Assembly (NCBI RefSeq): GCF_001187435.1
Contig: NZ_LFXA01000004.1
Coordinates: 129,001-193,000, forward strand
Length of the DNA stretch: 64,000 nucleotides
Reading direction: 5' to 3'
Source of the DNA: Streptomyces caatingaensis
GTDB lineage: Bacteria; Actinomycetota; Actinomycetes; Streptomycetales; Streptomycetaceae
Shown here: in pieces, positions 1 to 64,000 of the stretch
How positions within the stretch are numbered: the first letter of the stretch is position 1
How the letters are laid out: each line of letters starts with the position of its first letter
Notes under the pieces: model-generated
Seen by the model: the letters and a program-made list of their open reading frames with translations, nothing else
What the model was told of the DNA's origin: nothing
The model's database searches: none
Position numbers and translations under genes: made by a program

Positions 1-854
1 ATGGCGACCGAGCGGTGCTTGCCGCCGGTGCAGCCGACGGCGATGGTCACGTAGCGCTTGCCCTCGCGGCGGTAGCCGGCGGCGATGAGCTGGAGCAGCT
101 CGGTGTAGCGGTCGAGGAACTCCTTGGCGCCGGGCTGGTTGAAGACGTAGCCCGAGACCTCCTCGTTGAGGCCGGTGAAGGGGCGCAGCTCCGGGACCCA
201 GTGGGGGTTGGGCAGGAAGCGGCAGTCGACGACGAGGTCGGCGTCGACGGGGAGGCCGTACTTGTAGCCGAAGGACATGACGGTGGCCCGCAGCTCGGGC
301 TCCTCCTCGCCGGCGAACTGGGCGTCCATCTTGGCGCGCAGCTCGTGGACATTGAGGCTGGAGGTGTCGATGACGAGGTCGGCGTCGCCGCGCAGCTCGC
401 GCAGGAGGTCGCGCTCGGCGGCGATGCCGTCGACGATGCGGCCGGAGCCCTGGAGGGGGTGCGGGCGGCGCACGGACTCGAAGCGGCGCACGAGGGCGTC
501 GTCGGACGCCTCCAGGAAGATCACGCGCCGCTTGACCTTCTTGGCGGCCAGGTCGGCGAGGGATTCGCGGAGGTTGTCGAAGAAGCGCCGGCCGCGGACG
601 TCGACGACCACGGCGATGCGGGCGACGTTGCCCTGGGAGCGGGCGCCGAGGTCGACCATGGTGGGGATGAGGGCGGGCGGCAGGTTGTCGACGACGAACC
701 AGCCGAGGTCCTCCAGGCACTTGGCGGCGGTGCTGCGGCCCGCCCCCGACATGCCGGAGATGATCACCAGCTCGGGGATGCCCGCCGCCTCGCCCGTCGT
801 GTCCGCCGTGGTGGCCGTACTCACCTGTGCTCCGTCCCGCTCGCTGTCGTTCAT
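1..854 (-). CDS. rapZ: RNase adapter / nucleotide-binding protein RapZ (3' end cut by window edge)
   Basis: The protein starts MNDSERDGAQ and carries a P-loop near residue 34 (GMSGAGRST, with Arg where Lys is usual). It continues with the WFVVDNLPP segment typical of the RapZ/YvcJ family and near the edge AVGCTGGKHRSVA, the start of the conserved C-terminal block. About 284 codons are visible and the stop lies left of base 1. In E. coli RapZ binds small RNAs that control amino-sugar synthesis; in actinomycetes the role is less certain, and it normally sits between uvrC and yvcK-whiA. The ATG at 854 follows a GGGGGA ribosome site. It lies 169 nt downstream of uvrC on the same strand, so it may be co-transcribed. 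Family assignment is confident; function in this host is inferred. Confidence 0.93.
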   Translation of the reverse strand, partial: MNDSERDGAQVSTATTADTTGEAAGIPELVIISGMSGAGRSTAAKCLEDLGWFVVDNLPPALIPTMVDLGARSQGNVARIAVVVDVRGRRFFDNLRESLADLAAKKVKRRVIFLEASDDALVRRFESVRRPHPLQGSGRIVDGIAAERDLLRELRGDADLVIDTSSLNVHELRAKMDAQFAGEEEPELRATVMSFGYKYGLPVDADLVVDCRFLPNPHWVPELRPFTGLNEEVSGYVFNQPGAKEFLDRYTELLQLIAAGYRREGKRYVTIAVGCTGGKHRSVA

Positions 855-1023
855 GAGTTGTCCCCCGTTCTGCCGGCGGGGCCGTGGTCGCGGCCCCGGG
901 TGTCCGGCCTTCCTTCGGATCTGCCTCTGATCTTCCCAGGGCCTTCGGCCCGTGCGGGGAAGGGAGGAGGCTCCGCGCCCGCGCGCGCCGGGGCGGCTCC
1001 CCGGTCCGCGCGGCCGGTCTCCA

Positions 1024-2997
1024 TCATCCCTCGGTCCCGTCCAGGATCTCGCCCGTCGCGGTGTTGACCGCGGGGGCGGGCGGTGCGCTCGCGGCCAGGG
1101 CCGCGGCGACGGACTCGGCGGTCCGGCGGCCGACGCCGGGGACCTCGCAGAGCTGCTCGACGGTGGCCGTCCGCAGCTTCTTGACCGAGCCGAAGTGCTT
1201 GAGCAGCGCCTGCTTGCGGGTCTCGCCGAGGCCGGCGACCGCGTCGAGCGGCGACGCCTTCATCGTCCGCGTCCGCTTGCCGCGCTGGTAGGCGATGGCG
1301 AAGCGGTGCGCCTCGTCGCGGACGCGCTGGAGCAGGTAGAGGCCCTCGCTGGTGCGGGGCAAGACGACGGGGTCGTCCTCGTCGGGCAGCCAGACCTCCT
1401 CCAGGCGCTTGGCGAGGCCGCAGACGGCGACGTCCGCGACGCCAAGCTCGTCGAGGGCGCGGCGGGCGGCGGCCACCTGGGGCTGTCCGCCGTCGACGAC
1501 GACGAGCTGCGGGGGGTAGGCGAAGCGCTTGGGGCGGCCGTCGTCGTCGCGGTTGCCGTCCTCGGCGGCCTCCTCGACGGCCCACTCCCCCGTCTTCCGC
1601 CGCTCCGCGAGATAGCGGCGGAAGCGGCGGGAGACGACCTCGTGCATGGAGCGGACGTCGTCCTGCCCCGCGAAGCTCTTGATCTGGAAGCGGCGGTACT
1701 CGCTCTTGCGGGCCAGGCCGTCCTCGAAGACGACCATGGAGGCCACGACGTCCTGCCCCTGGAGGTGGGAGATGTCGAAGCACTCGATGCGCAGCGGCGC
1801 CGACTCCAGGCCGAGGGCCTCGGCGATCTCCTCCAGGGCGCGGGAGCGGGTGGTGAGGTCGGAGGCGCGCCTGGTCTTGTGCAGCGCGAGCGCCTGCTGG
1901 GCGTTGCGCTGGACGGTGGCCATCAGGTCCTTCTTGTCGCCGCGCTGGGGGACGCGCAGGTCGACGCGGGAGCCGCGGCGGCCGGCGAGCCACTCGGCGA
2001 CGGGCTCCACCGGCTCGGGCAGGGCGGGGACGAGGACCTCCTTGGGGACGGCGTCGCCGCGCTCCTCCCCGTAGAGCTGCTGGAGGGCGTGCTCGACGAG
2101 GCCGGGCGTGCCGACCTCCTCGACCTTGTCGGTGACCCAGCCGCGCTGGCCGCGCACCCGGCCGCCGCGGACGTGGAAGATCTGCACGGCCGCTTCGAGT
2201 TCGTCCTCGGCGACCGCGATCAGGTCGGCGTCGGTGGCGTCGGCGAGCACGACGGCGTTCTTCTCCAGGGCGCGCTTGAGCGCCGCTATGTCGTCGCGCA
2301 GCCGGGCGGCCTTCTCGTACTCCATCTCCTCGGCCGCATCCTGCATCCCCTTCTCCAAACGGCGGATGTACGCGCCGGTACGGCCGGCCATGAAGTCGCA
2401 GAACTCCTCGGCCAGTTCGCGGTGCTCCTCCGGGGTGACGCGGCCGACGCAGGGGGCGGCGCACTTGCCGATGTAGCCCAGCAGGCAGGGGCGGCCGATC
2501 TGGGCGGAGCGCTTGAACACCCCGGCGGAGCAGGTGCGTACGGGGAAGACGCGCAGCAGCAGGTCGACCGTCTCGCGGATGGCCCAGGCGTGCCCGTAGG
2601 GGCCGAAGTAGCGCACGCCCTTCTTCTTGGCGCCGCGCATGACCTGGACGCGGGGGAACTCCTCGCCGAGCGTGACCGCGAGGTAGGGGTAGCTCTTGTC
2701 GTCGCGGTACTTGACGTTGAAGCGGGGGTCGAACTCCTTGATCCAGGAGTACTCCAGCTGCAGCGCCTCGACCTCGGTGCCGACGACCGTCCACTCCACG
2801 GAGGCGGCCGTGGTGACCATCGTGCGGGTGCGCGGGTGCAGCCCGGCGAGGTCCTGGAAGTACGACGAGAGGCGCTGGCGCAGGCTCTTCGCCTTCCCGA
2901 CGTAGATCACCCGGCCGTGCTCGTCACGGAACTTGTAGACCCCCGGGGAGTCCGGGATCTGTCCCGCCGCGGGGCGGTAGCTGCTGGGGTCGGCCAT
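1024..2997 (-). CDS. uvrC: UvrABC system protein C (excinuclease subunit)
   Basis: 657 aa. UvrC makes the two incisions around a bulky lesion after UvrA/UvrB loading. Domains in order: N-terminal GIY-YIG nuclease ([20 protein letters not shown]), a UVR motif near residues 200-240 for UvrB contact, the RNase H-like endonuclease half ([11 protein letters not shown] and VVVDGGQPQ), and a C-terminal tandem helix-hairpin-helix. The ATG at 2997 is preferred over the in-frame start ten codons upstream because a damage-type promoter at 3005-3027 places transcription start at 2997-2999. The message is therefore essentially leaderless, and no ribosome site is needed or seen. It is followed by rapZ on the same strand. 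Confidence 0.97.
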
Positions 2998-3004
2998 GTC
3001 ACCA

Positions 3005-3027
3005 ACCCTACTTGCGGGCACCGACAA
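3005..3027 (-). promoter_or_regulatory. RecA-NDp / PafBC-type damage promoter of uvrC
   Basis: On the minus strand the 23 nt read TTGTCGGTGCC, six bases, then TAGGGT. This matches the actinobacterial RecA-NDp consensus TTGTCRGTG-N8-TAnnnT. The -10 box ends 7 nt before the uvrC ATG, so the transcript should begin within 0-2 nt of the start codon. Confidence 0.85.
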
Positions 3028-3132
3028 CGGGGGCCGCGCGGGGAACGGCCCCGGCCCCGGCGCGTGGAGGGCGCCGGGGCCGGGGCGGGCGGGGCGGTGT
3101 GCGGGGTGTGGGGGGTCTCCGGTGCCGTCGGG

Positions 3133-3981
3133 TCAGCGGCGCCGGAGCCTGCGCACCGCCACGGTGGTGAGGCCGAGGCCGGCGGCCGCGGCGGCCGCGG
3201 CCGAGGCGGCCACGGTCGTGGTGGAGGGGCCGGAGGACGGGGCGGCGACGGGCTCGGCGGCCACCGCTCCGCCCTCGTCGTAGCCGCCGGCCGCGCCCTT
3301 CTTCGCGTAGGCGGAACCGGGCAGCTTGTCGCCGTACGCCGAGTGGACCCGCTCGCGGTAGGCCCCGAGCGTCGTCCCCGCGGTGCCGACGGCGCGCTCG
3401 GCGTCGGGGTTGAGCGGCAGGACGCGGTCGCCGCGCTGGACGTACCAGGCGTTGATCTGCGGTTCGCGGAAGACGGTGCCGCCGGCGAGCTTCCTCGCGC
3501 CCTCGGCGGCGTAGCGCGTCTCGTCGTCGCCGCTGGCGATGTTGACGACCTTCCAGCTCCCGCCGGTCTCGGCCGCCCACACGGACGCCTTCCGGCCGTC
3601 GGCCGAGACGGCCTTGCTGGCCACGTAGTCGAACGCGGCGACCGGGGCGTCCTTCCGGCCCGCCACGAACTCGGGCGAGAGGGAGTAGACGGGCACGGTC
3701 GCGCCCTCGATCCGGGGCGTGGCCGCGGGTCCGGCGGCGGCGGTGCGGCCGTCACGGGGTCCGCGGGCGTCGTCGCGGGCGAAGAAGCGCGCGAGCGTGT
3801 CGAGCGTCCCGGCGGACGTCGTGGCCGCCCTGGCCTGGGCGATGCCGGCGGCGGGCGGCGGGGCGGGCGCGGCCGGGGGCTGCGCGGCGTGGGCGAGGGG
3901 GGCGAGGCCGGCCAGGGCGGCGGTCAGGGCGCCGGCGGCCGCGACGCGGGCGGCGGTGCGGCGGGCGGTGTTCTCGGTCAT
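3133..3981 (-). CDS. Secreted protein with C-terminal membrane anchor, function unknown
   Basis: 282 aa. It has an N-terminal signal peptide (basic MTENTARR, Ala/Leu core, cleavage near AHA-AQ), a Pro/Ala-rich stretch, a central domain around residues 90-220 I do not recognise, and a C-terminal Ala-rich transmembrane helix ending in VRRLRRR. That tail would leave the protein tethered with its body outside the cell. There is no LPxTG-type sortase signal. It starts 4 nt after the stop of the cysteine protease gene upstream, with its ribosome site inside the end of that gene, so the two are almost certainly one operon. A role as partner, substrate or anchor of the protease is inference only. Confidence 0.8.
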   Translation of the reverse strand: MTENTARRTAARVAAAGALTAALAGLAPLAHAAQPPAAPAPPPAAGIAQARAATTSAGTLDTLARFFARDDARGPRDGRTAAAGPAATPRIEGATVPVYSLSPEFVAGRKDAPVAAFDYVASKAVSADGRKASVWAAETGGSWKVVNIASGDDETRYAAEGARKLAGGTVFREPQINAWYVQRGDRVLPLNPDAERAVGTAGTTLGAYRERVHSAYGDKLPGSAYAKKGAAGGYDEGGAVAAEPVAAPSSGPSTTTVAASAAAAAAAGLGLTTVAVRRLRRR

Positions 3982-3985
3982 CGGG

Positions 3986-4630
3986 TCACCCGCCGATCCG
4001 GTAGAGCGAATGCGTCCAGGCGAACCGGTTGTTGTCCACGTACCAGTTGTGGTCCGCCCAGTTGTAGCGGTTGCTGGTCTTCCACGGGTCGCCCCAGTAG
4101 ACCAGGTTGTTCGCGGTGTCGTAGCCGTAGATCACCTGCATGTGGCCGCCGCCGGACTTCCAGCCGATGCGGGTCTCGATGGGCCGGTCGGCGTTGATCT
4201 CGCCCTGCACCGTCGAGTAGCGCAGCCATCCGTCCACGTACGAGCCGGTGTTGATGCCGGCCCAGCGGAAGGCGTTCTGCACGTTGCCCAGCGTGGCCTG
4301 GTTGTTGGGGCACTCGGTGCCCTGCTGCCGGTTGAACGCGGCGTTGCAGAACTGGTTCTGGCTGTACTTCCGGCCGTACCAGGCGGCGATGGTGTTGCCG
4401 GAGCCGGCCCAGCACCAGTTGGTCTTCTCCTGGGCCTGCATGGTGATGTTCAGCTTCTTCGCGGCGCGCAGCGGCTTGGCGGCCGGTGCGGAGGCGGCGG
4501 AGGCCGTGGCGGTGGGCAGTGCCACCAGTGTCGCGGCCGCGAGGGCCGCGGCGGTCAGCCGGGCGGCGCCGCGCGGACGGCGCTCGCGGGATATGAGGGG
4601 TCTCTCGGATTGTGCCGAGGCACGGGCCAT
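3986..4630 (-). CDS. Secreted papain-like cysteine protease (AvrRpt2/C70-like)
   Basis: 214 aa. After a long signal peptide ending near residue 46 the protein shows TNWCWAGSGNTIAAWYG, the nucleophile motif of AvrRpt2-type papain-fold proteases (Cys73). His163 (GGGHMQVIYG) and Asp181 (YWGDPW) complete a plausible Cys-His-Asp triad. Two further cysteines (95 and 107) could form a disulfide. The spacing and short length fit family C70 / Peptidase_C39-like actinobacterial secreted enzymes. A vegetative-type promoter lies about 60 nt upstream. The downstream membrane-anchored protein appears co-transcribed. The substrate is unknown. Confidence 0.87.
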   Translation of the reverse strand: MARASAQSERPLISRERRPRGAARLTAAALAAATLVALPTATASAASAPAAKPLRAAKKLNITMQAQEKTNWCWAGSGNTIAAWYGRKYSQNQFCNAAFNRQQGTECPNNQATLGNVQNAFRWAGINTGSYVDGWLRYSTVQGEINADRPIETRIGWKSGGGHMQVIYGYDTANNLVYWGDPWKTSNRYNWADHNWYVDNNRFAWTHSLYRIGG

Positions 4631-4690
4631 GCCGATTCTCCCGTGTCAGGTGGGGGGTTGGACGGTGGGGGCGTCCGGACGCTGGTCAGG

Positions 4691-4719
4691 AGCATGGAAT
4701 GTTGTCGCGTGCTGGTCAA
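4691..4719 (-). promoter_or_regulatory. Predicted sigma-70-type promoter of the cysteine protease operon
   Basis: The minus strand reads TTGACC, a 17-nt spacer, then CATGCT. Transcription would begin near 4684, giving a leader of about 54 nt. It closely resembles the rpsA promoter in this window (TTGACC-17-TATGCT). Confidence 0.6.
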
Positions 4720-4836
4720 CCGGCTTGAATGCGGGGTGAGACGGCGAAGTGAACGGCTGCCGGCGTGTGTGAACGCCCCGTGCCCCCGCCAGGTGGAACG
4801 CGGCGCTCCACCCCGCGCCGGTTCCGTTCGCCTCGG

Positions 4837-4848
4837 GTGAATATTCAC
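4837..4848. promoter_or_regulatory. AT-rich perfect palindrome GTGAATATTCAC, possible operator
   Basis: A perfect 12-bp palindrome 17 nt before the ATG of the XRE-like regulator and touching its AGGAAG ribosome site. It stands out as AT-rich in a very GC-rich setting. Binding there would block the regulator's own expression; autoregulation is inference. Confidence 0.45.
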
Positions 4849-4865
4849 AGGAAGCGGCACACGGC

Positions 4866-5807
4866 ATGGCACGGACCGGCACACCGGTGGGCGAGAGCGA
4901 GCTGACACAGGCGCTGCGCACCGGCCCCTTCCATCTGGCGCTGCGCACGGCGCTGTCCGCGCGCGGCCTCGCGCTGCACCGGGTGCAGCACCGCCTCGCC
5001 CAGCGCGGCGTCAACGTCGGGCTGACGAGCCTCAGTTACTGGCAGCGGGGCGCGCGGTGCCCGCGAAGACCCGAGTCGCTGCGCGCCGTGCGGCTGCTGG
5101 AGGAGATCCTCGACCTGCCCGAACAGGCGCTGCTCCGGCTGCTCGACACGGCCGCCGCCCGGCCGGCCGGCGAGCGGCCCGCGGCGCGCACGTTACGGTC
5201 GCTGATGGACGAGTCCCGGGCCGTCGAGCGGCTGCTCGGCGAGCTGGAGGCGCCGGCGGACGGCGGACTGCACACCGTCTGCCACCTGGAACGGGTCTCC
5301 ATCGGCGCCCGCCGCGAACTGCGCGGGCGCGACTCGCACCACGTGGTGCGGGCGCACCGGGACGGGGTGGACCGCTACGTCGCCATCCACTACGGCGACA
5401 CCGGCTGCGACCCGGCGCGCATCGCCGTCCGCGCCACCGAGAACTGCCGTGTGGGGCGCGTGCGCTGGCACTCCGGCGCGGGCGTCCTGGTCAGCGAGCT
5501 GCTCTTCGACACCCGGCTGCGGGCCGGCGAGACGTACGTCTTCGGTTACGCCTTCGACGACGGGACGGGGGGTCCGAGCCACGAGTACGTGCGCGGGTTC
5601 AGCTTCGCGGGCGGGCAGTACGTCCTGGAGGTGCGCTTCGACGCGGCGGCCCTGCCGGTGCGCTGCCTGCGCTTCGCGCAGTCCTCGGCCGCGGCGCCGC
5701 GCAGCGGGCAGCAGGAGCTGACGCTCAGCGGGCGGCACCGCGGGGTGCACCTGGTGGAGCAGGGGGTGGGGCCGGGGATCGTGGGGATCGGCTGGGACTG
5801 GTACTGA
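4866..5807 (+). CDS. XRE-like DNA-binding protein with C-terminal all-beta domain
   Basis: 313 aa. Residues 17-85 form a divergent helix-turn-helix (FHLALRTALSARGLALHRVQ, then SYWQRGARCPRRPESLRAVR) of the type found in actinobacterial XRE-like regulators. Residues 110-313 form an unrecognised, probably beta-rich domain with conserved Trp and Gly. There is no catalytic motif. The ATG at 4866 follows AGGAAG and a palindrome that could be its operator. It diverges from the protease operon, so it may also control that operon. This architecture is common in Streptomyces and usually left as hypothetical. Confidence 0.8.
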   Translation: MARTGTPVGESELTQALRTGPFHLALRTALSARGLALHRVQHRLAQRGVNVGLTSLSYWQRGARCPRRPESLRAVRLLEEILDLPEQALLRLLDTAAARPAGERPAARTLRSLMDESRAVERLLGELEAPADGGLHTVCHLERVSIGARRELRGRDSHHVVRAHRDGVDRYVAIHYGDTGCDPARIAVRATENCRVGRVRWHSGAGVLVSELLFDTRLRAGETYVFGYAFDDGTGGPSHEYVRGFSFAGGQYVLEVRFDAAALPVRCLRFAQSSAAAPRSGQQELTLSGRHRGVHLVEQGVGPGIVGIGWDWY

Positions 5808-5820
5808 CCGCGCCGAGCCG

Positions 5821-6258
5821 CTACGCCTCCGGCCCCGCCACGAGGCGGCCGCCCTTCGTCCGCACCGGCACGGGCGGCAGCGGATCCCCGGCCGGGCCCT
5901 GGAGCACCTTGCCGGTCGCCACGTCGAACCGGCTGCCGTGGCACGAGCAGGCGGCCGCGCCCTCCTCGATGGCGGCCAGGACGCAGCCGGCGTGGGTGCA
6001 CTCCGCGCCGAAGGCCTTGAACTGCCCCTTCACCGGCTGGGCGACCAGCAGCCGCTCCTCGCGGTAGAGCTTGGCCCCGCCGACGGGGACCTCGCTCGCG
6101 GGCCCGAGCTCCACCGGCGCGGTGGGTGTCGAGGAGGCCCTCGCCCCCGTCCGCCCGTCGCACGCGACCGCACCGAGGCCGGCGACCCCGGCGAGCGCGG
6201 CTCCGCGCAGCACGGTACGGCGGGAGGCGCAGCAGGGGACGGGCTGCCGGCTGGTCAT
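5821..6258 (-). CDS. Tat-exported Rieske [2Fe-2S] protein
   Basis: 145 aa. The N-terminus has a twin-arginine signal (SRRTVLRG, Arg13-Arg14) ending in a lipobox-like GAVAC at Cys33, so the protein may be a Tat lipoprotein. The Rieske cluster ligands are all present: Cys87-x-His89 and Cys104-x2-His107, with Cys92 and Cys106 placed for the usual disulfide. The short length and lack of other domains indicate a stand-alone extracytoplasmic electron carrier rather than the cytochrome bc1 subunit. No partner oxidoreductase is adjacent. A TATCGT -10-like box at 6313-6318 would give a leader of about 50 nt. Confidence 0.9.
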   Translation of the reverse strand: MTSRQPVPCCASRRTVLRGAALAGVAGLGAVACDGRTGARASSTPTAPVELGPASEVPVGGAKLYREERLLVAQPVKGQFKAFGAECTHAGCVLAAIEEGAAACSCHGSRFDVATGKVLQGPAGDPLPPVPVRTKGGRLVAGPEA

Positions 6259-6346
6259 GGTGGTGCTCCTGGGGGGTGCGACGGCGTACCGCCTGAACGA
6301 TCTCGGTGCCCGACGATACTGCCCGCGCGGGGGGCAGGGGTTTCGT

Positions 6347-6385
6347 GCCCCGGACCCCGCCCCCTGCGGGGGAGGGGTCCGGGGC
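6347..6385 (-). terminator. Hairpin terminator downstream of uvrA
   Basis: Arms GCCCCGGACCCC (6347-6358) and GGGGTCCGGGGC (6374-6385) pair perfectly over 12 bp, with an inner CCCCC/GGGGG pairing. It lies 15 nt past the uvrA stop and before the Rieske gene. There is no U-tract, as is usual in Streptomyces. Confidence 0.7.
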
Positions 6386-6399
6386 CCGCCCCCAGGGCC

Positions 6400-9321
6400 T
6401 CAGCCCCGGCGAACCCGCGTCTTCGCCGGCGCCGTCTTCTTCGCGGGCGCCTTCCGCCCCCGCTTCGCCGGGGCCGGGGACACCGCGGGCAGCATCTCCC
6501 TCAGGAACCGGCCGGTGTGGCTGTCACCGTTCGCCGCGACATCCTCCGGCGTTCCCTCGGCGACCACCAGGCCGCCCCCGTTGCCGCCTTCCGGACCCAT
6601 GTCCACGACCCAGTCGGCCGTCTTGATCACATCGAGGTTGTGCTCGATGACGATCACGGTGTTGCCCTTGTCGACCAGGCCCGACAGCACGGAGATCAGC
6701 TTGTTGATGTCCTCGAAGTGCAGACCCGTGGTCGGCTCGTCGAGCACGTACACCGTCCGCCCGGTGGAGCGCTTCTGCAGCTCGCTCGCGAGCTTCACGC
6801 GCTGCGCCTCGCCGCCCGAGAGCGTGGGCGCGGACTGGCCGAGGCGCACGTACCCGAGGCCCACCTCGTTGAGCGTGCGCAGGTGGCGCGCGATCGTCGG
6901 CACGGCCTCGAAGAAGTCGAGGGCCTCCTCGATGGGCATGTCCAGCACCTCGGCGATGGACTTGCCCTTGTAGTGGACCTCCAGGGTCTCCCGGTTGTAG
7001 CGCGCCCCGTGGCAGACCTCGCAGGGCACGTACACGTCCGGCAGGAAGTTCATCTCGATCTTGATGGTGCCGTCGCCGGAGCAGTTCTCGCAGCGGCCGC
7101 CCTTGACGTTGAAGGAGAAGCGGCCGGGCAGGTAGCCCCGGACCTTCGCCTCCATGGTCTCGGCGAACAGCTTCCGGATGTGGTCGAAGACTCCGGTGTA
7201 CGTGGCGGGGTTGGACCGGGGCGTGCGGCCGATGGGCGACTGGTCGACGTGGACGACCTTGTCGACCAGGTCGTCGCCGTCGACCCGGGTGTGCCGGCCG
7301 GGCACGGCGCGGGCGCCGTTCAGCTCCCGGGCCAGGTGTGTGTAGAGGATGTCGTTGACCAGCGTGGACTTGCCGGAGCCGGAGACGCCCGTCACCGCCG
7401 TGAGCACCCCGAGGGGGAAGGACACGTCGATGTCGCGGAGGTTGTTCTCCCGGGCGCCGCGGACGGTCAGGCGGCGCTCGGGGTCGACGGGCCGGCGCAC
7501 CTGCGGGGTGGCGATGGCCCGGCGGCCGGAGAGGTACTGGCCGGTCATGGACTCCTCGGTGGAGAGGAGCTCGGCCAGCGGGCCGCTGTGGACGACCTTG
7601 CCGCCGTGCTCGCCGGCGCCGGGGCCGATGTCCACGACCCAGTCGGCGACCTTGATCGTGTCCTCGTCGTGCTCGACGACGATCAGGGTGTTGCCCATGT
7701 CGCGCAGGCGGACCAGCGTCTCGATGAGGCGGTGGTTGTCGCGCTGGTGCAGGCCGATGGACGGCTCGTCCAGCACGTACAGCACGCCCACCAGGCCGGA
7801 GCCGATCTGTGTGGCGAGCCGGATGCGCTGCGCCTCGCCGCCGGAGAGGGTGCCCGCGGCGCGGTTGAGCGAGAGGTAGTCCAGGCCGACGTCGACGAGG
7901 AACCTCAGCCGCTCGTTGACCTCCTTGAGCACCCGCTCGGCGATCTTCTTCTCGCGGCCGGTGAGCTTCATGCCGCGCAGGAAGTCGGCGCACTCGCTGA
8001 TGGACATCGCGGAGACCTCCGCGATGGAGCGGTCCTGCACGGTGACGGCGAGGACGATCGGCTTGAGCCGGGTGCCCTCGCAGGTGGGGCAGGGCACCTC
8101 GCGCATGAAGCCCTCGAAGCGCTCGCGGCTGGAGTCGCTCTCGGCCTCGGAGTGCCGCCGCTTGACGAAGGGCACGGCGCCCTCGAAGGCGGTCGTGTAG
8201 GCGCGCTCGCGGCCGTAGCGGTTGCGGTAGCGGACCTCGATCTGGGTCTTGTGCCCGTTCAGCAGGGCCTTCTTGGCGCGCTGGGGCAGGCCGGCCCAGG
8301 GGATGTCGGTGCGGAAGCCGAGCTCGTCGGCGAGCGCGGAGACCAGGCGGTGGAAGTAGTCCTTCGTGTGGCCGTGGGACCAGGGGCTGATGGCGCCCTC
8401 GTCGAGGCTCTTCTCCGGGTCGGGGACGACGAGTTCGGGGTCGACCTCCATGCGGGTGCCGATGCCGGTGCAGTCCGGGCAGGCGCCGAAGGGCGAGTTG
8501 AAGGAGAAGGAGCGGGGCTCCAGCTCCTCGAAGGAGAGGTCGTCGTAGGGGCAGTAGAGGTGCTCGGAGTACATCCGCTCGCGCTCGGGGTCGTCCTCGG
8601 GGAGATCCACGAAGTCGAGGACGACCATGCCGCCGGAGAGGCCGAGGGCGGTCTCGACGGAGTCCGTCAGCCGGCGCTTGGCGCTGTTCTTCACGGTCAG
8701 GCGGTCGACGACCACCTCGATCGTGTGCTTCTCCTGCTTCTTGAGCTTGGGCGGCTCGGAGAGCTGGACCGTCTTCCCGTCGACCCGGGCCCTGCTGTAG
8801 CCCTTGGTCTGGAGGTCGGCGAAGAGGTCGACGAACTCGCCCTTGCGCTCGCGCACCAGCGGGGAGAGCACCTGGAAGCGGCTGCCCTCGGGCAGCTCCA
8901 GCACCTTGTCGACGATGGCCTGCGGCGACTGGCGGGAGATCGGCCGGCGGCACTCGGGGCAGTGCGGCTTGCCGATCCGGGCGAACAGCAGCCGGAGGTA
9001 GTCGTAGACCTCCGTGATCGTGCCGACCGTCGAGCGCGGGTTGCGCGAGGTCGACTTCTGGTCGATGGAGACGGCCGGGGACAGGCCCTCGATGAAGTCC
9101 ACATCGGGCTTGTCCATCTGGCCCAGGAACTGCCGTGCGTAGGAGGAGAGCGACTCGACGTAGCGACGCTGCCCCTCGGCGAAGATCGTGTCGAAGGCGA
9201 GCGACGACTTGCCCGACCCGGACAGGCCCGTGAAGACGATGAGGGAGTCACGGGGGAGGTCGAGCGAGACGTTCTTGAGGTTGTGCTCGCGCGCGCCACG
9301 GACGATGAGACGGTCAGCCAC
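6400..9321 (-). CDS. uvrA: UvrABC system protein A (damage-sensing ATPase)
   Basis: 973 aa, the normal size. UvrA dimers scan DNA for distortions and load UvrB. Two ABC-ATPase modules are visible ([14 protein letters not shown] near the N-terminus and [13 protein letters not shown] past residue 600, each with an LSGGEAQR signature), plus zinc-finger cysteines ([23 protein letters not shown]). The C-terminus is a Lys/Arg/Ala-rich tail typical of actinobacterial homologues. The frame is open 63 codons further upstream, but the GTG at 9321 is chosen because homologues begin [14 protein letters not shown] and an AAAGGTG ribosome site precedes it. Unlike uvrC and uvrB it has a leader and no good RecA-NDp promoter. 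Confidence 0.97.
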
Positions 9322-9498
9322 GCCGGTCGGCACCTTTCGTGTGAAGAGGAAGGGGGTGCGCCGGCCCCGCCACCGCACGAGGCCGCCCGTCTCGGGGGCC
9401 GTCGCGGGAGCAGAGGTCAGTGCGGAGCGATGCTCCCGACCCCGACAGGGTACGAGAGCGCTGCGGGCATCTCCCAAGGATGCCGCATCCCGAGCGTA

Positions 9499-9514
9499 TA
9501 GCACGCACATTCGA
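9499..9514 (-). promoter_or_regulatory. Weak SOS-box-like site overlapping a TATACGCT -10 in the uvrA upstream region
   Basis: The minus strand reads TCGAATGTGCGTGCTA, agreeing at 9 of 12 defined positions with the actinobacterial LexA box TCGAAC-N4-GTTCGA. It overlaps a TATACGCT box (9493-9500) that could serve uvrA with a leader of about 165 nt. A perfect 14-bp palindrome GGCGGGATCCCGCC at 9520-9533 lies just upstream. LexA control is a low-confidence inference. Confidence 0.3.
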
Positions 9515-9536
9515 TTTACGGCGGGATCCCGCCTGC

Positions 9537-9565
9537 TTCACCCGAAGGAGTGGCGGCGCTATCGT
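9537..9565 (+). promoter_or_regulatory. Predicted promoter giving a leaderless transcript
   Basis: TTCACC, a 17-nt spacer, then TATCGT (9560-9565), followed by exactly 6 nt and the ATG at 9572. This places +1 on the A of the start codon. No ribosome site is present. Confidence 0.6.
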
Positions 9566-9571
9566 CGCCGC

Positions 9572-10258
9572 ATGATTGATCATGAACACGATCTCGCCCT
9601 GCTGCGCGAGGCGACGGACCGCCTGACGCGGGCCGTGGCGGCCCTGGCGGAGCCCGCCGTCGCGGAGCCCTCCCGGCTGCCCGGCTGGACCCGCGGGCAC
9701 GTGCTCGCCCACCTCGCGCGCAACGCGGACGCCTTGGTCAACGTACTCTCCGGGCGCCCGATGTACGCGAGCGCCGAGGCCCGCGACGCGGACATCGCCG
9801 CCGGCGCCGCGCGCCCCCTCGCCGCCCATCTCGACGATCTGCGCGCCACCGCCCGGCGCTTCGCGGAGACGGCCGCCCGGCCGGCCGACTGGTCGCGGAC
9901 CGTCACCCTCCGCAACGGGGTCACCGACAGCGCCTCCCGGGTCCCCTTCCGGCGGCTGATCGAGGTCGAGCTGCACCACGTGGACCTCGGGACCGGCTAC
10001 GAACTGGAGGACCTCCCGGCCGAGTTCACCGTCCGCGAGATCGGCTTCCTGGCCGACCGGTTCGCCGGGCACCCGGGCCTGCCCGCCCTCCTGATCGCCG
10101 ACGAGGAGGGCCGCACCTGGCGCACCGGCCGCCCGGACGGCCCCCGGACCCGGATCGCCGGCCCCGCCCCCGCCCTGCTCGGCTGGCTCGCCGGCCGGCG
10201 CGACGGCGCGGCCCTGGACGCGGGCGGTGCGTCCGTCCCCGTCCCGCCGCCCCTGTAG
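9572..10258 (+). CDS. Maleylpyruvate isomerase / mycothiol-dependent enzyme family protein
   Basis: 228 aa. An N-terminal DinB-like four-helix domain carries [20 protein letters not shown] (residues 36-55), the metal-site motif of the mycothiol-dependent maleylpyruvate isomerase family, with a second His-rich segment ([12 protein letters not shown]) near residue 130. Family members use mycothiol as cofactor for isomerisation or thiol transfer; the substrate cannot be told. Residues 160-228 resemble the family's C-terminal domain. The ATG at 9572 is supported by a -10 box 6 nt upstream, implying a leaderless message. It is transcribed divergently from uvrA; a link to DNA repair is not shown. 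Confidence 0.85.
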
Positions 10259-10268
10259 ACCAGGACCA

Positions 10269-10291
10269 CTGTCGTACCGAGGAACTAGGCT
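10269..10291 (+). promoter_or_regulatory. Candidate (weaker) RecA-NDp-type promoter of the MBL hydrolase
   Basis: CTGTCGTACCG, six bases, then TAGGCT reproduces the TGTC[A/G] core, the -10 and the exact spacing of the uvrC, uvrB and polA promoters. It lacks the GTG of the upstream half. The -10 ends 6 nt before the ATG at 10298, so the message would be leaderless. Confidence 0.5.
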
Positions 10292-10297
10292 GATTCC

Positions 10298-10954
10298 ATG
10301 GCATACACCGGAGCGGTGAAGGTCGGCGGCCCCGCCGACGTACACGAACTGACCGACCTGATGATCTCGAAGGTCGCGGTCGGCCCGATGGACAACAACG
10401 CCTATCTGCTGCGCTGCCGCGCCACCGACGAGCAGCTGCTGATCGACGCCGCCGCCGAGCCGGAGACGCTGCTCGGCCTGATCGGCGACAGCGGCATCGC
10501 CTCCGTGGTCACCACCCACCGGCACGGCGACCACTGGGGCGCCCTGCGCGAGGTGGTCGACGCCACCGGCGCCCGCACCTACGCCGGCCGGTACGACGCG
10601 GAGGGCATCCCCGTCCCCACCGACGTCCCGGTGGACGACGGCGACACCATCACCGTCGGCCGCGTCGAGCTCACCGCCCGTCACCTGGTGGGCCACACCC
10701 CGGGCAGCATCGTGCTGATCTACGACGACCCGCACGGCCACCCCCACGTGTTCACCGGCGACTGCCTCTTCCCGGGGGGTGTCGGCAACACCCACCAGGA
10801 TCCCGAGGCGTTCGCCGGCCTGCTCGGCGGCGTGGAGAGCAAGCTCTTCGGGCGGCTCCCCGACGAGACCTGGGTCTACCCGGGCCACGGCGCCGACACC
10901 ACGCTCGGCGCCGAGCGCCCGCACCTGCCGGAGTGGCGCGAGCGCGGCTGGTAG
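10298..10954 (+). CDS. MBL-fold metallo-hydrolase (glyoxalase II-like)
   Basis: 218 aa. The metal motif THRHGDHWG gives His74, His76, Asp78 and His79; a further His (LVGHTPGS), a bridging Asp (FTGDCLFPGG) and a final His (YPGHGADT) complete a two-metal site of the glyoxalase II/hydroxyacylglutathione-hydrolase-like branch. Thioester or lactone hydrolysis is likely, with mycothiol thioesters plausible in this host. It lies 39 nt after the mycothiol-family gene, but its own promoter-like element immediately precedes the ATG. The position next to uvrA is conserved in Streptomyces as far as I recall. Confidence 0.9.
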   Translation: MAYTGAVKVGGPADVHELTDLMISKVAVGPMDNNAYLLRCRATDEQLLIDAAAEPETLLGLIGDSGIASVVTTHRHGDHWGALREVVDATGARTYAGRYDAEGIPVPTDVPVDDGDTITVGRVELTARHLVGHTPGSIVLIYDDPHGHPHVFTGDCLFPGGVGNTHQDPEAFAGLLGGVESKLFGRLPDETWVYPGHGADTTLGAERPHLPEWRERGW

Positions 10955-11062
10955 CGGCCTCCGCCGTGCGCCCCGGCGGGGCGCACGGCGGGCGGAAGCG
11001 AACGCTCCGCCACGCCCCCGCGCGCCCCGTTTCCCTTCCGGGAGCGGGAAGTTGGACGGTAC

Positions 11063-12703
11063 ATGCACCATGACCGGCCTCCGGCCATGTTCCGTCTCGC
11101 CACCGCCTCCCTCGTCGGGACGGCCATCGAGTTCTACGACTTCTACGCCTACGGCACCGCCGCGGCGCTGGTGCTCGGCCCGCTGTTCTTCCCCACCGTC
11201 TCGCCGCTGCTGGGCACGCTCGCGGCGTTCGCCACCTTCGGCGTGGGGTTCGTCGCCCGCCCGGTGGGGTCGGTGCTCTTCGGGCACATCGGCGACCGGC
11301 ACGGCAGGCGCCCCGTCCTCGTCGCCTCCCTGCTGCTGACCGGGCTGGCCACGGTCGCCGTCGGCCTGGTGCCGGACTACTCCCGGATCGGCCTCGCCGC
11401 CCCGCTGCTGCTGCTCGTCCTGCGCTTCCTCCAGGGCCTCGGACTGGGCGGCGAGTGGGGCGGCGCGGTCCTGCTGACCGCCGAACACGCCCCCGCGCAC
11501 CGCCGCGCCCTGTGGTCGAGCTTCCCCCAGCTCGGCCCGCCGGCCGGCTTCCTGCTGGCCAACGGCATCACCCTGGCGCTCTCCACCGCCCTGACGGACG
11601 AGGCGTTCCGCTCGTGGGGCTGGCGGGTGCCGTTCTGGGTCGCGGGCGTCCTCGTCGCGGGCGGGCTGTGGCTGCGGACCCGGATCGGCGAGACACCCGC
11701 CTTCCGGGCGCTGGCCCAGGACGAGGCCCGGGCCCGGCTGCCCGTCGCCGAGGTGCTGCGCGACCACTGGCGGCCGGTCCTGCTCACCGCGGGCGGCCTC
11801 TCCTGCGGCTACGCCGTCTTCTACACGGTCAGCACCTGGTCGCTGGCCTACGCCACGGAACGGCTCGGCGTCGACCGCACCGTCGTGCTGGGCTGCGTCA
11901 TGGCCGCCGTGGCCGTCCCGGGCCTGGCCACCGTCCCGCTCGCCCTGCTCGGCGACCGCGTCGGCCGGCGGCCGCTGTGCCTGGCCGGCTGCGCCGCCGT
12001 CGCCCTGTGGATGTTCCCGATGGTCGCCCTGCTGCACACCGGGGACGCCGCCCTGATGACCCTCGGCTTCACCGTGGCGACGGCCGCCTTCGGCATCACC
12101 TTCGCCGTGGTGGGGGCCTACGTGCCGGAGCTGTACGCACCGCGGGTGCGCTGCACCGGGGCGGCCGTCGGCTACAACCTGGCGGGGATCCTCGGCGGCG
12201 CGGTCACGCCGATGGCGGCGACGGCGCTGACCCGGGGCGGGGGGACGCCGTGGGGCGTCGCGGTCCTCCTGGTGGCGATCGCCCTGATGAGCCTGGGCTG
12301 CTTCCTGCTGCTGCCGGAGACCCGTCCGGTGCCCGCCGCGGCGGGCACCGGCGCCGGCTCAGACGTCCGCGCCCTGCCGGTCCCGGGCCCCCGCGGCGTC
12401 CTCGGCCTTCCGCGCGGCGCGCAGGCTGGTGACCGTGGTGACGGCCAGCACGGCGCAGATGACGCCCAGCGAGACGGGGATGCTGATCTCCGGCACGGAC
12501 ACCCCGCTCTCGTGCAGGGCGTGCAGGACGAGCTTGACGCCGATGAAGCCGAGGATCACCGAGAGCCCGTACGACAGGTGGACCAGCTTCCGCAGCAGGC
12601 CGCCTATCAGGAAGTACAGCTGGCGCAGGCCCATGAGGGCGAAGGCGTTGGCCGTGAAGACGATGTACGGGTCCTGGGTGAGCCCGAAGATCGCCGGAAT
12701 TGA
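11063..12703 (+). CDS. MFS transporter (metabolite:H+ symporter type) with run-on C-terminus
   Basis: 546 aa as read; the true protein is probably about 425 aa. Twelve membrane segments of the MHS family are recognisable, with the signature loop GHIGDRHGRRPVL after helix 2 and ALLGDRVGRRPLC after helix 8. Substrates in this family are small acids or osmolytes (shikimate, alpha-ketoglutarate, proline/betaine). Normal homology ends near LLLPETRPVP (about 12330). After that the frame crosses a hairpin terminator and runs 345 nt antisense through the 3' end of terC, giving a low-complexity tail rich in Asp, Gly and His. The ATG at 11063 follows GGGAAG. Stop-codon loss or a sequence error near 12320 is likely. 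Confidence 0.85.
   Translation: MHHDRPPAMFRLATASLVGTAIEFYDFYAYGTAAALVLGPLFFPTVSPLLGTLAAFATFGVGFVARPVGSVLFGHIGDRHGRRPVLVASLLLTGLATVAVGLVPDYSRIGLAAPLLLLVLRFLQGLGLGGEWGGAVLLTAEHAPAHRRALWSSFPQLGPPAGFLLANGITLALSTALTDEAFRSWGWRVPFWVAGVLVAGGLWLRTRIGETPAFRALAQDEARARLPVAEVLRDHWRPVLLTAGGLSCGYAVFYTVSTWSLAYATERLGVDRTVVLGCVMAAVAVPGLATVPLALLGDRVGRRPLCLAGCAAVALWMFPMVALLHTGDAALMTLGFTVATAAFGITFAVVGAYVPELYAPRVRCTGAAVGYNLAGILGGAVTPMAATALTRGGGTPWGVAVLLVAIALMSLGCFLLLPETRPVPAAAGTGAGSDVRALPVPGPRGVLGLPRGAQAGDRGDGQHGADDAQRDGDADLRHGHPALVQGVQDELDADEAEDHREPVRQVDQLPQQAAYQEVQLAQAHEGEGVGREDDVRVLGEPEDRRN
12326..12351. terminator. Bidirectional hairpin between the transporter and terC
   Basis: CCGGTGCCCGCC and GGCGGGCACCGG form a perfect 12-bp inverted repeat with a 2-nt centre, 8 nt before the terC stop. 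It sits where a convergent terminator is expected, yet inside the annotated transporter frame. Confidence 0.7.
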
Positions 12704-13345
12704 GTCCAGCGCGAACAGCACGTCGGTGGTGCCGATCGCCAGCATGACGATCAGCATCGGGGTCATCAGCCGCTGGCCGTTCCGCACGACGAAGAGCCGG
12801 GTGCCGTGGTAGCGGTCGGTGGACGGGAAGCGCCGCTCGACGGCCTTCAGGAAGCGGTTCTCCTCGTACTCCTCCTCCTGCTCGCCGGCGCGCGCCTCCT
12901 GGATGAGCTTCCAGGCGGTCCAGATGAGGAAGGCGCCGAAGAGGTAGAAGATCCAGGAGAAGTTGGCGATGATCGCCGCGCCGGCGCCGATGAAGACGGC
13001 CCGCAGGACGAGGGCGATCAGCACACCCACCATCAGCACCCGCTGCTGGTAGGCGGCGGGGACCGAGAACTTCGCCATGATCAGGACGAAGACGAAGAGG
13101 TTGTCGACGCTCAGCGACTTCTCGGTGATGTAGCCCGCGAAGAACTCGCCGGCCGGCTCGCCGCCGCCGAGGGCGAGCAGGCCGAGGCCGAAGAGCGCCG
13201 CGAGGACGACCCAGACCACCGTCCAGGTTCCGGCCTCCTTGAGGGAGACCTCGTGGGGCTTGCGGCCGCCGATGAAGAAGTCGGCGGCCACCAGGGCGCA
13301 CAGACCGAGGACGGTCAGCAGCCACATCGTCAGGGAGACGTCCAA
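12359..13345 (-). CDS. TerC family integral membrane protein
   Basis: 328 aa. The Alx/TerC family motif ITEKSLSVDNLFVFVL and the second acidic repeat IGTTDVLFALDSIPAIFG are both intact within about seven to nine membrane helices. TerC proteins are linked to tellurite resistance and to manganese export that metallates secreted proteins. The TTG at 13345 is chosen over an upstream in-frame start 39 codons earlier because GGAGGA precedes it by 5 nt and the product then begins MDVSLTMWLLTVLG like other Streptomyces TerC proteins. Its 3' end is overlapped antisense by the run-on transporter frame. It heads away from the two TerD-family genes upstream. Confidence 0.93.
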   Translation of the reverse strand: MDVSLTMWLLTVLGLCALVAADFFIGGRKPHEVSLKEAGTWTVVWVVLAALFGLGLLALGGGEPAGEFFAGYITEKSLSVDNLFVFVLIMAKFSVPAAYQQRVLMVGVLIALVLRAVFIGAGAAIIANFSWIFYLFGAFLIWTAWKLIQEARAGEQEEEYEENRFLKAVERRFPSTDRYHGTRLFVVRNGQRLMTPMLIVMLAIGTTDVLFALDSIPAIFGLTQDPYIVFTANAFALMGLRQLYFLIGGLLRKLVHLSYGLSVILGFIGVKLVLHALHESGVSVPEISIPVSLGVICAVLAVTTVTSLRAARKAEDAAGARDRQGADV

Positions 13346-13443
13346 GGGGTCCTCCGGCACGTCGTACGGCAACTTCCAGCGTCGTCGCTGCCGGAGGCGC
13401 GCTCCACCCGGGCGGGCACGGCACGGCCGCCTCCGTACCGAAG

Positions 13444-13473
13444 ACCGTACAGGAAGACCCAAGAAAAGGTAAA
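13444..13473 (-). promoter_or_regulatory. Predicted promoter of terC
   Basis: The minus strand reads TTTACC, an 18-nt spacer, then TACGGT, in a locally AT-rich stretch. Transcription would begin near 13437, giving a leader of about 92 nt. Confidence 0.5.
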
Positions 13474-13501
13474 GAGAATCCCAAGCCCCCTGCTTGCGGG
13501 G

Positions 13502-15433
13502 TCAGCGGCCGTAGGCCCGCCGTGCCTGCCCGACCTGCCACAGCACCCGGCGGACCACATCGCTCCCCGCGGGGGCCAGCGACGGCTCGTACGTCCATGC
13601 GTGGTGCACCCAGGGGTCGGCGAGGTGGTCGTCCGGGACGGGGGTGACGCGCAGGAGGGAGCGCCACAGCGGGTCGAGCAGCGGGCCGAAGCCCCGGGCG
13701 TCCTCGCGGTCGGCCACCATCATCAGGTGCACGCCCACGGAGGGGCCCTCGTCCGCCAGGTAGCGGAGCCGGTTGACGGCCCGGTCGTCGAAGCCGTGCG
13801 GGAAGTCGTTGACGATCAGCAGCTGTTCGGCGGTGTCGATGTCGGGCGGCAGGGCGTCGGCCGCCCCGCTGCGGACGGCCATCTGCACCAGGTCGACGCG
13901 GCGCGTCAGCTCCGTCAGGACGGTGGCGACGCCCTGCGCCCCGGCGGCCGGGGGACGGCTCAGGGCGCCGCACTCCAGCAGCGGGGCGAGGGCGGCGCCG
14001 GCCGAGCCGGCGGGGTCGATGACGTGCACGCTGTAGTCGCCGACGGGGTGGACGGCCAGCAGCCGGGCGGCGTGGGCGACCGCGCAGTCCATGGCCAGCC
14101 GGCGCAGCTCGGCGGGGTCGGCCCGGCCGGTGCCGGAGCCGGTGGCCCGGCCGCAGTCCACCCACAGCCCGCGCTCCAGCGGCAGCCGCACCAGCATGGG
14201 GATGCGCAGCCCCCGGCGCTCGGGCAGGTGCAGGTCGCCCAGGCGCAGGGCGAGGGGCGTCTCCAGGGGTGCCTGGTAGCCGTGCCAGACGGGGCTGTCC
14301 CAGCGGGCGAAGGCGGGCGGCAGGGCGTGCTCGACGACCTCGGCCTCGGCGGTGAGCTGGGCGAGGTCGCGGTCGAGGACGGCGCGGGCGCGGTCGACGA
14401 GCCCGTCGCGCCGGGCCCGCGCGGCGGCGCGGGCGGCGTCCGCGGCGGGGCCCACGCGGGTGGCCGGGTCGGCGAGGTGGGCGTCGAGCTCCCGCTCCAG
14501 GCGGGACTCGGCGAAGCCGACCGCGCTGCGGTAGGCGGCGGCGCTGCGGGCGAGGTCCTCGAACATGCCCCACACCTGGTTGTAGAGGCGCTCCTCCGGT
14601 GTCCAGCCCGAGGCGTCGCCCGCGACGGGCCCGGCGGGGGCGCCGTCGCCGGCCGCGGGCGCGGCGGGCGGCGGGGCGGGGACGGGCGGCGGGGGCGGAG
14701 TGTGCCGGGCGGGGTGGCGGTAGTCGACGCGGGTGCCGCCGGCCGCGCGGGGCGCGGCGGGGGCCAGGGCCCGGTGGGCCGCCCGGTCCTCGGGCGGCTC
14801 CTCCGGCCGTTCACCGGCGGCGGTGTGCCGGCCGCCGCCCGCGCCGCGGTGGGAGGGCCGCGGAGGGGCGAGGACGAAGTCCGCGGCGGGGCTCGCGGCG
14901 GCCGCGGCGACCAGGGCGGCGAGCTCGGCGGCGGCCTCCAGCCCCAGGTCGCGGAAGAGGGCGGGGAGGCCGTCCGCGTATCCCTGGCCGACGGCGCGGA
15001 CCCGCCAGGCCCCCCGCCGGCGGTAGAGCTCCAGGGCGACGAGGGCGGTCTCGGCGTCCAGCCCGGTGACGGTGAAGCCGGCGATCTCCTCCCCCGCGGC
15101 GCCGGCCAGCGCCAGGAACGGCGCGGCCGCCGCGCCGAACCGGGCGGGGCCCCGGCCGTCGGGCGGCAGCGCGAGCAGCACGCTGATCCGGTGCACCGCC
15201 TCGGGCAGGGCGTCCAGCTCGACGCCCACCCGCCCGGCCTCCGCCGTCCCGGCCACGGTCACGCCGGGCACGCGCGGGGCGCCGGGGTGGACGACGTGCT
15301 CCGGCCCGGGCACCCTGCCGTCCGGCCCGCCGAGCGCGGCCGCCACCACCACCGGGCCGCCCGCCGAGACCCTGATCTCCAACCGGCTCGTGGTCAGCGG
15401 GTGGTTCTGCCCCCGCACCAGCTCGGCCGTCAT
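13502..15433 (-). CDS. TerD domain fused to a degenerate FtsK/SpoIIIE-like ATPase domain
   Basis: 643 aa. Residues 1-175 are a TerD-like beta-sandwich (MTAELVRGQNHPL start, ALVALELYRRRGAWRVRAVG). Residues 195-275 form a Pro/Ala-rich linker. Residues 285-370 are helical and likely coiled coil. Residues 385-640 resemble the second half of FtsK-type ATPases (EQLLIVNDFPHGFDD as Walker B, SVGVHLMMVADRED after it). No GxxxxGK[S/T] P-loop is visible at the expected place (GLWVDCGRATGSGTG), so ATP hydrolysis is doubtful. TerD domains bind calcium and act in stress or phage-related ter systems. It lies 99 nt downstream of terD on the same strand. Confidence 0.82.
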   Translation of the reverse strand: MTAELVRGQNHPLTTSRLEIRVSAGGPVVVAAALGGPDGRVPGPEHVVHPGAPRVPGVTVAGTAEAGRVGVELDALPEAVHRISVLLALPPDGRGPARFGAAAAPFLALAGAAGEEIAGFTVTGLDAETALVALELYRRRGAWRVRAVGQGYADGLPALFRDLGLEAAAELAALVAAAAASPAADFVLAPPRPSHRGAGGGRHTAAGERPEEPPEDRAAHRALAPAAPRAAGGTRVDYRHPARHTPPPPPVPAPPPAAPAAGDGAPAGPVAGDASGWTPEERLYNQVWGMFEDLARSAAAYRSAVGFAESRLERELDAHLADPATRVGPAADAARAAARARRDGLVDRARAVLDRDLAQLTAEAEVVEHALPPAFARWDSPVWHGYQAPLETPLALRLGDLHLPERRGLRIPMLVRLPLERGLWVDCGRATGSGTGRADPAELRRLAMDCAVAHAARLLAVHPVGDYSVHVIDPAGSAGAALAPLLECGALSRPPAAGAQGVATVLTELTRRVDLVQMAVRSGAADALPPDIDTAEQLLIVNDFPHGFDDRAVNRLRYLADEGPSVGVHLMMVADREDARGFGPLLDPLWRSLLRVTPVPDDHLADPWVHHAWTYEPSLAPAGSDVVRRVLWQVGQARRAYGR

Positions 15434-15532
15434 GTGCTCTTGCCCCCCTTGTCGTCGTGCGCTGCCCGCCGTGCCCCGGCGCGGCGGGGACCGCGCCCCG
15501 CCGCGCCGGGGGCCGTCCCCGTCGCCCGTCCG

Positions 15533-16111
15533 CTACAGGACGGTGGCGATCACCGGGTAGAGGTCCTGGATGGTCCGTCCGTTGGACGGGAGGCCCAGGG
15601 CGGTCATCTGCCAGCCGGCGCCCACCCGGTGCACCTTCGCCATGATCTGCGCCGTGTAGGGCCCGCCCCCGTCGAGGGTGTAACGGGCCAGCTCCTGGCC
15701 GGTGGTGTCGTCGATCAGCCGGCAGAAGGCGTTGGACACCTCGGCGAAGGTCTGGCCGCTGAAGGAGTTGACCGTGAAGACGATCTGGTCGATGTGCACG
15801 GGCACGCGCTCCAGGTCGACCAGGATCGTCTCGTCGTCGCCGCCGGTGCCCGCGCCGCCCACCAGGTTGTCCCCGGTGTGCCGCACCGAACCGTCGTTGC
15901 TCACCAGGTGGTTGAACCAGACGTCGTCGATCGGCTGTCCGTCGGCGTACAGCACGGCCGAGGCGTCGAGGTCGATCTCCTTGGTGCGCGACCGGAACAG
16001 TCCCCGGCGGGGGGCCGACTTCCAGCCGAGCCCCATCCGCACCGCGGACAGGGATCCCCCGTCGGCCTTCTGCAGACTGACGCCCTGCCCCTTGGACAAG
16101 TTGACGCTCAC
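15533..16111 (-). CDS. terD: TerD family protein
   Basis: 192 aa, the standard TerD length, beginning MSVNLSKGQGVSLQKADGGS. The calcium-binding acidic loops are present (GDNLVGGAGTGGDDETILVD and ALGLPSNGRTIQ near the C-terminus). TerD is a cytoplasmic stress protein of tellurite-resistance systems; TerD-like proteins affect differentiation in Streptomyces. The GTG at 16111 follows AAGGGA with good spacing; the in-frame start 18 codons upstream has no ribosome site. A CATAGGGT box at 16175-16182 may be its -10 region. It forms a ter module with the TerD-ATPase fusion and terC on the same strand. Confidence 0.94.
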   Translation of the reverse strand: MSVNLSKGQGVSLQKADGGSLSAVRMGLGWKSAPRRGLFRSRTKEIDLDASAVLYADGQPIDDVWFNHLVSNDGSVRHTGDNLVGGAGTGGDDETILVDLERVPVHIDQIVFTVNSFSGQTFAEVSNAFCRLIDDTTGQELARYTLDGGGPYTAQIMAKVHRVGAGWQMTALGLPSNGRTIQDLYPVIATVL

Positions 16112-16308
16112 GCGCGGTCCCTTCTCGTTCGTGACTCTCCCCCGTGCCGCGCGATCACGCGGCATCCGGGACCGACCCTATGCATTCGCACGACCGCCCG
16201 CCTCGCCGAGTGCGGTTTGTGGCGGTCTTGCAACATCCCTCCCGGTCATCTTTGGGCAAAGGACGGCCCGTTGGGCCGGCCCGCCCCACCGGCGCCGCGG
16301 AGGACCCG

Positions 16309-18438
16309 TCAGGCCAGGCCCGCCTCCCTCATCTGCCGCAGCTCCTTCTTGAGTTCGCCCACCTCGTCCCGCAGCCGGGCGGCGATCTCGAACTGGAGCT
16401 CCGCGGCCGCGGCCCGCATCCGGTCCGTCATCTCCTCGATCATCTCGGCGAGTTCGGCGGCGGGCCGGTCCGTCGGCACGGTCTGCCGGGCCCTGGCGGC
16501 CTTCTTGCCGCCCTTGCCCCCGGCGGGTGCCGTGGGCACCGGCGCCTTCGCCTTGCCCTTGTCCGCCCGCCGGTAGCCCGTGCCCAGCAGCTCCTCGGTG
16601 TCGATCTCCTCGCGGGCGAGGGTGGCGACGATGTCACCGATCTTCTTGCGCAGGGGCTGCGGGTCGATGCCCCGCTCCTTGTTGTACGCGATCTGCTTCT
16701 CGCGGCGCCGGTTGGTCTCCTCGATCGCCTTCTCCATCGCGGGCGTGATCTTGTCCGCGTACATATGGACCTGGCCCGAGACGTTGCGCGCCGCACGGCC
16801 GATGGTCTGGATCAGGGAGGTGCCGGACCGGAGGAAGCCCTCCTTGTCCGCGTCGAGGATCGCCACCAGGGACACCTCGGGCAGGTCGAGGCCCTCGCGC
16901 AGCAGGTTGATGCCGACCAGGACGTCGTACTCGCCCGCGCGCAGCTCGCGCAGCAGCTCCACGCGGCGCAGCGTGTCCACGTCGCTGTGCAGGTAGCGGA
17001 CCTGGATGCCCAGCTCCAGGAAGTAGTCCGTGAGATCCTCGGCCATCTTCTTGGTGAGGGTGGTGACGAGGACGCGCTCGTCCTTCTCGGTGCGCTCGCG
17101 GATCTCGTGCACCAGATCGTCGATCTGCCCCTCGGTGGGCTTGACGACGACCTCCGGATCCACCAGGCCGGTGGGCCGGATGATCTGCTCGACGAAGCCG
17201 TCGGAGCGGGAGAGCTCGTACGGCCCCGGCGTCGCCGACAGGTAGACCGTCTGCCCGATGCGCTCGGTGAACTCCTCCCACTTCAACGGGCGGTTGTCCA
17301 GCGCGGACGGCAGCCGGAAGCCGTGCTCGACCAGGGTGCGCTTGCGGGAGGCGTCGCCCTCGTACATCGCGCCGATCTGCGGGACCGTGACGTGCGACTC
17401 GTCGATGACGAGGAGGAAGTCCTCCGGGAAGAAGTCGAGCAGGGTGTTGGGCGGGGAGCCGGGCTCGCGGTCGTCCATGTGCAGCGAGTAGTTCTCGATG
17501 CCGGAGCAGGAGCCGATCTGGCGCATCATCTCGATGTCGTAGGTGGTGCGCATGCGCAGCCGCTGGGCCTCCAGCAGCTTGCCCTGCTTCTCCAGCTTCG
17601 CCAGCTGCTGCTCCAGCTCGGCCTCGATCCCCGCGACGGCCTTCTCCATCCGCTCGGGACCGGCGACGTAGTGGCTGGCCGGGAAGACGTACAGCTCCTC
17701 GTCGTCGGAGATGACCTCGCCGGTGAGCGGGTGCAGCGTGGACAGCGCCTCGATCTCGTCGCCGAACATCTCGATGCGCACGGCCAGTTCCTCGTAGACC
17801 GGGAAGATCTCGATGGTGTCGCCGCGGACGCGGAAGGTGCCGCGGGTGAACGACAGGTCGTTGCGCGTGTACTGGATCTCGACGAAGCGGCGCAGCAGCT
17901 CGTCCCGGTCGATCTCCTCGCCGACCTTGAGGGGCACCATGCGGTCCACGTACTCCTGCGGGGTGCCCAGGCCGTAGATGCAGGACACGGAGGCCACCAC
18001 GACGACGTCGCGGCGGGTGAGCAGGGAGTTGGTGGCGGAGTGGCGCAGCCGCTCCACCTCCTCGTTGATCGAGGAGTCCTTCTCGATGTAGGTGTCCGAC
18101 TGCGGGACGTACGCCTCGGGCTGGTAGTAGTCGTAGTACGAGACGAAGTACTCGACGGCGTTGTTCGGCAGGAGCTCGCGGAACTCGTTGGCGAGCTGGG
18201 CCGCCAGGGTCTTGTTGGGCGCCATGACGAGCGTCGGCCGCTGGAGCTTCTCGATCATCCACGCCGTGGTCGCCGACTTGCCGGTGCCGGTCGCGCCGAG
18301 CAGCACCACGTCCTTCTCCCCCGCGCGGATGCGCTTCTCCAGCTCCGCGATGGCCGTCGGCTGGTCACCGCTGGGCTGGTAGGGGCTGACGACCTCGAAG
18401 GGCGCCACCTTGCGTTCGATCTTGGAAACGGGCCGCAT
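16309..18438 (-). CDS. uvrB: UvrABC system protein B
   Basis: 709 aa. UvrB verifies the lesion with its beta-hairpin and hands the site to UvrC. Visible are the Walker A ([13 protein letters not shown]), the damage-probing hairpin ([17 protein letters not shown]), the DExH-type box (VIDESHVT), motif VI ([10 protein letters not shown]), and a C-terminal UVR domain ([19 protein letters not shown]) that contacts UvrC. A Lys/Ala-rich insert precedes the UVR domain. The ATG at 18438 is chosen because a damage-type -10 box ends exactly 6 nt upstream, putting +1 on the start codon; the alternative 17 codons upstream lies inside the promoter. Confidence 0.98.
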
Positions 18439-18444
18439 GGGACC

Positions 18445-18467
18445 ACCGTACGACCTGCCACTGACAA
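18445..18467 (-). promoter_or_regulatory. RecA-NDp / PafBC-type damage promoter of uvrB
   Basis: The minus strand reads TTGTCAGTGGC, AGGTCG, TACGGT, followed by GGTCCC and the uvrB ATG. The upstream 11 nt equal the motif I recall for Streptomyces recA promoters. A leaderless transcript is predicted. Confidence 0.87.
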
Positions 18468-18662
18468 AGACCGTTCCACCGGCTCTCACCTGGGGTTTCC
18501 CCGGTGAACGGGCGGTGGGCGCCCGGCGAACGGCATGGGGCGGATCGCGCTTTCCCCCTGCGCCCGCCCCGGCTTTCGGGTACGACTGTGCCGTACGCCG
18601 TCACCGCCGTACCCCATGGACCGGGCCGCCGTGCCCGGTGCCCGGACGCCGCGAGGAGCCGC

Positions 18663-19613
18663 ATGCGCATCCGCCCCGCCTCCCCCCTGCCCCGTGCCCT
18701 CGTCGCCCTGGCCGCGGCCGCCCCGCTCGCGCTGGGCCTCGCCACCGGGCCCGCCGAGGCCTCCTCCCCCGCCATGGCACGGCCGCACACGCCCTACGCC
18801 ATCGGCCACCGCGGGGTGCCCGTCCAGGCGCCCGAGAACACCCTCGCCTCCATCGACAGAGCCGCCCGCCTGGGCATCGGATGGGTGGAGAACGACGTCC
18901 AGCGCACCAAGGACGGCGCGCTCGTCGTCATCCACGACACCACCCTCACCCGGACCACCGACGTGCGGAAGCGCTTCCCGGACCGGGCGCCCTGGCGCGT
19001 CGGCGACTTCACCCTCGCCGAGATCCGCAAGCTCGACGCCGGGAGCTGGTTCGGCCACCGCTTCGCCGGCGAGAAGGTGCCCACCCTCGACCGCTACCTG
19101 CGCCGGGTCGACCACAACCGGCAGCGCCTGCTGCTGGAGATCAAGGCGCCCGAGCTCTACCCCGGCGTCGAACGGCAGATCGCCGACACGCTGCGCCGCA
19201 CCGGCTGGCTCGACCGGCGGCACGTCGGCGGCCGGCTGGTGGTCCAGAGCTTCAGCGCGCCGTCGCTGAAGGCCTTCCACGCCCTGCGCCCGGAGGTGAG
19301 GACCGGCTTCCTGGGCGCCCCGCGCGCCACCGACCTGCCCCGCTACGCCGCCTTCGCCGACCAGATCAACCCCGACCACACCAAGGTCACCGCGGACTGG
19401 GTCCGCAAGGTCCACGGTCTGACCGGCCCGCACGGCCGGCGGCTGGAGATCTCGGCGTGGACCGTGGACGACCCCCGCCGGGCGGTCGCGCTCGCCCGCA
19501 TGGGGGTGGACGCGATCATCAGCAACGCGGCGCACGTCGTCGCCGGCGCGCTGGCGGACGACGCCGACGAGGACGCCGACGCCGTGCCGGCGCCGGCCGA
19601 CGCCCTCGGCTGA
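18663..19613 (+). CDS. Secreted glycerophosphodiester phosphodiesterase
   Basis: 316 aa. A Sec signal peptide ends near residue 32. The GDPD TIM-barrel follows with GHRGVPVQAPENTLASIDRA (catalytic His, Arg and the metal-binding Glu) and the second His in VVIHDTTLTRTTD. LLEIKAPE provides a further metal ligand, and ISAWTVDDPR with VDAIISN closes the domain. It hydrolyses glycerophosphodiesters to glycerol-3-phosphate outside the cell, a phosphate- and carbon-scavenging role. The ATG at 18663 follows GAGGAG. It diverges from uvrB. The C-terminus ends in a short acidic tail. Confidence 0.94.
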   Translation: MRIRPASPLPRALVALAAAAPLALGLATGPAEASSPAMARPHTPYAIGHRGVPVQAPENTLASIDRAARLGIGWVENDVQRTKDGALVVIHDTTLTRTTDVRKRFPDRAPWRVGDFTLAEIRKLDAGSWFGHRFAGEKVPTLDRYLRRVDHNRQRLLLEIKAPELYPGVERQIADTLRRTGWLDRRHVGGRLVVQSFSAPSLKAFHALRPEVRTGFLGAPRATDLPRYAAFADQINPDHTKVTADWVRKVHGLTGPHGRRLEISAWTVDDPRRAVALARMGVDAIISNAAHVVAGALADDADEDADAVPAPADALG

Positions 19614-19667
19614 CCGGTGCGGCCCTCCCCCTTCCGGGTGGACCCTGGGAGGAGGAGGTGGTGCACC

Positions 19668-19946
19668 GTGCAGCGTTCGGGCAACGAGCCCATGACCGCG
19701 CGCAGCCCGCTCCGTCTGCGGTGCGGGCTCGCCGTCTTCGGCCTGGTCGTCTCCGCCGGGGGTGCGTGGCTGTTCGCCGCGTCCGGGCACCCCGGCTGGG
19801 CCGCGGCCTTCGCGGTCCTCGCCCTGATCACCGTCGTGGACCTCGCCTTGATCATCCGCCACATCCGCCAGGGCCCGCACTGGCAGCCGGGGCGGGACGT
19901 TCCGCCGTACGAGCCGCTCGACGAACGGGGGCGGCGAGGGCCGTGA
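19668..19946 (+). CDS. DUF6343 family small membrane protein
   Basis: 92 aa. Two hydrophobic helices (LAVFGLVVSAGGAWLFA and AAAFAVLALITVVDLALII) are followed by RHIRQGPHWQPGRDVPPYEP, the conserved C-terminal motif of the actinobacterial DUF6343 family. The function is unknown. The GTG at 19668 is favoured because GGAGGAGGAGG lies 9 nt before it; an in-frame start 17 codons upstream has no such site. The gene follows the phosphodiesterase by about 50 nt and may share its transcript. Confidence 0.85.
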   Translation: MQRSGNEPMTARSPLRLRCGLAVFGLVVSAGGAWLFAASGHPGWAAAFAVLALITVVDLALIIRHIRQGPHWQPGRDVPPYEPLDERGRRGP

Positions 19947-19969
19947 TGTGGAGGGTGTGTGCCCCGGTC

Positions 19970-19991
19970 CCTCCCCCGGAGGGGGCACCCC
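19970..19991. repeat. 22-bp dispersed element, probable bidirectional terminator (copy 1)
   Basis: CCTCCCCCGGAGGGGGCACC plus CC. The identical 22 bp occur at 56208-56229. Both copies lie between convergent genes. CCCCC-GGA-GGGGG can fold as a short hairpin. Confidence 0.55.
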
Positions 19992-20363
19992 TCACCCACC
20001 CACCTCCCCGAACCGCGCCGCCGCGACGAAATCCGGCCGGGGATCGAGCGCCGCCGCGAGCCGGAAGTACCGCAGCGCCTCCCCCGCCCGCCCCGCCCGC
20101 ACCAACGTGCGCCCGAGCGCGAAATGAGCGAAGGCGTTGTCCGGTTCGCGCTCCAGCACATGCCGGAACTCCCCCTCCGCCCGCCGCAGTTGAGCGGAAG
20201 CGAAATACGCCCGGGCCCGCAGCAGACGGGCCGCCGTGTTCCCGGGGTGGGACGAGATCACCGAGTCGAGGAGCTTGACCGCGCCGCGCGGATCCCGCGC
20301 GTCCAGCAGCCGTTCGGCCGTCCGGAAGTCGATGACGTGGGTCTCGGGCGTCGGCTCGGGCAC
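19992..20363 (-). CDS. Tetratricopeptide-repeat protein
   Basis: 123 aa. About three TPR units are visible (AERLLDARDPRGAVKLLDSV, AARLLRARAYFASAQLRRAE, AFAHFALGRTLVRAGRAGEA). Such short TPR proteins act as protein-binding adaptors; no partner is evident. The GTG at 20363 (VPEPTPETHVIDF) is preferred over a GTG 11 codons upstream because GGGAAGGA lies 8 nt before it and the N-terminus then matches the usual Streptomyces form. It converges on the DUF6343 gene and lies just downstream of coaE. Confidence 0.88.
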   Translation of the reverse strand: MPEPTPETHVIDFRTAERLLDARDPRGAVKLLDSVISSHPGNTAARLLRARAYFASAQLRRAEGEFRHVLEREPDNAFAHFALGRTLVRAGRAGEALRYFRLAAALDPRPDFVAAARFGEVGG

Positions 20364-20445
20364 GAGTGCGGTCCTTCCCTGTGGCTGCCGGGACACCGGG
20401 GCGAAGGGCCCCGGACGGGGGGAGGCAACGCCCCGGACGCAAGCC

Positions 20446-21060
20446 CTATTCCCGGCCGCTTCCCCCCGCCGCCCGGGCCCGCAGCCGGGCCCAGACCTCG
20501 TCCACCCGGGCGGCCAGCTCCTCGACCGGGCCGTCGTTGGGGATCACCTCGTCGGCCACCGCCAGCCGCCGCTCGCGCGTGGCCTGCGCCGCCATCCGGG
20601 CGCGGGCCTCCTCCTCGGCCATGCCGCGCAGCCGCACCAGCCGGTCGAGCCGGGTCTCCTCGCTCGCGTCGACCACGAGCACCACGTCGTAGAGCGGCGC
20701 GAGGCCGTTCTCGGCGAGGAGCGGCACGTCGTGGACGACGATCGCGTCCGGCGGCGCGGCGGCCTGGAGCTCGGCCGAGCGGGCCCGCACCAGCGGGTGC
20801 ACGATCGCGTTCAGCGCCGCGAGCCGCTCCTCGTCGGCGAAGACGAGCGCCCCCAGCGCGGGCCGGTCCAGCGAGCCGTCCGGCGCGAGCACGCCGGAGC
20901 CGAACTCGCCGACGACCGCCGCCAGTCCGGGCGTGCCCGGCGCGACGACCTCCCGCGCGATCCGGTCGGAATCGATGATCACCGCGCCGTGCGCGGCGAG
21001 CAGCCGCGACACCTCGCTCTTGCCGGCGCCGATCCCGCCGGTGAGGCCCACCGTCAACAT
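20446..21060 (-). CDS. coaE: Dephospho-CoA kinase
   Basis: 204 aa. CoaE phosphorylates dephospho-CoA at the 3' hydroxyl, the last step of CoA synthesis. The P-loop is at residues 8-16 (GGIGAGKSE), followed by the substrate motif [12 protein letters not shown], the DVPLLAENG lid region and [17 protein letters not shown]. The ATG at 21060 lies 7 nt after a TAGCGT box, suggesting a leaderless message. It is 25 nt downstream of the PAC2 gene, so it may also be read from upstream. Confidence 0.97.
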
Positions 21061-21067
21061 GGGCCCC

Positions 21068-21073
21068 ACGCTA
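21068..21073 (-). promoter_or_regulatory. -10 box of a predicted leaderless coaE transcript
   Basis: The minus strand reads TAGCGT, then 7 nt, then the coaE ATG. No convincing -35 is seen. Confidence 0.4.
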
Positions 21074-21085
21074 CCGTCGTGACGC

Positions 21086-22030
21086 TCAGCGCCCGCCGTC
21101 GCCCTCGCGGTCGGCGAGGAACCGCTCGAACTGGGCGCCCAGTTCCTCGGCGGAGGGCAGCTCCACCGGCTCGGCGACCAGGTTGCCGCGGGTCTCGGCC
21201 CCGGCCACCGCGTCGTACTGGTGCTCAAGCCCGCGGACCAGGGACACCAACTCCTCGTCCCCCTCCCCGATCTGCCGCTCGATCTCCTCCTGCGTCCGCA
21301 GCGCCTGGTTGCGCAGCGCGTGCGCGGTGTCGGGCAGGACGAGCCCGGTCGCGGAGGTGATCGCCTCCAGGACGGTCAGGGCGGCGTCGGGGTACGAGGA
21401 GCGCGCCACGTAGTGCGGGACGTGGCCGGTGATACCGAGCACGTCGTGGCCCGCCTGGGCGAGCCGCAGCTCGACGAGCGCCTCGGCGCTGCCGGGCACC
21501 TGCGCCTCGTCGAAGTGGCTGCGGTGACCCGGCACGAGGTCCGTGCGGTTGCCGTGCGCGGTGATGCCGACGGGGCGGGTGTGCGGAACGCCCATGGGAA
21601 TGCCGTTGAAGTTGACCGAAAGCCGCACCCTCAGCCGCTCCACGATCTGGCGCACGGCGGCGGCGAACCGCTCCCACTCCACGTCCGGTTCGGGCCCGGA
21701 GAGCAGGAGGAACGGCGCGCCGGTGGCGTCCTGGACCAGGCGCAGTTCGAGCCGGGGCGCCTCGAAGGCGCTCCAGTGGTCGCGCTCGAAGGTCAGGACG
21801 GGGCGGCGCGCCCGGTAGTCGACCAGCCGGTCGTGGTCGAAACGGGCCACGACCTGGTGCGGCAGCCCGTCGAGGAGCCGCTCGACGATCTGGTCCCCCG
21901 TCTCACCGGCGTCGATGTACCCGTCGAAGTGGTAGAGCATGACCAGCCCGGCGCTGTCCTGGGCGAGGGCCAGGTCGGCCACGGCGAGCCCCTGGGGCTC
22001 CCATTCGTACAAACCCTGCGGATCCATCAC
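21086..22030 (-). CDS. PAC2 family protein (proteasome-assembly-chaperone fold)
   Basis: 314 aa. The PAC2 fold is indicated by [20 protein letters not shown] near the N-terminus, the substrate-loop [25 protein letters not shown], and a C-terminal helical tail that ends in an acidic stretch. In actinobacteria PAC2 proteins are widespread and proposed to assist proteasome or ATP-grasp-linked assembly; direct function here is unknown. The GTG at 22030 lies 10 nt after AGGAGG, and the ATG at 22027 is the alternative. It follows rpsA past a strong terminator, so it likely has its own promoter. Confidence 0.9.
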
Positions 22031-22123
22031 GGTGACCGTTCCTCCTCATGTTCCGTGAGGGAGAACGTTCTTGACGCCCCGGGGAATTCCCGCTCCGCGC
22101 CGGGGAGGCGCCCGGACAGGCGG

Positions 22124-22156
22124 AAGGCCCGCTCCCCCCGAGGGGGAGCGGGCCTT
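22124..22156 (-). terminator. Strong hairpin terminator of rpsA
   Basis: AAGGCCCGCTCCCCC and GGGGGAGCGGGCCTT form a perfect 15-bp stem with a 3-nt loop, 33 nt past the rpsA stop. Confidence 0.85.
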
Positions 22157-22189
22157 CGCCGTCAGCGGTCACCCGCGGTGGTCGGAGCC

Positions 22190-23683
22190 TCAGCTCTGGC
22201 CGCCGGCGAGCTTCTCGCGGAGGGCGGCCAGCGCCTCGTCCGACGCCAGGGCGCCGGAGGTGTCGGCCGACTCGGAGGAGTACGAGCCACCGGCCGGAGC
22301 GGCCTGCTGGGCGGCCTGGTCGCCGGCGGCGGCAGCCTCGGCGTCCGCCTCGCGGGACTTGATGACCTGCGCCTGGTGCTGCTCGAAGCGCTGCTGCGCC
22401 TCGGCGTACTGGCGCTCCCACTCCTCGCGCTGCTTCTCGTAGCCCGGCAGCCAGTCGTTGGCCTCGGGGTCGAAGCCCTCGGGGTAGATGTAGTTGCCCT
22501 GGTCGTCGTAGGACGCGGCCATGCCGTACAGGGTCGGGTCGAACTCGACCACGGACGGGTCGGCACCGAAGGACTCGTTGGCCTGCTTCAGCGAGAGGCT
22601 GATGCGGCGGCGCTCGAGGTCGATGTCGATGACCTTGACGAAGATCTCGTCGTTGACCTGGACGACCTGCTCCGGGATCTCCACGTGGCGCTCGGCCAGC
22701 TCGGAGATGTGGACCAGGCCCTCGATGCCCTCGTCGACGCGGACGAACGCGCCGAACGGAACGAGCTTGGTGACCTTACCCGGGACGACCTGGCCGATCT
22801 GGTGGGTCCGGGCGAACTGCTGCCACGGGTCCTCCTGGGTCGCCTTGAGCGACAGGGAGACGCGCTCGCGGTCCATGTCGACGTCCAGGACCTCGACCGT
22901 GACCTCCTGGCCGACCTCGACGACCTCGGACGGGTGGTCGATGTGCTTCCAGGACAGCTCGGAGACGTGGACGAGACCGTCGACGCCGCCCAGGTCCACG
23001 AAGGCACCGAAGTTGACGATGGAGGAGACGACGCCGGAGCGCACCTGGCCCTTCTGGAGGGTGGTGAGGAAGGTCTGGCGGACCTCGCTCTGGGTCTGCT
23101 CCAGCCAGGCGCGGCGGGACAGGACCACGTTGTTGCGGTTCTTGTCCAGCTCGATGATCTTCGCCTCGAGCTCCTTGCCCACGTAGGGCTGGAGGTCGCG
23201 GACGCGACGCATCTCGACCAGCGAGGCCGGGAGGAAGCCGCGGAGGCCGATGTCGAGGATGAGACCACCCTTGACGACCTCGATGACGGTACCGGTGACG
23301 ATGCCGTCCTCTTCCTTGATCTTCTCGATCGTGCCCCAGGCGCGCTCGTACTGGGCGCGCTTCTTGGACAGGATCAGGCGGCCTTCCTTGTCCTCCTTCT
23401 GGAGAACGAGGGCCTCGACCTGGTCACCGACGGAGACGACCTCGTTGGGGTCGACGTCGTGCTTGATCGAGAGCTCGCGGGAGGGGATGACACCCTCGGT
23501 CTTGTAACCGATGTCGAGCAGGACCTCGTCCCGGTCGACCTTCACGATGACGCCGTCGACGATGTCGCCGTCGTTGAAGTACTTGATCGTCTCGTCGATC
23601 GCGGCGAGGAAGGCTTCCTCGTTACCGATGTCGTTGACCGCAACCTGCGGGGTGGTGGCGGTGGTCTCGGTGCTGCTCGTCAT
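22190..23683 (-). CDS. rpsA: 30S ribosomal protein S1
   Basis: 497 aa. Four S1 RNA-binding domains follow a short N-terminal segment, beginning near residues 38, 125, 206 and 291 (for example GDIVDGVIVKVDRDEVLLDI and KGQVRSGVVSSIVNFGAFVD). This is the four-domain actinobacterial form rather than the six-domain E. coli form. S1 recruits structured mRNAs to the ribosome; leaderless messages, common in this window, do not need it. The C-terminal 120 residues are acidic, Gln/Ala-rich and probably disordered. The ATG at 23683 follows GGAG at 11 nt. The predicted promoter gives a leader of about 193 nt, long enough for autogenous control. Confidence 0.98.
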   Translation of the reverse strand: MTSSTETTATTPQVAVNDIGNEEAFLAAIDETIKYFNDGDIVDGVIVKVDRDEVLLDIGYKTEGVIPSRELSIKHDVDPNEVVSVGDQVEALVLQKEDKEGRLILSKKRAQYERAWGTIEKIKEEDGIVTGTVIEVVKGGLILDIGLRGFLPASLVEMRRVRDLQPYVGKELEAKIIELDKNRNNVVLSRRAWLEQTQSEVRQTFLTTLQKGQVRSGVVSSIVNFGAFVDLGGVDGLVHVSELSWKHIDHPSEVVEVGQEVTVEVLDVDMDRERVSLSLKATQEDPWQQFARTHQIGQVVPGKVTKLVPFGAFVRVDEGIEGLVHISELAERHVEIPEQVVQVNDEIFVKVIDIDLERRRISLSLKQANESFGADPSVVEFDPTLYGMAASYDDQGNYIYPEGFDPEANDWLPGYEKQREEWERQYAEAQQRFEQHQAQVIKSREADAEAAAAGDQAAQQAAPAGGSYSSESADTSGALASDEALAALREKLAGGQS

Positions 23684-23882
23684 GTGGGAAAGGGCTCCGG
23701 TACGGACATTGAGTCGTAGGTACTGCTACGCCGAGAGCCCGTATATCGCACCGCCGAAGCCGGACAGCCTTGGAGGCGCTCTCCGGATCGCTCCGGTAGC
23801 GCCTCGACAACCGAGGGGACATGCAACAAGTGCGAAAGCGGCCTGCTCGGTCCGAGGCGCGCAGGCCCGCAGCGCAACTTGT

Positions 23883-23911
23883 AGCATACGGGGACGGCCG
23901 GACACGGTCAA
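23883..23911 (-). promoter_or_regulatory. Predicted vegetative (HrdB-type) promoter of rpsA
   Basis: The minus strand reads TTGACC, a 17-nt spacer, then TATGCT, close to consensus. Transcription would begin near 23876. Confidence 0.75.
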
Positions 23912-24054
23912 TGCGCGAAGGCGCACAGCAGGGACAAAACCCACCGAATCCGGCGCAACTCACCTTGCAGGACGCGGGAAACGCCCCTCGAAGTCCTCGG
24001 ACGGCCGGATACTCTACCCACTTTTCCAGCCGGCCAGGGATCGCGACCACCCAG

Positions 24055-24870
24055 ATGACGCCAGAATCCACCGAAGAGCACGAGCCCGAGGCGGTCCGCA
24101 GGACCACCGGCGCCACCGAGAGCAGCCGGGCCAGCCGCGGCTGGTGGGACCGCAACGCCGACGAGTACCAGAGCGAACACGGCGCGTTCCTCGGCGACGA
24201 CCGCTTCGTCTGGGGCCCTGAGGGCCTGGACGAGGCGGAGGCGGGGCTGCTCGGCCGCCCCCTGGCCGGGCTGGACGTGCTGGAGATCGGAGCCGGCGCG
24301 GCCCAGTGCTCGCGCTGGCTGGCCGCCCAGGGGGCCCGGCCGGTCGCCCTGGACCTCTCGCACCGGCAGCTCCAGCACGCGCTGCGGATCGGCGGGGACG
24401 TCCCCCTGGTCGAGGCCGACGCCGGGGCCCTCCCCTTCGCGGCCGGCTCCTTCGACCTGGCCTGCTCGGCGTACGGGGCGCTGCCCTTCGTCGCCGACCC
24501 GGTGCGGGTGATGCGCGAGGTGCACCGGGTGCTGCGGCCCGGGGGGCGCTGGGTCTTCTCCGTCACCCACCCGATCCGCTGGGCCTTCCCCGACGAGCCC
24601 GGGCCCGAGGGCCTCTCCGTCGCCGCCTCCTACTTCGACCGCACGCCCTACGTCGAGCAGGACGAGGCGGGGCGGGCCGTGTACGTCGAGCACCACCGCA
24701 CGCTGGGGGATCGCGTGCGCGACGTCGTCGCCGGGGGTTTCCGGCTCCTCGACCTCGTCGAGCCGGAGTGGCCGGACTGGAACACGCAGGAGTGGGGCGG
24801 CTGGTCGCCCCTGCGCGGCCACTTGATCCCGGGCACGGCGATCTTCGTCTGCGAGCGCGACCAGGGCTGA
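24055..24870 (+). CDS. Class I SAM-dependent methyltransferase
   Basis: 271 aa. After a 40-residue N-terminal region (WWDRNADEYQSEHG), motif I is VLEIGAGAAQCSRWLA. It is followed by the acidic loop ALDLSHRQL, motif II (FDLACSAYGALPFV) and the post-II segment VLRPGGRWVFSVTHP. The fold is that of the Methyltransf_11 group. The substrate cannot be predicted; in Streptomyces this gene often lies next to rpsA. The ATG at 24055 is the first start after the divergent rpsA promoter, with a TACTCT box about 40 nt upstream as a possible -10. It ends just before a large inverted repeat. Confidence 0.92.
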   Translation: MTPESTEEHEPEAVRRTTGATESSRASRGWWDRNADEYQSEHGAFLGDDRFVWGPEGLDEAEAGLLGRPLAGLDVLEIGAGAAQCSRWLAAQGARPVALDLSHRQLQHALRIGGDVPLVEADAGALPFAAGSFDLACSAYGALPFVADPVRVMREVHRVLRPGGRWVFSVTHPIRWAFPDEPGPEGLSVAASYFDRTPYVEQDEAGRAVYVEHHRTLGDRVRDVVAGGFRLLDLVEPEWPDWNTQEWGGWSPLRGHLIPGTAIFVCERDQG

Positions 24871-24894
24871 GGGGGCAGGGCTGAGGGGGGATGT

Positions 24895-25059
24895 GCCCCC
24901 GACCCGCCCTTTCACCGTTTCTGGCGCGCTGCCGCGCGGGGCAACGCGGCTTCGCCACGTTAGTCCCCAAACGCCGGACGGGCTGATTCAGCCCGTCCGG
25001 CGTTTGAGGACACCCGCGGCGGAGCCGCACCAGAAACGGTGAAAGGGCGGGTCGGGGGC
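24895..25059. repeat. Nested inverted repeat: 30-bp outer arms around a 19-bp hairpin
   Basis: Outer arms 24895-24924 and 25030-25059 are perfect reverse complements over 30 bp. Inside, 24968-24986 (CAAACGCCGGACGGGCTGA) and 24988-25006 pair perfectly over 19 bp. The inner hairpin, followed by GAGGAC, is a sequence I recall as recurring in Streptomyces intergenic regions. It separates the methyltransferase and hrpB and can terminate transcripts in both directions. It could instead be a relict mobile palindromic element. Confidence 0.8.
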
Positions 25060-25087
25060 GCCTCTCCCCCTCAGCGACACTGTCCCG

Positions 25088-27658
25088 GTGACCCGCACCA
25101 CCGACGTCCTCACCCACCTCCCCGTCCACACCGCCCTCCCCCACCTCACCCGCGCCCTCGACAGCCACGGCGCAGCCGTCCTCTGCGCCCCGCCCGGCAC
25201 GGGCAAGACCACCCTGGTCCCCCTGGCCCTGGCAGGGCTGGCAGGGCCAGCGGGACCAGAGGGAGGAGCGGAGATCGACGAGGCCGCGCCCCGGCGCGTC
25301 CTCGTCGCCGAACCCCGCCGCATCGCCGCCCGCGCCGCAGCCCGCCGCATGGCCTGGCTGCTGGGCGAGCAACCGGGCGTGCGCGTCGGCTTCACGGTGC
25401 GCGGGGAGCGGAAGGCCGGCCCCCGGACGGTGGTCGAGGTGGTCACCACCGGTGTCCTGCTCCAGCGCCTCCAGCACGACCAGGAGCTGGCCGGAGTCGA
25501 CGTCGTCGTCCTCGACGAGTGCCACGAGCGGCACCTGGACGCGGACACCGCGGCCGCCTTCCTGCTCGACGTCCGGGCGGCCCTGCGCCCGGACCTGCGC
25601 CTGGTGGCCGCGTCGGCGACGACGGACGCCGAGGGCTGGGCCCGGCTGCTGGGCGACGCCCCGGTGGTGACGGCGGAGGGCACGGCGCACCCCGTGGAGG
25701 TCGTGTGGGCGCCCCCGCCGCGCGCCGTGCGCCCCCCGCACGGCCTGCGGGTGGACCCGGCGCTGCTGGACCACGTGGCGGCCGTGGTGCGGCGGGCGCT
25801 GCGCGAGCGCGAGGGCGACGTGCTGTGCTTCCTGCCGGGGGTCGGCGAGATCGGCCGGGTGGCCGGGCTGCTGGGCGGGGAGGAACGGCTGGGGGCGGAG
25901 GTGCTCCAGGTGCACGGCCGGGCCCCGGCCGCCGTCCAGGAGGCGGTGCTGGCCGGCAGCCCGGAGGGCACCCGCCGGGTGGTGCTGGCGACCTCGGTGG
26001 CGGAGTCGAGCCTGACCGTGCCGGGGGTGCGTGTCGTCGTGGACGCCGGTCTGGCGCGCGAGCCGCGCACGGACCACGCCCGCGGGCTGAGCGCCCTGAC
26101 GACCGTCCGGGCGTCCCGGGCGGCCGGCCGGCAGCGGGCCGGCCGGGCGGGCCGTGAGGCCCCGGGGACGGTCTACCGCTGCTGGGCGGAGGGCGACGAC
26201 GCCCGGCTGCCGGCGTTCCCGGCGGCGGAGATCACGGTCGCGGACCTGACGGCGTTCGCCCTGCAGGCGGCCTGCTGGGGCGACCCCGACGCGAGCGGCC
26301 TGGCGCTGCTCGATCCCCCGCCCTCCGGCGCGATGGCCGCGGCCCGCGCCGCGCTGACCGCCACGGGCGCCGTGGACGGTGCGGGCCGCCCGACCGGCCG
26401 GGGCCGGCGGATGGCCCGGCTCGGCGTGCACCCCCGCCTCGCACGGGCCCTGCTGGACGGCGCCCCGCGGCTGGGCGCGCGGCGCACGGCCGAGGTGGTG
26501 GCGCTGCTGAGCGAGGAGCCGCCCCGGGAGTACGGCGACGACCTGGCCGCCGCGTGGCGGGCCGCGCGCCGGGGCGCGGACGCGTACGGGGCGCGCTGGC
26601 GTGCGGAGGCGCGCCGGCTGGAGGGCGCCCTGCGCGGGGTCGCGGAGGACGGTCCGTGCGGCGGCGAACCGCTGGGCGACGACGCCGCCGCGGGCCTGGT
26701 CGCGGCGCTGGCCTTCCCCGAACGGGTGGCGTGCGCGCGTGGCGGGGCGTCGTACCTGATGGTGTCCGGGACGGGCGCCGAGCTGGGCGACGGTTCGCGC
26801 CTGCGCGGCATGCCGTGGCTCGCCGTGGCCGTCGCCGACCGGCCGGTCGCCGCGGCGTCGGCCCGGGTCCGGCTGGGCGCGGTGATCGACGAGGGGACGG
26901 CCCGGGAGACGGCCGGGGCGCTGCTCGCCGAGGACGAGGAGGTGCGCTGGTCCCCGGAGCGCCGGGACGTGGTGGCCCGCCGGGTGACGCGGCTGGGCGC
27001 CGTCGAGCTGGCCTCGGCCCGGCTCGCCGCCCCGGACCGGGCCCGGCTGCGGGCGGCGCTGCGGGAGGGGCTGGTGGCGGAGGGCCCGGGGCTGCTGCGC
27101 TGGAGCGCGGAGCCCACCGGACTGCGGCGGCGCCTGGCGTTCCTCCACCGCGAGCTGGGCGATCCCTGGCCGGACGTCTCGGACGCCGCGCTGCTGGAGC
27201 GGGCGGACGAGTGGCTGGGCCCGGAGCTCGACGCGGCGCGCGGGCGCGCGGATCTGGAGCGCGCGGACGTACGCGCCTGTCTGGAGCGCCTGTTGCCGTG
27301 GGCGACGGGCGACGCCGCCCGGCTGGGCGAGCTGGCGCCGGAGCGGATCGAGGTGCCCAGCGGCTCGCGGATCCGGGTGGAGTACGGCGACGGGCAGCCC
27401 GTGCTGGCCGTCAAGCTCCAGGAGCTCTTCGGTCTCCAGGACACGCCGCGGCTCGCGGGCGGGCGGGTGCCCGTCCTGGTGCACCTGCTCTCACCGGCGG
27501 GACGCCCGGCGGCCGTCACGGCCGACCTGGCGTCCTTCTGGCGGGAGGGCTACCGGGCCGTACGGGCCGAGCTGCGCGGCCGCTACCCGCGCCACCCGTG
27601 GCCGGAGGACCCCGTTGCGGCCGAGCCCACCCGGCGCACCAACACCCGCCGCCGGTGA
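25088..27658 (+). CDS. hrpB: ATP-dependent RNA helicase HrpB
   Basis: 856 aa, the family size. The DEAH-type helicase core has Walker A APPGTGKTT (residues 34-42), motif Ia EPRRIAARAAARRM, motif II DECHERHLD, motif III ASATTD, motif V ATSVAESSLTVPGV and motif VI GRQRAGRAGREAPGTVYRCW. The C-terminal HrpB domain ends in RYPRHPWPEDP. HrpB proteins are RNA-dependent ATPases of uncertain cellular role. The GTG at 25088 begins MTRTTDVLTHLPVH, which suits HrpB N-termini; no ribosome site is seen, so it may be leaderless. It converges on the small gene at 27683. Confidence 0.95.
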   Translation: MTRTTDVLTHLPVHTALPHLTRALDSHGAAVLCAPPGTGKTTLVPLALAGLAGPAGPEGGAEIDEAAPRRVLVAEPRRIAARAAARRMAWLLGEQPGVRVGFTVRGERKAGPRTVVEVVTTGVLLQRLQHDQELAGVDVVVLDECHERHLDADTAAAFLLDVRAALRPDLRLVAASATTDAEGWARLLGDAPVVTAEGTAHPVEVVWAPPPRAVRPPHGLRVDPALLDHVAAVVRRALREREGDVLCFLPGVGEIGRVAGLLGGEERLGAEVLQVHGRAPAAVQEAVLAGSPEGTRRVVLATSVAESSLTVPGVRVVVDAGLAREPRTDHARGLSALTTVRASRAAGRQRAGRAGREAPGTVYRCWAEGDDARLPAFPAAEITVADLTAFALQAACWGDPDASGLALLDPPPSGAMAAARAALTATGAVDGAGRPTGRGRRMARLGVHPRLARALLDGAPRLGARRTAEVVALLSEEPPREYGDDLAAAWRAARRGADAYGARWRAEARRLEGALRGVAEDGPCGGEPLGDDAAAGLVAALAFPERVACARGGASYLMVSGTGAELGDGSRLRGMPWLAVAVADRPVAAASARVRLGAVIDEGTARETAGALLAEDEEVRWSPERRDVVARRVTRLGAVELASARLAAPDRARLRAALREGLVAEGPGLLRWSAEPTGLRRRLAFLHRELGDPWPDVSDAALLERADEWLGPELDAARGRADLERADVRACLERLLPWATGDAARLGELAPERIEVPSGSRIRVEYGDGQPVLAVKLQELFGLQDTPRLAGGRVPVLVHLLSPAGRPAAVTADLASFWREGYRAVRAELRGRYPRHPWPEDPVAAEPTRRTNTRRR

Positions 27659-27682
27659 GGGAGTCGCTCCCGCCGGGGAGGT

Positions 27683-27886
27683 TCAGGGGAGGTAGCGCTC
27701 GAGTGCCGCCGCCCCCTTCTCCTCGATGTGCCGGCGGGCCGCCTCGACCCGCTCCGGGGTGATGTCGTGGCCGGAGGCCAGGACGAGGTCCTCCGGGTCG
27801 AAGGGCCGCTCGGCGCCGGTGTACAGCCGGCTCGGCCCGGACGCGGTGGACCGCTCGGTGGATCCGTCCTCGGGACTCTCCTTCAC
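27683..27886 (-). CDS. Small conserved-looking protein, function unknown
   Basis: 67 aa, beginning MKESPEDGST from a GTG at 27886 with AGGAGG 6 nt upstream. The second half (LVLASGHDITPERVEAARRHIEEKGAAALERYLP) is helical and acidic/basic-patterned like a small DNA- or protein-binding module; I do not recognise a named family. The frame is open further upstream but without the composition of a real protein. It lies between hrpB (convergent) and polA (same strand, upstream). Confidence 0.72.
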   Translation of the reverse strand: MKESPEDGSTERSTASGPSRLYTGAERPFDPEDLVLASGHDITPERVEAARRHIEEKGAAALERYLP

Positions 27887-28007
27887 GGCGAGCCTCCTCT
27901 GCTCCGCGGTCCCCCTCCCCGGGGGACCGTCCGTTTGAGGGGTTCCCTCCATCGTGTGACATCGGAGAGGCGTTCGCACACCGATCTCGCGACAATCAGC
28001 AGCTGGA

Positions 28008-28052
28008 ACGGCCGTGCGGCCGCTCCCCGGGGGGGAGGGGCCGCACGGCCGT
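28008..28052 (-). terminator. Hairpin terminator of polA
   Basis: ACGGCCGTGCGGCC (28008-28021) and GGCCGCACGGCCGT (28039-28052) pair perfectly over 14 bp, with a further CTCCCC/GGGGAG pairing in the loop. It lies 30 nt past the polA stop. Confidence 0.82.
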
Positions 28053-28082
28053 CCGGAGCAGTGCGGGCGCCGGTGCGGGGCG

Positions 28083-30926
28083 TCAGTGCGCGGCGGACTC
28101 CCAGTCGCCGCCGACGCCGACCGAGACGTCCAGCGGGGCACGCAGCTCGACGGCCCCGGACATCTCCCGGCGCACCAGCTCCTCGACCTGCTCCCGCTCG
28201 CCGGGGGCGACCTCCAGCACGACTTCGTCGTGCACCTGGAGCAGCATCCGGGTGGCGAGCCCTTCCTTCTCCAGCGCCCCGGCGACCCGCAGCATCGCGA
28301 TCTTGACGATGTCGGCGGCGGTGCCCTGGATCGGGGCGTTGAGCGCCATGCGCTCGGCCATCTCCCGCCGCTGGCGGTTGTCGCTGTTGAGATCCGGCAG
28401 GTAGCGGCGGCGGCCCAGCATCGTCTCGGTGTAGCCGGTGGCGCGGGCCTCCTCGACGACGCGGCGCAGGTAGTCCCGCACTCCGCCGAAGCGCTCGAAG
28501 TAGGTGTCCATCAGGCCGCCGGCCTCGCCCGGGGAGATCCCCAGCTGCTGGGAGAGCCCGAACGCCGACAGACCGTAGGCCAGGCCGTACGACATCGCCT
28601 TGATCTTGCGGCGCATCTCGGCGTCCACCTCGGTCTTGGCCACGCCGAAGACCTGGGAGGCGACGGTGGTGTGCAGATCCTCGCCCGAGGTGAACGCCTC
28701 GATCAGGCCCTCGTCCTCGGAGAGGTGGGCCATGACGCGCAGCTCGATCTGGCTGTAGTCGGCCGTCATCAGCGACTCGAAGCCCTCGCCGACCACGAAG
28801 CAGCGGCGGATGCGGCTGCCGTCGGCGGTGCGCACCGGGATGTTCTGCAGGTTCGGGTCGGTGGAGGAGAGCCGGCCGGTGGCGGCCACCATCTGGTTGA
28901 AGGTGGTGTGGATCCGGCCGTCCGCCGCGATGTTGTTGATCAGGCCGTCGACGGTGGTGCGGAGCTTGGCGCGGTCGCGATGGCGCAGCAGGACGACCGG
29001 GAGCTCGTTCTCCGTCTGGCCGGCGAGCCAGGCGAGGGCGTCGGCGTCCGTGGTGTAACCGGTCTTGATCTTCTTGGTCCGGGGCAGGCCCAGCTCCTCG
29101 AAGAGGATCTCCTGGAGCTGCTTGGGCGAGGAGAGGTTGAACTCCCGGCCGGCGGCCCGGTGGGCGTCGGCGACGGCCTGCTCGATCTCGCCCAGGTACT
29201 CCTCGGAGAGCCGCTCCAGACGGGCGCGGTCCACCGCGATGCCCTCGCGCTCCATCGCGACCAGCAGGTCGCCGACGGGGAACTCCAGGTCGCGCATGAG
29301 CTCCAGCGCGTGCGTCCCGGCGAGCTTGCGCTCGTAGAACTCCCCGAGGTCGAGGACGGCGCGGGCCTCGACCATGAGCTTCTCGGCGGCCTCCTTGTCG
29401 GCCGTGCCGTCGAAGTCGAACGCCTGCTGGCCCGCCTCCGCCTTGTCGGGATCGACGCGCGGCAGGGTGCGGCCGAGCTTGTCCTCGACGAGCACCTCCA
29501 GCTCGGTGAGCTGCCGCTTGCCCTTGTTGAAACGGACCTTGCCGGCCCGCTTCTGGCGGTGGCGGTTGAGCGGATCCGTCTCGAAGGGGCGGGCCCCGGG
29601 CTCGTCCAGGTAGGCGGCCACGGCGGTGTCCATCGTGACGCCCGCGACGGCCCAGCCGCGCTCGGCGAAGACCCGCAGCACGCGCTTGCCCATGTGCAGC
29701 ACCTTCGGCCGGGACGCGTCGGCCAGCCAGGCGGCGAACGCCTTGTCGTCGGCCTCGGACAGCTCCTGCGGCTCGAACCAGCAGGCCCGCCCGTCCGGCA
29801 GGGCCAGCGCCACCTCGTGGACGTCGCCGCTGCCCAGCTTCCAGTCGTAACCGGCCGCGACCGCGGCGGGCACCTCCGCCGGGATCGCCTCCAGCCAGCC
29901 CGCCAGCTCGTCCGCGCCCAGCATGCGCCCGTCGAGCTCGACCTCCAGCTCCTCGGCGGCCTCCGCCACGGCCGCCGCCGGATCCGTGCCCCACAGCCGC
30001 TCGCGCAGACTGCGGTTGCGGATCTCCAGCCGGTCCAGCAGGGCACCCAGCGCGGCCAGGTCGTACGCCTCGCGCACCAGGCCCTCCGGGCCGGTCGACA
30101 GCTCCACGTCGCGCACCATCTCCGTCAGGCGGCGGTTGAGCTTCACCGCCTCCAGGTGCTCGCGCAGATTCTGCCCCGCCTTGCCCTTGACCTCGTCCGC
30201 GCGCGCCACCAGCTCGGCGAACGAACCGAACTGGTTGATCCACTTCGTGGCCGTCTTCTCGCCGACACCCGGGATGCCCGGCAGGTTGTCCGACGGGTCG
30301 CCGCGCAGCGCCGCGAAATCCGGGTACTGCGCGGGCGACAGGCCGTACTTCTCCATGACCTTCGCGGGCGTGAAACGCGTCAGCTCCGAGACGCCCTTGG
30401 TCGGGTACAGCACCGTGACGGCGTCGCTGACCAGCTGGAAGGAGTCACGGTCGCCCGTGACGATCGACACCTCGAAGCCCTGGGCCTCCGCCTGCGTCGC
30501 CAGCGTGGCGATCACGTCGTCCGCCTCGAAGCCGTCGACCGCGAAGCGCGGCACCCGCATGTGGTCGAGCATCTCCCCGATCAGCTCGACCTGGCCCTTG
30601 AACTCGTCGGGGGTCTTCGACCGGTTCGCCTTGTACTCCGCGAACTCCTCCGAGCGCCACGTGGTGCGCGAGACGTCGAAGGCCACCGCGAAGTGCGTGG
30701 GCGCCTCGTCACGCAAGGTGTTCGCGAGCATCGACGCGAAACCGTAGACCGCGTTGGTCGGCTGGCCCCCGGACGTCGTGAAGTTCTCCGCGGGCAGCGC
30801 GAAGAACGCCCGGTACGCCATGGAGTGCCCGTCCATGAGGAGCAGGCGGGGCCGGCCTCCCCCCGCTGCCCCGGTGCCGGTCGGCTCACTGCTGTCGGAC
30901 GGTGTCATCGATGCCTTTGCTGCCAC
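28083..30926 (-). CDS. polA: DNA polymerase I
   Basis: 947 aa from the GTG at 30926. It fills repair gaps and removes primers. The 5'-3' exonuclease domain is N-terminal (LLLMDGHSMAYRAFFALPAE, FDVSRTTWRSEEF), with a helix-hairpin-helix at GVGEKTATKW. A proofreading-like domain without clear catalytic carboxylates follows. The polymerase domain has motif A DYSQIELRVMAHLSEDE, motif B RRKIKAMSYGLAYGLS and motif C LQVHDEVVLE. The ATG at 30908 is the usual choice, but the damage-type -10 box ends 7 nt before the GTG at 30926, exactly as at uvrC, so the six-codon longer form is preferred. Transcribed divergently from the YdeP-type gene. Confidence 0.96.
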   Translation of the reverse strand: MAAKASMTPSDSSEPTGTGAAGGGRPRLLLMDGHSMAYRAFFALPAENFTTSGGQPTNAVYGFASMLANTLRDEAPTHFAVAFDVSRTTWRSEEFAEYKANRSKTPDEFKGQVELIGEMLDHMRVPRFAVDGFEADDVIATLATQAEAQGFEVSIVTGDRDSFQLVSDAVTVLYPTKGVSELTRFTPAKVMEKYGLSPAQYPDFAALRGDPSDNLPGIPGVGEKTATKWINQFGSFAELVARADEVKGKAGQNLREHLEAVKLNRRLTEMVRDVELSTGPEGLVREAYDLAALGALLDRLEIRNRSLRERLWGTDPAAAVAEAAEELEVELDGRMLGADELAGWLEAIPAEVPAAVAAGYDWKLGSGDVHEVALALPDGRACWFEPQELSEADDKAFAAWLADASRPKVLHMGKRVLRVFAERGWAVAGVTMDTAVAAYLDEPGARPFETDPLNRHRQKRAGKVRFNKGKRQLTELEVLVEDKLGRTLPRVDPDKAEAGQQAFDFDGTADKEAAEKLMVEARAVLDLGEFYERKLAGTHALELMRDLEFPVGDLLVAMEREGIAVDRARLERLSEEYLGEIEQAVADAHRAAGREFNLSSPKQLQEILFEELGLPRTKKIKTGYTTDADALAWLAGQTENELPVVLLRHRDRAKLRTTVDGLINNIAADGRIHTTFNQMVAATGRLSSTDPNLQNIPVRTADGSRIRRCFVVGEGFESLMTADYSQIELRVMAHLSEDEGLIEAFTSGEDLHTTVASQVFGVAKTEVDAEMRRKIKAMSYGLAYGLSAFGLSQQLGISPGEAGGLMDTYFERFGGVRDYLRRVVEEARATGYTETMLGRRRYLPDLNSDNRQRREMAERMALNAPIQGTAADIVKIAMLRVAGALEKEGLATRMLLQVHDEVVLEVAPGEREQVEELVRREMSGAVELRAPLDVSVGVGGDWESAAH

Positions 30927-30933
30927 GCCCCCG

Positions 30934-30956
30934 ATCCTGCCACGACCCACTGACAA
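30934..30956 (-). promoter_or_regulatory. RecA-NDp / PafBC-type damage promoter of polA
   Basis: The minus strand reads TTGTCAGTGGG, TCGTGG, CAGGAT. The spacing matches the uvrC and uvrB elements; the -10 has C in place of T at its first base. The transcript would begin at or next to the GTG at 30926. Confidence 0.78.
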
Positions 30957-31052
30957 TCCCCGCCACACCACCGGACGCCGCTGTCCGACCCCCATGACAG
31001 GATCGTCCCCGGGCCGACCGCACGCCCACCGACCGCTCTCGAGGGGAACGAG

Positions 31053-33359
<2,307 letters not shown>

Positions 33360-33416
33360 TAACAACAGACCCGTCCCGCACACACGTCAACGACAGCACC
33401 AGGGGAGCCGAGCCGC

Positions 33417-33884
33417 ATGGGCGAGCAGACCAGCACCGTCTTCACACAGGAGACCATCGACGCCTGGGCCGGCAGCGGCCTCGACCTCCCCACCCTCTTC
33501 TCGGCGGGGCAGCTCGGCACCCGCATGGGCGTCCAGGTCCTGGAGGCGTCGGCCGAGCGCGTCGTCGGCACCCTGCCCGTCGAGGGCAACACCCAGCCGT
33601 ACGGCCTGCTGCACGGCGGGGCCTCCGCCGTGCTCGCCGAGACCCTCGGCTCGGTGGGCGCCATGCTGCACGGCGGCCCCACCCGCATCGCGGTGGGCGT
33701 CGACCTCAACTGCACCCACCACCGCGGCGCCCGCTCCGGCGTCGTCACCGGAGTGGCCACCCCCGCCCACCGCGGACGCACCAGCGCCACCTACGACATC
33801 GTCATCACCGACGAGCAGGGCAGGCGCGTCTGCACCGCCCGCCTCACCTGCGCCATCCGTGAGGCCGCGCTCCCGTCCACCTGA
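33417..33884 (+). CDS. PaaI-type hotdog-fold thioesterase
   Basis: 155 aa. The hotdog motif YGLLHGGASAVLAETLGSVG contains the HGG loop and the catalytic acidic residue, and RIAVGVDLNCTHHRG and RTSATYDIVITDEQGRRVCTARLTC complete the fold. It hydrolyses acyl- or aryl-CoA thioesters, probably hydroxybenzoyl- or phenylacetyl-like. The ATG at 33417 follows AGGGGAG. It lies 58 nt after the YdeP-type gene and is probably in the same transcript, ended by two hairpins. Confidence 0.92.
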   Translation: MGEQTSTVFTQETIDAWAGSGLDLPTLFSAGQLGTRMGVQVLEASAERVVGTLPVEGNTQPYGLLHGGASAVLAETLGSVGAMLHGGPTRIAVGVDLNCTHHRGARSGVVTGVATPAHRGRTSATYDIVITDEQGRRVCTARLTCAIREAALPST

Positions 33885-33885
33885 C

Positions 33886-33964
33886 AACTCCCGCCGGATC
33901 CCGGCGAGTTGACCTTCCCCGCGCCACCCGCGCGGCCGGCGGCGCCACCCCCGCCGGCCGCGCG
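33886..33964 (+). terminator. Two hairpins ending the ydeP-thioesterase transcript
   Basis: A first imperfect hairpin (33886-33911, CAACTC to GAGTTG) starts at the stop codon. A second perfect one pairs CGCGCGGCCGGCGG (33929-33942) with CCGCCGGCCGCGCG (33951-33964), 14 bp with an 8-nt loop. Confidence 0.75.
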
Positions 33965-33972
33965 AAGCGGAA

Positions 33973-33988
33973 CGTGATCTGCGTCATA
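33973..33988 (+). promoter_or_regulatory. Crp-like site upstream of the branched-chain amino-acid operon
   Basis: CGTGATCTGCGTCATA agrees with TGTGA-N6-TCACA at 8 of 10 positions. It lies 189 nt before the livK GTG, upstream of a possible TAAAGT -10 at 34042-34047. Control by Streptomyces Crp is inference. Confidence 0.35.
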
Positions 33989-34161
33989 ACAAGACAGTCA
34001 CAGCATCGGCGGCACCTCTGCCCCGGCACGTCGCACAGCCCTAAAGTCACGGCCATTCACCACCCCGCCGGGCGGTTCGCACCACCTCCCCACCTTTCGT
34101 CGGAGCCCGGCGAGCGACACGGCACCCCGGCCAAGCCGCCGCGCCAGGGAAAGGACTCACC

Positions 34162-35397
34162 GTGCGACACCGCTCCCTGCTCCTCCTCACCACCGCGCTC
34201 ACGGCCGGGGCCCTCGGCCTGAGCGCCTGTGGATCACGCGACGACAAGGGAAGTGACAACGGCGAGCGGGGCGGCGGGAGGACCACCGTGGTCATCGGCC
34301 TCGACGCCCCGCTGACCGGCGACCTCTCCGCCCTCGGCCAGGGCATCAAGAACTCCGCCGACCTCGCCGTCAAGAACGCCAACAAGAGCAACGAAGTCCC
34401 CGGCGTCACCTTCCGGCTGACCCCGCTGGACGACCAGGCCCAGCCCACCTCCGGCCAGCAGAACGCCACCAAGATCGCCGGCGACGCCAAGGCCGTCGCC
34501 ATCATCGGCCCCCTCAACTCCAGCGTCGCCCAGTCCATGCAGCAAGTCGCCCAGTCCAACACCATCGCCCTCATATCCCCCGCCAACACCACCCCCGACC
34601 TCACCCAGGGCAAGGACTGGAAACAGAACCACCGCAAACGCCAATTCACCACCTACTTCCGCACCTCCACCACCGACGAGGTCCAGGGCGCCTTCGGCGG
34701 CACGTACGCCCACGAGCAGATCAAGGCGAAAACCGCCTACGTCATCGACGACCAGAAGACCTACGGCGTCGGCCTCGCCTCCTCCTTCTCCGCCACCTTC
34801 ACCTCGCTCGGCGGAAAGATCGTCGGCACCGAACACGTCAACCCCGAGGACCGCGACTTCAAGGCCATCGTCTCCAAGGCCAAGAGCACCCACCCCGACC
34901 TCGTCTTCTACGGCGGCGAGTACCCCGCCTCCGCACCCCTCAGCCAGCAGCTCAAGGAAAGCGGCGTCACCGTGCCCCTCATGGGCGGCGACGGCATGTA
35001 CAGCGCCGACTACATCACCCTCAACAAGAAATCCGCCGGCGACTACGCCACCTCCGTCGGCAAACCCGTCGAACAGCTCGACTCAGCCAAGAAGTTCATC
35101 GCCGACTACAAGGCCGCCGGCTACAAGGACCGCTACGAGGCCTACGGCGGCTCCACCTACGACGCCACCTGGGCCGTCGTCCAGGCCGTCAAAGCCGTCA
35201 CCGCCGAGAACGGCGGCAAACTCCCCGACGACGCCCGCGCCAAGGTCGTCCAGGCCCTCAACAAGGTCTCCTTCCCCGGCGTCACCGGCCCCGTCTCCTT
35301 CGACCAGTACGGCGACACCACCAACACCATGATCACCGCCTACCAGGTCGAAGGCACCGCCTGGAAAGCCCGCTACAGCGCCGCCTACAAGCGCTGA
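34162..35397 (+). CDS. livK: Branched-chain amino-acid ABC transporter, substrate-binding lipoprotein
   Basis: 411 aa. A lipoprotein signal ends in LSAC with Cys23 as the lipidated residue, and an acidic/Gly linker follows. The periplasmic-binding fold I (Leu/Ile/Val type) is shown by VVIGLDAPLTGDLSALGQGI, AIIGPLNSSVAQSM and DLVFYGGEYPASAPL. It captures leucine, isoleucine, valine or similar amino acids outside the membrane and delivers them to the LivHM permease. The GTG at 34162 follows AGGGAAAGGA. It is the first gene of a five-gene operon, separated from livH by 99 nt. Confidence 0.95.
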   Translation: MRHRSLLLLTTALTAGALGLSACGSRDDKGSDNGERGGGRTTVVIGLDAPLTGDLSALGQGIKNSADLAVKNANKSNEVPGVTFRLTPLDDQAQPTSGQQNATKIAGDAKAVAIIGPLNSSVAQSMQQVAQSNTIALISPANTTPDLTQGKDWKQNHRKRQFTTYFRTSTTDEVQGAFGGTYAHEQIKAKTAYVIDDQKTYGVGLASSFSATFTSLGGKIVGTEHVNPEDRDFKAIVSKAKSTHPDLVFYGGEYPASAPLSQQLKESGVTVPLMGGDGMYSADYITLNKKSAGDYATSVGKPVEQLDSAKKFIADYKAAGYKDRYEAYGGSTYDATWAVVQAVKAVTAENGGKLPDDARAKVVQALNKVSFPGVTGPVSFDQYGDTTNTMITAYQVEGTAWKARYSAAYKR

Positions 35398-35496
35398 CAC
35401 CCGGCCGACCACCGGCAGAACCGATTCACCGTACGGCGCGGGCCCCACGGCCCGCGCCGACCGCCCGCACCCCTTCCCACCCACGGAGGCCCGGCG

Positions 35497-36426
35497 GTGC
35501 ACGAACTGCCGCAACAACTGGCCAACGGACTCATCCTCGGCGCGATGTACGGACTCATCGCGATCGGCTACACGATGGTCTACGGCATCGTCCAGCTCAT
35601 CAACTTCGCCCACGGCGAGATCTTCATGGTCGGCGGCTTCGGCGCCCTCACCGCCCACCTCGCCCTCCCCGACGGCACCGCCCTCGCCCTCGCCCTCCCC
35701 CTCATGATCGCCGGCGGCGTCCTCGCCTCCGTCACCGTCGCCGTCGCCGCCGAACGCTTCGCCTACCGCCCCCTCCGCGGCGCACCCCGCCTCGCCCCCC
35801 TCATCACCGCCATCGGCCTCTCCATCGCCCTCCAGCAAGCCGTCTGGAAGTGGTACCCCGACGCCAAGAAGGCCCGCGTCTTCCCCCAGTTCAAGGGCGA
35901 GTCCCTGCACCTCCTCGGCGCCACCGTCCAACGCGGCGAGATCTTCCTCCTCGCCGCCGCCCCCCTGTGCATGCTCGCCCTCGGCCTCTTCGTCACCAGA
36001 ACCCGCACCGGCCGCGGCATGCAGGCCACCGCACAGGACCCCGACACCGCCAGACTCATGGGCGTCAACACCGACCGCATCATCGTCATCGCCTTCGCCA
36101 TCGGCGCCGCCTTCGCCGCCGTCGCCGCCGTCGCCCACGGCCTCAAGTACGGACAGGTGGACTTCCGCATGGGCTTCATCACCGGCCTCAAGGCCTTCAC
36201 CGCCGCCGTCCTCGGCGGCATCGGCAACATCTACGGCGCCATGCTCGGCGGCGTCGTCCTCGGCGTCGCCGAAGCGCTCGCCACCGCCTACATCGAGGAC
36301 ATCCCCGGCATGTCCCAGTTCGGCGGCGGCTCCTGGAAGGACGTCTGGGCCTTCGTCCTCCTCATCCTCGTCCTCCTGCTGCGCCCCCAGGGCCTGCTCG
36401 GCGAACGCGTCGCGGACCGGGCGTGA
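35497..36426 (+). CDS. livH: Branched-chain amino-acid ABC transporter permease LivH
   Basis: 309 aa with about eight membrane helices. LivH signatures are NGLILGAMYGLIAIGYTMVY, LINFAHGEIFMVGG, the coupling segment TARLMGVNTDRI and FTAAVLGGIGNIYGAMLGG. It forms the membrane channel with LivM. The GTG at 35497 follows GGAGGC. Its stop overlaps the start of livM (GTGA), indicating translational coupling. Confidence 0.96.
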   Translation: MHELPQQLANGLILGAMYGLIAIGYTMVYGIVQLINFAHGEIFMVGGFGALTAHLALPDGTALALALPLMIAGGVLASVTVAVAAERFAYRPLRGAPRLAPLITAIGLSIALQQAVWKWYPDAKKARVFPQFKGESLHLLGATVQRGEIFLLAAAPLCMLALGLFVTRTRTGRGMQATAQDPDTARLMGVNTDRIIVIAFAIGAAFAAVAAVAHGLKYGQVDFRMGFITGLKAFTAAVLGGIGNIYGAMLGGVVLGVAEALATAYIEDIPGMSQFGGGSWKDVWAFVLLILVLLLRPQGLLGERVADRA

Positions 36427-38165
36427 TCACCATGACCACCCTCGCCCGGCACACTCCCCTCATCCCCCTGCCCGCCGGCCCCGCCCGGATCATCGCCGCC
36501 ACCGGCGCCGCCCTCACCCTCGCCTCCACCTTCCTCCCCTGGACCTGGACCACCGCCTTCCCCGGCAACCTCACCGTCACCGGCTACCCCGGCGGCCTCC
36601 AGACCATCACCCTCGCCGGCGCCGCCCTCAGCCTCCTCCACGTCCTCGCCGCCCACCGCCTCCGCGGACTGCGCTGGCTCGCCCCCACCGGCACCACCGC
36701 CCCCACCGTCCTCCTGGCCCTCGGTACCCTCGCCACCACCTGGTACACCCTCGGCGCCATCGCCCGGCAACTCGGCGGCCTCGTCAACCTCGAACCCGGC
36801 GGCCTCCTCGCCGCCGCCGGCAGCCTCCTCGCCCTCCTCGGCGCCCTCGCCCTCCCCACCGACCTCCCCCACCCCGACGGCCCCGCACCCGGACCCCTGC
36901 GCCGTCTGCGCCACACCTTCACCACCCGCCGCCCCCACCCCGCAGCACCCCTCCCCGCCTGGGCCGACCTCCTCCTCATCGCCGCCGCCTTCGCCCTCGG
37001 CCTCCTCCTCTTCACCTACGGCGTCGACGCCGAATACGGCGAACTCTTCGTCGGCTACCTGCTCCTGACCATCGCCGGCCTCGCCGCCCTCGGCCGCTCC
37101 GGCCTCACCGCACGCCTCACCACCCTCACCGCACGACACCGCACCCTCACCCTCACCGCCGCACTCCTCACCGCCGCCTGCTTCCCCCTCACCCTCACCA
37201 ACGACACCTACACCAACCTCGCCACCAGCATCCTGATCTTCGCCACCGTCGCCCTCGGCCTCAACGTCGTCGTCGGCCTCGCCGGCCTCCTCGACCTCGG
37301 CTACGTCGCCTTCCTCGGCGTCGGCGCCTACGCCGCCGCCCTCGTCTCCGGCTCCCCCGAATCCGCCGCCGGCGTCCACTTCCCCTTCTGGGCCGCCGTC
37401 CTCACCGGCATCGGCGCCTCACTCGTCTTCGGCGTCCTCATCGGCGCCCCCACCCTCCGGCTGCGCGGCGACTACCTCGCCATCGTCACCCTCGGCTTCG
37501 GCGAGATCTTCCGCATCACCATGCTCAACCTCAACGGCAAGACCGGCCCTGACATCACCAACGGCTCCATGGGCATCCCCAACATCCCCGACCTCGACAT
37601 CGGCGGCTTCAACTTCGGCGACACCCACGACCTCCTCGGCTTCACCATCGGCCGCTTCGGCAACTACTACCTGCTGATGCTCCTCGCCACCATCGCCGTC
37701 GTCCTCGTCTTCCGCCGCGCCGCCGACTCCCGCATCGGCCGCGCCTGGGTCGCCATCCGCGAGGACGAGACCGCCGCCACCGCCATGGGCATCAACGCCT
37801 TCCGCCTCAAGCTCCTCGCCTTCGCCCTCGGCGCCGCCCTCGCCGGACTCGCCGGCACCGTCCAGTCCCACGTCATCACCACCGCCACCCCCGACCAGTA
37901 CCAGTTCGCCGGCACCGTCCCGCCCAACTCCGCCTTCCTGCTCGCCGCCGTCATCCTCGGCGGCATGGGCACCATCACCGGCCCCGTCGTCGGCGCCGCC
38001 CTCCTCTACCTCATCCCGAACAAAATGGACTTCATGCAGGACTACCAACTCCTGCTCTTCGGCGTCGCCCTCATCCTCCTCATGCGCTTCCGCCCCGAAG
38101 GACTCGTCGCCGACCGCCGCAAACAACTCGAATTCCACGACGACGCCCCGCCGGAGGGAGCGTGA
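36423..38165 (+). CDS. livM: Branched-chain amino-acid ABC transporter permease LivM
   Basis: 580 aa, longer than the roughly 420 aa of E. coli LivM. The first 260 residues form an extra hydrophobic region with about six predicted helices, as in other Streptomyces LivM proteins. The permease core starts near residue 265 (ATVALGLNVVVGLAGLLDLG) and includes RLRGDYLAIVTLGFGEIFRI, TAATAMGINAFRLK (coupling helix) and ILGGMGTITGPVVGA. The GTG at 36423 overlaps the livH stop by 4 nt; the ATG at 36432 is an alternative. Its stop overlaps livG in the same way. Confidence 0.94.
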   Translation: MITMTTLARHTPLIPLPAGPARIIAATGAALTLASTFLPWTWTTAFPGNLTVTGYPGGLQTITLAGAALSLLHVLAAHRLRGLRWLAPTGTTAPTVLLALGTLATTWYTLGAIARQLGGLVNLEPGGLLAAAGSLLALLGALALPTDLPHPDGPAPGPLRRLRHTFTTRRPHPAAPLPAWADLLLIAAAFALGLLLFTYGVDAEYGELFVGYLLLTIAGLAALGRSGLTARLTTLTARHRTLTLTAALLTAACFPLTLTNDTYTNLATSILIFATVALGLNVVVGLAGLLDLGYVAFLGVGAYAAALVSGSPESAAGVHFPFWAAVLTGIGASLVFGVLIGAPTLRLRGDYLAIVTLGFGEIFRITMLNLNGKTGPDITNGSMGIPNIPDLDIGGFNFGDTHDLLGFTIGRFGNYYLLMLLATIAVVLVFRRAADSRIGRAWVAIREDETAATAMGINAFRLKLLAFALGAALAGLAGTVQSHVITTATPDQYQFAGTVPPNSAFLLAAVILGGMGTITGPVVGAALLYLIPNKMDFMQDYQLLLFGVALILLMRFRPEGLVADRRKQLEFHDDAPPEGA

Positions 38166-39027
38166 CCACCATGGCCGCCACCCCACCCCTCCTCACCGCC
38201 ACCGGCGTCACCATGCGCTTCGGCGGACTGACCGCCGTGCACTCCTGCGACCTCACCGTCCACGAACGCCAGATCGTCGGACTCATCGGCCCCAACGGCG
38301 CAGGAAAAACCACCCTCTTCAACTGCCTCACCGGCCTCTACACCCCCACCGAAGGCACCGTCACCTACCGCGGCACCCAACTCCCCGCAAAACCCCACCT
38401 CGTCACCCAAGCCGGCATCGCCCGCACCTTCCAGAACATCCGCCTCTTCCCCAATATGACCGTCCTGGAAAACGTCCTCGTCGGCCGCCACACCCGCACC
38501 AAGGAAGGGCTCTTCTCCGCCCTCCTCCGCGGCCCCCGCTTCCGCCGCGCCGAAACCGCCTCCGCCCGCCGCGCCCACGAACTCCTCGACTTCACCGGCC
38601 TCCACGGCAAGGCCGACCACCTCGCCCGCAACCTCCCCTACGGCGAACAACGCAAACTCGAAATCGCCCGCGCCCTCGCCAGCGACCCCGGTCTCCTCCT
38701 CCTCGACGAACCCACCGCCGGCATGAACCCCCAGGAGACCCGAGCCACCGAACAACTCGTCCTCGCCATCCGCGACCAGGGCATCGCCGTCCTCGTCATC
38801 GAGCACGACATGCGCTTCATCTTCAACCTCTGCGACCACGTCGCCGTCCTCGTCCAGGGCGAAAAACTCGTCGAGGGCGACGCCCACACCGTCCAGCGCG
38901 ACGAACGCGTCGTCGCCGCCTACCTCGGCACCCCCTACGAAGGCGCACCCGGCCAGGCCGAGGCCGCCGAGGTCGAAGCCGCCGAAACCCACGCCGCCAC
39001 CCCGCACCCCGAGGAGAACGAACCCCG

Positions 39028-39031
<4 letters not shown>
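38162..39031 (+). CDS. livG: Branched-chain amino-acid ABC transporter ATP-binding protein LivG
   Basis: 289 aa. Walker A is GPNGAGKTT (43-51), the ABC signature LPYGEQRKLEIARAL (a LivG-type variant of LSGGQ) and Walker B LLLLDEPTAGMN, with a following H-loop in VIEHDMRF. The C-terminal 30 residues are a charged Glu/Ala-rich extension. It pairs with LivF to power transport. The GTG at 38162 overlaps the livM stop, and its own stop overlaps the livF ATG. Confidence 0.97.
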
Positions 39032-39744
<713 letters not shown>

Positions 39745-39758
39745 ACGCGGGGACGCGA

Positions 39759-39787
39759 AAGGCCCGCGTCCGCACCGGACACGGGCC
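39759..39787. terminator. Bidirectional hairpin between livF and the ANTAR regulator
   Basis: GGCCCGCGTCCG and CGGACACGGGCC pair over 12 positions with one mismatch and a short loop. It lies between convergent genes. Confidence 0.7.
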
Positions 39788-39808
39788 CTCTCCGCCGCGA
39801 CTCCCGCG

Positions 39809-40465
39809 CTACTGCTCCTTCGCGGCCTTCTCCTTCTTCTCCCGGGCGTCCTCGATGACGGCCTCGGCCACCTGCTGCATCGACATCCGCCGGTCCATCG
39901 ACGTCTTCTGGATCCACCGGAACGCGGCGGGCTCCGTCAGGCCGTACTGCGTCTGCAGAATGCTCTTCGCCCGGTCGACGAGCTTCCGCGTCTCCAGCCG
40001 CTGGGCGAGGTCCGCGACCTCCTTCTCCAGCGCCTTCAGCTCCGTGAAGCGGGAGACGGCCATCTCGATCGCCGGCACGACGTCGCTCTTGCTGAACGGC
40101 TTGACCAGATACGCCATCGCCCCGGCGTCCCGGGCGCGCTCGACGAGCTCGCGCTGCGAGAACGCGGTGAGCATCAGCACGGGTGCGATCGACTCGGCGG
40201 CGATCCGCTCGGCGGCGGAGATCCCGTCCAGAACGGGCATCTTCACATCGAGGATCACCAGATCGGGCTTGTGCTCCCGAGCCAGCGCGACGGCCGTCTC
40301 CCCGTCCCCCGCCTCGCCCACGACGGAGTAGCCCTCCTCCTCGAGCATCTCCTTGAGGTCGAGGCGGATCAGGGCCTCGTCCTCGGCGATCACGACGCGC
40401 GTGGTGTGCGGAGGGGTGTGCTGCGGCTCGTCGTCGACGGGCGGCTGGGGCTCGGCGGCGCTCAC
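39809..40465 (-). CDS. pdtaR: ANTAR-domain response regulator (PdtaR-like)
   Basis: 218 aa. Residues 22-138 are a receiver domain with phospho-acceptor Asp73 (LVILDVKMPVLDG), acidic residues Asp29-Glu30 (EDE), Thr in LTAFS and Lys in LVKPFSKSD. Residues 150-205 are an ANTAR RNA-binding domain (LETRKLVDRAKSILQTQYGL, EPAAFRWIQKTSMDRRMSMQQVAEAVI). ANTAR regulators bind paired hexaloop hairpins in mRNAs and prevent termination; the mycobacterial PdtaR works with the kinase PdtaS. The GTG at 40465 follows GAGGAG. No kinase is adjacent, so its partner lies elsewhere. Confidence 0.94.
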   Translation of the reverse strand: MSAAEPQPPVDDEPQHTPPHTTRVVIAEDEALIRLDLKEMLEEEGYSVVGEAGDGETAVALAREHKPDLVILDVKMPVLDGISAAERIAAESIAPVLMLTAFSQRELVERARDAGAMAYLVKPFSKSDVVPAIEMAVSRFTELKALEKEVADLAQRLETRKLVDRAKSILQTQYGLTEPAAFRWIQKTSMDRRMSMQQVAEAVIEDAREKKEKAAKEQ

Positions 40466-40561
40466 GGGTCTCCTCGGTCCAAGGCAGGTGGTGCCCCATG
40501 AGCGTACCCAGTGCTGTAGTTTTGAGTACCGGAGGGGTATACACTCTCCTTACATTGCAAG

Positions 40562-40636
40562 GCCCCGGTAGCCCAATTGGCATGAGGCAATGGATTCAAA
40601 ACCCATACAGTGTCGGTTCGAGTCCGACCCGGGGCA
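40562..40636 (+). tRNA. tRNA with CAA anticodon (Leu), short variable arm
   Basis: A 75-nt cloverleaf. Acceptor GCCCCGG pairs with CCGGGGC; the D arm has a 3-bp stem and a GG pair in the loop; the anticodon loop is TTCAAAA (anticodon CAA at 40597-40599); T-arm GTCGG-TTCGAGT-CCGAC. The discriminator is A at 40636 and CCA is not encoded. Leucine tRNAs normally have a long variable arm, but this one has only 5 nt, and base 31-39 of the anticodon stem is an A-C mismatch. Leu identity rests on the anticodon and A73. An AT-rich promoter-like TATACACT lies at 40538-40545. Confidence 0.85.
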
Positions 40637-40641
40637 CTTCT

Positions 40642-40656
40642 CCTTCGATTCGAAGG
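40642..40656 (+). terminator. Small hairpin just after the tRNA
   Basis: CCTTCGA-T-TCGAAGG, 7-bp perfect arms 5 nt past the tRNA end. It could terminate the tRNA transcript or mark a processing site. Confidence 0.45.
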
Positions 40657-40756
40657 TCGCACAGGGTTACCTAACCGTTGGGGATCTTCACTCGACGCGG
40701 TGAACATCTGCACATAGGCAGCTCACGCGTGTCCGGGCTGGACCAGGCTCGTCCCT

Positions 40757-41515
40757 GTGTACGACCTCGATACCCGCCGTCACGCCCTTTCCCTCGTCGC
40801 CCAGGGGCGCAGCCTCAATTCGGTGAGCCAGCAGACGGGCATATCCCGCTACGCCATCCGTCAGTGGCTGATCAGACTTGAGCCCAAGCAGTCGTCCTCC
40901 TCATGTCTGCGGTGCGACAGCAACCCGAAGCCTCCACAGGACCCGGCCGCATACGCCTACCTGCTCGGCCTCTACCTGGGCGACGGCTGCATCAGCAAAC
41001 AGCCGAGAGGCACCTACGCCCTCCGCATCGCCCGTGCCGATGCCTGGCCCGGCCTCATCGCGGCACGCAAGGACGCGGTCGGACAGGTCCGCCCCGAGAA
41101 CAGCGTCTGTGCCGTCCGGAAGCAGGGGTGCGTCATGGTGACCAGTACCAGTCGGCACTGGCCTTGCTTCTTCCCCCAGCACGGCCCCGGCAAGAAGCAC
41201 CAGCGGGTGATCACTCTCGAGTCCTGGCAACAGGACATCGTCGATGCCCACCCGTGGGAGTTCGTACGCGGACTCGTCCACTCCGACGGCTGCCGCGTCA
41301 CCAACTGGGCGACCAGGGTCGTAGCGGGCACACGCAAGCGCCATGAGTACACCCGGTACTTCTTCACCAACAAGTCGGACGCCATCCGGCGGCTGTTCAC
41401 CGACACACTCGACGCGTTGGGCGTCGAGTGGAGACCGACGAACGCCTGGAGCGTCTCCGTCGCCCGCCGCCCCTCCGTGGCCCTCATGGACACCCACATC
41501 GGCCCGAAGCACTGA
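40757..41515 (+). CDS. HTH plus two-motif LAGLIDADG protein (homing-endonuclease-like)
   Basis: 252 aa. Residues 6-38 form a resolvase-type helix-turn-helix (RRHALSLVAQGRSLNSVSQQ, then TGISRYAIRQWL). Cys50-x2-Cys53 may be half of a zinc site. Two LAGLIDADG motifs follow at 69-79 (LLGLYLGDGCI) and 169-180 (FVRGLVHSDGCR), each with the catalytic-type Gly-Asp or Ser-Asp pair. This is a single-chain, two-domain arrangement as in monomeric homing endonucleases; WhiA has a related but catalytically dead domain. It lies 120 nt downstream of the unusual tRNA on the same strand and ends 3 nt from the convergent pyk stop. The GTG at 40757 has no clear ribosome site. DNA cleavage is inferred, not shown. 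Confidence 0.82.
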   Translation: MYDLDTRRHALSLVAQGRSLNSVSQQTGISRYAIRQWLIRLEPKQSSSSCLRCDSNPKPPQDPAAYAYLLGLYLGDGCISKQPRGTYALRIARADAWPGLIAARKDAVGQVRPENSVCAVRKQGCVMVTSTSRHWPCFFPQHGPGKKHQRVITLESWQQDIVDAHPWEFVRGLVHSDGCRVTNWATRVVAGTRKRHEYTRYFFTNKSDAIRRLFTDTLDALGVEWRPTNAWSVSVARRPSVALMDTHIGPKH

Positions 41516-41518
41516 CGG

Positions 41519-42940
41519 CTAGTCCTCGCCGATGTGATGCACCCGCACCAGATTCGTCGTCCCCGGCGTCCCCGGGGGCGAACCCGCCGTGATGATGACC
41601 ATGTCGCCCCGCCGGCAGCGCCCGATCCGCAACAGGTACTCGTCCACCTGCCGGACCATCTCGTCCGTCGTCTGCACCATCGGCCCCAGGAACGTCTCCA
41701 CGCCCCAGGTGAGGTTGAGTTGGGAGCGGGTGGCCGGCTCCGGCGTGAACGCGAGGAGCGGGATCGGGGAGCGGTAGCGGGACAACCTCCGTACCGTGTC
41801 ACCGGATTGGGTGAACGCGACGAGGAACTTCGCCCCGAGGAAGTCGCCCATCTCGGCCGCCGCGCGGGCCACCGCGCCGCCCTGGGTGCGGGGCTTGCTG
41901 CGCTCGGTCAGCGGCGGGAGGCCCTTCGCCAGGACGTCCTCCTCGGCGGCGGCGACGATCCGGCCCATCGTCCGGACGGTCTCGACGGGGTACTTGCCGA
42001 CGCTCGTCTCGCCGGAGAGCATCACCGCGTCCGTGCCGTCGATGACGGCGTTGGCGACGTCGGACGCCTCGGCGCGCGTGGGCCGGGATGCGTCGATCAT
42101 GGAGTCGAGCATCTGGGTCGCGACAATGACCGGCTTCGCATTGCGCTTCGCCAGCTTGATCGCCCGCTTCTGCACGATGGGGACCGTTTCCAGCGGCATC
42201 TCGACGCCCAGGTCACCGCGGGCGACCATCAATCCGTCGAAGGCGGCCACGATGCCGTCGAGGTTCTCGACTGCCTGCGGCTTCTCGATCTTGGCGATGA
42301 CGGGGAGGCGGCGCCCCTCCTCGTCCATGACGCGGTGGACGTCGTGGACGTCGTCGGCGTTGCGGACGAAGGAGAGGGCGACGATGTCGGCGCCGGTCCG
42401 GATGGCCCAGCGGAGGTCCTCGACGTCCTTCTCGGAGAGGGCGGGGACGGAGACGGCGACGCCGGGGAGGTTGAGGCCCTTGTGGTCGGAGACCATGCCG
42501 CCTTCGAGGACGACGGTGTGGACGCGGGGGCCGTCGACCTCGGTGACCTCCAGGGTGACGCGCCCGTCGTCGACGAGGATGCGCTCGCCCCGGGTGACGT
42601 CGGCGGCGAGGCCGTCGTAGGTGGTGCCGCAGCGGGTGCGGTCGCCGGGGACGTCCTCGACGGTGATGGTGAAGGGGTCGCCGCGTTCAAGGAGTACGGG
42701 CCCCTCCCGGAAGCGGCCGAGGCGGATCTTCGGGCCTTGAAGGTCGGCGAGGACGCCCACGTTGCGGCCGGTCTCCTCGGCCGCCTTCCTGACCCGCTCG
42801 TACCGTGCCTCGTGGTCGGCGTAGGTGCCGTGGCTCAGGTTGAAGCGGGCGACGTCCATGCCGGCCTCGACGAGTGCCTTGATCTGCTCGTACGAGTCGG
42901 TGGCGGGCCCCAGGGTGCAGACGATTTTCGCTCGGCGCAT
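41519..42940 (-). CDS. pyk: Pyruvate kinase
   Basis: 473 aa. It converts phosphoenolpyruvate and ADP to pyruvate and ATP. The N-terminus MRRAKIVCTLGPATDSYEQI, FNLSHGTYADH, the catalytic Lys region IAKIEKPQAVENLDGIV, the metal-site MVARGDLGVEMPLE and ATQMLDSMI are all intact, with the regulatory C-terminal domain (VAFTQSGDTVRRLSRYR). The ATG at 42940 is preceded by a TAAGGT box and 6 nt, so the message is probably leaderless. It converges with the LAGLIDADG gene, with stops 3 nt apart. Confidence 0.98.
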   Translation of the reverse strand: MRRAKIVCTLGPATDSYEQIKALVEAGMDVARFNLSHGTYADHEARYERVRKAAEETGRNVGVLADLQGPKIRLGRFREGPVLLERGDPFTITVEDVPGDRTRCGTTYDGLAADVTRGERILVDDGRVTLEVTEVDGPRVHTVVLEGGMVSDHKGLNLPGVAVSVPALSEKDVEDLRWAIRTGADIVALSFVRNADDVHDVHRVMDEEGRRLPVIAKIEKPQAVENLDGIVAAFDGLMVARGDLGVEMPLETVPIVQKRAIKLAKRNAKPVIVATQMLDSMIDASRPTRAEASDVANAVIDGTDAVMLSGETSVGKYPVETVRTMGRIVAAAEEDVLAKGLPPLTERSKPRTQGGAVARAAAEMGDFLGAKFLVAFTQSGDTVRRLSRYRSPIPLLAFTPEPATRSQLNLTWGVETFLGPMVQTTDEMVRQVDEYLLRIGRCRRGDMVIITAGSPPGTPGTTNLVRVHHIGED

Positions 42941-42946
42941 GGCACG

Positions 42947-42952
42947 ACCTTA
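42947..42952 (-). promoter_or_regulatory. -10 box of a predicted leaderless pyk transcript
   Basis: The minus strand reads TAAGGT, then CGTGCC, then the pyk ATG. No good -35 is seen. Confidence 0.5.
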
Positions 42953-42991
42953 GGGCTTACCGGCGGGTAGGGAATCGGGGTGCGGGAACAG

Positions 42992-43007
42992 CCCAACGTC
43001 CGTTGGG
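42992..43007. promoter_or_regulatory. Inverted repeat CCCAACG-TC-CGTTGGG upstream of pyk
   Basis: Perfect 7-bp arms with a 2-bp centre, 52 nt before the pyk start and about 40 nt upstream of its -10. The layout suits a dimeric repressor or activator site. The other neighbour, the SIMPL gene, ends toward it rather than starting there, so pyk is the likely target. Confidence 0.5.
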
Positions 43008-43084
43008 TTAAAGCTTGTTGACAAGTAGTGAAACGTGCACGGAGGTGCTCCGATGAGCGGTGGAACACCCCCGGCGCGGCGGGT

Positions 43085-43779
43085 TCAGAGCACGGGCGGG
43101 GTCATGGTCAACCGGGCGTTGACCTGCGCGTAGACGGTCTGGCGCTGGGGTTCGAGGTCGAGGGCGGCGGGTGCGGCGCCGCCGTAGCCGGCGGAGCGCA
43201 GGGCTCCGGCGGGGCGGGGGCGGGGCCCACGGGGACGGCGTGTTCGGCTCCGGTGTCGGCGAGTTCGACGAGGGCCACGAGCCGGGAGCCGAGCGCCTCG
43301 GCGTATTCGCGGGCACGCTGGACGGCGTCGTGGACGGCCTGGCGGCGCGCCTCGCGGTGGGCGGGCGAGTCGGTGCGGAGGTCCCACCAGGGGCCGTCGA
43401 GGCGGGTGAGTTCGAGGTCGGCGAGGCGGGTGGTGAGTTCGCCGAGGACGGTGAAGTCGCCGAGGGTGGCGGTGAGGTGGACGTGTCCGCGGTAGGCGCG
43501 GATGCGTTCGTGGCGGCCCTTGTCGTTGAGCTGGGGGGTGATGGTGACGGCGCCTGTCTCGATCTTCTCGACGGCGTCGCCGTGGGTCTTGAGCAGGTCG
43601 ATGACGTGGTTGTTGCGGCGGGTGAGGTCGTCGAGGGCCTTGTGGCGGTCGGTTCCCCGGGCGCTGACGGTGATTCCGAGTCGGGCGATTTCGGGGTCGA
43701 CTTCGAGGTGGGCCTCGCCGCGGACGGCGACGCGCGGGGTGTCGGGTGTTCCGTAGGGCAACGGCTCGGGTGCGGTCAT
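43085..43779 (-). pseudogene. SIMPL-domain protein with a -1 frameshift near the 3' end
   Basis: Residues 1-165 in the first frame are a normal SIMPL domain (RVAVRGEAHLEVDPEIARLG, VTITPQLNDKGRHERIRAYR, AVHDAVQRAREYAEALGSRL). In the run of G and C at about 43207-43229 the frame breaks: the first frame drifts into Pro/Ser/Arg sequence and stops at 43108. The expected family ending (LRSAGYGGAAPAALDLEPQR, then QTVYAQVNARLTMTPPVL) continues in a second frame and stops at 43085. One base appears to be missing. SIMPL proteins are often envelope- or stress-linked with no defined activity. It could be a real mutation, a base-call error, or less likely programmed frameshifting. Confidence 0.8.
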
Positions 43780-43892
43780 GTGCCAAGCGTCCCAGCCGGC
43801 GTGGGCCCGCGGGACCGGTGGGAGTCATCGATTCGCAACCTTGGCGGGGTGGTGGGGGAGCGGTCGGGGAGGCCAGAATCTACGCGCGTTGT

Positions 43893-43925
43893 ACCGGAGG
43901 GTGACGTGGGCCGTCACCCTCCGGT
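43893..43925 (+). promoter_or_regulatory. Perfect 14-bp stem-loop upstream of the 5'-nucleotidase gene
   Basis: ACCGGAGGGTGACG (43893-43906) pairs with CGTCACCCTCCGGT (43912-43925) around TGGGC. It lies 54 nt before the ATG at 43980 and after the divergent SIMPL gene, so it is not an obvious terminator of either gene. An operator or attenuator is possible. Confidence 0.5.
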
Positions 43926-43979
43926 GCCGTGTTCGGACGGATGGACGCCGTGGGGTGTCCGGTAACGGGATGGGGAGAC

Positions 43980-45800
43980 ATGCCGATCGACCGCAGGGGT
44001 TTTCTGGGCCGGACGGCCGCCACGGGTGCGGGGGTGGCCCTGACGGGGGCCGTGGGGGCCGTTCCGGCGGTCGCGGCCGCCCCCGGGGAGTCCGGCGGGG
44101 GCCGTGGTCACGGCCGGACGAAGCGGTACGCGTTCACCGTGATGGGCACCACGGACCTGCACGGGAACGTCTTCAACTGGGACTACTTCACGGACGCGGA
44201 GTTCGACGACAAGGCGCACAACGACGTGGGCCTGGCGAAGATCTCGACCCTGGTGCGCCGGGTCCGCGAGGAGAAGGGCCGGCGGAACACCCTGCTGATC
44301 GACGCGGGCGACACGATCCAGGGCACGCAACTGGCCTACTACTACGCGCGGGTGGAGCCGATCACGAAGGCGCACGGCCCGGTGCATCCGATGGCGCTGG
44401 CGATGAACGCCATGGGCTACGACGCGGCGGCGCTGGGGAACCACGAGTTCAACTACGGGATCCCGGTGCTGCGGAAGTTCGAGCGGCAGTGCCGTTTCCC
44501 GTTGCTGGGGGCGAACGCGCTGGACGCGCGGACGATGCGGCCTGCGTTCCGGCCGTACGTCATCAAGCGGATGCGGACCCCGCACGGGCGGGATGTGCGG
44601 GTGGCGGTGCTGGGGCTGACGAACCCGGGGATCGCGATCTGGGACAAGGCCAACGTCCAGGGGAAGATGGTCTTCCCGGGGCTGGAGGAGCAGGCGGCGA
44701 AGTGGGTGCCGCGGCTGCGGTCGATGGGCGCGGACGTGGTGATCGTCTCGGCGCACTCCGGCACCAGCGGTACGTCGTCCTACGGTGACGCGCTGCCGTA
44801 CGTGGAGAACGCGGCGGCGCTGGTGGCGGAGCGGGTGCCGGGGATCGACGCGATCCTGGTCGGGCACGCGCACGTGGAGATCCCCGAGTACCGGGTGGTC
44901 AACCGGGAGACGGGCCGTGCGGTGGTGCTCTCCGAGCCGCTGAAGTGGGGGCAGCGGCTGACGCTGTTCGACTTCGACCTGGTGTGGGAGCGGGGCGGCT
45001 GGCACGTGGAGTCGGTGTCGTCCAAGGTGCTCAACGCGAACACGGTGGAGGAGGACCGCTCCATCACGCGTCTGGTGCGCGGCCAGCACAAGAAGGTGGT
45101 GGCGTACGTCAACGAGCGGATCGGGTCGTCCACTGCCGCGATGAGTGCGGCGGAGGCGCCGTACAAGGACACCCCGGTCATCGACTTCATCAACCATGTG
45201 CAGGCGGAGACGGTGCGTGCCGCGCTGGCGGGCACGGCGTACGCGGGCCTGCCGGTGCTGTCGCAGGCGTCGTGCTTCTCGCGGACGGCGGCGGTGCCGG
45301 CGGGCGAGGTGTCGGTGCGGCAGGTGGCGGGGCTGTATCCGTTCGAGAACACGCTGGAGGCGCGGCTGTTGACCGGTGCGCAGCTGCGGGAGTACCTGGA
45401 GTTCTCGGCCCGGTACTACGTGCGGACGCCGGCGGGCGGTCCGGTGGATCCGGCGAAGCTGACGAACGCCGAGGGCACTCCGGATTACAACTATGACGTG
45501 GTGAGCGGCCTCTCCTACGAGATCGACGTGGCGAAGGCGCCGGGGTCGCGGGTCGGGAAGGTGGTGTTCGAGGGCAAGCCGCTGGACGACGCGGCGCAGT
45601 TCGTGCTGGCGGTGAACAACTACCGGGCGAGCGGCGGGGGGAATTTTCCGCATGTGGCGCGGGCCCGGCAGCTGTGGGCGCATCCGGAGGAGATCCGGAA
45701 CACGATCATCGCGTGGGTGCGGGCTCAGCGGGTGATCGATGTGGCGCGGTTCTCGTCAGTGGACTGGAAGCTGACGCGGGATGGTGTGCCGGTTTTCTGA
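43980..45800 (+). CDS. Tat-exported bifunctional metallophosphatase / 5'-nucleotidase
   Basis: 606 aa. A twin-arginine signal (DRRGFLGRTAATGAGVALTG) ends near residue 36. The metallophosphatase domain has the metal motifs TTDLHGNVFNW, DAGDTIQGTQ, GNHEFNYG, SAHSG and GHAHVE. The C-terminal 5'-nucleotidase substrate domain follows from about residue 360 (DTPVIDFINHVQAETVRAAL, GLYPFENTLEARLLTGAQLR, VNNYRASGGGNFP). It releases phosphate from extracellular nucleotides. The ATG at 43980 is preferred because the Tat signal begins there and GGGGAG precedes it. Its last 45 nt overlap antisense the end of the N-monooxygenase gene. Confidence 0.95.
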   Translation: MPIDRRGFLGRTAATGAGVALTGAVGAVPAVAAAPGESGGGRGHGRTKRYAFTVMGTTDLHGNVFNWDYFTDAEFDDKAHNDVGLAKISTLVRRVREEKGRRNTLLIDAGDTIQGTQLAYYYARVEPITKAHGPVHPMALAMNAMGYDAAALGNHEFNYGIPVLRKFERQCRFPLLGANALDARTMRPAFRPYVIKRMRTPHGRDVRVAVLGLTNPGIAIWDKANVQGKMVFPGLEEQAAKWVPRLRSMGADVVIVSAHSGTSGTSSYGDALPYVENAAALVAERVPGIDAILVGHAHVEIPEYRVVNRETGRAVVLSEPLKWGQRLTLFDFDLVWERGGWHVESVSSKVLNANTVEEDRSITRLVRGQHKKVVAYVNERIGSSTAAMSAAEAPYKDTPVIDFINHVQAETVRAALAGTAYAGLPVLSQASCFSRTAAVPAGEVSVRQVAGLYPFENTLEARLLTGAQLREYLEFSARYYVRTPAGGPVDPAKLTNAEGTPDYNYDVVSGLSYEIDVAKAPGSRVGKVVFEGKPLDDAAQFVLAVNNYRASGGGNFPHVARARQLWAHPEEIRNTIIAWVRAQRVIDVARFSSVDWKLTRDGVPVF

Positions 45801-47200
45801 GTCGGCGGCCGGTGCGGGGGGTGTGGTGCGGGGCCGCGGCGTGGGTCGCGGCTCCAGCCCGAATGTGGTGAAGGCGGTGCGTTCGGGGAGGGGGTAGTGG
45901 GTGGTGCCGGTGATGGCGTTGAGGATGGTGGCGCTGCGCCAGGTGGCGAGGCCGAGGCCGGAGCTGCCGACGCCGTGGGTGTGGGTTTCGGCGTTCTGGA
46001 CGTGGATGGAGCCCTTGACGAGGGGGTCGAGGACGAGGCGGTGGTGGGTGTCGATGCGGGCGCGGCCGGCGGAGTCGCGGCGGATGTAGGGGTCGAGGGC
46101 GGCGAGGAGGCGGTCGACGCGGCGTTCGCGGTAGCCGGTGGCGAGGACGACGGCGTCGGTGGTGAGGCGGGAGCGGGTGCCCTGCTCGGGGTGTTCGAGG
46201 TGGAGTTCGACCCGGGTGGTGCCGACGCGGCCGGCGGTGCGGACGAAGACTCCGGGGGTGAGGGTGGTGTCGGGCCAGCCGCCGTGGAGGCTGCGGCGGT
46301 AGAGCTCGTCGTGGATGGCGGTGAGGGTGGCGGGGTCGATGCCGCCGTTGAGCTGCCACTGCTGGGGGAGGGTGCGGTCTCGGACGGGCTCGGGGAGGGT
46401 GTGGAAGTACTGGCTGTAGTCGGGGGTGAAGTGTTCGAGGCCGAGGCGGGTGTGCTCGGCGGGGGCGAAGGCGGGGGTGCGGGCGAGCCAGTGGAGGCGC
46501 TCGCGGCCGGCCGGGCGGTGGCGGAGGAGGTCGAGGAAGATCTCGGCGCCGGACTGGCCGGCTCCGATGACGGTGACGTGGTCGGCGGCGAGGAGGTCGG
46601 CGCGGTGGTGGAGGTAGTCGGCGGAGTGGTGGACGGGGACGCCGTGGGCCTCGGCGAGGGGCGGAGGGGTTCGGGGACGTCGGGGGTGGTGCCGATGCCG
46701 AGGACGACGTTGCGTGCGTAGGTGCGGCCGAGGGCCTCGGCTTCTCCGTCGGGGTCGAGCTGGGTGTAGTCGATTTCGAAGAGGACGCGTTCGGGGTTCC
46801 AGCGGACGGCGTCGATGTGGTGGCCGAAGTGGAGTCCGCCGAGGTGTTCGCCGACCCAGCGGCAGTAGGCGTCGTATTCGGCGCGTTGGATGTGGGTGCG
46901 CTGGGCGAAGTAGAAGGGGTAGAGCCGCTCGCGGGTCTTGAGGTAGTTCAGGAAGCTCCAGGGGCTGGTGGGGTCGGCGAGGCTGACCAGGTCGGCCAGG
47001 AAGGGGACTTGGACGCGGGTGCCGTCGATGAGGAGCCCGGGGTGCCAGCGGAAGGTGTGATTCTCGTCATAGAAGGCGGCCTTGAGGTCCGGGAGGGGGT
47101 GCGCGAGGGCGGCGAGGGAGAGGTTGAAGGGGCCGATGCCGATGCCGGCGAGGTCCAGCGGCGCGTCGGGGGTGTGGTCGGGGGACGGGGGGTTGGTCAT
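45756..47200 (-). pseudogene. Lysine/ornithine N-monooxygenase (SidA/IucD family) with a single-base frameshift
   Basis: The first 180 residues are a normal flavin N-hydroxylase: FAD motif GIGIGPFNLSLAAL, ENHTFRWHPGLLIDGTRVQ, PFLADLVSLADPTSPWSFLN and NVVLGIGTTPDVPEPLRP. At a four-G run (46658-46661, plus strand) the frame breaks. The correct continuation (VTVIGAGQSGAEIFLDLLRH for NADPH binding, then VVLATGYRERRVDRLLAALD and ATWRSATILNAITGTTHYPL) lies in a second frame that has no start codon and ends at 45756. Restoring one C on the coding strand gives one protein of about 481 aa. Such enzymes start hydroxamate siderophore synthesis, but no siderophore partners or iron box are near. Confidence 0.85.
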
Positions 47201-47461
47201 GCGGGAGTGCGGCCTTCCCGTGGTCGGCGGTGGACCGGGCCGGTGAAGTGCGGCCTCTGTCCTTGGTGTTGAGCGGGGCCGGGCCTTTGCTGAGCGGCAC
47301 GGAGCCGGTTCAAGCTACCGGCTGTGCCCGGCCGGTGACGCCTTGTGGGGGATGTTTCCCCCGATGGGGGTACTGCCCCGGCGGGCGGCGGGGGACCGGG
47401 GCGGCGGGGGGCGCGTGGAGCCGCGGCAGGGTGCGGGGAGCGGCGCGGGAGCGGCTTCGAC

Positions 47462-47467
47462 TACCCT
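47462..47467 (+). promoter_or_regulatory. -10 box of a predicted leaderless b-subunit-like transcript
   Basis: TACCCT, then 7 nt, then the ATG at 47475. No ribosome site is seen. Confidence 0.4.
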
Positions 47468-47474
47468 GCACCCC

Positions 47475-48029
47475 ATGGCCATGATGAACCTCGCTATCGA
47501 CATCGGACCGCTCAAGCCCGATATCGCCCCCCTGATCCTGGGGCTGGTGCTCTTCTTCCTCGTCTTCGCGGTGATCGCGAAGGGGATCCTGCCCCGGATC
47601 AACAAGGTCCTCGCCGAGCGCGAGCAGTCCACCGAGGGGCGCTTCGGCGAGGCCGAGGAGACGCGTTCCGAGGCGGAGCGGGTCCACGCCGAGTACCAGG
47701 AGCTGCTGGCCGAGGCCCGGCACGAGGCCGCGCGGCTGCGCCAGGAGGCGGTCGAGCAGGGCAACGCGATCATCGCCGAGCTGCGGGCCGAGGGCCAGCG
47801 CCAGCGCGACGAGATCGTCTCGGCCGGTCACGCCATGATCGACGCGGAGCGTGCGGTGGCGGAGGCCGAGCTGCGCGAGCAGGTCGGTGTGCTGGCCACG
47901 GAGCTGGCGGGCAAGATCGTCGGTGAGTCGGTCGAGGAGTACGCGCGGCAGAGCGGCATCGTGGACCGCTTCCTCGAGGAGCTCCGGACGGCGCAGCCGG
48001 CGGATGCCGTCGAGGACAAGCGCGGCTGA
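47475..48029 (+). CDS. Orphan F-type ATP synthase subunit b-like protein
   Basis: 184 aa. It has one N-terminal membrane helix (IAPLILGLVLFFLVFAVIAK) followed by a long charged coiled coil (INKVLAEREQSTEGRFGEAE to AELREQVGVLATELAGKIVG) and the C-terminal region contacting delta (VDRFLEELRTAQPA). It is a clear b-subunit homologue, but no other ATP synthase gene is adjacent. It is therefore a paralogue outside the atp operon, or a protein that borrowed the stalk for another use. The ATG at 47475 has a TACCCT box 7 nt upstream. It converges toward chorismate mutase. Confidence 0.88.
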   Translation: MAMMNLAIDIGPLKPDIAPLILGLVLFFLVFAVIAKGILPRINKVLAEREQSTEGRFGEAEETRSEAERVHAEYQELLAEARHEAARLRQEAVEQGNAIIAELRAEGQRQRDEIVSAGHAMIDAERAVAEAELREQVGVLATELAGKIVGESVEEYARQSGIVDRFLEELRTAQPADAVEDKRG

Positions 48030-48350
48030 CGAGCGGCAGCGTTTTTCGGGCCTGGCGTCCGTGCCCCGGTCGGGGTGCGGGCGCCTTTGTCGTGCGGGCC
48101 GGGCCGTGGGGGCTCGCGCGAGAGGGTTTCTCCCCGCCCCGCCCTTTCCCCGTTTCCCCAGGGGCCGCCCCTCCCCCCTCCCCCCGGCCCCGCGCTCCGC
48201 GCGGCCGAGCGGGGGCTCCGCCCCCCCTGCATCCCTGGCGGGGCCCCGCCCCCGCCCCCACGCCTGAGGCACGCCCCCAGCGCCCCCGCCTCCGCGGCTC
48301 CGGCCAGCCCGAAAGGCCCGAAAGGGCGGGCCAGGCTCGGAGGAGGCCGG
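48030..48350. other. Intergenic region between convergent genes with G/C hairpins
   Basis: This 321-bp stretch shows no gene. It contains GGGGGCTCCGCCCCC (48211-48225), a hairpin motif I recall as common in Streptomyces, long C- and G-runs, and a GCCC-GAAA-GGGC hairpin near its right end. These probably terminate the two convergent transcripts. Confidence 0.5.
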
Positions 48351-48659
48351 TCAGGCGCGGGCGATTGTCTCGTGGTGGCGGATGACCTCGGCGATGATGA
48401 AGTTGAGGAACTTCTCGGCGAAGGCGGGGTCGAGTTTGGCGTTCTCCGCGAGGTCGCGGAGGCGGGCGATCTGGCGGGCCTCGCGGGCGGGGTCGGCGGG
48501 GGGCATCTTGTGTGCGGCCTTGAGGTGGCCGACCTGCTGGGTGCACTTGAAGCGCTCGGCGAGCATGTGGATCACGGCGGCGTCGATGTTGTCGATGCTG
48601 TCGCGGAGCCGGGAGAGCTCGGCGAGGACCTCGGGCTCGGGGTCGGTGCTGTCGTTCAT
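48351..48659 (-). CDS. Chorismate mutase, AroQ type
   Basis: 102 aa, an all-helical monofunctional AroQ domain. LAELSRLRDSIDNIDAAVIH carries the first conserved Arg and acidic residues, and FKCTQQVGHLKAAHKMPPAD and REARQIARLRDLAENAKLDP supply the other active-site positions. It converts chorismate to prephenate for phenylalanine and tyrosine. The ATG at 48659 is chosen; the open frame upstream has non-protein composition. A TAGGCT box lies 8 nt before the ATG, so the leader is at most 2 nt. Confidence 0.95.
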   Translation of the reverse strand: MNDSTDPEPEVLAELSRLRDSIDNIDAAVIHMLAERFKCTQQVGHLKAAHKMPPADPAREARQIARLRDLAENAKLDPAFAEKFLNFIIAEVIRHHETIARA

Positions 48660-48667
48660 GGTGCCCG

Positions 48668-48673
48668 AGCCTA
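48668..48673 (-). promoter_or_regulatory. -10 box of a predicted near-leaderless chorismate mutase transcript
   Basis: The minus strand reads TAGGCT, then CGGGCACC, then the ATG. Confidence 0.4.
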
Positions 48674-48807
48674 TGCGCAAGCGGCTCCGTCCGCGGACGG
48701 GGCGGATGGGACCGGTCCGGCGGCCCCGGTGACGGCGGCCCGTGTCATGGGCGACGATGTGCGCGGCCGGGCCGCGCGGGCCGGGGCCGGGAGGGCGGGT
48801 GGGAGCC

Positions 48808-50562
48808 ATGCCGCAGGTCGCCGCGGACGACGAGGGGTTCCTGATCGGCGGCCGGCGGGTGCGGCTGCTGTCGGGCGCCGTGCACTACTTCCGTGTGCAC
48901 GAGGGCCTTTGGGCGCACCGGCTGGGCATGGTGCGCGCGATGGGGCTCAACTGCGTGGAGACGTACGTCCCGTGGAACCGGCACGAGCCCGACGAGGGCG
49001 CGGTGCGCGGCCTGGGGGAGCTGGGCCGGTTCCTGGACGCGGCGGCCGCGGCGGGGCTGTACGCGATCGTGCGGCCGGGGCCGTACATCTGCGCGGAGTG
49101 GGACAACGGGGGCCTGCCGCACTGGCTGACGGGCCGGCTGGGCCGCCGGGTGCGCACCGGCGACCCGGAGTACCTGCGGGCGGCGGACGGCTGGCTGGGG
49201 GCGGTCGCGGAGGAGGTCGTACCGCGGCAGGCGGACCGCGGCGGCCCGGTCGTCCTGGTCCAGGTGGAGAACGAGTACGGCTCGTACGGTTCGGACCGGG
49301 CCCATTTGCGCTACCTGGTGCGCCGGTTGAGGGCGTCGGGGGTGAGCGTGCCGTTGGTGACCTCGGACGGCCCGGAGGATCACATGCTGACGGGCGGGAC
49401 GGTCGCGGGGGCCGTCGCGACGGTCAACTTCGGTTCGGACGCGCGCGGGGCGTTCGCGGCGCTGCGCCGGCACCGGCCGCGCGGGCCGCTGATGTGCATG
49501 GAGCTGTGGTGCGGCTGGTTCTCGCACTGGGGCGGCGAGCGGGTGGTGCGGGACGCGGGCGAGGCGGCGGGGGTGCTGCGGGAGGTGCTGGAGTGCGGGG
49601 CGTCGGTGAACGTCTACATGGCGCACGGCGGGACGAGCTTCGGCGGCTGGTCGGGGGCCGACCGCGCCGGGGAGGAGCACTCGGGGGCGCTGCTGCCGAC
49701 GGTGACGTCGTACGACTACGACGCGCCGATCGACGAGTACGGGCGGGCGACGGCCAAGTTCCATGCCTTCCGGGAGGTGTTGGCGGCGTACGGGGAGGCC
49801 CCGCCGCCCCCGCCGCCGCCCGCTCCCCCGGTGCTGTCCGCGCCGGTGCTGGTGCCCCTGGGGCAATGGGCGCCGCTGGGCGCGGTGTTGGACGTCCTGG
49901 GCGGGGCGGAGCGGGAGGGGCCGGTGCCGCCCTCGTTCGAGGAGCTGGGGGTGGACCGGGGCGTGGTCCGCTACCGCTTCGCGCTGCCGGGTCCGCGGGC
50001 GCCGCGGCCGCTGCGGGTGCGGGGGCTGCGGGACAGGGCGGTGGTGTACGTGGACGGGGTGCGGGTGGCCGTGCTGGACGCCGAGGAGGGGCTCGTCGGC
50101 GAGGTGGCGGGCCCGGCGGAGGTGGAGCTGTGGGTGGAGTCGCTGGGCCGGGTCGCCTACGGTCCGCGGCTGGGCGAGACGAAGGGACTCACGGGTGGGC
50201 TGACGCACGGCGGCGCCTACGTGCACGGGGTCCGGGCGCGCGGTCTGCGGCTGGCGGCGCCGGAGGGCGCGGGCGCGCTCGCGGCGGTGCCCTGGCGGGC
50301 CCCTGCCGGGGAGGGTCCGGGTCTGTACCGCGGTTCCTTCCGGGTGCCGGGTCCGGGCGACGCGACGCTCGAACTGCCGGGCTGGGGAAGGGGGTTCGTG
50401 TGGGTCAACGGTTTCTGTCCGGGGCGCTACTGGTCGGCCGGTCCGCAGGGCGCGTTGTACGTCCCGGGGCCGGTGCTGCGCGAGGGGCGGAACGAGCTGG
50501 TGGTGCTGGAGCTGGAGCGGGCGGGCGAGCCATTGGCGCGACTGGACGGGGACGTCCGGTGA
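48808..50562 (+). CDS. Glycoside hydrolase family 35 beta-galactosidase
   Basis: 584 aa. The GH35 signature GPYICAEWDNGGLPHWL is present, with the acid/base Glu in VQVENEYGSYGSD and the nucleophile Glu in CMELWCGWFSHWGG. After a Pro-rich linker near residue 340, beta-sandwich domains complete the protein (PGLYRGSFRVPGPGDATLEL, GFVWVNGFCPGRYWSAGPQG). There is no signal peptide, so it acts on imported oligosaccharides in the cytoplasm. The ATG at 48808 follows GGGAG; the start 22 codons upstream is less likely. A perfect terminator follows. Confidence 0.95.
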   Translation: MPQVAADDEGFLIGGRRVRLLSGAVHYFRVHEGLWAHRLGMVRAMGLNCVETYVPWNRHEPDEGAVRGLGELGRFLDAAAAAGLYAIVRPGPYICAEWDNGGLPHWLTGRLGRRVRTGDPEYLRAADGWLGAVAEEVVPRQADRGGPVVLVQVENEYGSYGSDRAHLRYLVRRLRASGVSVPLVTSDGPEDHMLTGGTVAGAVATVNFGSDARGAFAALRRHRPRGPLMCMELWCGWFSHWGGERVVRDAGEAAGVLREVLECGASVNVYMAHGGTSFGGWSGADRAGEEHSGALLPTVTSYDYDAPIDEYGRATAKFHAFREVLAAYGEAPPPPPPPAPPVLSAPVLVPLGQWAPLGAVLDVLGGAEREGPVPPSFEELGVDRGVVRYRFALPGPRAPRPLRVRGLRDRAVVYVDGVRVAVLDAEEGLVGEVAGPAEVELWVESLGRVAYGPRLGETKGLTGGLTHGGAYVHGVRARGLRLAAPEGAGALAAVPWRAPAGEGPGLYRGSFRVPGPGDATLELPGWGRGFVWVNGFCPGRYWSAGPQGALYVPGPVLREGRNELVVLELERAGEPLARLDGDVR

Positions 50563-50580
50563 GGGGCGTCCCCGGGTCCG

Positions 50581-50622
50581 CGTCCCGTCGGTCACCGGCC
50601 GATGACGGTGACCGACGGGACG
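50581..50622 (+). terminator. Strong terminator of the beta-galactosidase gene
   Basis: CGTCCCGTCGGTCACC and GGTGACCGACGGGACG form a perfect 16-bp stem with a 10-nt loop, 18 nt past the stop. Confidence 0.85.
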
Positions 50623-50696
50623 GAACCCCGTGGGAGGGTTGTTCCCGAGATCGTGCGACGTGAAGCCGTCCGGACGGAACCAAACGGCGGTGCTTC

Positions 50697-50734
50697 TCCC
50701 CAGGGTCTCCACGTTTCCCCAGGGTCTCCACGTT
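50697..50734. repeat. Two perfect tandem copies of a 19-bp unit
   Basis: TCCCCAGGGTCTCCACGTT occurs at 50697-50715 and again at 50716-50734. It lies in the gap between the GH35 gene and the convergent monooxygenase-domain gene. No function is evident. Confidence 0.8.
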
Positions 50735-50792
50735 CCACCCGCACCTCCCCCGTCCCCGGCGGGCGGGGGCGGTCAGGGCGGGGCGGGGGCGG

Positions 50793-51140
50793 TCAGGACC
50801 GGGCGGGGCGGGTGTAGCTGTAGGAGCGCTCGACGCGGGCGACGTGGACGACGAATTTCTCGTACCAGCGCTCGCGGCCCTCGGCCCGCGTGACGGCGTG
50901 CTCCGCCTGGTCGCGCCAGGCGCGTATGGAGGCGTCGTCGCGCCAGTAGGAGACGGTGATGCCGAGGCCGCTGCCGCTGAGCGCCGAGTCGATGCCGAGG
51001 AACCCCGGCTGCTCGAAGGCGAGTTCCAGCATGTGGGCCGCCCTCTCGTCGTAGTCCTCGCAGCCCTTGGTGATGAGGGCGCTGAAGACGACGACGTAGT
51101 AGGGCGGTTCGGGCAGCGTGGCGGGGGCGATGTCGCTCAT
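50793..51140 (-). CDS. Antibiotic biosynthesis monooxygenase (ABM) domain protein
   Basis: 115 aa, one ferredoxin-like ABM domain: PYYVVVFSALITKGCEDYDE, AAHMLELAFEQPGFLGIDSA, GLGITVSYWRDDASIRAWRD and EKFVVHVARVERSY. These small dimeric proteins act on quinones or haem-like substrates, but most chromosomal copies have no known substrate. The ATG at 51140 is in normal context. It lies 74 nt downstream of the histidine kinase gene on the same strand and could be in the same transcript. Confidence 0.9.
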   Translation of the reverse strand: MSDIAPATLPEPPYYVVVFSALITKGCEDYDERAAHMLELAFEQPGFLGIDSALSGSGLGITVSYWRDDASIRAWRDQAEHAVTRAEGRERWYEKFVVHVARVERSYSYTRPARS

Positions 51141-51214
51141 CGTGTCCTCCGTGGCGGGCGGTCGGCGAAGGACAAGATCTCGCCTCCCGGCCGCGTCCGC
51201 AATCGCTCCCCCGG

Positions 51215-52423
51215 TCAGCCCCGGCGGCCGGGTCCGCCGGCCGCGCCGGGCGGCCGGGCCCCGCGCTCCGGGCGCGGCCGTTCCACCGGGAACACCGCCG
51301 TCACCAGCCAGCCGCCCTCCGGCGCCGGGCCGGCGCGCAGGCGTCCGCCCATGGCCTTGGCCCGTTCGGCGAGGCCGACGAGGCCGAAGCCGCCGCCGCG
51401 GGCCTGGTCGGTGAGGCCGGCGGGGCGGCGGCCGTCGTCGGCGACGCGCAGTTCGACGCCGTCGGGGACGCCGCGGACGCCGATGCGCACGGCGGTCGCG
51501 TCGGCGGCGTGCTTGCGGATGTTGGTCAGGGCCTCGCGGACGACGCGGTGGACGGCGGCGGCGACGTCGCCGGGCAGCCAGGTCTCCATGCCCTGCTCGA
51601 TGTAGAGGGCGACGGGCGGTCCGGTGCGGGCGAAGTCCTCGGCGAGGGCGCGGACCTCGGGCAGGCCGGCGACCGGTTCCGTCTCGGGCTCGGCGCCCTC
51701 GCGCAGCACGCCGACGAGCCGGCGCATCGCCCCGAGCGCCTCCCCCGCGGAGCTCTCGATGCGTTCGAAGGCCCGTCCCGCCGCCTCTCCCTCCAGCGAG
51801 GTGAAGCGCGCCGCCTGGGCCTGCACGGCGATGCCGGTGATGTGGTGGGCGACGAGGTCGTGCAGTTCGCGGGCGAGTTCGAGCCGCTCGGCGGTGCGGA
51901 CGGCGGCCATGTCCCGTACGCGCTGGGCGCCTTGGGCGCGCAGCAGCAGCGAGTAGGCGCCCACGACGACGGTCAGCACGCTGAAGACGGCGGTGAACCG
52001 GGCGGGGTTGAGGTCGCGCATGGGCGCGGCGAGGGCCGCCAGGGCGAGTGCCGGGCCCAGGACGGCGGCGACGCGCGCGGTGGAGCGCTGGATCACGGCG
52101 GTGAGCAGGACGAGCAGCGCGATGTCCTCCCCCATGCCCCAGACGACACCGGGGTGCCGCCCGGTCATCAGGACGGCGGAGGTGGTGCCGGAGACGGCCA
52201 CGGCGGCGGTGGCCCGCGCCTCCAGCGGGATCCAGCCGTAGGGCACCGCGCACAGGCAGACGACGACGCCGGAGGCGAGCACGATGGCGTGCGGCGGGCT
52301 GGGCTGCCGGGTCAGGACCAGCCCCTCCCAGCCCACCAGCGCGAGCAGGGCGACGGCGAACGCGGCCTTGGCGGCGACGGCGCGGCGGGGGTGCCGGACG
52401 GTCCACCCGGCCCGTCTGTTCAC
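51215..52423 (-). CDS. Sensor histidine kinase (HisKA_3, NarL-type partner)
   Basis: 402 aa. Four or five membrane helices span residues 17-165. The dimerisation helix carries the phosphorylated His (ELARELHDLVAHHITGIAVQ), followed by a HATPase domain with N-box VREALTNIRKHA, the G1 region LRVADDGRR and G2-like GGGFGLVGLAERAKAMGG. The C-terminus is Pro/Gly/Arg-rich. There is no large extracellular sensor, so the stimulus is probably membrane-borne. The GTG at 52423 lies 16 nt after the response regulator gene; they form one operon. Confidence 0.94.
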   Translation of the reverse strand: MNRRAGWTVRHPRRAVAAKAAFAVALLALVGWEGLVLTRQPSPPHAIVLASGVVVCLCAVPYGWIPLEARATAAVAVSGTTSAVLMTGRHPGVVWGMGEDIALLVLLTAVIQRSTARVAAVLGPALALAALAAPMRDLNPARFTAVFSVLTVVVGAYSLLLRAQGAQRVRDMAAVRTAERLELARELHDLVAHHITGIAVQAQAARFTSLEGEAAGRAFERIESSAGEALGAMRRLVGVLREGAEPETEPVAGLPEVRALAEDFARTGPPVALYIEQGMETWLPGDVAAAVHRVVREALTNIRKHAADATAVRIGVRGVPDGVELRVADDGRRPAGLTDQARGGGFGLVGLAERAKAMGGRLRAGPAPEGGWLVTAVFPVERPRPERGARPPGAAGGPGRRG

Positions 52424-52439
52424 GGCACCCGTCCGGCGT

Positions 52440-53123
52440 TCACGAACCGCCCGTGGCCAGCCCGCTCTCCCAGGCCCAGGCGGCGATCTCGACGCGGTTG
52501 CGGGCGTCGAGCTTGGTCTGCACGTTGGCGAGGTGGGTCTTGACCGTGGAGAGGGAGACGAACAGTTCGGCGGCGATCTCGGCGTTGGTGGCGCCGCGGG
52601 CCAGGCAGCGCACGACGTCGGCCTCCCGCTCGGTGAGCGGCTCGGAGGGGGTCTTGACCGCGGAGGGTTCCCCCGCGGCGGCCGGGGCCAGGTCGCGCAG
52701 CAGGCGGACGGTGATGGCGGGCGAGATCAGGGAGTCGCCGACGGCCGCGGCGTGCACGGCCTCGACGAGCATGGCGGGGCTGGCGTCCTTCAGCAGGAAG
52801 CCGGAGGCGCCGTTGCGCAGGGCGGAGTGGACGTACTCGTCGAGGTCGAAGGTGGTGACGATGACGATGCGGGGGCGGCCGCCGCGCCCGGGGTCGGCGG
52901 CGGTGAGGGCGGAGAGGCGGCGGGTGACCTCCAGGCCGTCGAGCTTGGGCATGCGGATGTCGAGGAGCAGGACGTCGGGCCGGTACCGCTCGACGGCCTC
53001 CAGGGCGGCCTCGCCGTCCACGACGTCGGCGACGACGTCGATGTCGGGCTGGCTCTCCAGGATCATCCGGAAGCCGGTGCGGACCATCTCCTGGTCGTCC
53101 GCGATGACCACGGTGATCGCCAT
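52440..53123 (-). CDS. NarL/FixJ-family response regulator
   Basis: 227 aa. The receiver domain has acidic Asp9-Asp10, phospho-acceptor Asp55 (DVLLLDIRMPKLDG), Thr in VTTFDLDEY and Lys in GFLLKDASP. A LuxR-type helix-turn-helix follows at the C-terminus (LTEREADVVRCLARGATNAE, LFVSLSTVKTHLANVQTKL). It is a transcription factor controlled by the kinase encoded next. The ATG at 53123 follows GGAGGGG. No binding site can be predicted from the window. Confidence 0.95.
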   Translation of the reverse strand: MAITVVIADDQEMVRTGFRMILESQPDIDVVADVVDGEAALEAVERYRPDVLLLDIRMPKLDGLEVTRRLSALTAADPGRGGRPRIVIVTTFDLDEYVHSALRNGASGFLLKDASPAMLVEAVHAAAVGDSLISPAITVRLLRDLAPAAAGEPSAVKTPSEPLTEREADVVRCLARGATNAEIAAELFVSLSTVKTHLANVQTKLDARNRVEIAAWAWESGLATGGS

Positions 53124-53347
53124 GTCGTCCCCTCCGCCGGGGTGGGCCGGTACGGGTGGCCGGTACGGGCGCCCGGCGGGGTGGGCCGCCGCCGGCCGCC
53201 GTGCCGGGCGTCCCTCCATGTCACCGGGGGTGTGCCGGGGCCGCAACAGCAGGGCGCCGGGCCGCCGGGTGCCGGGCCGGGGCCGGGGGACTCCGCCGCG
53301 CCCACCCGTGGGGCGCTGCCGGGCCGCGGTGGGCTCGCCCGGCCCGC

Positions 53348-53941
53348 TCAGCCGTCCGCCCGTCCGGCGGCGCGGCGCCGCCCGAGGAGCCGTACGCCGT
53401 ACGCGCCGCCGCCGACGGCCAGGAGCGCCGCGGTGCCCGCGACGAGCGGCCCGCCGACGTCGTGGTGGCTCTTGACCGTCTGCCCGGCCTGGACCATGCG
53501 CCGCACCGGGTTGCTGGCCGCCTGGCGGTGCCCGGCGGGCCGCTTCTCGACCTCGGACCGCTTCTCGACGGCGTCCTTCGCGGGCGGCCGCGCCGGGGCG
53601 GCCGGGCGCGACACGCCGCCGCGGTGCTCCCGCTGGGTGACCGGCGCCTGCCCGCGGCCGGTCGTCGCGGGCCGGTCCTTGGCGGCGGCACCGGCCGGGT
53701 GCTCCTGGGGGCGCTGCTGGACGACGGTGCGGTGGAGGGGGCTGAGGGGGGTGTGGCGGCCGTGCTCCCGGGGGCTTTCCCGCGGGCTCTCCCGGAGGCG
53801 TTCGTGGCTGACGACGGGCCGGTGGCCGCCGGGGTGGTCGCGGTGCCCGCCCTCCGCGGCGAAGGCACCGGTCGCCGGTACGAGTGCCGCGCCCACGGCG
53901 GCGAGGAGGGTGAGGGCGGCGGTGCGGGTCCTGGCGGGCAC
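53348..53941 (-). CDS. Secreted His/Arg/Pro-rich protein with C-terminal membrane anchor
   Basis: 197 aa. A signal peptide (LTLLAAVGAALVPATGAFAA) is followed by a low-complexity region rich in His, Arg, Pro and Glu, then a C-terminal helix (GPLVAGTAALLAVGGGAYGV) and a basic tail (RLLGRRRAAGR). The overall plan resembles the anchored protein at 3133-3981, but the sequences are not alike. No family is recognised. The GTG at 53941 is the predicted start. Confidence 0.7.
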   Translation of the reverse strand: MPARTRTAALTLLAAVGAALVPATGAFAAEGGHRDHPGGHRPVVSHERLRESPRESPREHGRHTPLSPLHRTVVQQRPQEHPAGAAAKDRPATTGRGQAPVTQREHRGGVSRPAAPARPPAKDAVEKRSEVEKRPAGHRQAASNPVRRMVQAGQTVKSHHDVGGPLVAGTAALLAVGGGAYGVRLLGRRRAAGRADG

Positions 53942-54117
53942 GTCGGGTGCCTTTCTGTCGGTCGTCCGGTGCGCGGGCGATGCCGCGGTGTCCTGCGCCC
54001 GCGGCGTCCGGACGTCCTCGCCGTCGTGGCCGCCGCGGCCACGACATCACGTTACGGCGGTTCACCCCGCGCACACCTCGGCTGTCCGACCATTTGCCGA
54101 TCCGCCGAAAGGATGAC

Positions 54118-54161
54118 GGCGGCCCGTCCGCGTCCTACCGCGGTCGCGCGGACGGGCCGCC
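54118..54161 (-). terminator. Hairpin downstream of the trypsin-like protease gene
   Basis: GGCGGCCCGTCCGCG (54118-54132) and CGCGGACGGGCCGCC (54147-54161) pair perfectly over 15 bp with a 14-nt loop. It lies about 100 nt past the protease stop. The rest of 53942-54261 shows no gene. Confidence 0.75.
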
Positions 54162-54261
54162 TCCCGGCGGACTGCCGGAGGTCCGGCCGGGTGCTCGGCG
54201 GGGACGGTCAGCGGTGATCGGCCGTTGCCCAGCCGGTGATCACCGGTGACCGGCCGGTGGT

Positions 54262-56191
<1,930 letters not shown>

Positions 56192-56207
56192 GGATCGCGC
56201 CCCGGAC

Positions 56208-56229
56208 CCTCCCCCGGAGGGGGCACCCC
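56208..56229. repeat. 22-bp dispersed element, probable bidirectional terminator (copy 2)
   Basis: Identical over 22 bp to 19970-19991, again between convergent genes (metallopeptidase and glycoside hydrolase). Confidence 0.55.
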
Positions 56230-56239
56230 CTCCGCGGCG

Positions 56240-57334
56240 CTACCGCGCCGCACTCGCCCCCGCCCACCACCGCCTCAACACCCGCTCCGCCGGCTTCCCG
56301 TGCGGGGTGTACGCCAGCTTGCGCGGCGTCTCCCCCGCCCCCGGCCAGTCGTCCCACATCCACCAGCACACCCCGGCCCACCACGCCTTCCCCTCGAACG
56401 CGGCGAGCAACGCCTCGTAGCCCGCCGCCTGTTCGGCGTCACCGTTGGCCGTGCTGACCGTCCACGAGTAGGGGGCCGTCGTCGTGCCGCGCTGGCTGAC
56501 GTAGCCGGCCTCGGTGAAGAGGATGCGGCGGTGCTCCCGCGCCGCGAAGGCGGCGAGTTCGTCGACGACGGGCTGCCAGGCCGCCCGCAGGGCCCCCGCG
56601 TCCGTCGTGGGCCGGTCGCCGAGCGGCCAGTAGGCGTCGATGCCGACGACGTCGAGGTCCTGCCAGAAGGCGACGTGGCGGTACTCGTCGTAGTTGGCGG
56701 CGTACGTCAACGGGCCCTTGTAGCGCGCCCGGACGGCGGAGACGACGCCTTTCCAGTGGCCGCCGTCCCCGGACGTCCCCGCCAGCTCGGTGCCGACCGC
56801 GAACTGCTCCGCCCCGGTCTCGGCGGCCAGTTGGGCGTAGTGCCCGATGAAGCGCCGGTAGACCGTGAACCAGGCGTCGGCGTCCTCGGGCCTGATCCCG
56901 GCCCGGTCCCCCTCGTTCCGCAGGTCGACATGCGGCTTGATCATGGCCTTGAGGCCGGCGTCGTGGGCGAGCCGGACGATGTGCCGCAGGCTGTCGTCGC
57001 TCGCGGTCTCGTCCGTGGGCCGGAAGTCCGCGTCCGTGACGCGGTCCTGGTACCAGGTGGGGGTGAAGGTCACCCAGCGCGCCCCGGTGGCGGCGATCTG
57101 CCGCAGATACGTTCCGGCCTCGGGGCTGTCGTAGTCGTCCTTGTTCCAGGACGGCAGCGTGATGCCCTTCAGCGGGGGCTCCTTCCGCTCGGCGGGCCGT
57201 TTGCCCGGACCGCGGCTCGCGGTGACGCCGGGGGACTCCCGGGGCTCCGAGGAGTCCGTGCCGGAGCAGCCGGCGAGGAAGAGGGCGGCCGCGGCCACGA
57301 GCCCGACGACGGCCGCCCCCTTCGTCGCGCTCAC
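56240..57334 (-). CDS. Lipoprotein glycoside hydrolase (GH113-like TIM barrel)
   Basis: 364 aa. A lipoprotein signal ends in FLAGC. The TIM barrel includes GITLPSWNKDDYDSPEAGTY, WVTFTPTWYQD, MIKPHVDLRNEGDR, the likely acid/base in QFAVGTELAGTSG, a substrate Trp/Asp strand VVGIDAYWPLGD and the likely nucleophile in RRILFTEAGYVSQRG. This pattern fits the GH113 beta-mannanase-like group, though substrates vary. It is anchored outside the membrane. Its GTG overlaps the stop of the DUF2334 gene by 4 nt, so the two are translationally coupled. In the context of a polysaccharide locus it may trim or release the polymer. Confidence 0.86.
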   Translation of the reverse strand: MSATKGAAVVGLVAAAALFLAGCSGTDSSEPRESPGVTASRGPGKRPAERKEPPLKGITLPSWNKDDYDSPEAGTYLRQIAATGARWVTFTPTWYQDRVTDADFRPTDETASDDSLRHIVRLAHDAGLKAMIKPHVDLRNEGDRAGIRPEDADAWFTVYRRFIGHYAQLAAETGAEQFAVGTELAGTSGDGGHWKGVVSAVRARYKGPLTYAANYDEYRHVAFWQDLDVVGIDAYWPLGDRPTTDAGALRAAWQPVVDELAAFAAREHRRILFTEAGYVSQRGTTTAPYSWTVSTANGDAEQAAGYEALLAAFEGKAWWAGVCWWMWDDWPGAGETPRKLAYTPHGKPAERVLRRWWAGASAAR

Positions 57335-59295
57335 TGGCTCAGGTCCCCGGGGCCGACGAAGGTGTACCCGAGGGCACGGATGCCGTCGACCGTCTGCTGG
57401 AGCGCCGTCGTGCCGTAGTACGGGTGGTAGAAGAAGCTCGCCACCCCGTCGCGGACGGCCAGGTTGGCCCTGGCCGCGGCGACCAGGTCGGCCGGGAGCC
57501 GGGCCGGGTGGTTGTTGTAGGGCTCGGGCTCGTAGTTGCCGAGGTTCTCCGGCAGCACGGTGGTCCCGTAGACGTCCTTGACCGCGTACGGGAAGAACTG
57601 GCCGATGTAACGGCCGGCGTCCACCGGGGCGCCGCTCAGCGTGCCTGCGAAGTACAAGGATCGCTCCAGCCGGGCCGGGATGTTCTGTCCCACGACACGG
57701 TAGTCGGTGGCGGACGCCGCGTAGTGCGGAGTCGTCCACAGCGCCGGCTTCGGCAGCCCGGCCGCCGCGAAGCCCGCGAGCGCGGACGTCACGCGGGACT
57801 GCGCCCACACCGTCGAGTCCTCGGCGGGCGGCCCGTCGTAGACGACGTTGTCGGCGGCGTCGACGTGCGCCCGGAAGAACTCGAAGTCGTCGCCCGTGAC
57901 GCCCGAGTACGGGTTGTTCACGTTGCTGTACTGATGGGTGTAGCCGTGGTCCATCAGCACCGCGCCGTGCGCCAGCATGTACTTGAGGGCGGAGACGACC
58001 TGCGGCGCCTGGGCGAGCGTGACCGTCTCGGGAACACCGTTGTTGTAGACGCCCTTGGGGTCCGTGTAGACGGGGATGACGTTGATGCCGTACGGGATCT
58101 TCTGTCCGTACAGGTAGTCCGCCGCCGCCCGCAGCTCGCCCGGGCTGGACTTGGGGCTGATGTCCTCCAGCCGTACGAACGCCCGGTGCCGCTCGGCGGT
58201 GGCCGGCGCGAGGCCGTCGAAGAGCAGGTCCTCGAAGACGATCACGCGGTCGGACTCGGAGACGTAGGTGAAGGGGATCTCCCCGACGTAGGTGAGGTTG
58301 CCGGAGCGGATCGCCCAGGGGCTGGTGTCGCCGGAGTTGGCGTCCGTGGCCTCCGCGAGCCGGGTCACCTGCGGGTAGCCGGGCCCGCTCACCAGCGCGG
58401 GGTAAAGCACGCCGCCGTCGTACCCGGCGGGGATCTTGCGGGTCAGCTGCTGTCCCTTGTACGAGACCCGGGTGATGTTGCCGACCGAACCGCCGGGCGC
58501 GTAGAAGGAGTTGGTGGGATCCCAGCCGTAGTGCTGCTTGAAGGTGTCCACGCCGACGGCGCCGGCCATGCCCCAGATGTTGTCCCCGATCCACGTCACG
58601 GGGTGGGTGGTGGCCAGGGCGTCCCGGTAGAACGCGGCGGGGACGGCGTCCGGGACGCCGCCGCCGTAGTAGGTGGAGCCGATGTAGACCGTGGACGTGT
58701 ACTGGTCCACCATGCCGGCGGTGTACGCCGAGACGGGCTTGGCGGTCACGGTCCCGAAGTGCCCGGCGAGGTTGGCGGCGGCCATCGCGTAGAGCTCGCC
58801 GAGGTAGCCGTAGGGGCCGGTGGTGTCGTAGAGGACGAGCGCGGTGGCCGCCGAGGCGGCGGCGGCCCGCGGCCGGGCGACGGCGGGCACGACGCTCCCG
58901 GCGCCGGGGCGCGCGGCGGCGGGGGTGGCGACGGCGCTCTTCACCGCGGTACGCGGGTTCACCGCGGCGCCCGGTTTCGCCGCGGTGCCCGGCGTCGGCG
59001 CGGTGCCCGGCGTCGGCGTCGCGCGGCGCACGACGAGCTTGTGCCGGCCGCGGAGCCGGTCGTTGGCCAGCCGGGCGGCCTGCCAGGCCTTGAGGTCCTT
59101 GGTACCGACGCCCGAGAGGGCCGCGGTTCCCACGCCCTGGAGGGCGTGGGCCGCGTGTCCCTTGCCCCCCGGGGACCCGGCCGCGCCGGCCCCCTCCTGC
59201 GAAAGAGCGAAGCCGCCCAGCAGGGCGGCGGCTATCGAAAGCGCGACCGAGGCGCGGGAAATTCCCCGTCTCCGTACGGAATGACGCGCACGCAT
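57331..59295 (-). CDS. Secreted DUF2334 polysaccharide-deacetylase-like protein
   Basis: 654 aa. A signal peptide (GISRASVALSIAAALLGGFA) is followed by a Pro/Ala/Thr-rich linker with PTPGTA repeats near residues 90-120. The first folded region has TALVLYDTTGPYGYLGELYA and WIGDNIWGMAG. The DUF2334 domain carries FVRLEDISPKSSP (metal Asp) and LMDHGYTHQY (HxxxH), the metal triad of NodB-type deacetylases. Its role is probably removal of acetyl groups from an extracellular amino-sugar polymer. The ATG at 59295 follows AGGGGGGAA. The frame is open through the upstream 9-bp repeats, but the signal peptide fixes the start. Confidence 0.88.
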   Translation of the reverse strand: MRARHSVRRRGISRASVALSIAAALLGGFALSQEGAGAAGSPGGKGHAAHALQGVGTAALSGVGTKDLKAWQAARLANDRLRGRHKLVVRRATPTPGTAPTPGTAAKPGAAVNPRTAVKSAVATPAAARPGAGSVVPAVARPRAAAASAATALVLYDTTGPYGYLGELYAMAAANLAGHFGTVTAKPVSAYTAGMVDQYTSTVYIGSTYYGGGVPDAVPAAFYRDALATTHPVTWIGDNIWGMAGAVGVDTFKQHYGWDPTNSFYAPGGSVGNITRVSYKGQQLTRKIPAGYDGGVLYPALVSGPGYPQVTRLAEATDANSGDTSPWAIRSGNLTYVGEIPFTYVSESDRVIVFEDLLFDGLAPATAERHRAFVRLEDISPKSSPGELRAAADYLYGQKIPYGINVIPVYTDPKGVYNNGVPETVTLAQAPQVVSALKYMLAHGAVLMDHGYTHQYSNVNNPYSGVTGDDFEFFRAHVDAADNVVYDGPPAEDSTVWAQSRVTSALAGFAAAGLPKPALWTTPHYAASATDYRVVGQNIPARLERSLYFAGTLSGAPVDAGRYIGQFFPYAVKDVYGTTVLPENLGNYEPEPYNNHPARLPADLVAAARANLAVRDGVASFFYHPYYGTTALQQTVDGIRALGYTFVGPGDLSQ

Positions 59296-59312
59296 ATGCG
59301 ATTCCCCCCTGA

Positions 59313-59438
59313 GTGAACGCGGTGAACGCGGTGAACGCGGTGAAGCCGGATAACCCGGTGGATCCGGTGGATCCGATGGATCCGATGGATCCGATGGATC
59401 CGATGGATCCGATGGATCCGATGGATCCGATGGATCCC
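59313..59438. repeat. Tandem 9-bp repeat array (14 units) in a divergent intergenic region
   Basis: Units of 9 bp run without gap: three GTGAACGCG, one GTGAAGCCG, one GATAACCCG, two GTGGATCCG, six ATGGATCCG and a final ATGGATCCC. The array starts 18 nt upstream of the DUF2334 ATG. The identical inner units suggest recent slippage expansion. Confidence 0.92.
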
Positions 59439-59802
59439 CGGTGATTCCCCGTGATCCGCGCGGATTTCCGGCACTTCCCCCCGGAAGCCGCCCCGCGACC
59501 GGCCCGGTGCGGGCCGACAGTTGGCCGATTCTGGTGGGGTGGAGGACCCCTGTCAATACGCTCCCGGCCCGCCCCCGGAAGCCGCCCCCGGCGCATTCCG
59601 AGCGCGCATTCGACCCCTCAATTGGTGCGGACCGCAGGCCACTTGCGTCACATTCCCGGCCCCACCAGCGAGAACTACCCGCGGGTCGGAAGAATTTACA
59701 CATCCGATTCAACGATTTCTCCGATGTTCCGCTGAACGGACCGGGGGGTCTGGTACGTTCCCAGCGCACGCCTCGGAGGAGGCGAAAAATGGGGGGGAAC
59801 CC
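59439..59802. other. Divergent intergenic region of the polysaccharide locus
   Basis: No gene is supported in these 364 bp. A locally AT-rich stretch (59685-59730) probably holds the divergent promoters. For the rightward genes CTGAAC (59732-59737), 16 nt and TACGTT (59754-59759) is a candidate. A hairpin CGCCTC-GGAG-GAGGCG followed by AAAAAT (59769-59790) lies in the leader of the small membrane protein. Confidence 0.5.
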
Positions 59803-60003
59803 ATGTACGGAAAACCCGCTCTGGGCACCGTCGTGCCACTCGCCGGGCTGACGGTCGCCCCACAGGTCGCCCCGGGAATGCCGTTCGCCGAACGGCTCCA
59901 GCAAGCGGCCGGCGCCGGATTCGTGCTCTACTGCGCGGTGGCCGCGGGACTGATGACGCTCAAATTCTGGTACCAGATACGGAATTGGGGCGGCCGCTCG
60001 TGA
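59803..60003 (+). CDS. Small single-pass membrane protein coupled to the GT2 synthase
   Basis: 66 aa, MYGKPALGTVVPLAGLTVAP at the N-terminus and one hydrophobic helix (AGAGFVLYCAVAAGLMTLKF) near the C-terminus, ending WYQIRNWGGRS. The ATG at 59803 follows GGGGGGGAA. Its stop overlaps the GTG of the glycosyltransferase by 4 nt. No family is recognised. By position it could be a small accessory subunit of the synthase, as PgaD is for PgaC; this is inference. Confidence 0.78.
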   Translation: MYGKPALGTVVPLAGLTVAPQVAPGMPFAERLQQAAGAGFVLYCAVAAGLMTLKFWYQIRNWGGRS

Positions 60004-61268
60004 ACGACGTCTCCACGGCACTGATCTGGTCCAGCATCGCCATCATCGTGATGGCGGGCTGCTACAACACCGCCCTGTTCCTCATCTCCCGGCGCGGCTT
60101 CCGCAGATCCAGAGGCCCCCGGGAGCAGCGCTTCTACGTCTTCCTCCTCGCCTGCCTCAACGAGGAGAAGGTGCTCGCCGAGAGCCTGGCCCGCATCACG
60201 GCGCTGCCCGCCCGCAACACCCTGGCGCTCGTGATCGACGACGCCTCCGACGACCGCACCGCCGAGATCGCCGAGGCGGCCCTGCGCGCCGACCCCGGCA
60301 AGGTCCGGCTCCTGCGCCGCCACCTGCCCGACGCCCGCAAGGGCAAGGGCGCCGCCCTCAACGCCGGTATCCGGCACCTGCGTTCGTCCGGGCTGCTGGA
60401 GGGGCGCGACCCGCGGGACGTCATCGTCTGCGTGGTGGACGCCGACGGCCGGCTCGACCCGCACGTCGTGCAGGCGGTCGACCCGTACTTCGACAACCCC
60501 CGCACCGGCGGCACCCAGATCGGGGTGCGGATGTACAACCGCCACCAGGGGCTGCTGGCCCGGCTCCAGGACATGGAGTTCGTCATCTACGGCGACATCT
60601 TCCAGAGCGCCCGCCGCACGATCGGCAGCGTCGGGATGGGCGGCAACGGCCAGTTCATGCGGCTGGCCGCGCTCGACACCCTGATGGGCCCGGACGGCTC
60701 CGGCCCCTGGAGCGACTCCCTGACCGAGGACCTCGACCTCGGCGTCCGCCTGATCGCCCGCGGCTGGACCAACCAGCACTGCACCTCGGCCGCCGTCTCC
60801 CAGCAGGCCGTGCTCGACGTGCGGCGGCTCGTGCGCCAGCGCTCGCGCTGGTTCCAGGGCCACCTCCAGTCGGCGGGCCTCGTCCCGCTCATCGTGCGCG
60901 AAGTGCCCACCCGGCCCGCGCTGGACCTGCTCTACCACCTCTCCAGCCCGGTGCTCATCCTGCTCACCTCCCTGCTGCCGCTGTCCTTCCTGGTCGCGGT
61001 GGCCGGCACGGTCGTCGGCTCGTTCGAGGCCGGCCGCCCGCTGGTCTCCCCGATGTGGGTGATCGGTCCGTACGTCCTGTCGTTCACCGCCGCCTACGTC
61101 TACGGCTGGGTCTACTCCCGGCGCGAACAGGGCCTCGGACTGGCCCGCGCGGTCCTGCTGTCGCACGTCTTCATCTTCTACGGCTACATCTGGTTCGCCG
61201 CCGGGTGGTGGGGGCTGTGGCGGATGCTGACCGGCAAACAGACCTGGCTCAAGACCGCGCGCACCTAA
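60000..61268 (+). CDS. Processive family 2 glycosyltransferase (polysaccharide synthase)
   Basis: 422 aa. One N-terminal helix is followed by a cytoplasmic GT-A domain with DDASDDRT (Asp80-81), the DxD at 147-149 (VVDADG), TED at 242-244 (LTEDLDLG) and QRSRW at 280-284, the QxxRW motif of processive synthases such as cellulose, hyaluronan and PNAG synthases. Three or four C-terminal helices would form the translocation channel. The GTG at 60000 overlaps the previous gene. The sugar donor is probably UDP-linked HexNAc, given the epimerase next door, but this is not shown. Confidence 0.9.
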   Translation: MNDVSTALIWSSIAIIVMAGCYNTALFLISRRGFRRSRGPREQRFYVFLLACLNEEKVLAESLARITALPARNTLALVIDDASDDRTAEIAEAALRADPGKVRLLRRHLPDARKGKGAALNAGIRHLRSSGLLEGRDPRDVIVCVVDADGRLDPHVVQAVDPYFDNPRTGGTQIGVRMYNRHQGLLARLQDMEFVIYGDIFQSARRTIGSVGMGGNGQFMRLAALDTLMGPDGSGPWSDSLTEDLDLGVRLIARGWTNQHCTSAAVSQQAVLDVRRLVRQRSRWFQGHLQSAGLVPLIVREVPTRPALDLLYHLSSPVLILLTSLLPLSFLVAVAGTVVGSFEAGRPLVSPMWVIGPYVLSFTAAYVYGWVYSRREQGLGLARAVLLSHVFIFYGYIWFAAGWWGLWRMLTGKQTWLKTART

Positions 61269-61304
61269 GGCACTTCGTCCACCCATGACGTCCCAGGGAG
61301 AACC

Positions 61305-62492
61305 ATGTCCGCGAACCTGATCAACTCCCCCGTGCGCGCCATGCTCGTCCTCGGCACCCGCCCCGAGGCGATCAAGCTCGCGCCGGTGGCCCGCGCCATG
61401 ACGGCCTCGGAGCTCTTCGAGCCGGTCGTCGTCACCACCGGCCAGCACCGCGAGATGCTGCACCAGATGCTCGACCTGCTCCAGGTGCCCGAGCGCACCG
61501 CGCTCGACGTGATGCGCGAGCGCCAGGAGCTGTCCACCCTCACGGCCCGCCTCGTCGACGGCCTCGGCGAGGTCATCCGGGCGCGGCGGCCGGACGTCGT
61601 GCTGGTCCAGGGCGACACGACCACCGCGCTGACCGGCGCCCTGGCCGCCTTCTACGAGCACGTCCCGGTCGCCCACGTGGAGGCGGGGCTGCGCACGGGC
61701 GTGCTGGACAACCCGTTCCCCGAGGAGCTCAACCGGCGTCTCATCGGCCGGGTGGCGCGCTGGCACTTCGCCCCGACGCCGCGGGCGGCGGCGCACCTGG
61801 TGGCCGAGGGCATCCCCGCCTCGGAGGTCTTCACCACCGGCAACACGGTCATCGACAACCTCCTGTGGGTCCTGGAGAAGGGCACCGGCCGCAGCCACTT
61901 CACCGGCGCGGACGGGCTGCGGCGCGTCCTGCTGACGCTGCACCGCCGGGAGAACCAGGGCGACACCATGCGCGGCATGGGCCGGGCCATACGCCGGCTG
62001 GCCGACCGGGGCGACGTGGAGATCCTGCTGCCCCTGCACAAGAGCCCGGCGGTGCGCGACGCACTGCTGCCGGAGCTGACCGGCCACCCGCGCGTCCGTG
62101 TCGTCGAGCCCCTCGGCTACCTCGACTTCTCGGCCACGCTGGCCGCCTGCGACCTGGTCCTCACCGACTCCGGCGGCGTCCAGGAGGAGGCGCCGGCGCT
62201 CGGCAAGCCGGCCCTCGTCCTGCGCACCACCACCGAACGGCCCGAGGCGGTGGAGGCGGGGGCAGCGCGGCTGGTGGGCACCGTGCCGGAGGTGATCCTG
62301 GCGGCGGTGGAGCGCCTCCTGGACTCCCCCGCCGACTACGAGCGCATGGCCACGGCCGGGAACCCGTTCGGCGACGGCCACGCCACCGACCACATCGTCG
62401 CCCAGCTCGCGGAGGACTTCGGCGCGGACGCGGACGCGGCGCCCGTGGAGGCCCGTCTCCCCGAGGGTCCGGGGTCATACTCGACCACATGA
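61305..62492 (+). CDS. wecB: UDP-N-acetylglucosamine 2-epimerase, non-hydrolysing
   Basis: 395 aa. It interconverts UDP-GlcNAc and UDP-ManNAc. Family motifs are GTRPEAIKLAPVARAM, VQGDTTTALTGALAAFY, AHVEAGLRTG, NPFPEELNRRLIGRVA, TLHRRENQGDT and TDSGGVQEEAPALGKP. The ATG at 61305 follows GGGAG at 36 nt after the synthase gene. Placed directly after a processive synthase, it likely supplies or modifies the donor pool for that polymer. Its stop overlaps the next gene's ATG by 4 nt. Confidence 0.94.
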   Translation: MSANLINSPVRAMLVLGTRPEAIKLAPVARAMTASELFEPVVVTTGQHREMLHQMLDLLQVPERTALDVMRERQELSTLTARLVDGLGEVIRARRPDVVLVQGDTTTALTGALAAFYEHVPVAHVEAGLRTGVLDNPFPEELNRRLIGRVARWHFAPTPRAAAHLVAEGIPASEVFTTGNTVIDNLLWVLEKGTGRSHFTGADGLRRVLLTLHRRENQGDTMRGMGRAIRRLADRGDVEILLPLHKSPAVRDALLPELTGHPRVRVVEPLGYLDFSATLAACDLVLTDSGGVQEEAPALGKPALVLRTTTERPEAVEAGAARLVGTVPEVILAAVERLLDSPADYERMATAGNPFGDGHATDHIVAQLAEDFGADADAAPVEARLPEGPGSYSTT

Positions 62493-63151
62493 CGAGAGTC
62501 CATCGGCTCCTCCTCGCCCTCGCCGCCCTCCTGGGCCTGGCGTTCGGGGCGTACGCCCTGTGGAGCGAGGAGAACGCGCCGGAGCGGCCGTGGGCCGAGG
62601 GCTCGGTCCACGGGCCGTGGCGGACGGTGTTCACCGGGCACGGCACGGTCGAGGGCCACGACGGCGTCCTGACCCTCTCCCCCGCCCCGGCCACCCGCCC
62701 CGACGAGACCCACGCGGCCCTGGTCGTCTCGACGGCGGCGTACGAGAACGTCGACTACGCCGCCCGCATGCGCACCGTCGCGCAGCTCCGCTCCCCGGCC
62801 CCCAACCCCTGGGAGGTCCCCTGGCTCCTGTGGGCCTACTCGGACCCCGAGCACTTCTACTACCTCACCCTCAAGCCGAACGGCTGGGAACTCGGCAAGC
62901 GCGACCCCGCCTACCCCGGCGGCCAGCGCTTCCTCGCCACCGGCCAGGGCTCCTACCCCGTCGGCCACCCCTCCGACGTCCGCATCGCCCAGCGCGGCGC
63001 CCGCATGGAGGTCGCCGTGGACGGCCGCGGCCTGGTCGCCTACCAGGACCAGGAACGCCCTTACGTCCGCGGCAGCGTCGGCATGTACACGGAGGACGCG
63101 CGGGTGCTCTTCAGCGACGTGTCCGTACGGTCGGCACCGGCGTCCGGATGA
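62489..63151 (+). CDS. Secreted DUF1080/LamG-like sugar-binding-fold protein
   Basis: 220 aa. An N-terminal hydrophobic signal or anchor (RLLLALAALLGLAFGAYALW) is followed by a beta-sandwich with GPWRTVFTGHGTVEGHDGVL, VDYAARMRTVAQLR, FYYLTLKPNGWELGKRD, DVRIAQRGARMEVAVDGRGL and GSVGMYTEDARVLFSDVSVR. This matches the concanavalin-like DUF1080 family, which binds or cleaves sugars. No catalytic residues are obvious, so binding the locus polymer is plausible. It is coupled to wecB by an ATGA overlap and ends the rightward operon. Confidence 0.83.
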   Translation: MTRVHRLLLALAALLGLAFGAYALWSEENAPERPWAEGSVHGPWRTVFTGHGTVEGHDGVLTLSPAPATRPDETHAALVVSTAAYENVDYAARMRTVAQLRSPAPNPWEVPWLLWAYSDPEHFYYLTLKPNGWELGKRDPAYPGGQRFLATGQGSYPVGHPSDVRIAQRGARMEVAVDGRGLVAYQDQERPYVRGSVGMYTEDARVLFSDVSVRSAPASG

Positions 63152-63244
63152 CCGCGGTGCACGGCCCCGGCCGAGGAGTTGGCGGGTGGCGGGGCGGACG
63201 ACGTCCGGGGGCCCGGCGCGGCGAAGCCCCCGGAAACCCCGCCG

Positions 63245-64000
63245 TCACCCCAGATGCACCTCCAGGGCCGCCCGCACCGCCGACTCGACCGCGCCCTCGA
63301 TCCAGGACGGCTTGACGGACGTGTGGTCGCCGGCGAAGTGGAGCGGGCCTTCGGGGGTGCGGATGGAGGGGAGCAGTTCGGTGTGCTGGCCGGGGAGGAG
63401 GACGGAGGCCTCGCCGTAGGCGTACGGGTCCCGCAGCCAGCTCTGGGTGCGGCCGGCGCCGGTGCAGAAGACCTCCACCCGCTGGCCGTAGACCTGTTGG
63501 AGCCCCCGCAGGGCGTGGGGGTAACGGGCGTCGTCGTCGAGGGAGTCCCAGCGGGCGGCGTCGTCGGCCCAGCTGTAGGAGGCGAGGACGACACCGCCCC
63601 GGCTGCCGGGCACGGGGTGGGAGGGGTGGATCATGAAGCGGTTGGGGTTGTCGGAGACGGAGCCGCCGCCGACGACCCCGGTGGCCTCGGGGGCGTCGCG
63701 CCCGGCCCACCGGGTGGCGGCGTGGTGCGCGCGCTGGGCGGGGGTGATGCGGCCGCGCGGGACGGAGGGGTGCGCGCCGAGGAGGCTGCCGTCGTCGGGC
63801 GCCCGGCCCGTGCGGTACTGGTCGTACAGCCCGGGGCGGATCTCGTCGAGCGCCCGGCGCCAGCCGTCCTCGTCCAGCTCCCACCAGCGCCGGCCGAATT
63901 CGAGGAGCACCTTGGTGGCGCCGTCGTAGTGCAGTTCGGTGACGGCCCGCCGCTTGCCGTACGACATGAGGGGGCTGATCTGCACGTGCCGCAGTCCGGA
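63245..64000 (-). CDS. Flavin monoamine oxidase family protein (5' part beyond window)
   Basis: The visible 252 codons are the C-terminal part of a flavin amine oxidase. [60 protein letters not shown] and [20 protein letters not shown] are the substrate and FAD C-terminal motifs; the last contains the invariant FAGD/E and the Trp-Ile-Glu-Gly-Ala run. The reading frame is open to base 64000, so the start lies outside. It converges on the polysaccharide operon. The substrate (amine or amino acid) cannot be told. Confidence 0.92.

Follow-up and report, generated by a model that had tools for sequence, protein, structure and literature searches.

Likely PafBC-type promoter elements abut the start codons of uvrC, uvrB and polA in Streptomyces caatingaensis and predict leaderless transcripts

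The genes uvrC, uvrB and polA of Streptomyces caatingaensis share a 23-nt upstream element of fixed internal spacing. These elements are likely PafBC-activated (RecA-NDp) promoters, from which transcripts are predicted to start at the start codon, yielding leaderless mRNAs. Induction of the three genes by DNA damage through the activator PafBC is predicted because element and start spacing are common to all three and largely kept in 30 other genomes of the class. The element itself has been described before; no publication coupling it to leaderless starts was found.

Promoter elements of uvrC, uvrB and polA

The consensus TTGTCRGTG characterizes RecA-NDp promoters at -26. The window, the whole stretch of 64,000 nt analysed, carries the following genes and elements. 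Gene identities rest on NCBIfam equivalog models with scores above the cut-off.

1024..2997, minus strand: uvrC, ATG start at 2997, 7 nt past the -10 (predicted transcript start); NCBIfam UvrC, 1120 bits
16309..18438, minus strand: uvrB, ATG start at 18438, 6 nt past the -10 (predicted transcript start); NCBIfam UvrB, 1081 bits
28083..30926, minus strand: polA, GTG start at 30926, 7 nt past the -10 (predicted transcript start); NCBIfam DNA polymerase I, 1025 bits
3005..3027, minus strand: PafBC-type element of uvrC, -26 core TTGTCGGTG (3019-3027), 8-nt spacer, -10 TAGGGT (3005-3010)
18445..18467, minus strand: PafBC-type element of uvrB, -26 core TTGTCAGTG (18459-18467), 8-nt spacer, -10 TACGGT (18445-18450)
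30934..30956, minus strand: PafBC-type element of polA, -26 core TTGTCAGTG (30948-30956), 8-nt spacer, -10 CAGGAT (30934-30939)

The three elements lie where the sequence-only reading had placed them, with the same internal spacing, and the distances from the -10 to the start codons (7, 6 and 7 nt) agree with the 6-7 nt it had given. The -26 element is matched at 9/9 positions in all three genes and is followed by eight nucleotides and the -10, which in polA carries a C for T at the first place. This match also supports the earlier identification of the motif with the RecA-NDp element linked to PafBC. The exact 23-nt pattern occurs three times in the window versus a mean of 0.00 (largest 0) in 100 dinucleotide shuffles. 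A chance origin is excluded by these shuffles together with a reversed-pattern control, in which a looser pattern (TTGTCRGTG-N9-ANNNT) was matched 45 times across the 7.06 Mb genome and its reverse once.

Across 10 sister genomes, downstream start codons were compared by eye. The next in-frame start of polA lies 61-79 nt past the -10, beside or within the conserved exonuclease domain, and that of uvrC at 64 or 94 nt. In uvrB, an in-frame GTG follows 36-37 nt past the -10. The polA gene of the present genome has an ATG 18 nt downstream of its GTG start.

Genome-wide sites and distance to the start codon

All three genes carry the element, as had been claimed, but the proposed grouping of uvrC, uvrB and polA does not describe its extent: a promoter confined to three genes is rejected by the genome-wide set of about 45 sites. 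Many of these adjoin repair or replication genes. For 36 of the 45 sites the adjoining gene was assigned by family search, and 13 of these genes belong to replication or repair, a repair-rich set. The scan of related genomes, proposed earlier, yielded 21-99 sites in each of 19 other genus members (reversed control, 0-4). The R position of TTGTCRGTG is A at 39/45 sites in S. caatingaensis.

Eighteen of the 45 sites are leaderless-looking, with recA left out of the count; this gene has two candidate starts, a GTG at an offset of 7 nt and an ATG 36 nt on. An ATG or GTG is found nine times at an offset of 6 nt from the -10 and 12 times at 7 nt, while each offset from 0 to 5 nt accounts for 0-5 and each from 8 to 14 nt for 0-1 occurrences. 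The genomes of 101 genus members contain 2540 strict sites, of which 1180 (46%) are followed by an ATG or GTG 6-7 nt past the -10; at the comparison offset of 10-11 nt, the number is 135 of 2540 (5%). Such conserved spacing is what leaderless transcription would predict.

Conservation in the genus and class

The class comparison comprised 30 genomes, the 10 sister genomes and 20 others, which as relatives are not independent. Spacing and a recognisable -26 element are kept at uvrB and polA in 30/30 and at uvrC in 25/30. TGTC stands in exact register at uvrB in 29/30, at polA in 28/30 and at uvrC in 22/30. The start codon lies at 6-8 nt in 30/30 for uvrB and likewise, as GTG, for polA. The uvrB core is complete (9/9) in 10/10 sister genomes and matches at least 8/9 positions in 16/20 other class genomes; the polA core reaches at least 8/9 in 8/10 and 6/20, respectively. 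For uvrC, TGTC, the -10 and the 7-nt spacing are kept in 10/10 sister genomes. The GTG half of its core is mostly lost there (9/9 in 0/10, 8/9 in 1/10, below 8/9 in 9/10). Given this degenerate core in the sister genomes, the strong candidacy of uvrC for PafBC control applies mainly to the present species. Outside the genus, 40 other class members have 1-40 full-pattern matches, some no more than the control (5 vs 5 in G008, 2 vs 2 in G237). Outside the class, 0-15 matches per genome were found, mostly near the control.

Promoters and leaderless mRNAs may both be real and their closeness to the start codon nevertheless without purpose, an abutting promoter simply being pinned in place in a phylum where leaderless transcripts are common. 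This explanation has a little under an even chance. About 21% of primary transcripts in S. coelicolor are leaderless anyway, a base rate from another species and another method. The excess in the set is approximately twofold and not absolute: at ruvC, ung, a delta-prime-like clamp-loader gene and the gene of a topoisomerase subunit, 31-51 nt separate the -10 from the start codon, and these genes would be transcribed with leaders. On the other hand, the share of start-abutting sites exceeds 21% in all 101 genus genomes, and the uvrB and polA layout is kept throughout the 30 class genomes, non-independent as these are.

An assignment of the sites to housekeeping leaderless sigma promoters, with TGTC near -27 as a general promoter feature instead of a PafBC site, is unlikely. 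The retention of TGTC and -10 at uvrC in the sister genomes without most of the GTG half would fit it, as would TGTC at uvrB in five genomes without detected PafC. However, among the 53 further genes of the fetched DNA that look leaderless and were left as controls after removals, just two have TGTC in the same register, which rules it out as a trait of leaderless promoters in general. In this genome, the complete TTGTCRGTG is moreover concentrated on repair genes.

The regulator PafBC

The preferred reading as PafBC-activated promoters is accompanied by a genome encoding both PafB and PafC, two adjacent WYL-WCX proteins encoded downstream of pafA at distances of approximately 1.8 and 2.8 kb. 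The PafC HTH domain is part of the second protein. In the phylum sample, each of the 19 further genus members also carries PafC. The uvrB locus was compared between 15 PafC-negative and 15 PafC-positive genomes; among the positive ones, 14 yielded the locus, one of them twice. TGTC stood in register in 0/10 PafC-negative genomes of other classes and in 3/14 PafC-positive genomes outside the class (G231, G025, G081). Five genomes of one family (f8) gave no PafC match at E 1e-20, yet TGTC, the -10 and the 6-nt distance to the start are all retained at their uvrB, which weakens the link between PafBC and the element. Three other genomes of this family have a PafC match at 9e-26 to 2e-22, and in the five PafC may only have diverged. 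The correlation of PafC and motif across the phylum was not used because the PafC matches include other WYL proteins besides orthologues and motif counts outside the class are mostly near the control. An initial search reported in 2022 suggested that conservation of the M. smegmatis PafBC motif does not extend to S. venezuelae (PMC9380542). Contrary to this suggestion, the motif is present in the genus.

Recognition of the element by another WYL-domain activator is improbable. The average number of WYL proteins in an actinobacterium is 5.2 (PMC6789036), and SiwR of rapidly growing mycobacteria also acts via the -26 region; the SiwR target, however, has a conserved GGA triplet at -26 (PMC10693628). 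TTGTCRGTG is the RecA-NDp form tied to PafBC.

uvrA and the SOS response

The excision-repair gene uvrA differs from the three genes in its upstream region.

6400..9321, minus strand: uvrA, GTG start; NCBIfam UvrA, 1586 bits
9501..9514, minus strand: SOS-like box TCGAATGTGCGTGC upstream of uvrA, 8/10 positions of the consensus used

The sequence-only reading had described uvrA as lacking a good copy. This holds in the present genome, where the best match within 320 nt upstream reaches 8/11 scored positions, but it is not a rule of the genus: 8/10 sister genomes have a perfect PafBC-type copy. The SOS-like box is found in 10/10. Judged from these sites, uvrA would be a member of the set in the eight sister genomes, with a PafBC-type site beside the SOS-like box, the PafBC copy being absent in this species.

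LexA control of uvrC, uvrB and polA, with the PafBC-type element incidental, is rejected as very improbable: although in S. venezuelae recA and ruvC are under LexA control and uvrA, where LexA binding has been reported, may be as well, SOS boxes at the three genes match at best 5-6/8 positions in the stretch between 350 nt ahead of the gene and its first 50 nt, and the words uvrB, uvrC and polA are absent from the main text of the S. venezuelae LexA regulon paper (PMC9380542). A stricter SOS pattern gave two one-mismatch matches in the window (19169, 38263) versus 2.79 expected by chance.

Proposed mechanism and comparison with known systems

Under PafBC control, the order of events would follow the mycobacterial mechanism. 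Single-stranded DNA would bind PafBC; PafB would contact the -26 element and PafC sigma domain 4. The -26 mechanism is stated in PMC11804915. The housekeeping polymerase would start about 7 nt past the -10, at the first base (A or G) of the start codon, and ribosomes would initiate on the bare 5' AUG or GUG. Speculatively, leaderless reading may keep repair enzymes in production while leader-dependent initiation falls under stress. A PafBC response with such a translational arm, in which core excision-repair genes are kept leaderless class-wide and leaderless initiation makes repair enzymes while leader-dependent translation falters, is put forward tentatively, as a possibility with the odds against it.

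Mycobacterial RecA-NDp/PafBC promoters have the same composition as those described here, a -26 element, an A/T-containing -10, the activator PafBC and repair genes as targets. A difference is that here close to half of the strict sites lie right before the start codon. The R position, mostly A here, is G in 38/40 sites of the distant class member G270, some of which may be chance matches. Within Streptomyces, RecA-NDp promoters with the same element precede recA and the UV-inducible SCO6735 gene; the available part of the source deals with single genes and has no genome-wide set, uvrB, uvrC or polA, or leaderless starts (PMC5087735). Leaderless mRNAs of Streptomyces and Mycobacterium likewise have the -10 6-7 nt before ATG or GTG, and in M. 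tuberculosis leaderless translation is reported to be more stable under stress (PMC8485053). The functional groupings given for leaderless genes of S. coelicolor are membrane proteins and regulators, or no linked function, and not DNA repair.

IrrE/DdrO of Deinococcus is likewise an SOS-independent damage regulon and includes uvrA, uvrB and recA. It differs in its motif and in acting through a repressor. Two leaderless transcripts are described in the excerpt (tkt, Deide_09130), neither of them radiation-induced; a title in its reference list calls leaderless mRNAs important in Deinococcus (PMC5552922). The LexA/SOS regulon of S. venezuelae also places repair genes under damage control and overlaps at recA, ruvC and uvrA, but it operates through a repressor and an SOS box, which was not found at uvrC, uvrB and polA here.

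Significance

As of 2022, the literature had not settled whether Streptomyces has a PafBC-type damage regulon. Tens of element copies per genome in the genus bear on it, as do the many repair genes marked in this genome. For such a regulon, the analysis adds a rule absent from the literature searched. Close to half of the strict sites directly adjoin the start codon, roughly double the proportion of leaderless transcripts mapped in S. coelicolor; uvrB and polA keep this layout throughout the class, and uvrC does so in most genomes. The link between DNA damage and leaderless translation is therefore directly testable. In practice, the element-to-start rule may serve in fixing start codons and in finding damage genes.

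Promoters in the window

Three copies of a 23-nt element, likely a PafBC-type (RecA-NDp) promoter and composed of the nine-base -26 word TTGTCRGTG, an N8 spacer and a -10, precede repair genes on the minus strand at the coordinates claimed by the sequence-only reading. The observation is correct and significant, with three matches to TTGTCRGTG-N8-YASGRT in the window and none in 100 shuffles.

Elements and start codons (offset, nt from the end of the -10 to the start codon)
3005-3027, minus strand, uvrC element; start ATG 2997, minus strand, offset 7
18445-18467, minus strand, uvrB element; start ATG 18438, minus strand, offset 6
30934-30956, minus strand, polA element; start GTG 30926, minus strand, offset 7

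UvrC, UvrB, DNA polymerase I and the neighbouring UvrA were named by NCBIfam models. If the start codon is +1 (offset 6), the nine-base word occupies -29 to -21, between the usual places of the -35 and the -10. PafB contacts a -26 motif (PMC11804915, available portion). Judged from the sequence and its comparison, transcription from a PafBC-type promoter likely yields a leaderless mRNA.

Genome-wide set

A looser pattern, TTGTCRGTG-N9-ANNNT, matches 45 times in the 7.06 Mb genome, the reversed pattern once. Family searches covered the genes of 36 sites (all except L001, L005, L009, L025, L026, L034, L038, L040 and L041). Thirteen belong to replication or repair families: UvrC, UvrB, DNA polymerase I, RecA, RuvC, DnaX, a delta-prime-like clamp-loader protein, a DinB-type polymerase, a uracil-DNA glycosylase, an AlkZ-like glycosylase, an Lhr-type helicase, a topoisomerase/gyrase A subunit and a DnaQ-type exonuclease. 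The remaining 23 have an unrelated or unknown function or lack a family match, e.g. an ABC permease, a DtxR-type regulator, ribosomal protein S6, DUF4287, DUF1963 and an FtsK/SpoIIIE ATPase; chance may account for some of the pattern matches.

A NADAR-domain protein (Pfam; L032, 2835-3485) has a leaderless PafBC-type start. Seen beside the SCO6735 macrodomain already in print, it is a hint that the damage regulon includes ADP-ribose removal. Two divergent sites, L023 and L024, are separated by 37 bp (contig 9, 246515-246597). One is leaderless; the other lies before an AAA/MoxR-type ATPase, whose start codon follows the -10 at 38 nt.

Leaderless layout in the genus

Start codons at all 45 sites were assigned by script from the surrounding DNA. 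ATG or GTG occurs at offset 6 in nine and at offset 7 in twelve sites. Counts at offsets 0-5 are 2, 5, 4, 0, 2 and 3, followed by 0 or 1 per offset at 8-14 and a second group at 31-40. Open frames of at least 30 codons begin at offset 6 or 7 in 18 of the 45 sites, recA not counted. Leaderless mRNAs make up 21.0% of the primary transcripts of S. coelicolor (PMC4895711, available portion); against 21%, the 18 sites give a one-sided binomial P of 0.003 for this genome alone.

A stricter pattern, which requires TA in the -10, was counted in 101 genomes of the genus, including this one. Its 2540 sites, which are not independent trials because the genomes are related, show ATG or GTG at 6-7 nt in 1180 cases (46.5%; recA sites included, whose GTG is possibly not a real start) versus 135 (5.3%) at 10-11 nt. 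The share at 6-7 nt exceeds 21% in each of the 101 genomes.

Conservation across the class

UvrB, UvrC and PolA were searched in 30 class genomes, comprising ten sister genomes of the same genus and 20 genomes that carry nine other family labels (f2-f10). The layout was scored as a -10 (2/3 positions or better) followed at 6-8 nt by a start codon, with at least 5/9 positions of the -26 word, using the best-scoring in-frame start per genome. It was found at uvrB and polA in 30/30 genomes and at uvrC in 25/30. TGTC stands in the exact register in 29, 28 and 22 genomes at uvrB, polA and uvrC, respectively. The nine-base word of uvrB is perfect in all ten sister genomes; of the 20 others, 16 score 8/9 or better, six of them perfect. 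At least 8/9 was reached at polA in 8/10 sister and 6/20 other genomes, at uvrC in 1/10 and 2/20. Sister-genome uvrC promoters keep the -10, the TGTC core and the spacing, while the GTG half has mostly decayed; the uvrC copy in the window is therefore unusually strong.

For the control list, all DNA fetched was scanned for further genes whose ATG or GTG follows TANNNT at 6-7 nt. From 70 rows classed as 'other' by script, eight recA, five full-element genes (L015, L030, L044, L045, L073), three misfiled uvrB (L082, L191, L202) and one uvrA (L108) were removed by reading. TGTC occurs in the same register in two of the 53 remaining genes, several of which are orthologous to each other. An MBL-fold hydrolase gene of the window (ATG 10298) shows the leaderless layout at 10269-10297, with CTGTCGTAC in the -26 register; nine related rows of this family in the control list are without TGTC there.

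uvrA and recA

The claim that uvrA lacks a good copy holds for this genome, the best candidate within 320 nt upstream agreeing in 8/11 scored positions. A perfect nine-base word plus -10, beginning 77-103 nt upstream of the uvrA start, is present in eight of the ten sister genomes compared and absent from the upstream region in G104 and G162; this genome has thus likely lost its copy. Further upstream, an SOS-like box, TCGAA-N4-CGTGC, is kept in 11/11 genomes (here 9501-9514). LexA binds at uvrA in S. venezuelae, with an expression change just under the cut-off (PMC9380542, available portion). In family f8, a UvrA-like gene identified by reading (L108, genome G206) shows a leaderless start, with TGTC at the -26 register; the uvrA promoters of the genus and of the f3 class member G270, by contrast, bear leaders.

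At recA (L028; L169-L179), a GTG lies exactly 7 nt after a PafBC-type -10 and 36 nt before the usual ATG. It is in frame in 12/12 genomes (this one and 11 chosen for having that GTG). The 36 nt are nearly invariant (33/36 positions in the 12 genomes), and 11/12 third codon positions are invariant versus 17/40 in the start of recA. The stretch would be either the beginning of the reading frame of a leaderless RecA longer by 12 residues or a conserved leader element.

Distribution and regulator

The loose pattern has at least one match in 352 of 396 phylum genomes. In the genus, the 19 other members sampled give 21-99 matches each, the control 0-4. Forty other class members have 1-40, some not above control (G008, 5 vs 5; G237, 2 vs 2), and elsewhere in the phylum the range is 0-15, mostly close to control. 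The excess characterises the genus and parts of the class. G270 has 40 matches versus none in the control. Among its 30 loci inspected, ten have a frame open for 50 codons or more from offset 5-8; these include uvrB, an Lhr-type helicase (from its first residues, by reading), a PD-(D/E)XK nuclease and a DnaQ-type exonuclease; its recA and uvrA start 53 and 32 nt after the -10, respectively. Outside the class, three uvrB loci, L192 (G025), L189 (G231) and L185 (G013), carry a variant TGTCGCAG word and a -10, two in leaderless register.

The pafA gene is located on contig 17, followed about 1.8 and 2.8 kb downstream by two adjacent genes for WYL-WCX proteins, the second with a PafC helix-turn-helix domain (Pfam). 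pafA (L047) itself appears leaderless, its ATG 6 nt after a TAGTGT -10, without a PafBC element in that register. Each of the other 19 genomes of the genus in the phylum sample has a PafC match (85-91% identity). At E 1e-20, no match was found in five f8 genomes, whose uvrB nevertheless keeps TGTC and the leaderless layout; three other f8 genomes gave matches at 9e-26 to 2e-22. Either PafC has diverged in this family or the layout can outlive it.

Relation to known systems

The element itself is already known; RecA-NDp was reportedly first described for recA of Streptomyces rimosus, later in M. tuberculosis. It has been tied to PafBC (PMC8223512, PMC6789036, available portions). In an initial search, the motif of M. 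smegmatis seemed not to be conserved in S. venezuelae (PMC9380542, available portion). The R position, the sixth base of the word, is A in 39/45 sites here and mostly G in G270; this preference for A is one possible reason for that result. A link of the PafBC regulon to leaderless starts was not found in the open-licence papers searched, including the available portions of PMC10936776, PMC2897130, PMC13388538 and PMC5552922. Deinococcus is the nearest parallel, leaderless mRNAs being stressed in a paper's title; however, the two leaderless transcripts described, in the portion available, are not radiation-induced (PMC5552922).

New are the reach of the element in the genus, a leaderless bias roughly double the share in S. 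coelicolor, and the fixed placement of the promoter at the start codon across the class at uvrB and polA, more loosely at uvrC. In M. tuberculosis, starvation and nitric oxide affect leaderless translation less than Shine-Dalgarno translation (PMC8485053, available portion). By analogy with these stresses, which differ from DNA damage, it is plausible that leaderless translation would be advantageous when DNA is damaged.
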